This document shows, in pieces, positions 1 through 40,394 of a stretch of DNA of 40,394 nucleotides. The stretch is from a virus. Position 1 is the first letter of the stretch. Every line of letters starts with the position of its first letter. The stretch is taken from the IMG/VR virus record IMGVR_UViG_3300020442_000974, positions 1-40,394 of that record. One strand, written 5' to 3'. Below the pieces are notes generated by a model. It made no database searches. It was given only the letters and a program-made list of their open reading frames with translations, and had not been told where the DNA came from. A program made the position numbers and the translations under genes.

Positions 1-920
1 TAAACCTTCGATGCGTTTTGGATGATGTCATATCTGACATAAGCAGTCCCTGCATCATAGTTAGCATACTTGCTACCCTCAGTGGCAGTAGCAATAGGCA
101 CAGTTGTTGCACTTGTTAGTCTACCGTAGGCATCAACTGAAAGTTTTGTAGCGTTTACAGTTTCAGTACCGTCAGTAGATGAAGTTAAAGACTCAGTATT
201 ATAATTTCCTGCAGAAATTGTTGTAGTAATGAGGTCAATAGATGGGTTACCTGCAACACCACCACCATTATCAACCTGAATTCTACCAGGAGTACCTGCA
301 ATAGATCTGGTTGCCATAGTGCCACCAGATGTTCTTGAAATGATACCAGTGGTAGTCAGACCAGCAATAGCAACCAAATCAAGATCATAGGGTTGTGCAG
401 ATGAACCTTCTACATTACCGTCAAGATTATATTCTGCAAGGGTGGATGGATTTGAAGCATTAGAAATTCTACCCTTAGCGTCTACAGTAACTTTTGTATA
501 AGTGCCTGTAGGATTATTTGTGCCATCATAGTGTGGCAGAGTTGAAACTAGAGTTAATTCGGCAGATAGATTGAGGTTTTGAGAACCATCAAATACACCA
601 GAAGCAGTAACCTCATTAGAGAGTTGAATCTGACGAGTCGAAGCAAGTCTCGCAGCGGTAGAAGAATTACCAATAAGAGTCGCAGTAATCGTGCCTGCGG
701 AGAAATTACCATCCGCATCTCTTTGCACCAAAGTATTTGCGGTATTTGAAATAGACTCAACAGGTCTTTCATACCTCAAAGTGTTCCATGCAGTAACACC
801 ATCACCGATCTTGAAACGTCCCGTATCAAGTTCGATCCCTAGTTCACCTTGTGCCAGGGTTGGGTTAGAGTTTGCCCACTCTTGAGCGCCACCACGCCTT
901 AATTGAATTCTATTTGCCAT
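1..920 (-). CDS. Tail fibre-like protein, N-terminal part (runs off the window)
   Basis: An open frame runs without a stop from an ATG at 920 to the window edge, giving about 306 residues; the C-terminus is missing. The protein starts MANRIQLRRGGAQEW, and residues 17-50 contain NPTLAQGELGIELDTG and FKIGDGVTAWN. This is the pattern of the small N-terminal domain seen on many phage fibres and receptor-binding proteins (related to the N-terminal domain of the major tropism determinant). After it come beta-rich segments that recur, such as KVTVDAKGRIS and KLSVDAYGRLTSA, as in shafts of marine T4-like tail fibres. The gene has its own late promoter (958-965) and is separated from the upstream operon by a terminator. 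It probably encodes a host-contact fibre. The family of the missing part cannot be judged. Confidence 0.85.
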   Translation of the reverse strand, partial: MANRIQLRRGGAQEWANSNPTLAQGELGIELDTGRFKIGDGVTAWNTLRYERPVESISNTANTLVQRDADGNFSAGTITATLIGNSSTAARLASTRQIQLSNEVTASGVFDGSQNLNLSAELTLVSTLPHYDGTNNPTGTYTKVTVDAKGRISNASNPSTLAEYNLDGNVEGSSAQPYDLDLVAIAGLTTTGIISRTSGGTMATRSIAGTPGRIQVDNGGGVAGNPSIDLITTTISAGNYNTESLTSSTDGTETVNATKLSVDAYGRLTSATTVPIATATEGSKYANYDAGTAYVRYDIIQNASKV

Positions 921-957
921 TTTTTACGACAACTCTATAGAGATAATGCTTCCAAGT

Positions 958-965
958 TATTTATG
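958..965 (-). promoter_or_regulatory. T4-type late promoter for the tail fibre gene
   Basis: The minus strand reads CATAAATA, matching the T4 late -10 consensus TATAAATA in 7 of 8 positions. It lies 37 bases upstream of the fibre start at 920 and directly downstream of the terminator at 971-993. The identical octamer precedes two other structural operons in this window (10514-10521 and 15973-15980). Confidence 0.75.
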
Positions 966-970
966 CTAGT

Positions 971-993
971 AAAAAGGGGGCATATCGCCCCCC
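971..993 (-). terminator. Rho-independent terminator
   Basis: On the minus strand a 6-bp G/C stem (976-981 pairing with 987-992, GGGGGC with GCCCCC) closes a 5-base loop and is followed by five T residues (975-971). It begins 6 bases after the stop codon of the 75-residue gene and separates the gp8-2497-81-75 unit from the tail fibre. Confidence 0.88.
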
Positions 994-998
994 TCATA

Positions 999-1226
999 TT
1001 ATTCTGCAGTTACTTCGTCAACTTCCTCTACATCGGGAGGATTGGACGCAGTTTCTTCTTGCTGCCCATAATATTCCAATGTTTCAATAGCACCCTGAAG
1101 TTTAAGTGCTGTTGCTTCATTTTCTTTAATTTTTGCGGCAAGTTGTTGATTTTCTTCAACAATTTTAGAAAAACGCTCACGGAATTGCTTGAGCATTTCT
1201 TCTTGCGATACTTTTTCAATCGTCAT
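999..1226 (-). CDS. Small coiled-coil protein, 75 aa
   Basis: The product is 75 residues. Residues 5-55 are rich in E, K, Q and L with a heptad-like spacing (EEMLKQFRERFSKIVEENQQ then LAAKIKENEATALKLQGAIE), so a coiled coil is likely. The tail from about residue 56 is acidic and probably disordered, ending VDEVTAE. Its start lies inside the last codons of the 81-residue gene upstream (11-base overlap), which suggests translational coupling. A terminator follows at once. Small coiled-coil proteins of this kind sit near tail genes in marine T4-like phages, but I cannot assign a function; a chaperone or trimerisation aid for the adjacent fibres is only a guess. Confidence 0.8.
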   Translation of the reverse strand: MTIEKVSQEEMLKQFRERFSKIVEENQQLAAKIKENEATALKLQGAIETLEYYGQQEETASNPPDVEEVDEVTAE

Positions 1227-1461
1227 AATCTTTCTTCTGGTTGCTTTGGACTAACGTTAGTAAAAGCGACTTTATGTCACTCATATCAGATTTTAACTCA
1301 GAAACCTCACTTTGTAAAGTCTCAAAGTCTTTTTCTTTTTTCTTGTCGGCATAATATGCCTTCATGAATTTATCATATTCAGATGTACTGGTGCAGTCTA
1401 TAGCACCAGATATCGTATCTTTAGCCCAACCATCTTTGTTTTCAATTGGCAATTTAGACAT
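1216..1461 (-). CDS. Small hypothetical protein, 81 aa
   Basis: The product is 81 residues. The N-terminal half (MSKLPIENKDGWAKDTISGA) has a Trp and mixed character. Residues 33-80 are a charged helix with leucine/isoleucine spacing (FETLQSEVSELKSDMSDIKS), probably a coiled coil. The ATG shares its first base with the stop of the 2,497-residue gene (TAATG), and the 3' end overlaps the 75-residue gene by 11 bases, so all three are probably translated in sequence from one late transcript. No function is recognised. Its place between a giant structural gene and a tail fibre suggests a virion or assembly role. Confidence 0.8.
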   Translation of the reverse strand: MSKLPIENKDGWAKDTISGAIDCTSTSEYDKFMKAYYADKKKEKDFETLQSEVSELKSDMSDIKSLLLTLVQSNQKKDYDD

Positions 1462-4400
1462 TATACAGCAAGAGCGATTGCGCGAAGATCTTTAATGATT
1501 GGAGTGAACGCCTGGTTAGGTGAAACAAATACAATTTTGATTTGATATTGAGAGAAATCCAAACCACTTACTTCATATTCATAATCGAAGTATTCTTCAG
1601 TATCTGTAGTTCCAGGAATTTGAGCACCCTCTGTTGGGAAAAATTCAAACCCTTGTGCTTCAATGGCATCCGTAGATCCCGTTGGCAACACTCTATATAG
1701 AGGTTTAATGAATGTATTTGCAGGACGGTATCCCGCAAAAATTAACTTAATAGCAGAAGATGGATTGGTTAAAGTAGCAACCTTAGTGATATAAGCGGCA
1801 GCATGGTCATCTCCAAAAGGAACTTTAGCACTATTAGGATCTGAAGGATTATTAATCCTATTAGAAACTAATGTAGCAGACATCCTATCAGTATCAATTA
1901 CAGGGGATACATTTGCTTGTTCACTGGTAAGAGTAAGATCAAGTCTCAATGATTTTTCACCACTAAGTTCAGATGACTCATTGATTTCCGAACAAACCAA
2001 TTGAGGAGTATAGAAATAATTATTCTCATTCAAATTAACGTCAAGGAACTGACCAGTATTACTGAATGAGTTCTGAGACATTGTGACACCATCATTAATT
2101 GAAGTACCAGTAATTGTATTAATTTTTGCAGTAACAGATGTTTTGGGCAGAGTTAACTTGGTAATACTAGGAGATAGAAGTTCAAACTGAATATTCTGAG
2201 TTGCAATTATCCTATTGCCTCCAGAGATAACACCCAATCTTGCAATAGAATTGACACCCAGATCATAAGTATCCAGGGTTGGTGTTTGGATATTAGTATG
2301 AGTTTTATTAATTTCAGTCAGAGGAATACCATCCAAGTTATAACACTGGACAAACGCTCCTTCGGGGAAAGATCTAGCGGTGGTTCCATCAAGTCCTCTT
2401 TCATGAATGGTAATAGTCTTACCATTAGAAGAGATAGCACTATAAGACATAATTTCACCCGAACTAGGAAGAGTGAAGTCTGGAACTGCGCCAACTTGTA
2501 ATGTTTTTATGTAAACATATCCAGGGTTTGATGCACTGATACCACCACCATTAATAATAGTATGGAATGCAGTAGCATCCGCCACATTCAACGTAGTATC
2601 AGATGCTGAAATTGATGCTGTAAGAGTGGTTGGAGAAACTTCCGACTTAACATTCTTAATAATTACGTTGTTATCGGTATCATGCATACCATGATTTCCA
2701 TGATAAACACGAATCTTTCTCTGAGAACTTGTGTAAGTTGGAGAAGATGCAACAAATGCATCACTAACGGCACCAGATTCTACAGCGTCTCCAGCAACAG
2801 TAAAGGAACTAACTGTTGCAGTAACAGGTTGATTGCTACCATCCAATGAAGTAGATGCTGTAATCGTCTCTGTAGATGGAGTAAAGTCATCAGAAACAAA
2901 ACTCAGTGTAAGAGTATTTGTTCCACTGACCCAACTTACAACTTCAGCGGTTGGAGAACTACTGGAATTGCCTGTAATAGTCTCACCAACAGTAAAGTCG
3001 CCAGTTGCACTAGTAACAACCATCGTTGCAGTAGTTTTAGAGGAAACGACTCGGTTAGTGATAACACCACCAGTACTAGAACCTGCTGTCCAGTTACCAG
3101 AAATATCATTAACAGTAACTAATCTACCTGCATTACTATCTTGAACATCGACAATGGTTCCTTCTGCCAAGGTAGTCTTTTGATACAACCTAGCACCAAT
3201 GGTGTAAGGTAGTGTTGTAGAATTCATGACAAGTTGAAGTTCTGGTTGGAATGTCTGAATAGCATCAGAACCTAAGTTGATAGCGCCTCTATTACCCTGT
3301 CTCAATGCAGAGTTATTCAATGTCAATCTACTATTTTGAGCAATATCAAACTTTGCCCTATTAACGATGAACTTCATATCCTCATACTGGTCAGCAGTCC
3401 AAGTGGTTGCGTTCTGAGATTTAAACAGAACACCAGCATAAGGTTGTTCAGAAATTGTTCTATCGCCAGTAATATCAGTTTCACCCATTCTGGAGATCCA
3501 GACTTTATATTCATTTGAATCTGAGAAGAGAACAAAGCAATGCTCAACAGATTGTGGAATATAAACAGGTGCTCTAAAAGTAAACTTGGTTGCTACAGCA
3601 CCAGTTTCAGACAACTGAACATCGTCTGGGTTGACTGTAACATCAGAGAAAGGAAGAATGTTGATGGTTGGATAACCATTCTCCATAGTTCTAATCTGCA
3701 TTGAGATAGGAATTTTACTATCTTTTGCTTGGAAATAGATATCTACGGAAGTTAAGAATGTACCACCATCTTCATCGATCAGGAAGGATTGAGCGAGAGG
3801 GTCCCACCAACCAACCTGCCTTCTCTCAGTTCTAGTAGAGTTAACAGTTCTGTTTTGAGTAACGGTATCCTGAACAATATCAGCATTTCTAACTGCCAAT
3901 ACGTTTTCCTGTAGTGTATTTTCAACACCCTGTGCCGAATATTCTGCTTGAGCGGCAGAATCAACAGTTCCAGGAAGTCTAGAATCATCCTCATTAGTAG
4001 TCAATCTAATAGTTCTAGTGCCTGTAGCCCAACGTGGGTTAGTATCAACACCAGGTTCAGGAATAAAGAATGAACCTCTCCACTGTCCAAGACGATCGGT
4101 AACAAATCTACGACGTTGAACGACTGCTTTAGCACCAGAAGCACCAACTAAAACTTCACCAACTTGGAAGTTACCGTAGAAATCACCCACTGCTTGAGCA
4201 GCAAGTTTATCTGTATCGATGTTAATAAAGTTTGTGGTTGAAGAATATGATGAAGGCATTTCTGTATCATCATATGGATTAAATTTATAGAAACTATTTG
4301 CAGGATCTACTTCAAATTTACATCCACTTGTCTCACCAGTTACAATTTCACCAGGTACGAAAGGTGTAGCATTGGTTCTATTATCAACCGCTGGGTCTTT

Positions 4401-7400
4401 AATAACTTCAATTAATTTAGGAATTAAATACTCATTAATCTTTTGACCATCAAAGAAACCATAGAATTGAGATCTGGGTTTCATTCTGAAGACAGAAACA
4501 TCAACGTTTCTGCTACGAATCCAAGGAATAACTGTTGTGGAAACAAGTCTATCTCCCAAAGACTGACGATCAATCCTTGGAACAACTCTTGTTCTAATTC
4601 CAGATCTTGTTTGGCGTGATGTAACGGTTGTTGTGGTGATGCGATCAACTGCACGACCTCTACCCCAGCTAGAACGACGACCAGAACGGATCGTTCTGCT
4701 ATTACGACGTGTTACACCACTCCAGGTTGTTCTCCATGAATTCCACTGGATAGGAGCAAAACCGTTTTGATCGGTACGTAGGCGTTGGCGTGTTGCTTGG
4801 AAGTCGCCCTCAATGTCAATTGTATTAACAGGTAAACGTTGAGTGTCAATCCAATCATCAGACTGAGGGACCAGATCAATACGACCGATATATGCAAACA
4901 CGTTAAATGGGTTAACATTTTCAACACGAGATGCATATGGTTGTTCAATAAATACCTCTTCTTCATATGGAAGAGTGATCAAAGGACCAGTTCTTTGAAT
5001 ATTTTGAGATACCGAATCGTTAATTGTGAGAGTAACGTTAGTCGTATAGTGAGAGGGATGACAAGAACCTTCAGTAAAATCTAAAGATGCTGAGTAATCT
5101 TCTTCCTGAGTAGCAGACTTAGAATGATCGGTGAAATCATCAACAATAAAACCATTCTTCAAACGACTCTTACCAGAAGCATCGGTAATTTCTGTATTGA
5201 ATGTATCCGACTCAAGCATGTTGAGAGATGTGTAATATTCAACACGGTCAACACGACCTTCAATATTACCGATGTCGCGCATTGTATATCGCTTATTCTC
5301 GGATTTAATAATGAAGATATCTTTTTCAGGATCATATCCATATGGAGAATGATATAAGGTAGCAAGAAGCATACCATCTTGGAGACCATCGGGTTCCGTG
5401 GGTTCCTCTTCAGATTTACCTTTTACAATTTGGAATTCACCCTCTGGAGTTAGGAATAATTTATCAATTCTCTTGAGATACCAATCAAAATCACATCTGA
5501 AGTTACTGTCAACCTTAGGAACATCAAAAATTGTAGCCGCAGGTGTAGAAGATGTTGGGAACACTCTCGACTTGAAGTCAAATGTAGATGCATTCACATA
5601 TGCTGGAGATGCTACAGTACCAGTTCCAACATATAAATTTTTGACACCAGGACGGAAATCTAGATAATCGGGAAGATATGCACCACCAAATACAGGAATA
5701 TCTTCATAGTCCGTGGACAAATATGATTGACCACCAAAATAATCGCCTGTTGCAGAGTGATTATAATAATCCAGAACAACTTTTAATTTTCTAATCGGAG
5801 CAGCAACACCCTTTCTTCTAACCAGACTAGAGATTCCATATAGGAAATCAGATTGACCAGAAGACAGTTCATAGCGATCTGTAACTACTTTAGATCCTAC
5901 AACAACAGAACCTTCAGAGTCATTAATAATTCCATTGATCGCAACATTACTACTATCAGTGCCGCTTACAGTTTCTCCAGAAACAAACTGACCATCAACA
6001 TAGACGATAGTAAGTTTCAAAGAACTTGAGTTGAAATCAACCACTCGTGCTCTTGCTTTGGAAGTTTTACCTGTAACTATTGTTCCTGTAGCAAAGAAGG
6101 TCGGTTCAACTAACGTAATGGAAGGAATTACTGGATCATTATCATTATCTGATTCATACACTGCATGAAGTGTATATGCGTCAGCAAGACCTAATGAAAT
6201 GTCCTTATCTTCAATCCTGGTTCCATAAATGTTGGAATATGCAAGATTGTATTTTGGTTTATCAATATTATTCAGAGTATTACCAACCTTCATGATAAAC
6301 ATCTTAGAAGGAGATTTAGTCTTTCTCTGAGTTACATTTTTAGAAATAGTTGCAGTAACCTTAACAGAAGTAATATTTGTCAGGTTATCAATCTGAATTG
6401 TAGTTCTATCGGCAGAAGTGAACGAAGTGTAACAGAAATTTGCCGAGTTCGTAGTATTGATTGGAAGACGTTTACCAGCAGTGTATGTTGGATTGGTTCC
6501 AGCCAGTACAGTAATGGTATAATTAACATCAGAAATTGCTTCAAACTGTTCGTTCTCTGGGAGAGTAATAGAGACAGAGTTTGCGGCAACTGTTTGACCA
6601 TCAAAAGTTCTTCTGACTGTCATCGACTCGTCAGAAATACTCTTTACATAAGGTTTGGGTAGAGGTTGCAGGAGTGATGCAAGTTCTGCATCATTAAGTT
6701 TCGCTCTATAACGAACCAATACGTTGTACGTAGCAGCAGTCGGTGCTGCTGAACCTCCAGGAACAGTAACGTTTACAATTTGCTCATTGAAGTTGAAAAT
6801 TGTTGCGGTGGATTGAGTAGATAATCCTGTAGGATCAACAAAATCAACATCAACATATTGAGTAGAATTGAAGAAGATTCTGTCGCCAGGTCTAAGATCT
6901 GCCGCTAAGTTAGATTGTAAACCTGTGATACTAGCACCAACCGTAGCAACATCAAATGTCAAAGCAGCACCACCGCCGCCGCCAAGTTTAGAGTCAGGAA
7001 CAGTAAACGTTTCATTGACAACATAATTATGTCCACCAGTTACTACAGTAACGGTAGCAGCACCAGATCCATCAACAACAATCGAGAACGTTGCACCAAC
7101 TCCTGTTGAAGAAGTATAATCGTTCGCACCAATGGCATATGTGCCAGCAGTTCTAGACCCATCGGCAGCACCAACAGAGTCAACTGTTAGAACATCACCT
7201 TGAGTGGTGCTAAGAGAGAATGTTGCACCTTGAAGTGTTTTAGTGTCTTCAAGAACTACATCAGAGGTAAATTCAACTGCTAAAGTAGTTTCATCTCTAG
7301 AAAGAATTTGACGAGTGTCGGAGTACTGATAGGTATATGCAGCGTCAATAGTATCCTTATCTCTACCATCAACAGTGACAATTTCACCTGTCTGGAAAGT

Positions 7401-8954
7401 TCCTTCTACTTGATATAAATTGAGATCGTTTCCATTAGTTACAGTGTCTACAATGTAACCTCTAGCGCCAGAAGACTTACCAACGACAAGAGAACCAGCG
7501 GTAATTGTTTGATTAGAAGATAATTGCAGAACAGTGAACATCTGCACGTCAAAGACATACAGTTTGTAAACATCGTCCGCATTACCATAAGAAGAATCGG
7601 GATCTGAAAGGTATTCCATGGATGCACAACGTGCATATCCAATAATATTACCGATTGCATCACCAGGGTTTGAGGTAAAGTTATCACGAAGTTCTAAAGT
7701 TTGATATGCATTACTGATTGTAGATCCAGATGCATTAGGGAATCCATGAACATTAACAACTTTAGTGTAGTTGCCCAATTCAAATGGAATAATTGTATTT
7801 TGTGCAGAGTCGGTATCTCTGGGTTTATCTAAATCAACGTATGAAGGAGCAAGGGTTTTTGTTCTATAACCGCGAACATACGCCGTTCCAGGACCAAACT
7901 CAACCGAATACAGTGCTTTACCAGGAACTGCACCACCAGAAGTGAGATCACTTGCCTGATAAACTCCATTGTTAAATCCATCATCTAAACTTTCACGAAT
8001 TCTAATCTGGAAATCTTTTACTACATAATCACCAGATTCTTCAAATGTGCGAAGTGCAATGGTCTTTTCAAGTTCTTCATATGCACTACGTTCAACAAGT
8101 TTTTCAACTTTGTTTCCATTGATACGGAGAAGTTCAATAAAATCTTTATCAGCATCATCATCAAGTAACTTCTTAATTAGTTTTGTGGTGATTCTAAATC
8201 TATGAGCACCAGGAGCAGCATAGTTAGATGTTCCAGCAGCGTTATCGTTAAGGGTAAGGTCGTCTTCTGGTGTAACAATAGACTCAAGAATTTCGAGTCC
8301 AATTCTGTACTTTGGATTGGTTCCATATTGATCCAGGAGGATATACTGATATGCAACGTCTACAAAGAAACCACGAATAAAATAAACACCCTCTTGAACA
8401 TAAGCAACAGAACCCGTTTGAATTGCAGCAGTAGGAAGTAACTGAGCAAAGGGTGAACCAACCTCAATCAGGGTTGTGCCGAAAGTGATTTCAGTGTCAG
8501 TAATTAACTGTTCATTATTGGTGAAGGTCGTCTGATTTTGATTATCACCACCAGACTCAATATATTTGAGATATAATGTAATATATCCTTTCTCAGAAGA
8601 GGTCTCAGAAATTGAGAAAAGAACTTTTGCTTTAACACCAGATGTCAATCCAGTAATGATCTTTCCATGTAACTGTTCTCGATACAGTTCAACGTCTGCG
8701 CCAAGGAAAGATTCTTGAAGCATGATTGCGTCGGTTTCCAAGTCATAACCAACTTGACCTGGGATAACCATCGCACCGTCTTTGAACAAGTGAGAACCAA
8801 CGTTCTCGACCTGATTCTGCATGATGCTTTGCATCGACGTGAGTTCTCTCGCCTGAATAGGGAATCCAGGGCGGAAAAGCACTCGATAAAAATTCTTATC
8901 CTTATCGAAGTCGTCGTAATAAGGTGTGACGTTTAAGTTGGTATTTTGTGCCAT
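1461..8954 (-). CDS. Large virion structural protein, DUF4815-type, 2,497 aa
   Basis: Residues 1-70 (TPYYDDFDKDKNFYRVLF, then FPIQARELTSMQSIMQNQV) match the N-terminus I know as DUF4815 in marine T4-like phages. Further landmarks are EGVYFIRGFFVDV near residue 185, an Arg-rich stretch at about 1405-1470, then RSRNVDVSVFRMKPRSQFYG and FFDG near 1490, and WWDPLAQSFLIDEDGGTFLT near 1715 followed by SQNATTWTADQYEDMKF near 1850. These blocks recur in this family. Short beta modules between them (for example IVTGKTSKARARVV) resemble repeats in the neighbouring proteins. The gene follows gp8 with a one-base TAATG overlap, where T4 carries genes 9 and 10, so a baseplate periphery or fibre-anchor role is likely but inferred. 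I see no enzymatic motif. Confidence 0.88.
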   Translation of the reverse strand: MAQNTNLNVTPYYDDFDKDKNFYRVLFRPGFPIQARELTSMQSIMQNQVENVGSHLFKDGAMVIPGQVGYDLETDAIMLQESFLGADVELYREQLHGKIITGLTSGVKAKVLFSISETSSEKGYITLYLKYIESGGDNQNQTTFTNNEQLITDTEITFGTTLIEVGSPFAQLLPTAAIQTGSVAYVQEGVYFIRGFFVDVAYQYILLDQYGTNPKYRIGLEILESIVTPEDDLTLNDNAAGTSNYAAPGAHRFRITTKLIKKLLDDDADKDFIELLRINGNKVEKLVERSAYEELEKTIALRTFEESGDYVVKDFQIRIRESLDDGFNNGVYQASDLTSGGAVPGKALYSVEFGPGTAYVRGYRTKTLAPSYVDLDKPRDTDSAQNTIIPFELGNYTKVVNVHGFPNASGSTISNAYQTLELRDNFTSNPGDAIGNIIGYARCASMEYLSDPDSSYGNADDVYKLYVFDVQMFTVLQLSSNQTITAGSLVVGKSSGARGYIVDTVTNGNDLNLYQVEGTFQTGEIVTVDGRDKDTIDAAYTYQYSDTRQILSRDETTLAVEFTSDVVLEDTKTLQGATFSLSTTQGDVLTVDSVGAADGSRTAGTYAIGANDYTSSTGVGATFSIVVDGSGAATVTVVTGGHNYVVNETFTVPDSKLGGGGGAALTFDVATVGASITGLQSNLAADLRPGDRIFFNSTQYVDVDFVDPTGLSTQSTATIFNFNEQIVNVTVPGGSAAPTAATYNVLVRYRAKLNDAELASLLQPLPKPYVKSISDESMTVRRTFDGQTVAANSVSITLPENEQFEAISDVNYTITVLAGTNPTYTAGKRLPINTTNSANFCYTSFTSADRTTIQIDNLTNITSVKVTATISKNVTQRKTKSPSKMFIMKVGNTLNNIDKPKYNLAYSNIYGTRIEDKDISLGLADAYTLHAVYESDNDNDPVIPSITLVEPTFFATGTIVTGKTSKARARVVDFNSSSLKLTIVYVDGQFVSGETVSGTDSSNVAINGIINDSEGSVVVGSKVVTDRYELSSGQSDFLYGISSLVRRKGVAAPIRKLKVVLDYYNHSATGDYFGGQSYLSTDYEDIPVFGGAYLPDYLDFRPGVKNLYVGTGTVASPAYVNASTFDFKSRVFPTSSTPAATIFDVPKVDSNFRCDFDWYLKRIDKLFLTPEGEFQIVKGKSEEEPTEPDGLQDGMLLATLYHSPYGYDPEKDIFIIKSENKRYTMRDIGNIEGRVDRVEYYTSLNMLESDTFNTEITDASGKSRLKNGFIVDDFTDHSKSATQEEDYSASLDFTEGSCHPSHYTTNVTLTINDSVSQNIQRTGPLITLPYEEEVFIEQPYASRVENVNPFNVFAYIGRIDLVPQSDDWIDTQRLPVNTIDIEGDFQATRQRLRTDQNGFAPIQWNSWRTTWSGVTRRNSRTIRSGRRSSWGRGRAVDRITTTTVTSRQTRSGIRTRVVPRIDRQSLGDRLVSTTVIPWIRSRNVDVSVFRMKPRSQFYGFFDGQKINEYLIPKLIEVIKDPAVDNRTNATPFVPGEIVTGETSGCKFEVDPANSFYKFNPYDDTEMPSSYSSTTNFINIDTDKLAAQAVGDFYGNFQVGEVLVGASGAKAVVQRRRFVTDRLGQWRGSFFIPEPGVDTNPRWATGTRTIRLTTNEDDSRLPGTVDSAAQAEYSAQGVENTLQENVLAVRNADIVQDTVTQNRTVNSTRTERRQVGWWDPLAQSFLIDEDGGTFLTSVDIYFQAKDSKIPISMQIRTMENGYPTINILPFSDVTVNPDDVQLSETGAVATKFTFRAPVYIPQSVEHCFVLFSDSNEYKVWISRMGETDITGDRTISEQPYAGVLFKSQNATTWTADQYEDMKFIVNRAKFDIAQNSRLTLNNSALRQGNRGAINLGSDAIQTFQPELQLVMNSTTLPYTIGARLYQKTTLAEGTIVDVQDSNAGRLVTVNDISGNWTAGSSTGGVITNRVVSSKTTATMVVTSATGDFTVGETITGNSSSSPTAEVVSWVSGTNTLTLSFVSDDFTPSTETITASTSLDGSNQPVTATVSSFTVAGDAVESGAVSDAFVASSPTYTSSQRKIRVYHGNHGMHDTDNNVIIKNVKSEVSPTTLTASISASDTTLNVADATAFHTIINGGGISASNPGYVYIKTLQVGAVPDFTLPSSGEIMSYSAISSNGKTITIHERGLDGTTARSFPEGAFVQCYNLDGIPLTEINKTHTNIQTPTLDTYDLGVNSIARLGVISGGNRIIATQNIQFELLSPSITKLTLPKTSVTAKINTITGTSINDGVTMSQNSFSNTGQFLDVNLNENNYFYTPQLVCSEINESSELSGEKSLRLDLTLTSEQANVSPVIDTDRMSATLVSNRINNPSDPNSAKVPFGDDHAAAYITKVATLTNPSSAIKLIFAGYRPANTFIKPLYRVLPTGSTDAIEAQGFEFFPTEGAQIPGTTDTEEYFDYEYEVSGLDFSQYQIKIVFVSPNQAFTPIIKDLRAIALAV

Positions 8955-10486
8955 TAGAACTCGATTACGATTTTGATGTCTTCTACCTGGTCGTTCGCAC
9001 GACTGATTGATCTTCTATTATCTATATAAACAACGTCACCGCTATTTGACTTAACTTCGGGTTTTGCATAACCACTATTAAATTTCATACCCAAGTCATA
9101 CTCGGTGTTGTTAATAGTTCTAGAAGCAGTATTAGGAACAGCGGGAAAGTTAACATCTGGTTGACCAGCAGCACCAGAAGTTACACCATTAATAACAGTA
9201 GAACCATCGAACTCATTTTGAGTACCAGTAACTTCTGGGAAGATACCGTCTACAGAGTTTTGATAGTATTTCAATACTTTTGTCGTTGCATTCCAAGAAA
9301 TTACACGAGCACGAGCAGTGATGTTTGTTCCTCCAACAACTCTCGTTTGTGTAATAATTTCATCGGGAACATAATTACCTTGGAATGTGGGAGAGAAGAT
9401 AACTGCCTTTGTAGCAGATACCGTCAAGTCTGAAATAAGTTCAGACGTTCCAAATTTAAATGGATTGGTGATGAGACCAATACGACGATAGTCGTTATCG
9501 ATCGGGAAGTCACCTGCACCCTCATCATAAGAGAGTTTAGCGTTGATCATGACGCGAAATGCACCAAGTTCAACAACAGGATCAAATCCATGACCACCTG
9601 GGGGAGGAATAATAACGTCTACTTGACCACCAGTTCCTGTGCCAATACCAGTAATACCATCAACACTGATTTTACCGAATGTATATCCAGTACCACCAGA
9701 AGTAACGGTTGCTGAAATAATTTTACCACCGTCAACAACAACAGAAACACGACCACCAGTGCCATCACCGTTAATAGCAACGTTATCATAGGTGCCGTTA
9801 TTATAACCAGATCCAGCAGCGTTAATAACTACTGTGTCAATTTCACCAGCGACTGCGTTTGTTTGAACTGCCGCGTTTGTGAAAACTGGCATGTAATCGT
9901 TGGAGAAAAACTTAAGGACGGAAGCGACAGGGATGGTATACATGTATTTCCAACGATATCCATCACCAGTAGTGATGATGCTAGTGGAAGTGCCAGTAGG
10001 CTCAACTGTAGAAGGTTTACCATTAGGATCGGAAGGAGAAGTGCCGTTATAAATGACTTTATATACTTGATATTGAGAATTCACAACATAAAAGTCGGAA
10101 TCATATAACTTTGTAGCACCAGAAGATGCGGTCTTAGTAGGAGAATAATCATGACGATACATGTCATAAGTAAATCCCAGACCACCTGTAGTCTGTTCAG
10201 GAGATACCCAATCAATACGACGGACAACCTGAACAGTATCAGAAGCGAGTACTCGCTTCATAGAAATCATATCATCATAGGCATTTGCAAACTCTTGAAA
10301 TGAATCCACCGCCTGTGGAGGCGAGTTTTCATTGTCCCAACTTTGTGGTCTACCAATAAACAGGTAGAGTCTATCTCTAGAAGTTCCTGCCGCATCATCA
10401 CTTTGTGTTGCGTCTGGACCTTCCAGGGATTTAATGAATTTTTTCGCAGAAAAAATCCTAAATTGATCAGTTAGTAGAGCTGCCAT
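8954..10486 (-). CDS. 8: Baseplate wedge protein gp8, enlarged, 510 aa
   Basis: The skeleton matches T4 gp8: an N-terminal FIGRPQSWDNENSPP block (T4 has GRSEPWAENENEP), GDGYRWKYMYTIP near residue 170 (T4 GDGYVWEYLFEIP), YRRIGLITNPF near 335, and the end GDVVYIDNRRSIS plus DQVEDIKIVIEF (T4 GEMIYMENRPPI and QTEEINILFTF). gp8 is a wedge subunit bound to gp7 and gp10 in T4. This copy is about 175 residues longer than T4 gp8 (334 aa). The extra length is mainly a glycine-rich beta insertion at about 215-305 (GSGYNNGTY, GGTGYTFGKISV) and a second module at about 355-440. The start has AGG three bases upstream and its own late promoter. It is followed with a one-base overlap by the 2,497-residue gene. 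Confidence 0.9.
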   Translation of the reverse strand: MAALLTDQFRIFSAKKFIKSLEGPDATQSDDAAGTSRDRLYLFIGRPQSWDNENSPPQAVDSFQEFANAYDDMISMKRVLASDTVQVVRRIDWVSPEQTTGGLGFTYDMYRHDYSPTKTASSGATKLYDSDFYVVNSQYQVYKVIYNGTSPSDPNGKPSTVEPTGTSTSIITTGDGYRWKYMYTIPVASVLKFFSNDYMPVFTNAAVQTNAVAGEIDTVVINAAGSGYNNGTYDNVAINGDGTGGRVSVVVDGGKIISATVTSGGTGYTFGKISVDGITGIGTGTGGQVDVIIPPPGGHGFDPVVELGAFRVMINAKLSYDEGAGDFPIDNDYRRIGLITNPFKFGTSELISDLTVSATKAVIFSPTFQGNYVPDEIITQTRVVGGTNITARARVISWNATTKVLKYYQNSVDGIFPEVTGTQNEFDGSTVINGVTSGAAGQPDVNFPAVPNTASRTINNTEYDLGMKFNSGYAKPEVKSNSGDVVYIDNRRSISRANDQVEDIKIVIEF

Positions 10487-10513
10487 TTCCTAAGGGTTTT
10501 GTTTCCTCTTGTT

Positions 10514-10521
10514 TATTTATG
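10514..10521 (-). promoter_or_regulatory. T4-type late promoter for gp8 operon
   Basis: CATAAATA on the minus strand, five bases beyond the stop codon of the 1,397-residue gene and 27 bases upstream of the gp8 start. It is identical to the octamers at 958-965 and 15973-15980. Confidence 0.8.
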
Positions 10522-10525
10522 ATGG

Positions 10526-13500
10526 TTACGAGCGGAGAATTGTTTGATACTCAATACGTTTGATTCTATATCGAGCACCACCATTGCCAATCAAGTCTTC
10601 TCCACCAATGATTGCCTGTGCCGCAGCACCAGATCCAGTAGTATCACCGACTGCATTTGTAAATGTAATGGTTGGGTGTAAGTTGTAAGTTCCGTCAACA
10701 TTCTGGAAAATACCATAACCACCATTATTTACTGAAATTGATTCTATCTGGTCACCTGCTGTTGTCATGTTAACTGTAGCGGTTGCCTGCACATCACCAA
10801 TATTTTCAATTGTTACAGTGGGTGCAGCAGTGTAATTAGTTCCAGAATTTTGAACTACAAAATCAACTACAGTTCCCTTTGATGAGAACTCATAAAGAAA
10901 TCCTCCAATACCAACATTAATATTACCAGTATCATAAGGAATAACATTATTTACAACCAACTTAGAAGTTGCAGGATCCCAAGAAACTACTGTTGCACGA
11001 ACATTAGAAGTAGATCCAGTTACAACATCATTCACACTGTAATTTTGCCCATTACCCTCATTAGCATCTAAGAAAATTTCCAAGTTTGCATTATGTTCTA
11101 CACCATCTGCCAGAGCACCCGCTGCAGTAACAGTTGCAAATTTAGTTGGTATAGCAGCGTCTTTGATACTATCTCCAACTTGGAATAATGTTGTGTTTTG
11201 TCCTCCCTGCGTCTCTTCAATACCGTAAAGAGAATTGTAGATACCACCATCAAGATTAATTTGATTTTCATAAGCAGTTCCCGTATTTACCAGATCGGCA
11301 ATACCGTCACCAGCACCATCATTTTCATCATTATCTTCAAATGATCTATTTTGAATAGTGCCAAGAGGAACTGTTAAAGTTGGGATAGACTCGCCATTAT
11401 CTACGACAAGAACATGCGGTTCAAATCCAGAGGGAGCACTAGCAGCAGTACCTGCATCAAATTGAACAATCGCATCTAATGTAGAGGGAATACCACCATC
11501 AATAAATGCTAATTCATCAACTTCAAATGTAACTAAAAGTTCTCTAGTCGCAGGGTTCCAATCGTATACTTTTGCGATTTTATTATTCGCATTCTCAACT
11601 CTACGAATAACTCTATCCCCAACATTGAATTCATATGTTGAATTTCCTTGCTGATCGTTCTGAGTATCATCGAGAATGACTCTCTGGTCATAATTAAAGT
11701 TTACACCTCTGGTAAGACCTGTAAATCTACCTGCACCTTTACCAGTATATGAAATTGTTTCGGTATTCAAAATTAACGAACCAGATCCAGGGAATCCATC
11801 CGTAGAATCAACGTATACCGTAGTATCAGACGCATTCAAACTCTTAACAAGACCTGTAAGATAAATTTGCTCAGAGTTATTTGCTTGACGAGCGTTAGTC
11901 TTTCTCTTAAGATTGACAAGTTTTGTGAAAATAACATTGGGTGGATTTACATAACCACTACCAGCATCAATAACATTAATTGCAGTAACTTGACCCTGAT
12001 CAATTACTGCTTCTGCTTTCGCACCAATACCACCACCACCAGTAATCAGAACAAATGGAGGTTCTTGATAAAATTCTCCAGGATCTGCAACTGCAATAGA
12101 AGTTACCTTTCCTAAGGTATCAATTTCTGCAGCACCTTGAGCGCCAGTGCCACCGCCACCACCTTCAAAAATCAAAGTGGGTGGAGTTGCATAACTTCTA
12201 CCAGGATTTAAGAGAGAAAGACCTGTAATTGTCTGAACAACAGGACTTACAGTAGCACCCGATCCTTCACCACCAAGAATTTTTGCTTTAGCAGGACCAA
12301 AGAAATTATCACCCTTTTTCGTCATTTTAATGTAACTAACTGATCCAGTATCAGTTAGAACAACATCACCTTCAGCAATTGTTGGAAAAACATCGGGTTG
12401 TTGTGGTACTACGTCATTTTCAAATAAGGGCACACTATAATATTTCGGACCAATGGCATATGGATATACAGGATTGCCACTACTATCTTCAATTAAAAAA
12501 TATGCATAAGTTCCATTTGGATACTCTGGAGTAACCGCAAATCTACCATTGAACTCATCTAATGTTCCCAGTCCTTCTTGATAGATATAATCCTCTACTA
12601 AATCTCCAAGAATATATCCAGTTTGAACACTTCGGATACCATAATCACTATCTGCATAAGAAAATGCATACAAGGTAGAGGGTGCATCTACAGGGGGAGT
12701 AAATCGAATCTCTCTAGTAGTCGCACTATTAAACTGCGAAATATATTGAGAGTATGTTACTTGAGAACCATCAATATGATATGTTGTGTGATGAACAGCA
12801 GAATACAGATAACTAGTATCTCCAATATCAGTTGGATCACCAGTTGAATGCCATCCATTCTCAGTTTGGGAGAATAATAAAAACGATCCATCATTAGTGG
12901 AATCATCTTGATTAAAGATATAAGTTGATCCCCTATCAAGATCTAAAAATGCTGGTCTACTTCCATTAAATTGGAATTTCCCATTGGAAACCGTTACTGT
13001 ATATGTGACGTTTGATGCAGTAACAACTTCGGGTCTAGCACCTTGAATTTCATTGGTAGTTCTTAATCTATAAGATGAAGTTTCTCTAGCAAGAGTGCCA
13101 TCAATAATTCCCCAAGGACCATAAATGGGATATCCATCAAATGACATACCCAAGACCTTAGAGTGACCACTTGGGTGTCTAGACAGATCTATTGTGTTTG
13201 GATCGTTAGTATCTGACTGATAGAAAGATTGGAAATAATAATTATTTGGAAGTTCCTCATTTTCTATGACTGGTGATAATGTCATATAACCTTCATCACC
13301 ATCATAACCAGACATGTTTGGATGGTTTTTACAATAGTAATAAATCCTAGAAGTTTCATCAGGATTCATTATGAAAATGGGTCGATACTCATTTTCATAA
13401 TCTGCTGCAGGTGCCTGAGTTACTCCTGTGCTGTTGTAATATAGAGTTCCTGGCGTAGAGTTATGAGTGCCGTCTGGAGTAGTACTAAACTGCATAGGAT

Positions 13501-14719
13501 GACCCAACATGTCACCCGATGGTTGATTAGATGGATCGGATTGATCCCAAATAATCACATAATTCCTTTGAACTTGAATATTTTCTGGTGAAAAATAGAA
13601 TTGACCTGGGGTAAAAGGTCCAAACTCATTAGCATCTGGACCAAATTCGATATAAAAGACACCTAAAGTAAGAGCGATAGGTTCTTCTGCGATTCTAAAT
13701 TGGAATCCGTTTGCACCAAGAACTAAATCATTTTCAGCAAAAGATCCTCCAGAAATTTCACGAAGATAAACTTTAGTGATTTCATTCTGAGCATTTCTTA
13801 TAATTTTCGCAACCCTACCTTTAGCAGTGCCACCAACTTCATCTACTATTCTACCAACTTCAACTTGACCTAATGTTTCATCAAGTTGTTCTACTTCAAG
13901 AAGAATGTTATCGAATTCAGTCTTCGTTCTCCAAGTAAATACCTTGAATCTACCCCAATCAAAAACACCATTCCTTAAAGCAAATTCATTGATTAATTTA
14001 CTACTTTGATAATAATAAACATTATTATCAGTAATCGCACCGTAAATATTACTCTGTTTTAGATAATCATATTTTACACTATCGATACTAAATCCTACGG
14101 GAGAATTTCCAGTAGTCCCCCAATCGGGAGTATGCAAAAGACCGCCATTAGCCATAATGGCAGTGCTTTTATCTTTTTGAAATAATCTATCGTTTGGATT
14201 AGGGACATCCTTTCCGCCACGAAAAACAAATACCTGATCAAAAGTTCTATCTACAATAGTTCCTGATCCACCAGGTTGTCTTTCACTCTGAATATATTGA
14301 CTAGGTTTTGGATGGTTATCTGATTGTATTCTAAGCCTATCAGTAACTACATTCTGATTATTTAATTGGAAAACACCAGAAGTAGGAGAATTTGGATGAC
14401 TTTGCCAAATTCTATTGAAATCAAAAGAACTTACAACATTAGGAGTTTCTTGTTCAGGAAGAATTGATAAACGTAGAGGATCATATCCCTTTCCTCTTTC
14501 CAAAACTCTGACATGAATAATTCTACCAGAATCCGAATCAATAATTGGATACAAAAGTGCATCTTGAACGGGAGTTCCACACCCGTCAATAGTTAATCTT
14601 GGAGGATCCGAGGGATCATACCCACTACCACCATCTTTAACTTCAACCGCACGGACACCAAAAAATTCATCAAAGATCGGTTTGATGACTGCACCAGATC
14701 CAGGAACTGTTCTTGCCAT
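10526..14719 (-). CDS. Virion structural protein with cupredoxin-like and YHYH-like domains, 1,397 aa
   Basis: The N-terminus (about 1-90) has two glycine-rich beta repeats (DGGSGYDPSDPP, ERGKGYDP). Residues about 350-470 look like a cupredoxin: GHPMQFS supplies a His, and YYYCKNHPNMSG supplies Cys, His and Met in the type 1 copper order. Residues about 515-765 resemble the YHYH domain (MSFDGYPIYGPWG, then LDEFNGRFAVTPEYPNGTYAY and VYPYAIGPKYY), interrupted by a second cupredoxin-like unit (about 565-705) without the metal ligands. Residues about 795-930 and 1283-1397 hold more GSGY-type repeats. The start has GAGGA four bases upstream, and the gene follows the 408-residue gene by six bases. 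A role as a baseplate or fibre component is inferred from context; copper binding is untested. Confidence 0.85.
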   Translation of the reverse strand: MARTVPGSGAVIKPIFDEFFGVRAVEVKDGGSGYDPSDPPRLTIDGCGTPVQDALLYPIIDSDSGRIIHVRVLERGKGYDPLRLSILPEQETPNVVSSFDFNRIWQSHPNSPTSGVFQLNNQNVVTDRLRIQSDNHPKPSQYIQSERQPGGSGTIVDRTFDQVFVFRGGKDVPNPNDRLFQKDKSTAIMANGGLLHTPDWGTTGNSPVGFSIDSVKYDYLKQSNIYGAITDNNVYYYQSSKLINEFALRNGVFDWGRFKVFTWRTKTEFDNILLEVEQLDETLGQVEVGRIVDEVGGTAKGRVAKIIRNAQNEITKVYLREISGGSFAENDLVLGANGFQFRIAEEPIALTLGVFYIEFGPDANEFGPFTPGQFYFSPENIQVQRNYVIIWDQSDPSNQPSGDMLGHPMQFSTTPDGTHNSTPGTLYYNSTGVTQAPAADYENEYRPIFIMNPDETSRIYYYCKNHPNMSGYDGDEGYMTLSPVIENEELPNNYYFQSFYQSDTNDPNTIDLSRHPSGHSKVLGMSFDGYPIYGPWGIIDGTLARETSSYRLRTTNEIQGARPEVVTASNVTYTVTVSNGKFQFNGSRPAFLDLDRGSTYIFNQDDSTNDGSFLLFSQTENGWHSTGDPTDIGDTSYLYSAVHHTTYHIDGSQVTYSQYISQFNSATTREIRFTPPVDAPSTLYAFSYADSDYGIRSVQTGYILGDLVEDYIYQEGLGTLDEFNGRFAVTPEYPNGTYAYFLIEDSSGNPVYPYAIGPKYYSVPLFENDVVPQQPDVFPTIAEGDVVLTDTGSVSYIKMTKKGDNFFGPAKAKILGGEGSGATVSPVVQTITGLSLLNPGRSYATPPTLIFEGGGGGTGAQGAAEIDTLGKVTSIAVADPGEFYQEPPFVLITGGGGIGAKAEAVIDQGQVTAINVIDAGSGYVNPPNVIFTKLVNLKRKTNARQANNSEQIYLTGLVKSLNASDTTVYVDSTDGFPGSGSLILNTETISYTGKGAGRFTGLTRGVNFNYDQRVILDDTQNDQQGNSTYEFNVGDRVIRRVENANNKIAKVYDWNPATRELLVTFEVDELAFIDGGIPSTLDAIVQFDAGTAASAPSGFEPHVLVVDNGESIPTLTVPLGTIQNRSFEDNDENDGAGDGIADLVNTGTAYENQINLDGGIYNSLYGIEETQGGQNTTLFQVGDSIKDAAIPTKFATVTAAGALADGVEHNANLEIFLDANEGNGQNYSVNDVVTGSTSNVRATVVSWDPATSKLVVNNVIPYDTGNINVGIGGFLYEFSSKGTVVDFVVQNSGTNYTAAPTVTIENIGDVQATATVNMTTAGDQIESISVNNGGYGIFQNVDGTYNLHPTITFTNAVGDTTGSGAAAQAIIGGEDLIGNGGARYRIKRIEYQTILRS

Positions 14720-14725
14720 TTATCC

Positions 14726-15952
14726 TCAGCTTACAACGTTAATTTGACCCTGCATCGCAGCATGGATTGTACACTGATAATACAGTGTTCCAGGAGCATC
14801 CATTGGGACAGTCCAATATAATACAGAAGATCCACTACCAGATTGCCCCGTAGTATACGGAGTGCCCGATAAACCTTGAGTGCTCTGAATCCTAAAGGGA
14901 TGAGCACCACCAGAAACAGAATTATCAAATGCGTATGTAAACCCTCTATGAACATAGATTGTAGGATCGTTTACAGATCCAGTAAAACCAGGTCCAGAGA
15001 AAGTATAATCTGAAGATCCGTTTGCTGTGAGTTCCCACCATGTAATTGGACTTCTAGTAACAGTCCAAGAACTACCATTCCAGAATAAAGAATCACCCTG
15101 AACAATACCGCCAACATTAGTATCGGTAAGTGCAGCGAAAGTGGTTGTGAGAGAACCGTTAAAATTGATCGTTAAAGTATCGCCAGTAATCGTAGTAGCA
15201 ATATTTGTCCCGCCCGCAATAGTTAAAGTATCTGTTGCGGAATCTGCAGTAGTATTCCCTGTATCTGCCGCAATGGTAGCGAACAAATTCTGAGATCCTG
15301 CACCAGCAGCATCATCTCCAGGTAACCATTTACTCTGAGATGCATTCCATTTTAATACTTGTGTATCAGTAGGAGGTGTTGTTGTAGTATCTACATCTAC
15401 AAGATCATCAACACTAGAATATTGAGTTAATAGTGCTGCTCTAGTATCGCCTACACCACCAGTAGTAATATTAATATTTACATATGGATTATCATCACCA
15501 TCTACAGTGAAAAAATATCCAGGATATGTTGCTGCAGCTGGTGCAGCACCAACTGAAGCATATTCATTCTTATATGAAATTTTTGTCGGAAAATCAACTG
15601 TTCCAGTTGCACCATCAAAAGTCGATGTTACCGATCCTGCAGCGAGAGTAATATCACCCGTGCCATTAGAAGCAAGAGCAATGTTTCCATTAGAGCTGGA
15701 AATAATAGAATTACCATTAACATCTAGTGCTGAGGTAAGAGTGGTAAAATCTGAAGGTAAAAACGTAGTTCCGTTGTACCTCAGGACTTGACCCGTTGCA
15801 GGGTTAGTCACACTAAGACCTAAAGTAGATCCATTGCCTATGGCATTATAGATCTCATTAAAGTTATCATTGATCTTGTCACCGCCGACTCGTAAAGTAT
15901 CACCTGTATTATCATTAGCGGCGGTCCCAAGACCTAGTGTTTGTTTAGCCAT
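14726..15952 (-). CDS. Fibre-like structural protein with C-terminal cupredoxin-like domain, 408 aa
   Basis: The N-terminus (residues 6-38: LGLGTAANDNTGDTLRVGGD, then KINDNFNEIYNAIG) is a motif common at the start of marine phage fibre and structural proteins. The middle (about 50-300) is low-complexity beta structure rich in T, N, G and S (for example TDTLTIAGGTNIATTITGDT), typical of trimeric fibre shafts. The last 100 residues (about 305-405) read as a cupredoxin-like beta sandwich: GGAHPFRIQS, then VPMDAPGTLYYQCTIHAAM and QG, giving His, Cys, His and Met in the order used by type 1 copper sites. It starts 21 bases after the giant gene, under a late promoter that overlaps the giant gene's stop codon. 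It is probably a short baseplate fibre or tip protein; metal binding is inferred only. Confidence 0.85.
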   Translation of the reverse strand: MAKQTLGLGTAANDNTGDTLRVGGDKINDNFNEIYNAIGNGSTLGLSVTNPATGQVLRYNGTTFLPSDFTTLTSALDVNGNSIISSSNGNIALASNGTGDITLAAGSVTSTFDGATGTVDFPTKISYKNEYASVGAAPAAATYPGYFFTVDGDDNPYVNINITTGGVGDTRAALLTQYSSVDDLVDVDTTTTPPTDTQVLKWNASQSKWLPGDDAAGAGSQNLFATIAADTGNTTADSATDTLTIAGGTNIATTITGDTLTINFNGSLTTTFAALTDTNVGGIVQGDSLFWNGSSWTVTRSPITWWELTANGSSDYTFSGPGFTGSVNDPTIYVHRGFTYAFDNSVSGGAHPFRIQSTQGLSGTPYTTGQSGSGSSVLYWTVPMDAPGTLYYQCTIHAAMQGQINVVS

Positions 15953-15972
15953 TACTCGCTACGATTTTTAGT

Positions 15973-15980
15973 TATTTATG
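15973..15980 (-). promoter_or_regulatory. T4-type late promoter overlapping the giant gene's stop codon
   Basis: CATAAATA on the minus strand contains the TAA stop (15976-15978) of the 6,606-codon gene. It lies 20 bases upstream of the start of the 408-residue gene, giving that gene and its neighbour a transcription start independent of a 20-kb transcript. Confidence 0.8.
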
Positions 15981-18900
15981 GGGTTTCTGGGTCAACTAAC
16001 TCTTCGCCATATTGACTCAGGTCTGGTGCAGTCCAATCATCAGGAACTGATGTTTCAACTACAACCTCTGGATTTTGATATCCTGTTCCAGTTGCACTAA
16101 CTTCAACAGCACCAACACCAACCAGGGCGCGGATATTACCATCAAAACCAGAGATAGAGTCGATTCTAACTGTAGGTCTAGAAGTATATCCAGAACCACC
16201 AGAGGTAATCTGAACTTTATCAATAGTACCAGAAGTAAGAAGTGCGGTTCCTCGTGCATTTTGTCCAAAGACAGAACCAAGATAATCGAAGGTAATCAGA
16301 GAGTTAGAAGATTCAATAACAGCAACTTCACGATCTTCAGTTTCACCCTGAATGTCAATAAAGTCACCCGCTTCAACAGGAGGAACAACTTCTGCTGCGT
16401 CAACGTCAGCTTCAGAACCAACGTAAGAGAATGCAACGAAGGTGGATCCAAATCTAGGAATCTCAGAGAAGATAATTCTAGAACCAACGATTTCAAAACC
16501 AACACCAGGTTCTTGAAGAACACCATTGAGAGAAACAATGATATTATTTTCTGGTCTAATTGTTGTGGATTGAACGCCTTCTGTAAGTGTTAATGAATAG
16601 AAAACATCATCACGCTTAAGGTTGAAGGATTGGCGTAAAGAGTCAAACTCGAACGAAATATCATCCAATTGTCTCAGTTTACCAACATAGAATCCTGTAA
16701 AGGATGCTCCCAGGTCAGGTGCTTCAGTGAATTGAATCTCGTCAGAGAATGCTGTATAAGCAAAAGTAGCACCAGGAGGTTGCAGAACACCGTTGATAAA
16801 GATCAACATATGACCCGCAGGATCTGGGAAGTATGGAGTTCCGTTTTCGATCGTAAGTTTGAAGTTGGTTTGTGTACCATCAAATCCACGGAAGTAACGC
16901 TTAACACGCCCCTTCAGATTTACAAGAGTCTTGATAGCACTCTTGTAAGAATCAGGACCTACGATACCGTCTCTAGAACTAAATGTTCCTCTGACATCAG
17001 AAATATACAGACGCTTATCAATACCGATAGTGCGAATATCTCTGATAATACCACTAGCAGCACCAGCAACATCAATCTTAGTGGAGACTTGCGCGTATCC
17101 AATTGGATTGAATGGATCATTCAGAGGACCATAAGATCCTACAAAATCACCGATGCCAAATGAATTGGTGCCAACCATAATGGCATAGATGAGGTTATTA
17201 TCTAAGTCAACTTCAGTAATATATCCAAAGAAGTTAGCATCTTGGAAGTTGGAATTTACTTTGTGTAATTTATCACCAACAGTAAACTGATTAAGTCCAC
17301 TTTGGACCGAGATACCCAGTCTAACATGACCAGCAGAGTTGACTCTATCACCGACTGCAACATCGAGACCATCATACTTAACAACATCAAAATACAATTC
17401 AGAGTTGTCTGGGAAGAGTGTTGCGGTCTTCTCAAATGTTCCTACAAGAGTTTCAGTATCGACTGTAAGTGAACCACCACTATTATCAAGGATAGCAGCA
17501 CTGGCTGTGAGATAACCTGTAGGAGACGCAGTATTGCCAGACGTATATCCCTTAAAGATAATATCATTAGTAAATGAACCTTTAACTTTATTGATCTGAA
17601 TTCTATCCTCAATTGCACTAATTTGAGCACTGGTAGATTGAGTAGCACCAATAATAGTATCTGTGATCGCCCATGTTCCTGCGGTCACACGAACATCAAG
17701 ATATTTAAAGTTTTCGTCTTCAGTAAATCCATAGACAACACCTGTAATTGCCGCATCACCTTGTTTCTGCACAGATTCTCCCATAGTGAAAGGACCATCA
17801 GTGATAGTTCCATCAATTCGGAATCTCTTATAAATCTGAACAATGGTGCCTTCATTGACACTAAGCGATTCAATTTCACCATAATTATCACTAGAAGTGC
17901 CATAGAGATAATCGGTATTATTAACACCACCTGCGATACCAACAGGAATAATCCTAGATCCATCTTCATAAACCTTAGATGGTACTGTAATACCATTGAT
18001 GGTTGTCAAATTAGTGTAGAAAGAATCCTGTTGCAATTGACCACGAATGATATCAAAGTTATTTCTAACTAAACGATCAATTGACTCTACGGTATAATCA
18101 CTAGAGACGGTGCTGTCGTAGAAGGAGAAGAATCCAGCATTTGTGGAAGGTGATGTAAGAGTTCCAGACAATGCAGAAGTAATGAATACTTCAAGTTCAT
18201 CAAGAATGAAATTCTTGATATTAAATTCTGCATCAGAATAGAAAATCTGACCAGACTGAGCAGTGTAAGGATCAAGAGCACCTTTATTGAGTTTATATCC
18301 CCAAGCAAAGGGTCCAAAATCTTGATTAGTGCCTTGATAGAATCCAGCACCATTAATAAAGATCTTCTTCTCAATTTCACCAAATCCAAATCCGAACGTC
18401 AAGGTCAAGTATGCACGATACCATCCATTACCGTAAGGAATAACTCCATAAGCATCTACAGTAATACCACCTTGAGGTTGGAAGATGGTGCCATAAGTGC
18501 CATCGGATAAATCAATATCAAAATACGCTTGCTGTCTTGTCGCTAAAGCATTATCGAGAGAAACTTCAAGTCTTACATTATCACCATAACTAGAACCATC
18601 ATCTTTTAAGAAGACAGAATAAGTATAAGTCTGAGTTTCTGCAGTACCTATGTTACCAGTATCAAATGTTTCTGTTCCAGAGTCGAACTTAACGTTTCCA
18701 GAGTCAAATGTCTCAAAAGCAGAGATATTATACGCTTTTGAAATCCAATGCTGTCCAATATAAAGATTAGGTTGCAATTGATCAGCAGTTTGTGTTCCAT
18801 CAGGAGCAGATCCACTAGTTCCTGTTGCAGATGCCGCGAGATTATCATTAACATCAACACCCTGTCTAACAAATCCAGCTGCAGAGAAGTTTTCTGGATA

Positions 18901-21900
18901 AGGGAACAAATTAGTAGTTGAAACCTGACCTTGAACATTTGAAGTAATGTTTCTAGCAGATTCGAGCACCTCAACGTTACCTGGTTCAGTATACCAAGTG
19001 AATCCAGTGCTAACACCACTAGAAGCGATTGTTCCTGTTCCCGCAGTTAAACCAGAAACAGTATTACCATCAGCAAAAGCAGAACCAGTTACAGGACCAA
19101 TATAAAGTTCAAGATTTTCTTCATCCCACTCTAAAATAGTTGCAGTTCCACCACTACTAGAAATTGCAGTTTCACCGACAATATAAGATCCACCACTGAA
19201 TCCAGTAAGAGTAATTTTTTGTGCCGTTGTCTTCTTCTTAACATCAGTTGTAATCGAGTCATGAACAATATTGTTGATCATTTCATCAACAAAACTGTTG
19301 TATACATAAGCACCTGAACCAAATTGAGAATTAACAACATTTGTCAATTCTTCTTTATAATAATTCAAGTTATAAAGAATATTCTTAGATGCACTTCTAG
19401 CAACTTTATCACCAGGTGCGAGAATATCTACTGCAATTTCTACAAGTTCACGCATTCTCCAAACAACTTGATTAATATCTGTAGTAGATTCGGAATCGCG
19501 ATATGCTTCTTCGTTTGTGTATTGTGCAGCGTACTGATTTCCAGTTACAGAGTTACCTTGAGTATACAATTCATTTCTGATTGCTCGCTCAGCAAGAATC
19601 TTAATTTTCTCAACAGAGAACACTGTTGCGAGAAGTTCATCTTCAACATGATTTAATGTGCCATCAGAAGTTAGATAAGTTTCAATTGCTGCAATTGTGC
19701 TATTATTACCGCCAGTTTGAAGGTCGGAAATAATACCCAACATAATTAGTTTCAAATCTCTTTGACACTTAGTTTCCCCTGCAGTTCCACCAGGATAAGA
19801 GAAGGCACTATAAGGAGTTCCGTTCAAATCATAGGTAAACTCATTGGTAGTCATACCAGTGATTTCTTCAGCGATATACTGACGGTTGAAATACAATCTA
19901 TCGCCACCAACATTAAAGTCCTCTCCAGTAGGAGCAATAATATCATTGATTGTTGTAACCAAGGTATCAATTGCAGACTTGACATTGGCGCATCCGCCAG
20001 CATCATTAGTAATACCCCAATCACCAACAATAAGATTATCTGTGTTTGTATCATCGAGATCACCAGTAATCGCTTGCTTAGCATAGTATGCTAAACGTTC
20101 ATGAGCGTATACAGACTGCCAAACTTGTAAGCGAATATGCAGAAGTTCTCCGCTTCCACCAATGTAGAATTTCGCTGCTTGAACAGTATCTTCATTACCA
20201 CCACGCTCAATATCATTAGCGATTGCATCCAAGATGAGACCCAAATCAGTCTTACAACGTAAAGTACCATCTGTGCTGCCACCATTTTGGTTTCTAGGCA
20301 TATCCTGAGCAAGAGAGGGATATCTAGAAAGCATATCAGCAGCCGCTTTATCTACGATAGCGCCACGATTAACTCTAATCAGACCAGAAGCGTCTCTGAA
20401 TCTATATTGTGCATCTTCATCAATTTGATTGGTATAAATTTCATCATCACCAGCACTATGATAATCCACGGTGAATGGAGTCTCACTAAATGCATCTACT
20501 GTTCCACCAAGTGACTCAACTGCAGGAGAAACTTTAGTGACACTTGCCAGGTGATCAACAGGAGTGGATGCATTTGCATTAGTTAAAGTATCGGTAAGAA
20601 TATCAAGAAGGTTTTGAGCAGTAGACCAAACATCAGCACAATCTGAAAGACTGTAATCAAGAACAACAACTGCATTAGACAGAGCAGAAACATATGTGTG
20701 AGCATATTGTTGATTTACAGGAGATGCACCAACATTTACTGTGATTGTAGTCTGGGAAACTGCAGTAATTGGCAGAACTGCATTATTTGCTGGGTCGGTG
20801 GAGCGAGGATATGCAATCTGACGCTCATTACCATCATCATCACAAGTGAATGTAATACCACCAGTCAACAATCTAACTCTATTAGCAGTAGTAAGAGAGT
20901 GTGATCCAATTGTAATTACCAAATCACCCGTAGCAGCATCATAAGTAGCACCCGTAGGTGTAAATTGGTTCAATACACCAGTAGTAGAATCGGTGATAGT
21001 TGCATCAGTGAATTGCGTCAATCCATGAGAACCTTGAACTGTCCAAAGAACATTGTTAATGACATATTGAATCATATCATTAACTTTTTCGTAAGCGAAT
21101 AATGTTTCTCTAATTTCGCCTTCAATATAAGACAAGGCAACAGGATTCTGAGTTCTATCAACATAGAATGCAGCAGCATCCCACATATGATTATTAGAAC
21201 CATTTCTCAAGTCTTGTACTAATGCGTTCAGAATGTCGCGAATATCATCCTCACAATTAACTCTTTGATCGGCAATGACACTGTTATCAACTGCAGAGAC
21301 AAATGTGTGGACATACGCACCACCAGTAATAACAGCATCAGTCTCAGCACTAACGAATGTATGTGCATATTGATCATTTGCGCCAGAGACACCAACATTA
21401 ACAGTTACTGTTCCAGTTTGTTTAATCAGAGCACCAGAAGTCGCAGAAACAAAGGTATGAGTAGACGTATCACTAGAGACACCTACGTTAAGAGTAATAG
21501 TATTAGTGGTAACACTTTGAATCTCAACCCATTCGCCCCTAATAGGATCAGTTTGTCTAGGATATGTGTGATTTGTAGCGTTACTATCATAAGCACATGT
21601 AAAGGTTAAAGAATTATCAGCAATCTGAATTCTATTACCAGCAGACAATCCATGACCGTTTGAAGTAATTACCAATTCACCTGTTGTGGGGTTATAAGTT
21701 GCTCCCGTGATATCGGCGGTTGTAGTACCAACAGCAGTTACTGCAATTGTAGTATTATATGATGGGTCTGTGGAACGGGGATATGTGTGTTGGGACTGAT
21801 TACTGTCTTGATCACAAGTGAATGTAAATCCACCTGTCTTAAGTTTTAATTTGGTTCCCGTATTAATGGTGTGGTTTGCAATTGTCATTACAAAATCACC

Positions 21901-24900
21901 AGTTGCAGGATCGTATGTTGCGTTACTGGGTTGGAAATAAACGAAAGGTGAAGTGCCAACATTAACTGTCAGATTATTTGCACTTGCCGAAACAACTGGT
22001 AATGCAACTTGCTTAGAAGCAGGATCTGTAACACGAGGATATGTAACTTGAGTCTGATCATTATCACTAGAACATGTAAATGTCAGAGCATTATCATTAA
22101 TCTTGATTCTGTCCTTTTGAATCGTAATACAATTGGTTACTGCAGAAACAAACGTATGTGTATACTGTTGTCCTGAAGGAGAAGCACCAACATTAACTTC
22201 AAAAGTATTTGTAGTTACATTAGATACGGTCAACCATGCACCTGCTGCAGGATCAGTTGCGCGAGGATAATCATGGTTACTAGCGTTAGAGTCCTGAGTG
22301 CAAGTAAATCTGATACCACCAACCTTAATATTGATCTTCTGCCCATTAGTAACAGAATGACCATAAGCGGTGATAACTAATGCTCCAGTTGCAGCATTAT
22401 AAGTTGCACTATTAGGAGTTACATTACCACCATTTGTCAACAGATTACCACTAACTGTCATGGACAGTAAACCAGTTGTTGCATCGTAAGTGGCACCCGT
22501 TGGGGTATATCTTGTACCAGGAACAACCAGTTCTGGATATCTGGTTCTCATCTGATCAACAACTTCTTTCTTGATAAAGTCGGAGTTAGCGACGATCAAA
22601 TTAGCAGCATCATAGTATCTCTGAGAATTACCAGTAAATCCAGTAACTACAGCAGAACCGTTTGCATTTGTCGTTCTGAGAATAGCATCATTATTAAAAT
22701 CTTCACCATTTGTGAATCCTTCTGCACCAGACCAATCTTCAGTATAGGTTTGACCATAAGATCCATCAAAGTGAATCAGAAGTCTTGTATTAGTATCACC
22801 TTGAACGATTCCAGTAGGAGCAACGAAGGTTGCAGTATAACGAGCATTGTTAGAGAATCTAAAGTCATCAATGTAACCAGCAAGAACTTCAGAACCAGCA
22901 TAGTTAGCACCAATTCTGATTGGTTTTGCACCATAGTTACTAGAATCGGTTCCAGTTCCTACTTCTGCACCATTAATAAAGATCTTAGCAGTGGTTCCTG
23001 TTCTAGAAACTGCAATGTGAGACCATACATCGTTACTCAAAGTTGTTAAACCAGAGGTTACTAGATCGCTACCATTACTGTTCCAACGAACTTGTCCCGC
23101 TTCAAGATAAAGGCGACCAGCAACTTCAGTTGCACCAGCAGCACGCATATCTACCAGAGTTTTAGTTCCTGAGAGTGATGTGGTGAAGGGTTTGACCCAG
23201 AACTCAATTGTATAGTTACCAGTAGCAACGCCAAATTCTGCACTAGATGGAATACTTACATATTCATCAATAGGAACTGCACCAACGTTTACCGTAATTG
23301 TTGTGGAAGTTGTAGCACTGATAGCAAGTGCCGAACCAGACGCAGTGTCGGTAGAACGTGGATATGCTTTATTGGTTGTATTGTTATCCTGAGCACAGGT
23401 AAATACAACCCCATCGTCTGCGATTGTTACGGTATTTGATGTGGTAAGACTGTGAGTTCCAATTTCAAGAACTAAAAGTCCTGTCGCAGGATCATAAGTG
23501 GTTCCTGTAGCAGCGGTAAATTGACCACTAGCACCATTACCAGCAGTAATCGCATCTGTAACACCACTCACAAAAGTATGGGGAGCAACACCAGGAGACA
23601 ATGCTAGGCAACCAGTACCATACTTTTGATTGTAAGTATTGATCGTTGCATTTGTAAATGTTATTGCATGATAATCCTGACCATTAGATTGTGTTCTACC
23701 AATCTTACCAAGATAAATGGTGCCTTTTGCTTGATTGTATCCAATAACTTCTGCCTTAGTATCTCTGGTTCTAATTACTTGACCAGCAGCAAAGAATCCT
23801 TCACCAATTCTATTTTTGAATGCAAGTTTTCTAATACGGGCAGGTTCGCTAATACCAAAGTCTCCAGAGTTATTACCATAAGAGATTTTATAGTTACGGA
23901 TGACTTCACCATCAGTTAATGCACCAGAAGCATTATCATAAGGAATAATATTTGTGCTGACAATCTCATTTGATGGGAATTGTGAATCAATTGCAGTGCT
24001 ATTGTCGGCAAAATCAACCAAATTAATTTGCGATTCTGAAATATTATCCAATACGATATTTGGATAAGTTTGAGCAGCAATTCGGTTAAACAGAAGACCC
24101 GAGAAACTAGAACCATCAGAAATGTTAACTTGTCCGATAGCAGCATTAGTAGCAGGATCCGTATATACAGCAGTTGCTGTAACACGAGCAACTACACGAG
24201 ACTGAGCGCCAATAATAATATCATTTAATTGAATATCATAAAGACCTGGGGTAGATTGATAAGTACCAGCAGTCTTACTGAGTGTTAATGCATTAGTTAC
24301 ATTAATCTCTGTTCCATATACAGGGAGATCTTCTAAATGGGAAACTGCGGTAGTTCCTTGAGTTCCTCTCGTAACTGTCAGTTGTGTGTAATCATTGTTT
24401 TCAACAATATTAGTTACCAAAACAATTTCAGATCCAAACTGATAGCTCTTACCAGCAATAAATGTTCCAGTGGGAGGTGCAGTTTCAGCATTTTGACTAC
24501 CACTTGCAATAATTTCAACAGATGTGGTAGAAGGACCGATACTGTAACGAAGTTGTCCAAGAGGTGTTTCTTGTCCTCTATCAAGGTTAATTTGTTCAAC
24601 CTTTGCAGTATCATTATCAAAGTTTTTCACCTGCTCACCAAAGACAAACAGACCAAGATTGGTGATAGGAGTAATTGTTCCAAGGTTAGCGTTAAAACCT
24701 GTCGCACTAACGTTAACTAATTCATTAGCAATAAAGGTTCCTTCCGTAACAAAACCTTCAATAGTATCACCAATGACATTTGTCACTGTCAGACGAGCAC
24801 CCGATTGACTACCAACCATGGTGTTACCAACATTGGGGAAAATACCACTTTGATTAGTAAATGTATATGTGTCAATATCAATTTGTTCAATTTGAATGTT

Positions 24901-27900
24901 GACATACTTGACACTTGCAGGAGGTGCAGGAGGTTCTGCAAATACAATAGAGTCACCTTGAATTTCAAATGCCACACCAGGTGTTTGTACGACACCGTTG
25001 AGAATAATCATCAACTGGTTTGCATTAGCAACAATATTATCACCATCAACAGTTAAGGGGAAAGAAATTCTTACACCGTCAAAGAGGTTGGAAATATCAT
25101 CCAGTCTTTGAACAACAGATGTCAGAATGTTTTCCGATGAAGTCAGTCTCTTTTGACGGAAAAGAACCTCAGTATTATTAAACTCAGAATAAATGGGTTC
25201 AACTAGAGAGAAACTTTGAATATTGGGAACAATTGCTTCTCTAGCAAGTTCAACTGACTTAGTTAATTCAAAATCAGTTTCTTTATTAGGAATAGAACCA
25301 TATTCATTAAGATTCAGTTCACCAAAGACCTTAAAGGACGCTGGGTGAACATTCTTGATAAGGATTTCTTTCCACTCATCAATAGATACCGCAGACTTAA
25401 CCGCATAAGAGAAGTCTTGATAATAATAGGAATCTTGAATCTTTTGAATAATTTCAGAGGGTTTACCAACGTCATCGATAAACTGACCTGTAGTTCTCGT
25501 GATAGATCCAATCTCAAGAACACCCTTAGCAATATTCAAATCACTAATGACACCAGAAGATTTGGAAATAACACCTGTGATTCTTTGACCTTCAATAAAG
25601 TCTCCAGTGTAATCAACAATCTTAAGGACTCTAGGTCCAACTTGCCAACCATTATTTGTAGAAACAAATCCTTGTGCAGTTGCAGTTTCAAAACTATCGC
25701 CCTGATATACAAGTTCACCTTCAAGGAAGGTAGAGGTAATAACGTTAGCAGTTGCTGCACCACCGAAAGATTCAGTCAATACTTGCTGACGACCAGTACC
25801 TGCATTAGAGAACGTAATAGCATCACCTAAAGCAGCGTTTGCTGCGGTAATCGCAAGTTTTAATTGATCGGGCTCAAGAGAATTTGCAGTTCCTGCAATT
25901 GCATAATAAGTAGTGTTTCCATTTAATCTACCGATAGCACCAGATGCTAAGGGGAATTCAGTTCCTTCACCAGTATCAACTACATTTAATGTAACTTCAG
26001 ATCCATTGGGGATACCATGAGGGAAAGCAAACTGAAGAAGACCCAAATCGAGGTTTACAACATAGTTGAAAGAAGATCTTAAAGATACGGAAGGTGTAGA
26101 AGAATAACCAGCACCAGGATCCTTAACTTCGATTTGATCTAAACGACCGTTCTTAATAGATGCAACAGCAGTTGCACCAGATCCACCACCACCTGTAATA
26201 ATAACAGCAGGTGCTTGAGAATATCCAGATCCAGGATCAGTGACAGTAATACTGCTAAGGATACTCGTAGATGTTAACTGCGCGTTGATTGGGAAAGTAA
26301 TCTCAGGACGTAATGTATAGTCATGAGGATAATCATAACCAAAATTATTGTTCTTGAGTTTTTTAATCTTACCAACATTGGTGCCTTTGGTAAAAATAGA
26401 TGCGCCGCTACCAAATGCAGGGATAACAACATCTAATTCTGCACCAGATCCTGTAAGACCTGCACCCAAGATACCATCAATAGCTTCAATATCAATACTT
26501 GCAGTTGTATATCCTTTACCAGGTGATGTAACAACAACTTCTTGAATCTGACCAGGGATATTTACACCCTCATCATCAGTTCCATCTGCAACAGTAATTC
26601 GTACAAATCCACCTTCACCATCACCAGCAATAGGAACACTATTATAAGTTCCTACAGCATATTCAGTTCCAGGTTCATTAATTTGAACTCTTTCAATTTG
26701 TCTATTGGATGAGATAGTTGTAACAACTGGGAGACGTGTGTAGAATCCACCAGGATTAACGATACGAACATCGGAGATAGATCCTACCGCTTTAACAGAA
26801 CTCGTGCTGTAGGACGCCTGAATGATGTCTGCTGCGCCTTCTGGTTCATTAACCAGAGGGAACTTGATTGTATCAGCACCACGAGTAATCGTGGCACCAG
26901 AAACACCACTGATTGTGAACGTTCCAACATAAGGAGAGTCTACAACATCCAAGTAACTACCAGTAGTTACAGGAGAGTCATCACCAGTTCTAGATGGATC
27001 GAAGTAATATGAAATATTGGTAACAATATTCCTATCAACTTTGAGTTTAACTGTTGGTGTAGGAACACCTTGACCAGTTACACCAGGAGTTCCCACACGT
27101 TCAATCGAGTTAAACGAATATTCGAGTTTATTGAGGTTATCTTTGGAGAACGAAAGGTTTCCACCTGCCAAAGAAGAGTGACTGACATCAAAGAGATATT
27201 GATGCCCATAGTACATCTTAAGGACAGGAGATTTGACAAAAACATTAACAGAACCAGCACTTGTGGCGGGATTAGAAACTGCTGCCTGTGGAAGTTTATA
27301 TGTAAATTCCAGAGGACTTACAACAGTATTAACTGGGAAAGATCCATCATACTCATCATAAACTACGCCACCAACTTCTTGCGATGGGTTGCCATCAATA
27401 AAGATCATTTCACCTTCAGACAGGTAATGACGGGTTCCTGTAATAATATAAACAAGATCACTATTCGCAACTGCAGTTGCTTGAAGGGTTTTCTGCAAGT
27501 TTGCAATTAATGTAATCTTAAGAACACCTGTAAGATTGGTAATTTGTGCAGTAGTATATGCAGCGTTAAACGAAATATCTCCAGAATTAATATTAATGAC
27601 AGATCCAGGAATGAATGTAGAAGATCCAGAAATTTCATCAATTCTGATTGAATAATCATCATCACTGTAAGGTTTAAACTTAGCAAGTTCATCTAAGTTG
27701 TTGCTACCACCTTCAGGATGATTAAAATCATTCAGATCAATATCAAATGTTCCAGGTGTTGTATTATTAATTTGAGGGAATGTGAAAGAAGCAATCTCAT
27801 TAATATCATTAGGAATGGGTCCTACAATACCATAAGTGCTTTGCTCACTAAACTGTTCTGTTGACAGTAAACCAAGATTTAGATCATTCGACCAACTATT

Positions 27901-30900
27901 GTTATTAACTGCAAGATATACTTTATTATTAGCGGTATCTTGAGAGATAATATATCCACTATTAACAAAACTAGATCCATTACGCAGAACTAATTTAGTT
28001 CCAACAGTAAACTTGAACGACTGGTTAATGGTAAGTTCCTGAACATTATCAATTTTAATTGTCGGAGCAACTTTGAAATAGTACTTGTTTTTAACATTTG
28101 CAGTCGCCTTCAGTTTCTGAGATCCAGGAGAAGGAACCGTTGCGGTTCTTGATCCCCAAACATCTTGAGCGTATGTAAGAGCCTCAGTATCTTGAGGCAT
28201 GTTAATCGAAGCATCATCAAAGTCAAGATTCTGGAATCCAATTGCTGCGAGAACAGCACCAGATGTGCTAACAGTAAGACTAGAACCAATTACAGGAGTA
28301 ATAGCAGTTCGGACAAAACCAACTCCAGTATTAGTTTGTGCTGCATAAGTTCCAATTCTAGCAGCAAGAGCATCTTTATCTGCCTTCAATCCCCAACCAT
28401 TATAATCAATATAATCATATCTGTTAAGGTTTGTAGTAAACCAAGCATCATCAACCCAGTCAAAAGTTAATCCAAATGCACCTGCTGTGGGGAATGCTGT
28501 TACATCAGAAGGAACTGTGGGAGTTAGTGCTCTATTTCTCAATCTCAGATTGGTAACAATATGCTGTCCTTGCTCATTACTACGGAATTGACCCGTAGTT
28601 CCACTTCTACCAGGAATATTACCAAAGTGTAAATCCTTTCCACCAAGGGCAGTGTTGGTGACAGATCCAGTAAAGACCTGAAGACCATTTACATATCCAG
28701 TAAAAGTATCACCGACTTTCTTAAGTCCAATAAATTGCCAGGTATTATCAGCATACATTGTTGTTAATGTAGACTGAAGTGCAGAACCTGCTGCATTAAT
28801 AGTAGTGGAGTTATTAGTAACTACTAACTGCAATTCTCCGCTACTAACATCATAATACATCCAGAGACCACCAGTAGTATCAGTAGCATCACCGATAGCA
28901 AATAAAGTTTCTTGAGTCTGTGATAAAGTTCCACTATTACTGGAATCTTTATACAGCATGTACTCAATAGTAAAGTCACCTGCTAATTTAGTTCCTAACT
29001 CAGCAGCGGTAAATTTAATATTGGTATTTTCCCAGTTCGAGGGTTGAGCAACATCATAACCAAAGAATTGAGCCTTACCATCAGTAACTAGAATACCTTG
29101 ATTACTAGTTCCTGTAACTACGGGTGTATAGTGAGTTGTAATGTCGGAAGTTGTTGCTCCAGCAAACGTTACAAGGAATTCATTTCTATTCCAAGAAGAT
29201 TGTCCGAAAGCATAAACATCACCCGAATTATCGGCAGTAACAGACTTAACTGTAATACCTTCAATATTGTTCTTATTAAACTCATTAGATGTATGATTTT
29301 TAATTTTACCATCATATCCAAGTTTAACAGTTTCAACAGTTTTAAGTTGATTTGTAGAATTAACCTTTGTCAGAGCAACATTTAAATCACCGAAAATGTC
29401 GATATTGGATCTAGGTGCCATTGTAATGGTGCTACCTGTCAAATAACGATAATTCCAGAGCAAATCACCATTAGTATTAACCTTACCTACCCAGAAACTA
29501 TCCTTTGTAGTATCATCAGACTTCAATCTCAATGTTGCACTAATATATGCCTCATCAAACTCATCCACTACCATGGAAGTGTCCATGAAGGAATATAATG
29601 TATTTGTATAGTTCTTAACCCATTCAATTGCAATGCTAGATGTAGACAATATTGCCTTACCAAAAGAAACATCAATATCAGCAGCATTTGCTGTAGATGC
29701 AGATTCCATGGTGAAGTAAATATCATCACCAACTTTTTCCATAGCAGTCAATTTCTCAGAACCGCTAGAAGATGCAACTTTTCTCTTGGCAACAAAACTG
29801 CCAGTAGTATCAACAACTCCAATAAAGGCATCATATGGATTAGTGGAGTTAGTATTTGTAAATCCACCAATAACAACTCTAGTATCAGAGTACTTAAGGA
29901 CAGAAGTAATTCTATCTTCACGAGAAGAACCAGAAATACCAGCATATCCTCTCTGATATGTGAGAGTTGCACTTAATCCATTATCTGCCTGAACATACTT
30001 TGCAAGGTAAATATCAGGATTATAAGAATCCAAAATTGAAGCATTTGGTTTATTTTCACCAACAATCCAGATATCATTACCATCAACAGCAAGTTTGATA
30101 TGTTCTGTGCTGAAAGTTCCTGTTCCGCTTTCTAAAGTCTTCTCCCATTCCTTTAAACCAGTAGAAGATAGTTTTGCTAAGAAACCAACTCCGTTACCAC
30201 CAGCATCCTTTGTTCTACCACAAATAAATGTTTCTTTATCAGCGTTAGTGAAACTATCATTAATAACTAAATCATCATTGTTATCGATAGTAGAAACAAA
30301 ATAATCTGCTTTCTTAAAGACCTGTGGGTGAGAAATAATAACTCTTGGATTTGTAGTATACGAAGAACCCGAGTTAATAATATTAACTGTATCAATCGAT
30401 CCAACGCTGGTTACAACTGCCTGAAGACTTGCAGAATTACCATCACCATCTAAAGTAATGACAGGGGGAATATCACTGTTATATCCAGATCCAGTTTGAG
30501 TAATTACAACTTCCTCAACACCTTTAAGTTGACGAACAACAAATGTTTTGTTCGTATTATTCATGATAGGTGTGTAATCAACATACACCGTATCACCAAC
30601 AATCAAATTATGTGGATTAGATGTTTGAAGAATACCAAAATTATCTCCACTGACGTTTTCAAAATTATAACTGGAAACAGTCTCACCTTTAATTCTAGAA
30701 ACTCTAGCAGAGACACCAGTACCATCAGTATCCGTATTATCGAACACTAAACGGTCATTGACTTGATAAGAAATTCCAGGGTTTTCAACTGTAAACCCAG
30801 TTACACTAGCATCTTCAAATTTAGTAATTGTTTCAACTTCAATATCAACCTTAGAGTCAAATTTGACTTTGGGGAAATAGTCAAACAATTGTAATGGAGA

Positions 30901-33900
30901 CTCTTCAAAGATTTGATCAGGATCATCAATCTCTGCTTGATCAATGACACCGCTCCTATCTTCGTCTTCCACTTCAAATAACAAATTATCACCATTCTCT
31001 AATGTCAACGCATTAGTAGATGCGTTAGGAGCACGCTCAACGTCAATATCAACATTTTCATAAGGGTCACGATAACGGACAACACCAGTAGGAATATTTT
31101 GCTGAACTGCAGTTGCACTTAAGTTCCACTTATCGACAACTGAATTATAACTAGGACCAAGAATATATGGGAATACTGCATTACCTTGTTCAGTATTATC
31201 AATAGTTACAAAATAGCAATATCTACCAGTTGGGAATTGTGGTGTCTTACAGAAACGACCGTTATATTGATCAAGATCACCTAAACCAAAAACATATTCA
31301 TAATCTTCAACAAATCTACCCGCTGCTTCATCGGTCAATAAAGGACCAGCAGTTCTAACAGGATATGGATTTGTTTGTGCATCAAAAATCAAAGTGGGTT
31401 TAACACGATATGAAGAATTCAATCGAGTAATAGTAGATCCCTGATCTGTAGGATCTTGATATCCATAAGGACCGTAAATGGGGTTGCCATCAAACGCCCA
31501 TCCAATAATCGGGGAGTGTTCCAGAGAATCATTTTGCTCTAGAGTTTGACCAATTGTACTGCCAGTCTGACTAATATAAAGGTTGTCTCCCAGGATATAA
31601 CGTAATCTCTGAGGATTTGAAAGGTGAGCATATTCACCACCATATTGATTATTAAATCCTTCAAAAACACTACCCTTAGCAGAATCAATAGTAGCAGTTT
31701 CTTGTAAGTTATAAGTCCACTGGAAGACAGTGGCATCAAACAAAGCATCTTGACCAACTGCAGTCAGATTAATAACAGTCGTTCCTTGAGAATATCCAAT
31801 ACCTCGGTTAACAATTTCAATACCAGTAACTCTGCCAGCATTCTCACCATCAGTATCAATTGTTGCACGAGCAACCGCACCAAAACCATCACCCTGAATA
31901 CCAATTTCAGGTGCAGTAGTATACCCAGATCCAGCAGAGATGATAGCGATCGAAATAATACGACCATTTTGTACAATTGCTTGTGCAACTGCACCAGAAC
32001 CAGAACTCAATACAACACTGGGTTTAGATGTATAAGATGCACCACCGTTAGTTACTGATACACTCTTAATAGGACCACGAACTTCTGCAGTTGCTGTAGC
32101 ACCCGTTCCACCGCCTCCAACAATAGTAATGGAAGGTTGTGAAGTGTATCCTGTTCCACCATCGTTAATCAGAACTCTAGATACAACACCTTTAGTGATA
32201 ATTGCAGTTGCTGCTGCACCTGATCCGCCGCCACCGACAATTGAAATTAGAGGAGAAGATGTATATCCACTTCCACCATCAGTTACAACAATTTCACTGA
32301 GAGATCCATTAACAACTACTGATGCGGTAGCACCAGATCCACCACCACCACTAATCGTAATTGCTGGTGGTGAAGCAGCATCATAATCTTTACCTGCGTT
32401 AGTGATAGCAACATCTGTTACAGCACCAAAAGTCTTTTTATCAGTAGACTTATATGACCAAGCAGAAACACCATTAATCCAAGTTCCAATAGGACCAGAA
32501 CTAATCTCATTCTTAGTAGAGATAGTAGTTGCCAATCTGGGGAATCTGTTCAGTTTTCTCTGGTTGCCAGGAAGGAGTGCCGATCCAGGGAAAGGTCCAA
32601 TATTATAGTTTGGAATACCAGTAGATGCCACATACACATAATCATCATTAAAGAACGAGTTTTGAATGTTCGTAGTATATGGAGAAATAGTGTTATTGAT
32701 AGCAGCAGTTTCCGACTTACCTTTATTAAGGTCAATAGATACCAGAATATTTCCCTGAGGAACGACTGTAGCGGGTTGTGGTAATTGATATTGGAAAACT
32801 GTAGTGCTATCTCTAGAAGTTACTAGGAACGTTCCGTTATAGATGATTGGATTTGCACCGTAGATAGTAACCTGGTCACCAACCAAAAGACCATGTGGAT
32901 TACTACAAGTTACAGTTGCAGATCTATTATTAATACCACCGAAAGTAATTGAAGAAATTTCAATCAGTTTTTTAACATTATACAACCAAGTATTCAATTC
33001 AGGTTGAGTTCCTGTTCCACCCAATTTTGAAATCGTTAATTTATCACCAGGAAGATAATAAGATCCAGTATCTGTAAGAGTTGTCTGTTGAGCATCAACA
33101 ATACCAACAACGTTCATTACAACTTCTTGAGAAGTTCCTTTGTTAATAAAAACTCTAAAGTTAGAAGATACCTCAGTTGCAGAATCCCAATCTTCAACGA
33201 TACCATTTACTGAACGTGTACATTCAATAAACTGGTTAAGAGATTTTTCTTTATATTGAACAACTTCACTATTACCAATTAAGAATTCACCATTTCTTTC
33301 TGGCCAACCAATTGTAGAGTCAACTGTAATAATACTATCTTCAGTTCCAAGAGGTTCAGCAAGTTTTGTTTTATAAGGAACCGTAAAAGAACCTGTAATG
33401 GTTTCTTCAGACAATACCAATTCGTAAATATCTGTCTCAGAAGTTCTAATTGCAATATAGTTTTCAACAAGAGCACTAGCCGCTTGAATATTTGGATCGG
33501 CAATATCTAAATCTTGCTGTAAAAGACCGTCTTGAATATCAACAGGATTACCACTAACTAAAGTAGCACGCAGAATAGTATCAATAGACCAAGTTGCGGC
33601 AGATGGTTTAATGATCTGATCTTTTGGATATGAAATGCTTACCTGTTCGCCATAAAGAAGCTTAAACAGATAAGAAATACTGAAACTAGTTCCCTTAGTG
33701 GAATAGAAATCTTTGATCGTCTTAATTGCATTACGAACATTAATTTCTTTGTAATCTAATTCAGGAACATCAGGTAAAAACTGTTCGGTATACTTATCTA
33801 ACAAACGTTTGACAAAAAGTGCATCCAGACACTTTACTTCGGTATCCAGAGATGCAGATACTGCAGTAGTATCATTTGAGAAAACTGCATTACCATCCTC

Positions 33901-35796
33901 AGTATATGAGGTAATACCACTAGCAGCTCTAGCACACCCAACAAATTGTGCTTTTTGATATCCAGTACCAGAAAGGTTTACGGTAAATCCCGTAATCTCA
34001 TTCAGACCAATTTCAGCAGATGCCTTTGCTTGTGGGGGATCCTGAATGACAATGGTAGGTGGATTTGCCGAAGAATACCCAGCACCGAATTCGGTAATAT
34101 TAATATCCGTAATTCTACCATTAAAAATAGCAGCAGTTGCTTTAGCACCTGTGCCACCAGCATAATTACCTTGACCATCAACTCTATTATCAACAATAAA
34201 AACAGAGGGGATATCATCATATCCACTACCACCGCTTAAAAGTTCGATATTAGTAACTCTACCATTAGAGTCAACAGTGGTTTCTAAAACTTGAGCACCA
34301 ACAGGATCAACAATTGCAACTCTAGGGGTAGTCTCGTATCCCTGACCAGCATTTAAAATTGTAATCGAAGTAACCTGACCATCAGTCAAATTTGCTCGAA
34401 GTGCGGCGCGAATTCCATTCTCACCAGTAGGTTCATCAATATAAACTGTAGGTGCTGTAGAATACCCTTGACCGCCATTAGTTACAGTAATAGTACCACT
34501 AAGAGACCCCGCAAGAATTTGAGCAGGTCCTAAAGTAGCGCCACCAGGTTGTGTAAAAGTAATTCTAGGGGTAAAAGTATACCCACTACCAGAACTAAGC
34601 GTTTCTAGACCCGTTACAGAACCGTTGGTAACGGTTGCTTTAAGAACAGCAGGTTTAGAACCACTTTTTGTGGGAGTTTGAATAGTAACTGTTGGTGGGT
34701 TGGTATCACTATAACCCTGACCACCTTCCAGAAGTGCAAGATTCTTAATACCATTAACAAGAGCGGTTGCAGATCCACCACCACCAGTTGTAGAATTAAT
34801 AGAAACCTGAGGAGGATACTCAAAACGATATCCAGATCCAGTATTGTTGATGGAAATACTGCTTAACTCGCCGTTATCGTTTACCCTAGCATATCCAACT
34901 GCATCATTACCAAACGAAGGGATAGGTGCCTCAACCGAATACAGAGAAAGGAATCTACCATTGATGGGAGCATTGGCAAAGATAAATTTATCGCCATCGA
35001 TGAAGAAATCAACTTTAGGAACTAATAATGTATTATCATATACAGCAAGAACATATTCATCAACAATAGGTTCATAAACATTACCATTTCTGGTAAGTTT
35101 AAATTCAACTTTATTATCACCAAATGCACCAGAAAGGTTATCGATAGCAACAATAGTATTTTCTACAAAACCATTCAGATATGTAATATAAGTAGCAACG
35201 CTGTCATCAGAAGGTAATCTGGTTCTAGGTGCATTAGTGAATACAATATCAGTACCAGAGACAGTATAATCGACTGCAGGAATTAATACTTCACCATAAA
35301 CACTTACAATCAAATGCTGTGCGGACGGAGGAGCAATTGGATTGTCTTGAGACGTTAAACCAAAACTGGTAGTAGAACCGTCAAATAAATCGATAGGAGA
35401 TGCTAAATTTGTCCACTTAAGTTTTACCTGCTCATAAGAGATACCAGGGGACAGAGCAATATTAGGAGAACTAGTGGTGCTCTCGTAATAGATGACCTCA
35501 TCACCGATTAAAATCGATCCATTTTCAGATAAAAACTGTTCAATACTTTCTACAACAATTTTTGTAGACTTATCAGTAATTGCTTCTACAATTTTTGTCT
35601 TTCCATCAAGGATACCGATGTCCAATTTATCGATATCAAGATAATTTAAGAAATTATTGATAATATTTTGACCAGCACCCGTTTTTTCTTGGGACTGATA
35701 ATAATACTCCAGAAATCTATTAAAAAGAGGATATTCCTCTTCAAGAAAATTCGGAGATTGTTGGACAATCGATTGAGATACCTTGTTAATATTCAT
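15976..35796 (-). CDS. 7: Giant gp7-like baseplate wedge protein, 6,606 aa mosaic
   Basis: A single uninterrupted frame of 19.8 kb (roughly 700 kDa) starts at an ATG preceded by AAGAG, eight bases after gp6. Residues about 656-736 contain DFYSTKGTSFSISYLFKLLY, matching T4 gp7 (DFYSTKGIEASYKFLFKVLY). Residues about 3442-3500 (YAVKSAVSIDEWKEILIKN, then VHPASFKVFGEL) resemble the following VHPVGF block of gp7. T4 gp7 is about 1,032 aa. Other regions, by approximate residue: NGVLQ-type beta units 138-292, 3550-3645 and 6300-6465; GSGY repeats 300-617, 1126-1343, 3000-3247 and 6519-6572; YHYH-like 1420-1555; propeller-like 1833-2240; LamG-like 2258-2425 and 4175-4330; Cys/YPR repeats 4074-5035; helical repeats 4846-5415. 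It lies between genes 6 and 8, as gene 7 does in T4. The gp7 assignment rests on two blocks and synteny; the rest is probably surface-exposed binding domains. Confidence 0.85.
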   Translation of the reverse strand: MNINKVSQSIVQQSPNFLEEEYPLFNRFLEYYYQSQEKTGAGQNIINNFLNYLDIDKLDIGILDGKTKIVEAITDKSTKIVVESIEQFLSENGSILIGDEVIYYESTTSSPNIALSPGISYEQVKLKWTNLASPIDLFDGSTTSFGLTSQDNPIAPPSAQHLIVSVYGEVLIPAVDYTVSGTDIVFTNAPRTRLPSDDSVATYITYLNGFVENTIVAIDNLSGAFGDNKVEFKLTRNGNVYEPIVDEYVLAVYDNTLLVPKVDFFIDGDKFIFANAPINGRFLSLYSVEAPIPSFGNDAVGYARVNDNGELSSISINNTGSGYRFEYPPQVSINSTTGGGGSATALVNGIKNLALLEGGQGYSDTNPPTVTIQTPTKSGSKPAVLKATVTNGSVTGLETLSSGSGYTFTPRITFTQPGGATLGPAQILAGSLSGTITVTNGGQGYSTAPTVYIDEPTGENGIRAALRANLTDGQVTSITILNAGQGYETTPRVAIVDPVGAQVLETTVDSNGRVTNIELLSGGSGYDDIPSVFIVDNRVDGQGNYAGGTGAKATAAIFNGRITDINITEFGAGYSSANPPTIVIQDPPQAKASAEIGLNEITGFTVNLSGTGYQKAQFVGCARAASGITSYTEDGNAVFSNDTTAVSASLDTEVKCLDALFVKRLLDKYTEQFLPDVPELDYKEINVRNAIKTIKDFYSTKGTSFSISYLFKLLYGEQVSISYPKDQIIKPSAATWSIDTILRATLVSGNPVDIQDGLLQQDLDIADPNIQAASALVENYIAIRTSETDIYELVLSEETITGSFTVPYKTKLAEPLGTEDSIITVDSTIGWPERNGEFLIGNSEVVQYKEKSLNQFIECTRSVNGIVEDWDSATEVSSNFRVFINKGTSQEVVMNVVGIVDAQQTTLTDTGSYYLPGDKLTISKLGGTGTQPELNTWLYNVKKLIEISSITFGGINNRSATVTCSNPHGLLVGDQVTIYGANPIIYNGTFLVTSRDSTTVFQYQLPQPATVVPQGNILVSIDLNKGKSETAAINNTISPYTTNIQNSFFNDDYVYVASTGIPNYNIGPFPGSALLPGNQRKLNRFPRLATTISTKNEISSGPIGTWINGVSAWSYKSTDKKTFGAVTDVAITNAGKDYDAASPPAITISGGGGSGATASVVVNGSLSEIVVTDGGSGYTSSPLISIVGGGGSGAAATAIITKGVVSRVLINDGGTGYTSQPSITIVGGGGTGATATAEVRGPIKSVSVTNGGASYTSKPSVVLSSGSGAVAQAIVQNGRIISIAIISAGSGYTTAPEIGIQGDGFGAVARATIDTDGENAGRVTGIEIVNRGIGYSQGTTVINLTAVGQDALFDATVFQWTYNLQETATIDSAKGSVFEGFNNQYGGEYAHLSNPQRLRYILGDNLYISQTGSTIGQTLEQNDSLEHSPIIGWAFDGNPIYGPYGYQDPTDQGSTITRLNSSYRVKPTLIFDAQTNPYPVRTAGPLLTDEAAGRFVEDYEYVFGLGDLDQYNGRFCKTPQFPTGRYCYFVTIDNTEQGNAVFPYILGPSYNSVVDKWNLSATAVQQNIPTGVVRYRDPYENVDIDVERAPNASTNALTLENGDNLLFEVEDEDRSGVIDQAEIDDPDQIFEESPLQLFDYFPKVKFDSKVDIEVETITKFEDASVTGFTVENPGISYQVNDRLVFDNTDTDGTGVSARVSRIKGETVSSYNFENVSGDNFGILQTSNPHNLIVGDTVYVDYTPIMNNTNKTFVVRQLKGVEEVVITQTGSGYNSDIPPVITLDGDGNSASLQAVVTSVGSIDTVNIINSGSSYTTNPRVIISHPQVFKKADYFVSTIDNNDDLVINDSFTNADKETFICGRTKDAGGNGVGFLAKLSSTGLKEWEKTLESGTGTFSTEHIKLAVDGNDIWIVGENKPNASILDSYNPDIYLAKYVQADNGLSATLTYQRGYAGISGSSREDRITSVLKYSDTRVVIGGFTNTNSTNPYDAFIGVVDTTGSFVAKRKVASSSGSEKLTAMEKVGDDIYFTMESASTANAADIDVSFGKAILSTSSIAIEWVKNYTNTLYSFMDTSMVVDEFDEAYISATLRLKSDDTTKDSFWVGKVNTNGDLLWNYRYLTGSTITMAPRSNIDIFGDLNVALTKVNSTNQLKTVETVKLGYDGKIKNHTSNEFNKNNIEGITVKSVTADNSGDVYAFGQSSWNRNEFLVTFAGATTSDITTHYTPVVTGTSNQGILVTDGKAQFFGYDVAQPSNWENTNIKFTAAELGTKLAGDFTIEYMLYKDSSNSGTLSQTQETLFAIGDATDTTGGLWMYYDVSSGELQLVVTNNSTTINAAGSALQSTLTTMYADNTWQFIGLKKVGDTFTGYVNGLQVFTGSVTNTALGGKDLHFGNIPGRSGTTGQFRSNEQGQHIVTNLRLRNRALTPTVPSDVTAFPTAGAFGLTFDWVDDAWFTTNLNRYDYIDYNGWGLKADKDALAARIGTYAAQTNTGVGFVRTAITPVIGSSLTVSTSGAVLAAIGFQNLDFDDASINMPQDTEALTYAQDVWGSRTATVPSPGSQKLKATANVKNKYYFKVAPTIKIDNVQELTINQSFKFTVGTKLVLRNGSSFVNSGYIISQDTANNKVYLAVNNNSWSNDLNLGLLSTEQFSEQSTYGIVGPIPNDINEIASFTFPQINNTTPGTFDIDLNDFNHPEGGSNNLDELAKFKPYSDDDYSIRIDEISGSSTFIPGSVININSGDISFNAAYTTAQITNLTGVLKITLIANLQKTLQATAVANSDLVYIITGTRHYLSEGEMIFIDGNPSQEVGGVVYDEYDGSFPVNTVVSPLEFTYKLPQAAVSNPATSAGSVNVFVKSPVLKMYYGHQYLFDVSHSSLAGGNLSFSKDNLNKLEYSFNSIERVGTPGVTGQGVPTPTVKLKVDRNIVTNISYYFDPSRTGDDSPVTTGSYLDVVDSPYVGTFTISGVSGATITRGADTIKFPLVNEPEGAADIIQASYSTSSVKAVGSISDVRIVNPGGFYTRLPVVTTISSNRQIERVQINEPGTEYAVGTYNSVPIAGDGEGGFVRITVADGTDDEGVNIPGQIQEVVVTSPGKGYTTASIDIEAIDGILGAGLTGSGAELDVVIPAFGSGASIFTKGTNVGKIKKLKNNNFGYDYPHDYTLRPEITFPINAQLTSTSILSSITVTDPGSGYSQAPAVIITGGGGSGATAVASIKNGRLDQIEVKDPGAGYSSTPSVSLRSSFNYVVNLDLGLLQFAFPHGIPNGSEVTLNVVDTGEGTEFPLASGAIGRLNGNTTYYAIAGTANSLEPDQLKLAITAANAALGDAITFSNAGTGRQQVLTESFGGAATANVITSTFLEGELVYQGDSFETATAQGFVSTNNGWQVGPRVLKIVDYTGDFIEGQRITGVISKSSGVISDLNIAKGVLEIGSITRTTGQFIDDVGKPSEIIQKIQDSYYYQDFSYAVKSAVSIDEWKEILIKNVHPASFKVFGELNLNEYGSIPNKETDFELTKSVELAREAIVPNIQSFSLVEPIYSEFNNTEVLFRQKRLTSSENILTSVVQRLDDISNLFDGVRISFPLTVDGDNIVANANQLMIILNGVVQTPGVAFEIQGDSIVFAEPPAPPASVKYVNIQIEQIDIDTYTFTNQSGIFPNVGNTMVGSQSGARLTVTNVIGDTIEGFVTEGTFIANELVNVSATGFNANLGTITPITNLGLFVFGEQVKNFDNDTAKVEQINLDRGQETPLGQLRYSIGPSTTSVEIIASGSQNAETAPPTGTFIAGKSYQFGSEIVLVTNIVENNDYTQLTVTRGTQGTTAVSHLEDLPVYGTEINVTNALTLSKTAGTYQSTPGLYDIQLNDIIIGAQSRVVARVTATAVYTDPATNAAIGQVNISDGSSFSGLLFNRIAAQTYPNIVLDNISESQINLVDFADNSTAIDSQFPSNEIVSTNIIPYDNASGALTDGEVIRNYKISYGNNSGDFGISEPARIRKLAFKNRIGEGFFAAGQVIRTRDTKAEVIGYNQAKGTIYLGKIGRTQSNGQDYHAITFTNATINTYNQKYGTGCLALSPGVAPHTFVSGVTDAITAGNGASGQFTAATGTTYDPATGLLVLEIGTHSLTTSNTVTIADDGVVFTCAQDNNTTNKAYPRSTDTASGSALAISATTSTTITVNVGAVPIDEYVSIPSSAEFGVATGNYTIEFWVKPFTTSLSGTKTLVDMRAAGATEVAGRLYLEAGQVRWNSNGSDLVTSGLTTLSNDVWSHIAVSRTGTTAKIFINGAEVGTGTDSSNYGAKPIRIGANYAGSEVLAGYIDDFRFSNNARYTATFVAPTGIVQGDTNTRLLIHFDGSYGQTYTEDWSGAEGFTNGEDFNNDAILRTTNANGSAVVTGFTGNSQRYYDAANLIVANSDFIKKEVVDQMRTRYPELVVPGTRYTPTGATYDATTGLLSMTVSGNLLTNGGNVTPNSATYNAATGALVITAYGHSVTNGQKINIKVGGIRFTCTQDSNASNHDYPRATDPAAGAWLTVSNVTTNTFEVNVGASPSGQQYTHTFVSAVTNCITIQKDRIKINDNALTFTCSSDNDQTQVTYPRVTDPASKQVALPVVSASANNLTVNVGTSPFVYFQPSNATYDPATGDFVMTIANHTINTGTKLKLKTGGFTFTCDQDSNQSQHTYPRSTDPSYNTTIAVTAVGTTTADITGATYNPTTGELVITSNGHGLSAGNRIQIADNSLTFTCAYDSNATNHTYPRQTDPIRGEWVEIQSVTTNTITLNVGVSSDTSTHTFVSATSGALIKQTGTVTVNVGVSGANDQYAHTFVSAETDAVITGGAYVHTFVSAVDNSVIADQRVNCEDDIRDILNALVQDLRNGSNNHMWDAAAFYVDRTQNPVALSYIEGEIRETLFAYEKVNDMIQYVINNVLWTVQGSHGLTQFTDATITDSTTGVLNQFTPTGATYDAATGDLVITIGSHSLTTANRVRLLTGGITFTCDDDGNERQIAYPRSTDPANNAVLPITAVSQTTITVNVGASPVNQQYAHTYVSALSNAVVVLDYSLSDCADVWSTAQNLLDILTDTLTNANASTPVDHLASVTKVSPAVESLGGTVDAFSETPFTVDYHSAGDDEIYTNQIDEDAQYRFRDASGLIRVNRGAIVDKAAADMLSRYPSLAQDMPRNQNGGSTDGTLRCKTDLGLILDAIANDIERGGNEDTVQAAKFYIGGSGELLHIRLQVWQSVYAHERLAYYAKQAITGDLDDTNTDNLIVGDWGITNDAGGCANVKSAIDTLVTTINDIIAPTGEDFNVGGDRLYFNRQYIAEEITGMTTNEFTYDLNGTPYSAFSYPGGTAGETKCQRDLKLIMLGIISDLQTGGNNSTIAAIETYLTSDGTLNHVEDELLATVFSVEKIKILAERAIRNELYTQGNSVTGNQYAAQYTNEEAYRDSESTTDINQVVWRMRELVEIAVDILAPGDKVARSASKNILYNLNYYKEELTNVVNSQFGSGAYVYNSFVDEMINNIVHDSITTDVKKKTTAQKITLTGFSGGSYIVGETAISSSGGTATILEWDEENLELYIGPVTGSAFADGNTVSGLTAGTGTIASSGVSTGFTWYTEPGNVEVLESARNITSNVQGQVSTTNLFPYPENFSAAGFVRQGVDVNDNLAASATGTSGSAPDGTQTADQLQPNLYIGQHWISKAYNISAFETFDSGNVKFDSGTETFDTGNIGTAETQTYTYSVFLKDDGSSYGDNVRLEVSLDNALATRQQAYFDIDLSDGTYGTIFQPQGGITVDAYGVIPYGNGWYRAYLTLTFGFGFGEIEKKIFINGAGFYQGTNQDFGPFAWGYKLNKGALDPYTAQSGQIFYSDAEFNIKNFILDELEVFITSALSGTLTSPSTNAGFFSFYDSTVSSDYTVESIDRLVRNNFDIIRGQLQQDSFYTNLTTINGITVPSKVYEDGSRIIPVGIAGGVNNTDYLYGTSSDNYGEIESLSVNEGTIVQIYKRFRIDGTITDGPFTMGESVQKQGDAAITGVVYGFTEDENFKYLDVRVTAGTWAITDTIIGATQSTSAQISAIEDRIQINKVKGSFTNDIIFKGYTSGNTASPTGYLTASAAILDNSGGSLTVDTETLVGTFEKTATLFPDNSELYFDVVKYDGLDVAVGDRVNSAGHVRLGISVQSGLNQFTVGDKLHKVNSNFQDANFFGYITEVDLDNNLIYAIMVGTNSFGIGDFVGSYGPLNDPFNPIGYAQVSTKIDVAGAASGIIRDIRTIGIDKRLYISDVRGTFSSRDGIVGPDSYKSAIKTLVNLKGRVKRYFRGFDGTQTNFKLTIENGTPYFPDPAGHMLIFINGVLQPPGATFAYTAFSDEIQFTEAPDLGASFTGFYVGKLRQLDDISFEFDSLRQSFNLKRDDVFYSLTLTEGVQSTTIRPENNIIVSLNGVLQEPGVGFEIVGSRIIFSEIPRFGSTFVAFSYVGSEADVDAAEVVPPVEAGDFIDIQGETEDREVAVIESSNSLITFDYLGSVFGQNARGTALLTSGTIDKVQITSGGSGYTSRPTVRIDSISGFDGNIRALVGVGAVEVSATGTGYQNPEVVVETSVPDDWTAPDLSQYGEELVDPETP
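19565..21256 (-). repeat. Three helical repeats within the giant protein
   Basis: Three copies of about 65-70 residues begin near 21253, 20254 and 19772. Each opens with Cys-x2-Asp (CEDDIRDILNALVQDLRNG, CKTDLGLILDAIANDIERGG, CQRDLKLIMLGIISDLQTGG). An Asn-containing turn follows, then a second helix pair (A-x3-Y, then E-x2-T-x-F-A-x-E-K-like residues, then AI). They are the only strongly helical parts of the C-terminal half of an otherwise beta-rich protein. Linkers before copies one and two share R-Y-P-x-L motifs (RTRYPELV, LSRYPSLA). Confidence 0.7.
20690..23590 (-). repeat. Cys/YPR beta repeats, six copies, within the giant protein
   Basis: Six units carry C-x2-D-x-[ND]-x5-YPR-x-TD: CAQDNNTTNKAYPRSTD (near 23390), CTQDSNASNHDYPRATD (22300), CSSDNDQTQVTYPRVTD (22070), CDQDSNQSQHTYPRSTD (21815), CAYDSNATNHTYPRQTD (21597) and CDDDGNERQIAYPRSTD (20848). 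Most units also have G-A-T-Y-D-x-A-T-G-x-L-x-I before and I-T-V-N-V-G followed by YAHTFVSA after. The spacing in the tandem part is about 75-85 residues. A LamG-like domain lies between copies one and two, and a helical repeat between copies five and six. I do not recognise a named family. Confidence 0.75.
22800..23260 (-). other. LamG-like jellyroll domain (second copy) in the giant protein
   Basis: Residues about 4175-4330 read as a concanavalin/LamG fold: YTIEFWVKPF, a glycine-rich turn, NDVWSHIAVSRTGTTAKIFI followed by NGAEVGTG, then AGYIDDFRFSNNARYT. These are the usual landmarks of the LamG/concanavalin-like class, which typically binds glycans or serves as an adhesion module. Confidence 0.75.
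26065..26780 (-). repeat. Glycine-rich GSGY repeats, third array, in the giant protein
   Basis: Residues about 3000-3247 hold repeats of the form valine-rich strand, [DN]-P-G-x-G-Y, P-x-V or P-x-I strand, then GGGGSGATA (for example DPGSGYSQAPAVIITGGGG and DPGAGYSSTPSVSL). The first units (NPGGFYTRLPVV, EPGTEYAVGTY, SPGKGYTTASI) are more divergent. The array ends about 195 residues before the second gp7-like block. Confidence 0.75.
28530..29010 (-). other. LamG-like jellyroll domain (first copy) in the giant protein
   Basis: Residues about 2258-2425 contain GDFTIEYMLYKD, GLWMYYDVSSGELQLVV, NTWQFIGLKKVGDTFTGYV followed by NGLQVFTGSV, and TNLRLRNRALTP. This is the same order of landmarks as the LamG-like unit at 22800-23260, but the two copies are strongly diverged. 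Confidence 0.7.
29080..30310 (-). other. Beta-propeller-like region in the giant protein
   Basis: Residues about 1833-2240 consist of repeated blades of the form D-x-[ILV]-x-[ILV]-x-G-x-T followed by [AG]-[FK]-[VL]-x-K-[LV]-[DNS]-x2-G-x-[LFK] (ETFICGRTKDAGGNGVGFLA, RVVIGGFTN, DSFWVGKVNTNGDLLW, DVYAFGQSSWN). This resembles SBBP- or NHL-type propellers. The number of blades cannot be set by eye. Confidence 0.6.
31130..31530 (-). other. YHYH-like domain in the giant protein
   Basis: Residues about 1420-1555 contain HSPIIGWAFDGNPIYGPYG, then LDQYNGRFCKTPQFPTGRYC and VFPYILGPSYNS, the conserved skeleton of the YHYH family. The namesake Tyr-His-Tyr-His is YCYF here. Confidence 0.75.
31770..32420 (-). 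repeat. Glycine-rich GSGY repeats, second array, in the giant protein
   Basis: Residues about 1126-1343 hold six regular units of about 35 residues: NAGKDYDAASPP, DGGSGYTSSP, DGGTGYTSQP, NGGASYTSKP, SAGSGYTTAP and NRGIGYSQG. The first three are followed by strands ending in GGGGSGA or GGGGTGA. This is the most regular of the arrays and is directly upstream of the YHYH-like domain. Confidence 0.8.
33945..34895 (-). repeat. Glycine-rich GSGY repeats, first array, in the giant protein
   Basis: Residues about 300-617 hold eight units marked by NTGSGY, EGGQGY, SSGSGY, NGGQGY, NAGQGY, SGGSGY, EFGAGY and LSGTGY, each followed by a proline-containing strand such as STAPTVYIDEP or DDIPSVFIVDN. The array lies just before the first gp7-like block. 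Confidence 0.8.
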
Positions 35797-35803
35797 CTCT
35801 TAA

Positions 35804-37828
35804 TTAAACGCATTCAGACGTGTTTAAAGTGCCGCCATTTTGAAGATCTGCAACCGTCACAGTAGACGGTGTTTGATCAAAAGTCGTTGGTGTCAAACTA
35901 TTTAGAGGGATTGACGCAGGTGGCGTTGTGCCAATCGGAGCAACTGTAACTTCTGGAGAAATGATGTTAATAATCGTTCCAGGAGTGGATGCTGGAATAG
36001 TTGAGGAGTTTGATGGAATAAACTGAACAGGAATTTGAAGATTTGCAGGTAATGCCGCAGGATCTGTAATGGATCCCTCTCCAGAAACTGTATTCGTAAT
36101 ATTTACTCCAGTAGATGCGACGTTTGTGCCTGTTCCAATAATGGCAACGGGTCCAAATGCGATTTCTCCAGTATCATAGTTAACAGTTCCCGCTTTACTG
36201 TTGGTAATAACCTTTCTAGTACCCGTATTATAGAACTGACGAAGGTTGCCAAACCCATCATCCTCAAATTGTTGGTCTACACCAGGACGATCTGCGGTTC
36301 TATAGGTCCCAGACAGTAAAATTGGTTCTTTTGTCGCGTTAGTAGAGTCAGTTAAGGACGGTGCAGAGTTGTATAATCCCGCTCCAGTCGCAATAACGTA
36401 AGTATTTGTCTGATTTGTCGTGGGTTTAACGTATCTAAGGATAGTGGTTTGCATAGAAACGTCAGAAACGCACTTAGAAGAGAGCGAAATCGCTTTTTCT
36501 AACTGCTGAGCGCGGAAAGTTGAGTTAAAATTGTTAATTTCAGTCTGTTGTGCCCAATCATTGATACCTTTTTGGACATCTGTCTTAATTGTAGTGGTAT
36601 CATCTCCGCATCCAGTGTCATATTGGATGAAAATCTTGTTATAAATGTAAATATTTTCGGGATCAATGATCACAGGGTCAATAGATGCCATAGCATATTG
36701 GCGCAAATTGCTTGCAATCTGCTTTTTAGTCGAATCATTGAGTGTAGAACCCGTTTTTGTCTGTACTGCAATGAAAACTTTGCCGTAAATAGGCGGATTT
36801 AGTGAATCTCCACCATATGCAACTACGGATCTTGCGTTATCGTAGACTTTTTTCGTCAAAATAGCATAATCTTGCGCGGTAACAGCGCGGTATTGAGCCG
36901 AATAATAGCGTGGAGCGTTATATTTAATGGATTCAATGCTTTCAGGTGCGGTGCCGCCATAAGCAGTCATGATTGATCCAATCAATGCACGACTTGCAGA
37001 GTATGCAGAACCGTTAGAATCGGTAATTCTTCCATTAAAAGCAAATTCGTTGATCTCATTAGCAGCTTCATCTTGTGTAACAAGATATTCTAATTCAATA
37101 ACCTCACCATCTTTCAGAGATCTACCAATAGAATCATCACCAAACTTCAATTCATAACGCATATCCTCACCTTCGGAGAGGAAATATACCCTAGATGTTG
37201 ATGTTAAACCAGTTACGTTATCGACTTGGACGTATGTATCAGAGGTTGTAGACGCTTCGTTGGGTTTTACTTTAACAATGAGTGTAGTAAGATCCGCTTG
37301 AGAACTAGGAATTTTATAAGTCTGGTTCTGGAACGTATTTACAACATACGAAAATTTGACAATATTACCTTCTCTAAATTTTACGCTACCAAAATCCGCA
37401 ATTCCTGTGCCAGGATCAACCTCTACGGTTAAATCCGACAACCTATTCCATACAAAACTACCACCAACACCAGCAGCACCCTTATTAATTGTTGCGGTAG
37501 AAGGGAATACACCATCAACTGCTGCAGTTTGAATCGTAAGATTCGCACAAAGTGTTGCTGAAATAGGAGAGCGAGGAACGTAGTTTAATAATTTTGCAAT
37601 ATTAACAATATTATCACGAACAGTAGCACTCGTAAGAAATGCTTCATTGACCGCCATGTTAGCATTAAACGCCGTATAGTACGTATTATACGCTAAGATG
37701 TCGATCATATACGACAAACTAGACCCCTGAAAGTCATAATCCGAAAACTCAGTCCTAGTTCTCAGATATGCTTTGATAGATTCTTTGATATCGTTAAAGT
37801 CTAACGCTGTTAAGTTATTTGGTTGCAT
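35804..37828 (-). CDS. 6: Baseplate wedge protein gp6, 674 aa
   Basis: The N-terminus (LTALDFNDIKESIKAYL, then FSDYDFQGSSLSYMIDILAY and NTYYTAFNANMAVNEAFLTS) is the conserved gp6 signature of T4-like phages, and the length is close to T4 gp6 (660 aa). In T4, gp6 dimers close the inner ring of the baseplate around the hub and drive the hexagon-to-star change. The central part (AQYRAVTAQDYAILTKKVYD near residue 310) and the region VIIDPENIYIYNKIFIQYDT near 390 fit the gp6/gpJ-type core. The C-terminal 130 residues are proline- and threonine-rich and less conserved. Its ATG shares one base with the gp25 stop (TAATG), and the giant gp7-like gene follows after seven bases. Confidence 0.95.
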   Translation of the reverse strand: MQPNNLTALDFNDIKESIKAYLRTRTEFSDYDFQGSSLSYMIDILAYNTYYTAFNANMAVNEAFLTSATVRDNIVNIAKLLNYVPRSPISATLCANLTIQTAAVDGVFPSTATINKGAAGVGGSFVWNRLSDLTVEVDPGTGIADFGSVKFREGNIVKFSYVVNTFQNQTYKIPSSQADLTTLIVKVKPNEASTTSDTYVQVDNVTGLTSTSRVYFLSEGEDMRYELKFGDDSIGRSLKDGEVIELEYLVTQDEAANEINEFAFNGRITDSNGSAYSASRALIGSIMTAYGGTAPESIESIKYNAPRYYSAQYRAVTAQDYAILTKKVYDNARSVVAYGGDSLNPPIYGKVFIAVQTKTGSTLNDSTKKQIASNLRQYAMASIDPVIIDPENIYIYNKIFIQYDTGCGDDTTTIKTDVQKGINDWAQQTEINNFNSTFRAQQLEKAISLSSKCVSDVSMQTTILRYVKPTTNQTNTYVIATGAGLYNSAPSLTDSTNATKEPILLSGTYRTADRPGVDQQFEDDGFGNLRQFYNTGTRKVITNSKAGTVNYDTGEIAFGPVAIIGTGTNVASTGVNITNTVSGEGSITDPAALPANLQIPVQFIPSNSSTIPASTPGTIINIISPEVTVAPIGTTPPASIPLNSLTPTTFDQTPSTVTVADLQNGGTLNTSECV

Positions 37829-38247
37829 TATTCGGGTCTCTGTAATACGAAGTTGACACTTTCCACAAGGGGTAAACCAACAATTCTATAGTTCACCGTA
37901 ACGCTATACTTACCCTCTCTAAAGTCTTCACTAACAATCGTGTTGATTAATGCGACTCTAGGTTCAAATGACCGAATAGTATACGCAATCTCATCCTGTA
38001 ATGCGTCTGCAATTAATGAGTCCATTGGTTCAAACAGTAATTCACGTACTCTTGATCCAATAGTCCGATCAAATGGCACTTCCCCAGGAACAGTTTGCAC
38101 AAGATTCTTAATTGCCTGCTTAATGGCATTATCATTCTTGACAATTGCTGCGTCTTTAGTGAAAGGATTTAGATTAACGCCAATCTGGATATCTTTAAAA
38201 CCCCTTGATATGGCAACATCTCTATCAGTAACCTGCTTAAGTGCCAT
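37828..38247 (-). CDS. 25: Baseplate wedge protein gp25, 139 aa
   Basis: The protein has the GPW/gp25 fold pattern: DIQIGVNLNPFTKDAAIVKN (residues 19-38), NAIKQAIKNLVQTVPGEVPF with a following GSRVRELLFEP, and the conserved EPR motif in RSFEPRVALI near residue 93. Its length is close to T4 gp25 (132 aa). gp25 joins gp6 and gp7 in the wedge and helps start sheath assembly. Old annotations call this family an acidic lysozyme, but no catalytic motif is present. The start follows a late promoter (38271-38277), with only a weak Shine-Dalgarno. It is coupled to gp6 by a TAATG overlap. Confidence 0.95.
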   Translation of the reverse strand: MALKQVTDRDVAISRGFKDIQIGVNLNPFTKDAAIVKNDNAIKQAIKNLVQTVPGEVPFDRTIGSRVRELLFEPMDSLIADALQDEIAYTIRSFEPRVALINTIVSEDFREGKYSVTVNYRIVGLPLVESVNFVLQRPE

Positions 38248-38270
38248 TTAACTTATAAGATGAACGCTAT

Positions 38271-38277
38271 TATTTAG
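38271..38277 (-). promoter_or_regulatory. Late promoter CTAAATA upstream of gp25
   Basis: CTAAATA on the minus strand, a variant of the T4 late box, 23 bases upstream of the gp25 start. The box contains the TAA stop codon (38274-38276) of the 48-residue gene. It also lies inside a perfect 5-bp inverted repeat, CGCTA-N5-TAGCG (38265-38279). Confidence 0.65.
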
Positions 38278-38420
38278 CGCCCTTGTCCCCGATAACGCTT
38301 TTTAGCGTTGTTACGACTCGTCGCTGCATACTTGGTATGCTGTCCATTCCCCTGTCGAGTCTTTTTGGGAGTGGATTCAATCATATTGCCACCAGAAAGT
38401 GACTTCTTCATTTTTGCCAT
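38274..38420 (-). CDS. Small basic protein, 48 aa
   Basis: The short frame runs ATG at 38420 to TAA at 38274-38276, with AGGAG seven bases upstream of the start. The product begins MAKMKKSLSGGNMIESTPKK and ends KKRYRGQGR. It is strongly basic (many K and R, only one E, no D) with no hydrophobic core, so it is probably disordered or nucleic-acid bound. I recall very similar small basic proteins next to baseplate genes in marine T4-like phages, but no function is known to me. A sigma70-like promoter overlaps the end of the gene before it, and the gp25 late promoter overlaps its own stop codon. Confidence 0.8.
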   Translation of the reverse strand: MAKMKKSLSGGNMIESTPKKTRQGNGQHTKYAATSRNNAKKRYRGQGR

Positions 38421-38465
38421 AGATTTCTCCTAATTGTGGATCGCCACGCGGGGGTGGTTAACGCT

Positions 38466-38474
38466 ATTATAGCA
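38466..38474 (-). promoter_or_regulatory. Sigma70-like extended -10 promoter
   Basis: TGCTATAAT on the minus strand is a perfect -10 with the TGn extension. The best -35 is poor (AGTACA with 18-base spacing, three of six matches), as is usual for extended -10 promoters. The TAA of TATAAT is the stop codon (38467-38469) of the 64-residue gene. The next start, of the basic 48-residue gene, is 46 bases downstream. Confidence 0.6.
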
Positions 38475-38661
38475 CACCAAACTGTTTGTTGTACTCTGTG
38501 GATTTCGCCTCTAACTCTTCCACACGCATCAATAAACGTCCAGTGAAGGTAGATAGGTCAGTCGCATACTTTTCGACCTCTTCTAGGCGCTTAGAGAGGT
38601 GTATAACGCAATCATTTAATGCGCCTAGTGCCTCAGCAATCTGTTCATCATTATTACTCAT
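38467..38661 (-). CDS. Small coiled-coil protein, 64 aa
   Basis: I place the start at the ATG at 38661 (MSNNDEQIAEALG) because AAGAAGG lies nine bases upstream. The in-frame ATG at 38670 (67 aa) sits directly against that ribosome site. Residues 8-58 are a charged helix with regular hydrophobics (LNDCVIHLSKRLEEVEKYAT, then FTGRLLMRVEELEAKSTEY), so a coiled coil is likely. The start overlaps the stop of the AbrB-like gene (ATGAGTAA), and the stop codon forms part of the next promoter's TATAAT. The function is unknown. Confidence 0.75.
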   Translation of the reverse strand: MSNNDEQIAEALGALNDCVIHLSKRLEEVEKYATDLSTFTGRLLMRVEELEAKSTEYNKQFGVL

Positions 38662-38827
38662 TCTGTTCATCCTTCTTTAATAAAAATCCTTGCCCATCCT
38701 CAGTGATCTCATAGGCAAGTTCTGTTCCGATATTCCATCCCATTTCCTCACAGACTTCATAGGGAATTGTGAGAATAAGATCACCGTAATCGTCTTCCTC
38801 TAATGTTGTTGTGAATCTATGGGACAT
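38654..38827 (-). CDS. AbrB/MazE-like small DNA-binding protein, 57 aa
   Basis: A short frame from ATG at 38827 to TAA at 38654 encodes MSHRFTTTLEEDDYGDLILT followed by IPYEVCEEMGWNIGTELAYE and a GQGFLLKK ending. The order DLILTIPYEVCEEMGW, then G-T-E-L, a turn and a final strand, is the swapped-hairpin (AbrB, MazE, SpoVT) DNA-binding pattern. No toxin partner lies beside it, so a stand-alone regulator is more likely than an antitoxin. GAGG lies two bases upstream of the start, unusually close. The gene follows the 72-residue gene by four bases and overlaps the next by eight. The fold is fairly clear; target and role are unknown. Confidence 0.75.
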   Translation of the reverse strand: MSHRFTTTLEEDDYGDLILTIPYEVCEEMGWNIGTELAYEITEDGQGFLLKKDEQNE

Positions 38828-38831
38828 ACCT

Positions 38832-39050
38832 CTATAAGCGATTTATTACTTGCGGATTACTCGTGGGATTATCATTCTTCCACTCCATCCATAGTGTATA
38901 TAGATCATCTGTATTCTTTGATGCATAACCTGATGCATAATAGTCAGCACACTCATACATCCTAGGATCTAAAAAACCCTCTTGGCGCAATAATTGCTCT
39001 ATCGCCCAAACTCTCGTATCTTGTCTCTCAACACGGGTCTTAGGGTCCAT
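38832..39050 (-). CDS. Hypothetical protein, 72 aa
   Basis: The frame encodes MDPKTRVERQDTRVWAIEQL followed by a helical, Trp- and Tyr-rich remainder (DPRMYECADYYASGYASK, then DLYTLWMEWKNDNP). GAGGT is placed six bases upstream of the ATG, a good ribosome site. It is the first gene after a 190-base non-coding leader that begins at a consensus sigma70 promoter, so it probably heads an early or middle unit with the AbrB-like and coiled-coil genes. I do not recognise a family beyond its resemblance to small unknown proteins of marine T4-like phages. Confidence 0.75.
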   Translation of the reverse strand: MDPKTRVERQDTRVWAIEQLLRQEGFLDPRMYECADYYASGYASKNTDDLYTLWMEWKNDNPTSNPQVINRL

Positions 39051-39239
39051 TTTTTACCTCAGAAAATTTTTTTATATACGCCGTCGAGTAACACTCGAAT
39101 AATATCTAGGGCGTCTGGGAACCTTTGTAGGTTAGGGTAGTGGCCGTTTTTTACATTTAGGGGGGCTAATTAACTGCCCTTCGATAACATTTAGACTGTC
39201 TTCAGTAGGTGTTACATAGTGCCCCTCTTATACCCTCCC
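39051..39239 (-). ncRNA. Structured non-coding leader or small RNA (candidate)
   Basis: No plausible coding frame is present on the minus strand; the ATGs are followed within seven codons by stops. Read from the consensus promoter at 39240-39269, it contains GGGC/GCCC (39176-39179 with 39163-39166), a perfect 5-bp hairpin AACCT-N4-AGGTT (39133-39120), and a perfect 6-bp hairpin TCGAGT-N3-ACTCGA (39098-39084). The heptamer CTAAATG occurs twice. There is no clear terminator before the 72-residue gene, so a structured 5' leader is as likely as a separate RNA. Confidence 0.4.
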
Positions 39240-39269
39240 ATTATACCTCACTAGGCATATAGTTGTCAA
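39240..39269 (-). promoter_or_regulatory. Perfect-consensus sigma70 promoter
   Basis: TTGACA (39269-39264) and TATAAT (39245-39240) on the minus strand are separated by 18 bases; both hexamers are exact matches to consensus. The promoter lies inside the last nine codons of the 67-residue gene, and the TAA of TATAAT is that gene's stop codon. It points into the non-coding region and the 72-residue gene. Confidence 0.8.
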
Positions 39270-39444
39270 CACATTCCCACTGCCATCCTATCGACTTGAT
39301 GTAATCGAAGCACGACATTCTTGGAGTACTTGGGAATGCATCTCCCCTGCTATTCCGAATCCCATCGATATACCTTTCCATGTCATATATGCTGTGGAAA
39401 GATCCTCTCAAAACCTCATGATTGTCGTAGATAGTGTAAAGCAT
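39241..39444 (-). CDS. Hypothetical protein, 67 aa
   Basis: The frame encodes MLYTIYDNHEVLRGSFHSIY followed by DMERYIDGIRNSRGDAF and an aromatic C-terminus (IKSIGWQWECVDNYMPSEV). It looks like a small globular alpha/beta protein; I do not recognise it. It starts ten bases after the 65-residue gene with no strong ribosome site and is probably co-transcribed with it from the promoter at 39689-39717. Its 3' end doubles as a consensus promoter for the downstream unit, which constrains the last nine codons. Confidence 0.7.
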   Translation of the reverse strand: MLYTIYDNHEVLRGSFHSIYDMERYIDGIRNSRGDAFPSTPRMSCFDYIKSIGWQWECVDNYMPSEV

Positions 39445-39454
39445 GATTGATCAG

Positions 39455-39652
39455 TTAGGGTGAATAAACGTAGTAACAATATCCCTCTGCTAGTAAGTAA
39501 CTGGCAGTATTAGAAAGTATCTCACAGTCCCAACATTGGTCAGTATCTAACAAGAACTGAAACAATGCTATTCCATCATCAAGGGAACACTGTTGTCGAT
39601 AGTAACTCTCTAAGAGTTGTTGATACTTAGGAGGACCTGTGATTGTTGTCAT
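39455..39652 (-). CDS. Hypothetical protein, 65 aa
   Basis: The frame encodes MTTITGPPKYQQLLESYYRQ followed by LFQFLLDTDQCWDCEILSN and a Tyr-rich end (AEGYCYYVYSP). The segment with F-L-L-D-T-x2-C-W, then A-x2-L-L-x2-G-Y resembles a small domain common in phages (LDTG-x-W, then a conserved A-x2-L-I-x-A-G), but the match is remembered, not computed. It begins 37 bases downstream of a near-consensus sigma70 promoter that carries an inverted repeat, so it is probably an early gene. The ribosome site is weak. Confidence 0.7.
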   Translation of the reverse strand: MTTITGPPKYQQLLESYYRQQCSLDDGIALFQFLLDTDQCWDCEILSNTASYLLAEGYCYYVYSP

Positions 39653-39688
39653 TTAGTACAGAACCTGTTTCTGAACCTCTACAAGGTT

Positions 39689-39717
39689 ATTGTATCATGT
39701 TTCTGATACTTTGTCAA
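39689..39717 (-). promoter_or_regulatory. Sigma70-like promoter with operator-like inverted repeat
   Basis: TTGACA (39717-39712), a 17-base spacer and TACAAT (39694-39689) with the TGn extension lie on the minus strand: 11 of 12 consensus bases. A perfect inverted repeat GTATCA-N6-TGATAC (39692-39709) fills the spacer and overlaps the -10, the classic place for a repressor site. It lies 37 bases upstream of the 65-residue gene. Confidence 0.75.
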
Positions 39718-39869
39718 GTGCCCCTGTATGACACTCAGAGGCGAATGATTAGCAATGGTGATGATACTGTCTCCGAGGTATTCTGAGGGGGTTGACATCT
39801 GTTAGGAAGCGTGCTAAGAGTGTAATTTACGGAGACATTTATCGAGGAATAAAACACACAAATAGGTTT

Positions 39870-39909
39870 TTTTCCACATTTCCACAAATTCCGCATTTAT
39901 TGTGGAAAA
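39870..39909. repeat. Cluster of three cyanobacterial DnaA-box-like sequences
   Basis: The plus strand has TTTTCCACA (39870-39878) and ATTTCCACA (39878-39886), and the minus strand has TTTTCCACA (39909-39901). TTTTCCACA is the consensus I recall for DnaA boxes of Synechococcus. Together they also form an inverted repeat TTTCCACA-N14-TGTGGAAA. The minus-strand hairpin is not followed by a T-run, so it does not look like a terminator of the 105-residue gene. Confidence 0.5.
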
Positions 39910-39916
39910 GTATCAT

Positions 39917-40234
39917 TTAGGGCGTTTTCGATTCTTTCTCTGAAATTCGATCATATGATCTCGCCATGTATCGAATAGGATCGTAGTTAGTTCCTTCATT
40001 GTTAGTTTGATGTATTGGAGTTGTTCTAACAATGTTGTCCCATTCTGTTGGGAAGATGAGAACACAGACGAAGTTTTGTTTGTGTTTGGAATGTTCTGCG
40101 ATTTCTTGGGGTTTGTCATAAGTTTTGATGCATAGAGTTATGTACTCTTCTGAGATGAAATTGATGAAACCCGTGTGTTCTTTCCAAGTGATAATTTCTC
40201 CTTGTTTGAAGTCATCGACGGTTTGCTTTTTCAT
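39917..40234 (-). CDS. Hypothetical protein, 105 aa
   Basis: The frame encodes MKKQTVDDFKQGEIITWKEH with a beta-rich first half (TGFINFISEEYITLCIKTYD, a small SH3-like pattern), then CVLIFPTEWDNIV and a polar C-terminus ending ISEKESKTP. The start lies within the last codons of the 54-residue frame upstream (23-base overlap). A 68-codon frame in another phase covers 39913-40119, but this longer frame has the more protein-like composition. Small proteins of this type are common in early clusters of marine T4-like phages; I cannot name the function. Confidence 0.75.
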   Translation of the reverse strand: MKKQTVDDFKQGEIITWKEHTGFINFISEEYITLCIKTYDKPQEIAEHSKHKQNFVCVLIFPTEWDNIVRTTPIHQTNNEGTNYDPIRYMARSYDRISEKESKTP

Positions 40235-40376
40235 ATTCCCTCATTTCAATATAAAGGTGATAATCATCAGGCGTAAGGATATCATCCCAGTCGCCATCTT
40301 CAATACCTTTGTATTTACTTTGTTGGAGAATTTGTAAACTGTGAGAGAATGTCTTCGAGTTGTTGTTTGAGTTCAT
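40212..40376 (-). CDS. Small hypothetical protein, about 54 aa (start uncertain)
   Basis: The frame from ATG at 40376 to TGA at 40212 encodes MNSNNNSKTFSHSLQILQQS followed by an acidic, aromatic part (KYKGIEDGDWDDILTPDDYH, then EMREYEKANRR). The second half looks like a real protein. The first 20 residues overlap another frame (40315-40394) and may not be translated as drawn. The frame is open to the window edge, so the true start could lie outside. It overlaps the 105-residue gene by 23 bases. Confidence 0.45.
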   Translation of the reverse strand: MNSNNNSKTFSHSLQILQQSKYKGIEDGDWDDILTPDDYHLYIEMREYEKANRR

Positions 40377-40394
40377 TTCTGATAGTAATGAGGG
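40315..40394 (-). CDS. C-terminal end of an upstream gene (partial)
   Basis: A frame entering from the right edge encodes 25 residues, NELKQQLEDILSQFTNSPTK at the end, and stops at TAA (40315-40317). The helical, charged composition is that of a normal protein C-terminus. The rest of the gene lies beyond the window, so identity cannot be judged. Confidence 0.5.
   Translation of the reverse strand, partial: LITIRNELKQQLEDILSQFTNSPTK

Follow-up and report, generated by a model that had tools for sequence, protein, structure and literature searches.

T4 gp7 (1032 aa; PDB 5IV5, 5HX2) is encoded after gp6, and Pfam assigns to it a helical domain (643-689), domain V (766-861) and domain VI (920-1012). 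Gp17 of Vibrio phage XM1 (242 aa) is described as a gp7 orthologue to which receptor spikes attach at an internal loop of domain I and at the C-terminus, each place holding one spike (PMC10457771). Gp31 of phage A-1(L) is a wedge subunit with an inserted domain, and one of its two copies is reported to hold a long tail fibre (PMC10966104). Both resemble the giant protein described here, but the XM1 spikes are separate proteins, and the A-1(L) insertion is only about 100 residues long and lies in the two-copy (gp6-type) subunit.

For cyanophages, gp7 is mentioned among the non-cyanophage core genes (PMC3037559) and is said to be absent from pelagi- and cyanomyophages, apparently substituted by VrlC (PMC7029224). 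In S-SM1, S-SSM5, Syn9 and S-TIM4, the gene after gp6 encodes a giant protein of 6,076-6,603 aa (PHROG 701 / T4-GC969), which the four records name 'virion structural protein', 'structural protein', 'hypothetical protein' or 'putative fiber'. T4-GC969, which is SSM1_102, the 6,180-aa gene after gp6 in S-SM1, was reported in purified S-SM1 virions (PMC3037559). S-SZBM1_208 (6,619 aa, 724 kDa) was likewise reported in virions, with 71 peptides and 13.5% coverage; it already bears a gp7-type name, 'baseplate wedge initiator', with no demonstration of the core in the accessible text of that study (PMC9146016). The protein examined here is, as judged from its sequence, one more member of this widespread and known family. 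No statement of a split gp7 core in a giant cyanophage protein was found in the accessible parts of the open-access literature, and what appears to be new is that the giant is the missing cyanophage gp7, that its core is doubly split, and that a fixed insert stands against a variable arm.

The giant gene and its neighbours

The window, that is, the whole stretch of DNA analysed, is the virus record IMGVR_UViG_3300020442_000974 of 40,394 bases; it is probably a genome fragment, so the uniqueness of gene 7 was assessed in relatives. The 6,606-residue frame from which the study started is intact: it is a single uninterrupted gene of 6,606 codons with an ATG start and no internal stops, and begins 7 bases past the gp6 stop (Table 1). 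On the minus strand, the order is gp25-like gene, gp6-like gene, giant, 408-aa gp9/gp10-like gene, 1,397-aa gene, gp8-like gene, a gene of 2,497 aa at the VrlC position and, at 3-920, a frame which is cut by the window end and has side matches to tail-fibre families. The same order is found in S-SSM5 and S-SM1 over the stretch compared. The giant thus lies directly behind gp6 in the gp25-gp6 cluster; gp6-gp7 adjacency is also seen in T4 and, by annotation or position, in 22 other loci carrying a giant-type gene. The initial annotation had placed the gene exactly between 6 and 8, which is incorrect, as the 408-aa and 1,397-aa genes separate it from the gp8-like gene; a direct 6-7-8 order is found in T4 and, by position, in Pelagibacter phage HTVC008M.

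Cores of the T4-type late-promoter motif ATAAATA (PMC2984593) lie on the minus strand at 958-964, 10514-10520 and 15973-15979, each a short distance in front of a gene (starts at 920, 10486 and 15952); the giant gene has none directly ahead of it. The scan of the window gave 4 motifs, three of them near gene starts, against 12.8 expected, i.e. fewer than chance. Neither the Rfam nor the tRNA scan gave a match in the window.

Table 1. Genes around the giant and parts of the giant protein
Feature	Residues	Position	Strand	Evidence or remark
gp25-like baseplate wedge gene		37828..38247	(-)	phrog_261 and phrog_43 (baseplate wedge subunit); position of genes annotated gp25
gp6-like baseplate wedge gene		35804..37828	(-)	phrog_219, E 2.4e-212; position of genes annotated gp6
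Giant gp7-core protein, 6606 aa	1-6606	15976..35796	(-)	open frame without stops; PHROG 701; DNA match over residues 1-3932
Core block N, helical, SPNF..YPLF.RFLEYYY	3-57	35626..35790	(-)	PF23786 positions 6-52, below cut-off; profile matches only the gene after gp6
First insert	58-646	33859..35625	(-)	G.GY repeats of ~40 residues at 309-613; 0 to ~114 residues in shorter relatives
Core block A, DFYSTKGT..LFKLLYGE	647-800	33397..33858	(-)	PF23786 164-221, below cut-off; PDB gp7 chains by family profile
Second insert	801-3400	25597..33396	(-)	near-constant length in close relatives; mean pair identity 0.71
YHYH domain, in second insert	1354-1534	31195..31737	(-)	PF14240, 108.5 bits (cut-off 25)
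Beta-propeller with apparent inserted lectin-type sandwich	1845-2480	28357..30264	(-)	AlphaFold2 pLDDT 83.8
Core block B, QKIQDSYYYQ...HPASFKVFGE	3401-3520	25237..25596	(-)	PF23786 235-280, below cut-off; T4 gp7 863-892 by hhalign
C-terminal extension	3521-6606	15979..25236	(-)	mean pair identity 0.50
~85-residue repeat array	4067-5045	20662..23598	(-)	self-comparison in windows
LamG/ConA-like lectin domain	4177-4319	22840..23268	(-)	PF13385, 75 bits (cut-off 27.6)
Hypervariable zone	~4350-4950	20947..22749	(-)	mean pair identity 0.05-0.40 per 150 residues
GTA spike-fibre-like domain	~5710-5840	18277..18669	(-)	NF048003, 45.6 bits (cut-off 36)
Conserved C-terminal end	6301-6606	15979..16896	(-)	mean pair identity 0.78-0.85 over 6301-6600
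408-aa gp9/gp10-like wedge/fibre connector gene		14726..15952	(-)	PF07880 T4_gp9_10_N, 40 bits; phrog_677
1397-aa baseplate gene		10526..14719	(-)	phrog_708; no N/A/B matches; S-CAM22 counterpart labelled 'gp7'
gp8-like baseplate wedge gene		8954..10486	(-)	phrog_438; S-SSM5 gene of same size annotated gp8

The gp7 core and its three blocks

The gp7-like part of the giant consists of three blocks, N, A and B, which together amount to about 330 of the 6,606 residues. This core is interrupted twice, by ~590 and ~2,600 residues, and is then extended by 3,087. Each block has one sole Pfam match (E up to 5; 24,736 families), the baseplate wedge family PF23786, and the three sub-matches are successive within its 284 positions, with 15.3-21.5 bits each; the best score of the window is 26.4 bits (residues 1-1600) against a curated cut-off of 27 bits. 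Blocks A and B are only 14 positions apart in PF23786, and therefore a form of the core with A and B unseparated exists as a family.

Several comparisons bear on the identity of these blocks. First, block seed profiles were run on 3,329 stop-to-stop frames of at least 60 residues from 24 loci and the window, where the window and the four or five relatives contained in the seeds match by construction. N and B matched 23 genes (E at most 2.4e-7 and 3.4e-8, respectively), and A matched the same 23 genes and T4 gp7; the matched gene always followed gp6 or the baseplate wedge gene occupying the gp6 position. Among all other frames, the best values were E 0.31 (A), 0.76 (B) and 0.22 (N), and an S-PM2d stretch without the giant gene had no block matches. 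In the same set of frames, T4 gp7 scored E 5.8e-6 with A and 0.28 with B, and its block N was not listed at E up to 1. Second, a 17-member profile of block A had gp7 chains as its top PDB matches (E 1.5e-5 and 2.1e-5; next CD81, 0.017), and gp7 was the sole match of the block B profile (E 0.12 and 0.21). Family profiles were needed because residues 1-1000, searched as a single sequence against the PDB, reached gp7 at no better than E 0.22-0.23; when whole pieces were compared with Pfam, NCBIfam and PHROGs, the matches were mainly to modules common to other proteins. Third, hhalign aligned the short-homologue family with T4 gp7 644-826 (E 2.7e-9), block A at 6.3e-8 and block B at 8.4e-5. Fourth, the score of block A on T4 gp7 (22.6 bits) was reached by none of 2,000 gp7 shuffles, that of B (7.2 bits) by 2 and that of N (4.6 bits) by 6 of the same number. 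The block matches are thus more than chance. N, A and B were found in this order in all of the 94 proteins searched (91 distinct), which comprise the window, T4, 22 other named-phage proteins and 70 IMG/VR proteins, N and B of T4 being individually weak.

The fold of the core was modelled on a short homologue (Melnitz-3-identical, 896 aa, 59 sequences), not on the window's own, far-apart blocks. AlphaFold2 gave a mean pLDDT of 62.8, poor in the core helices (~30-70) and good in the insert domains. In Foldseek, gp7-type chains took ranks 1-3 among 350,542 chains, namely 9f4a_A0, 5iv5_BJ and 5hx2_A (E 4.3e-6, 6.2e-5 and 2.2e-3; next 0.042), with TM-scores of only 0.07-0.08; 5hx2_A is named gp7, and the other two are taken as gp7 from their length and aligned range and because their entries hold gp7. 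VIA-align placed model residues 180-669 on T4 717-893 in one alignment spanning A and B (Z 8.9), with an rmsd of 17.6 over 145 residues, as the parts are placed differently. The VIA matches to gp7 ranged over Z 8.8-8.9 and rmsd 16.6-18.0, and a T4 sheath fragment was nearly equal at Z 8.7; the rows below gp7, this fragment included, match the inner domains of the short homologue (model 238-320 and others).

The gp7-core identity of the giant is well supported, and its similarity to T4 is modest. Both proteins follow gp6 and have the core blocks in the same order. Because domain V lies between A and B, the split site is occupied in T4 too, although the occupant is small there and huge in the window: 103 residues separate the A and B matches in T4 and 2,600 in the window. 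Unlike in the giant, the large part of T4 gp7 (~640 residues) precedes block N, and neither a lectin nor a YHYH family matches T4 gp7 at E up to 0.1. The domains V, VI and helical of T4 gp7 (PF21427, PF21456, PF21428) are in turn absent from the window at E up to 0.01, so the protein is classed, on sequence grounds, with those that share the gp7 core and not with T4-type gp7 carrying these domains.

The initial annotation had quoted two motifs and given a spacing of about 150 residues for them in T4. DFYSTKG...LFKLLY is indeed found from residue 696 and HPASFKVFGEL from 3484, T4 gp7 has DFYSTKG at 733 and HPVGF at 884, and profiles assign both blocks to the gp7 core. The split put there at about 2,700 residues is the A-B insert of ~2,600. 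The third core block (N), the second split of ~590 residues and the 3,087-residue tail after B were all missed, and the site of the split is filled in T4 as well.

A separate gene 7 was not found in the 15 complete relatives, the window itself being a 40-kb fragment. The block A profile gave exactly one match per genome in 15/15 complete cyanophage genomes, always the gene after gp6. The T4 gp7 family phrog_964 matched in 13 of these genomes, once each and only in the giant, and in T4; S-PM2d and S-WAM2 are the two without a match, and 1 of 14 control genomes matched as well. A second gene named 'gp7' in S-SSM7 (L002 24069-28738, ~3,001 aa), two genes past the core-bearing one, was considered as a paralogue and rejected, since it has no N, A or B in the part covered and block A occurs once in the S-SSM7 genome; its label looks doubtful.

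Inserts, C-terminal extension and their variation

The additions to the core consist of several kinds of module. Besides the first insert, G.GY repeats occur in the second insert (1122-1340, 1760-1820 and 3142-3280) and near the C-terminus (6511-6583). For the YHYH domain, a role as metal-dependent hydrolase has been predicted (PMC7824862). From the model, residues 1845-2480 seem to form a beta-propeller closed by the last strand, with a lectin-type sandwich inserted. Its best VIA match is the CylK propeller (Z 38.8, rmsd 3.6, 356 aligned), and Foldseek returns trypanosomal sialidases (E 4.5e-13, rmsd 17); this likeness is one of shared fold and shows no enzyme activity. The region also has a weak profile match to neurexin LNS domains (E 0.0011), with no stretch passing alone. 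The LamG domain is present in 7/7 relatives scanned, and its region has a PDB profile match to an S-layer domain-containing protein (E 1.2e-8). Folds of the carbohydrate-binding type are represented by LamG, above its cut-off, and by the propeller with its weak LNS match, and the adhesion-like modules proposed at the outset are supported by profiles and fold models. The 1,397-aa neighbour shares YHYH and repeat-module matches with the giant, and modules therefore seem to move among baseplate genes.

Conservation was calculated for 10 full-length relatives, the window included, as mean pair identity with gaps counted against. The values are 0.75 for N, 0.63 for the first insert, 0.78 for A, 0.71 for the second insert, 0.83 for B and 0.50 for the extension; along the latter, identity falls to 0.05-0.07 at 4501-4800 and climbs again toward the conserved end. 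Gaps reach 75% in the hypervariable zone. In the same ten phages, the neighbours gave 0.65 (gp6), 0.58 (gp25), 0.68 (408-aa protein) and 0.92 (gp8, five of them). The A-B insert measures 2,598-2,697 residues in the 52 of 80 IMG/VR loci where both anchors were found, and the stretch from block B to residue 5090 measures 942-3,171 residues in 62 of the 80. The best local matches in all 80 loci show a milder valley, with identity 0.45-0.51 at 4351-4950, and the low identity after block B is partly due to gaps and repeat number. S-SM1, S-SSM5 and S-TIM4 share about 75% DNA identity with the window over residues 1-3932, and it is mainly after block B that the window diverges from the giants of this family.

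The length-variable, lectin-bearing part is thus that after block B, and the A-B insert is not the most variable. Since the A-B insert is near constant and the stretch from B to 5090 is length-variable and less conserved, the part that looks host-facing and diversifying would lie after B, and not between the two blocks noted at first. The earlier idea of a gp7 core wedge subunit with thousands of added residues is accordingly retained for the split core and the adhesion-like modules, and corrected as to which addition varies most. Some ocean relatives (L060:10358-19873, L066:10355-19183 and L100:10352-18019) carry ~1,000-1,600 residues more than the window between B and 5090; in these extra stretches, no Pfam family is above cut-off beyond a single LamG domain.

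The family is widespread. Megablast with residues 1-3932 found 249 phage records, whose names all begin with Synechococcus, Prochlorococcus or 'cyanophage'; tblastn found 475 records with residues 1-802 and, with block B (residues 3371-3520), 468 phage records, among them Pelagibacter, Methylophilales, Caulobacter and Pseudomonas phages. PHROG 701 matches near end-to-end, five overlapping pieces covering 1-4069, 4308-5059 and 5148-6134 of 6136; its label 'head and packaging' is not informative. Labels of homologues vary among the rows shown ('hypothetical protein', 'virion structural protein', 'baseplate wedge protein', 'baseplate wedge initiator').

At this one locus, the protein ranges from 767 to 8,573 aa. 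Melnitz-3 (896 aa), HTVC008M (1016 aa), Caulobacter phage Cr30 (767 aa) and Sinorhizobium phage phiN3 (1006 aa) have N, A and B in a gene at the position after gp6, but their A-B inserts are only 285-717 residues and their extensions 1-210. The A-B gap is 103 residues in T4, 285 in Melnitz-3, 428 in HTVC008M, 469 in Cr30 and 717 in phiN3; it is 969 in S-CRM01, 1,452-1,509 in S-WAM2 and S-PM2d, 2,059-2,144 in S-SSM7, S-T4, S-CAM7, Bellamy and P-TIM68, and reaches 2,600-2,701 in the window group together with P-RSM6. Between N and A, proteins of the phiN3 type have no insert, and lengths elsewhere run through ~80-114 up to ~590 residues; the C-terminal extension goes from 1 residue in phiN3, 27 in Cr30 and 1-48 in most phiN3-type proteins through 295-559 in three to 3,087 in the window. 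The P-RSM6 orthologue (NC_020855, L012 from 19977), a frame of 8,573 aa, is the largest seen.

A proposed covalent adhesin arm and the alternatives

The giant is in all probability a gp7-type wedge protein of a marine T4-like cyanophage, and the reading that it carries a covalent adhesin arm is, with the adhesin role deduced from its modules, the one we consider likely. Folded together with two gp6 subunits, N, A and B would form the scaffold of the wedge, which holds gp25 and, via gp25, the sheath. By homology and by the description of XM1 (PMC10457771), the helix-turn-helix in the core bundle of (gp6)2-gp7 would come from N, and the parts around the trifurcation from A and B. Loops of about 590 and 2,600 residues would leave the core between N and A and between A and B, respectively, the latter, with G.GY repeats, YHYH domain and beta-propeller with lectin-type sandwich, forming a fixed body. 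Past B would come an arm of 3,087 residues with the LamG lectin domain, the repeat array of variable length, the fibre-like domain and the conserved end. By touching the host surface, the variable arm would couple binding covalently to the sheath-triggering wedge. The heterotrimer with gp6, the six copies, the host contact and the triggering are all presumed here.

The large cyanophage additions look like additions at the same two places as the XM1 spike sites, but fused, and therefore lend support to a covalent adhesin arm that would pull directly on the wedge; we infer, rather than align, the equivalence of the XM1 loop (80-106) with the A-B site. It is also conceivable, though doubtful, that the main receptor-binding apparatus is built into the wedge, as six covalent arms of ~0.7 MDa each (scaled from the S-SZBM1 protein) at the places where the XM1 spikes dock, so that arm binding pulls the core bundle which starts sheath contraction. 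A wedge position would assign a place in the machine to a protein that is among the largest in the virions of common ocean viruses and is left unnamed in many records, and the distinction between a fixed-length insert and a variable lectin-bearing arm makes the question of how marine T4-like cyanophages bind testable on a defined piece of protein.

Alternatively, the protein may have the gp7 core while its inserts and extension are mainly architectural, as a baseplate skirt or wedge brace, with host contact made by separate fibre genes, a possibility that we regard as real and clearly less likely. The near-constant length and 0.71 identity of the A-B insert are in keeping with it, as are the modules which the 1,397-aa and gp8-like neighbours have in common with the giant and which suggest common structural material. 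The surface array on the baseplate rim, which the initial annotation set against an architecture with separate fibres, is hypothetical: other fibre-like genes are reported in related phages (PMC6224464, PMC9910659), and the window has the gp9/gp10-like gene and the frame at 3-920 with its side matches to tail-fibre families. In S-TIM4 a separate YadA-domain fibre-like gene was mutated during adaptation (PMC6224464). Eight particle-protein genes with assigned function were mutated in that study, all but two tied to tail fibres and baseplate, and its main text, where accessible, does not name the orthologue of the giant (PMC6224464). However, LamG and a stretch of 942-3171 residues of low identity after B are typical of host-facing parts, and S-SZBM1 virions are reported to show no long tail fibres (PMC9146016), both of which argue against this alternative.

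That the giant is instead a tail fibre standing after gene 6 by chance, gp7 having been lost and replaced by VrlC, is very improbable. The Syn9 record does carry the note 'putative fiber', most residues lie outside the core, and the VrlC substitution has been proposed for cyano- and pelagimyophages (PMC7029224). Three ordered gp7 blocks, and T4 gp7 as top profile and fold match, stand against a mere fibre; VrlC coexists with the giant, the VrlC-like frame of the window is unmatched by the N, A and B profiles, and S-SZBM1_203 gives only E 0.03 and 0.065, at ~1 bit or less. At the level of sequence, the published statement that gp7 is absent (PMC7029224) is contradicted by the core in these genes, HTVC008M included. 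Product names assign gp7 to other genes in S-CAM22 (the one in the 1397-aa place) and in S-SZBM1 (the 615-aa S-SZBM1_205). It is hardly credible that S-SZBM1_205 or the window's 1397-aa neighbour is the true gp7, since N, A and B are unmatched in both, and in the whole S-CAM22 genome block A matches only the giant.

The core-bearing protein of S-SZBM1 is S-SZBM1_208, which carries N, A and B. The same three blocks are found in S-PM2d081 (3,048 aa), the giant-type gene of S-PM2d, for which a nonsynonymous change was reported during coexistence with the host; it is one of 33 early nonsynonymous changes, and some early alleles were present beforehand (PMC9910659).

Follow-up and report, generated by a model that had tools for sequence, protein, structure and literature searches.

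Putative host-type DnaA boxes are conserved beside an early promoter upstream of gp25-gp6 in T4-like cyanophages

T4-like cyanophages are among the most abundant viruses in the ocean, and the only prior pointer to how their replication starts is the single theta origin predicted for Syn9 (PMC2984593). Here, we show by sequence comparison that these phages carry putative host-type DnaA boxes that are conserved as DNA, beside a fixed sequence block and a strong predicted early promoter, upstream of gp25-gp6. This suggests that T4-like cyanophages use or manipulate the replication-start protein of their hosts. No earlier report of DnaA boxes in T4-like cyanophages was found in the literature searched, subscription papers being outside it, and we know of no need for DnaA in the replication of T4 or T4-like phages. 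Our preferred reading, to which we give a probability of roughly 0.4, is that the boxes form a host-DnaA module within a conserved control locus that would act either as a DnaA-assisted origin resembling T4 oriE or as an early-control locus.

The window, that is, the whole stretch of DNA analysed, is a 40,394-base IMG/VR fragment of Kyanoviridae (T4-like cyanophage), with Syn19 and Syn2 as its nearest annotated relatives (86% identity over the last 2.2 kb). Its gene order on the minus strand runs from small early open reading frames (ORFs) to gp25, gp6 and the baseplate genes. Half of the window is taken up by a single ORF of 6,606 codons beside gp6 (15976-35796, minus strand), which has a homologue of similar size in Syn19 (54654-74105). 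The initial annotation had claimed two exact copies of TTTTCCACA and one copy with a single mismatch at 39870-39909, in both orientations, and all three were found again at these positions. Box 1 (TTTTCCACA, 39870..39878, plus strand), which is aligned in Syn19, S-SM1 and S-SSM5, has one base in common with box 2 (ATTTCCACA, one mismatch, 39878..39886, plus strand), and box 3 (TTTTCCACA, 39901..39909, minus strand) is inverted relative to box 1 and is kept in the inverted-pair class of relatives. Between the boxes lies TCCGCAT (39890..39896, plus strand), which is kept in the lineage of the window and replaced in other lineages (S-PM2, Syn9, L072, L275 and L310). Both exact copies in the whole window are at this site, with 0.68 given by shuffles, and the signal is the cluster, because over its full length the window shows no excess of one-mismatch copies (17 seen against 17.4 expected). 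The description of the boxes as intergenic holds for the window, where no gap between same-strand ORFs in this part is longer than 39653-39916, but not for about half of the relatives, whose pair falls within the 3' end of the gene next to it.

Alignment of seven phages delineates an element upstream of gp25-gp6 that consists of a sigma-70 early promoter, a 27-bp block and the boxes. In the window, the block (TTGACATCTGTTAGGAAGCGTGCTAAG, 39792..39818, plus strand), identified by alignment and scans, is followed by an A+T-rich spacer (39819..39869) that leads to the boxes. The predicted early promoter, TTGACA-17-TACAAT (39689..39717, minus strand; 11/12 matches), points toward the small early genes and gp25, and the first ORF downstream of it belongs to PHROG_14990, of unknown function (39455..39652, minus strand). 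A second sigma-70 promoter, with a perfect TTGACA-18-TATAAT (12/12), is seen at 39240-39269 on the minus strand, at the end of ORF 39241-39444. Across relatives, a minus-strand early promoter scoring 11-12 of 12 occurs in 74 of the 111 elements with enough flank, shuffles scoring 10 at most, and most of the S-PM2-like clade does not reach this score. The promoter lies on the side of the block away from the boxes, at a variable distance of 24-111 bp from the block, and synteny places the locus upstream of gp25-gp6 in both clades. The block itself was also considered as a plus-strand sigma-70 promoter, which would provide an oriE-like antisense primer, and is not supported because the hexamer 17 bp on starts with TAAG in 120/120 cases, with no good -10; in the window this hexamer is TAAGAG, and the arrangement is not a convincing sigma-70 promoter. 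The adjoining gene on the box side (PHROG_522 / T4-like GC383, 39917..40234, minus strand) encodes 105 aa and is predicted to form a small beta barrel. It was set aside as a candidate initiator, the model having no meaningful solved relative, and a Pfam search with the GC383-type protein of the window gave no match.

A 161-base regional query matched 172 phage records; in 164 of these the match covered at least 80% of the query. Scans of IMG/VR returned 63 loci with a hairpin pattern, 40 with a strict block pattern and at least 119 with a looser block pattern that contained no box letters. The 122 elements counted here are the non-redundant, block-matching ones among the matches listed; they include loci first found by the hairpin scan, and boxes are still common in loci found by the block alone. 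Being related sequences, they are not independent counts, and among the matches listed 188 exact boxes fall within 143 nt after the block in these 122 elements, whereas dinucleotide shuffles averaged 0.76 and reached 3 at most. Exact boxes are present in 89 of the 122 block-selected elements among the matches listed, and the other 33 (about a quarter, S-TIM4 included) have none within 143 nt after the block; hence, the element can do without the boxes. The box-less group includes two chance matches of the block pattern (L285 and L299), as well as L269, L293, L296 and L312, which have at least one box slightly further off.

The initial annotation had proposed weighing the 9-mer here against the rest of the genome, and in whole relatives it proved to be rare and clustered at this site rather than equally frequent elsewhere. 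The site holds two of the three exact copies in Syn19 (175 kb), both copies in S-SSM5 (176 kb), two of four in Syn9 and three of eight in S-PM2, and a pair is also found at the site in S-SM1, S-CAM22, S-P4, S-IOM18, S-RIM8, S-RIM12, S-RIM50, ACG-2014a, ACG-2014b and P-SSM7. No box cluster was found in P-SSM4, P-SSM2, P-HM1 or T4, and none at the element in S-TIM4. P-SSM7 (GU071103) has a second exact pair at 46602-46631, in tandem 21 bp apart and about 600 bp from the first. Several relatives (S-RIM12, S-RIM50, S-RIM8, S-CAM22, S-IOM18 and ACG-2014a) carry a single extra TTTTCCACA approximately 227-230 bp away from the pair and close to where translation of the PHROG_522-type gene starts. Other viral contigs (L383-L462) often hold three clustered TTTTCCACA, and the cyanophage block accompanies them in only 2/120.

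The arrangement of the boxes differs between lineages. Inverted pairs are spaced by 23 bp in 52 cases and by 31 bp in 18, with a spacing of 24 bp also seen, and their loops differ between lineages; the 31-bp class is that of the window, with the extra ATTTCCACA. Tandem pairs have a 12-bp spacing (TTTTCCACA-GGT-TTTTCCACA), and the number of boxes reaches four, with three in S-PM2 and four in L324. One-mismatch variants in the phage elements fall mainly at position 1, where ATTTCCACA is the commonest (22 copies), and then at positions 7 and 3. In S-SSM4 the third box is TTATCCACA, an E. coli-type box, by which the stem is broken and a DnaA box retained. Since number, spacing and orientation all vary, the kept unit is the 9-mer and not the hairpin, the opposite of the outcome that had been named as speaking against the boxes, namely their loss in relatives with retention of only a hairpin. 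At the place of the boxes, a different palindrome (TGATTCTCA type) occurs in 12/29 box-less relatives, compared with 2/90 boxed ones. This palindrome, found downstream of the block in L273, L296, L297, L314 and L321, pairs TTGATTCTCAATA with TATTGAGAA and looks somewhat Fur-box-like. Iteron-like GAGTACCTT / CTTTACAGTAT units follow the block in L279 (from 12778 onward), L274 and L295, and lags of 11 and 22 bp, again iteron-like, are prominent after the block in the box-less group only.

The identification of the 9-mer as a cyanobacterial-type DnaA box, first made in the initial annotation, is strongly supported by the oriC of S. elongatus, which has 11 boxes with the consensus TTTTCCACA (PMC3480399), and by the copies adjacent to dnaN, of which five cyanobacterial genomes have 6-10 exact ones. 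A tandem pair within 30 bp is present in 194/242 cyanobacterial genomes, and pairs with the phage-like 12-bp spacing are among those that cyanobacterial genomes hold. Beside dnaN, putative picocyanobacterial genomes, assigned as such by size and G+C, have [T/A/G]TTTCCACA, followed in several by CTACTACTACT, and the box forms near dnaN in these genomes are TTTTCCACA, ATTTCCACA or GTTTCCACA. The match to the host is not universal, because several genomes of 2.4-2.7 Mb have no boxes in the dnaN locus examined. The phage sites share with cyanobacterial oriC clusters the 9-mer, its variants and tandem pairs of similar spacing, but they have 2-4 boxes beside a phage early promoter, whereas oriC has 6-11 and dnaN as its neighbour. 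A trio-like CTACTACT repeat stands next to a box in host oriC and is absent from the phage elements listed. We infer that host DnaA very likely binds the phage boxes.

Coding constraint had to be excluded as the source of this conservation, because in 37 elements the adjoining ORF, mostly of GC383 type (FST..AEIVEN), ends with the boxes as its final codons. In all 37 coding cases, a count restricted to elements with an exact inverted box, the codons TTT, TCC, ACA, GTG and GAA are invariant, and the codons between them vary, synonymously too (GAA/GAG). A further 43 elements, including the window, have a stop before the boxes or have the boxes outside a long ORF and still keep them exact, a few of these lying at contig ends or just under the ORF-length cut (L062, L068 and L344). 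No element was seen in which the peptide is kept with changed boxes. The exact boxes of the non-coding elements and the invariant codons of the coding ones indicate that the constraint acts on DNA, and coding constraint alone is ruled out by the frozen synonymous sites together with the non-coding elements. The pair can also be folded as a hairpin (z about -2.6 to -4), but the tandem classes form no such structure and S-SSM4 keeps its box with a broken stem; neither compensatory changes nor a T tract were seen. An RNA hairpin or terminator was therefore rejected, as the hairpin is not conserved, a T tract is lacking and Rfam gave no match. That the boxes have no DNA-binding function at all, and are kept for an RNA structure or for the peptide, is thus very improbable.

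If DnaA does bind, it may act as a transcription factor only, activating, repressing or blocking RNA polymerase at the early promoter, which would tie the early operon to the level or state of host DnaA with no replication start. In favour of this, two thirds of elements have a near-consensus sigma-70 promoter at 24-111 bp from the block, and there is a precedent for the use of a host regulator by cyanophages, given that PhoB of WH7803 binds S-PM2d promoters (PMC10976474). Those Pho boxes are likewise host-regulator sites captured in cyanophage promoters, although they serve PhoB, whereas here the protein would be DnaA, at one conserved non-metabolic locus. We consider a purely transcriptional role somewhat unlikely: the boxes lie approximately 130-200 bp upstream of the promoter at a variable distance, unlike a classical activator site, and are dispensable in relatives with the same promoter (L199, L287 and L288).

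A role as a DnaA sink, in which multiplying phage copies would titrate DnaA until host initiation stops, appears distinctly unlikely. Two to four strong exact boxes per genome would become multi-copy after replication, and E. coli offers an established case of titration by boxes on a plasmid (PMC5835720), but the phage boxes are few and confined to a single, fixed regulatory locus rather than being spread, and a sink gains little because the DNA of the host is broken down early when Syn9 infects (PMC6359870). The E. coli datA site is likewise a DnaA-box cluster outside oriC (PMC5835720), but it is chromosomal and of high capacity, whereas the phage site is short and lies within a phage control region. 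Finally, another protein of the phage or the host might happen to recognise TTTTCCACA, for which the TGATTCTCA-type palindrome in the place of the boxes in box-less relatives could be cited; the agreement of the 9-mer, the ATTTCCACA and TTATCCACA variants and the tandem spacing with host oriC or box clusters makes such a coincidence decidedly improbable.

Over these alternatives we favour the DnaA-assisted origin or early-control locus. Among the roles raised in the initial annotation (an origin, a DnaA sink or a link between early transcription and the host cycle), an origin or early-control role fits best, because the early promoter is conserved and the locus is positioned like oriE. Host DnaA would bind the boxes soon after infection and help to open or remodel the DNA beside the early promoter, after which the early transcript would prime replication or the phage helicase machinery would load; the locus would then serve as a T4 oriE-like origin that DnaA additionally assists. 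Like the cyanophage locus, T4 oriE lies upstream of gene 6 and the baseplate wedge operon and has an early-mode promoter, which in the cyanophages is assigned by sequence. However, transcription of the T4 primer leads away from gene 6, the early promoter of the cyanophages points toward gp25-gp6, and oriE has its own direct repeats at 24-nt spacing in the coding DNA of gene 5. Neither TTWTNCACA nor a block-like sequence was found in the T4 oriE region, and homology beyond position was rejected, with no similarity in sequence or repeats. As the promoter directions differ, the likeness to oriE is positional. Temperate phage and plasmid origins (P1, lambda and iteron plasmids) carry host DnaA boxes near the start site, and they too are foreign replicons with host boxes, but they use a known initiator or host DnaB loading, whereas the cyanophages are lytic and have their own replisome.

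Replication from a DnaA-dependent origin at this site, the number and layout of the boxes having been rebuilt time and again in separate lineages, would be a more specific proposal, and we regard it as unlikely. Cumulative GC skew, a weak signal that mostly follows gene direction, reaches no minimum at the element and lends no support to an origin here, and local duplex stability is low in Syn9 and S-PM2 (30-60 bp) and ordinary in Syn19, S-SSM5 and P-SSM7. Neither of these two measures helps the origin reading.

A conserved host-DnaA site would offer a precise and testable place for the start of cyanophage replication. The host initiator would join PhoB and the other regulators of the host that cyanophages put to use, and a DnaA site could link infection to the cell cycle or light state of the host. 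If the DnaA-dependent origin is true, phage replication would be responsive to the host's own initiator.
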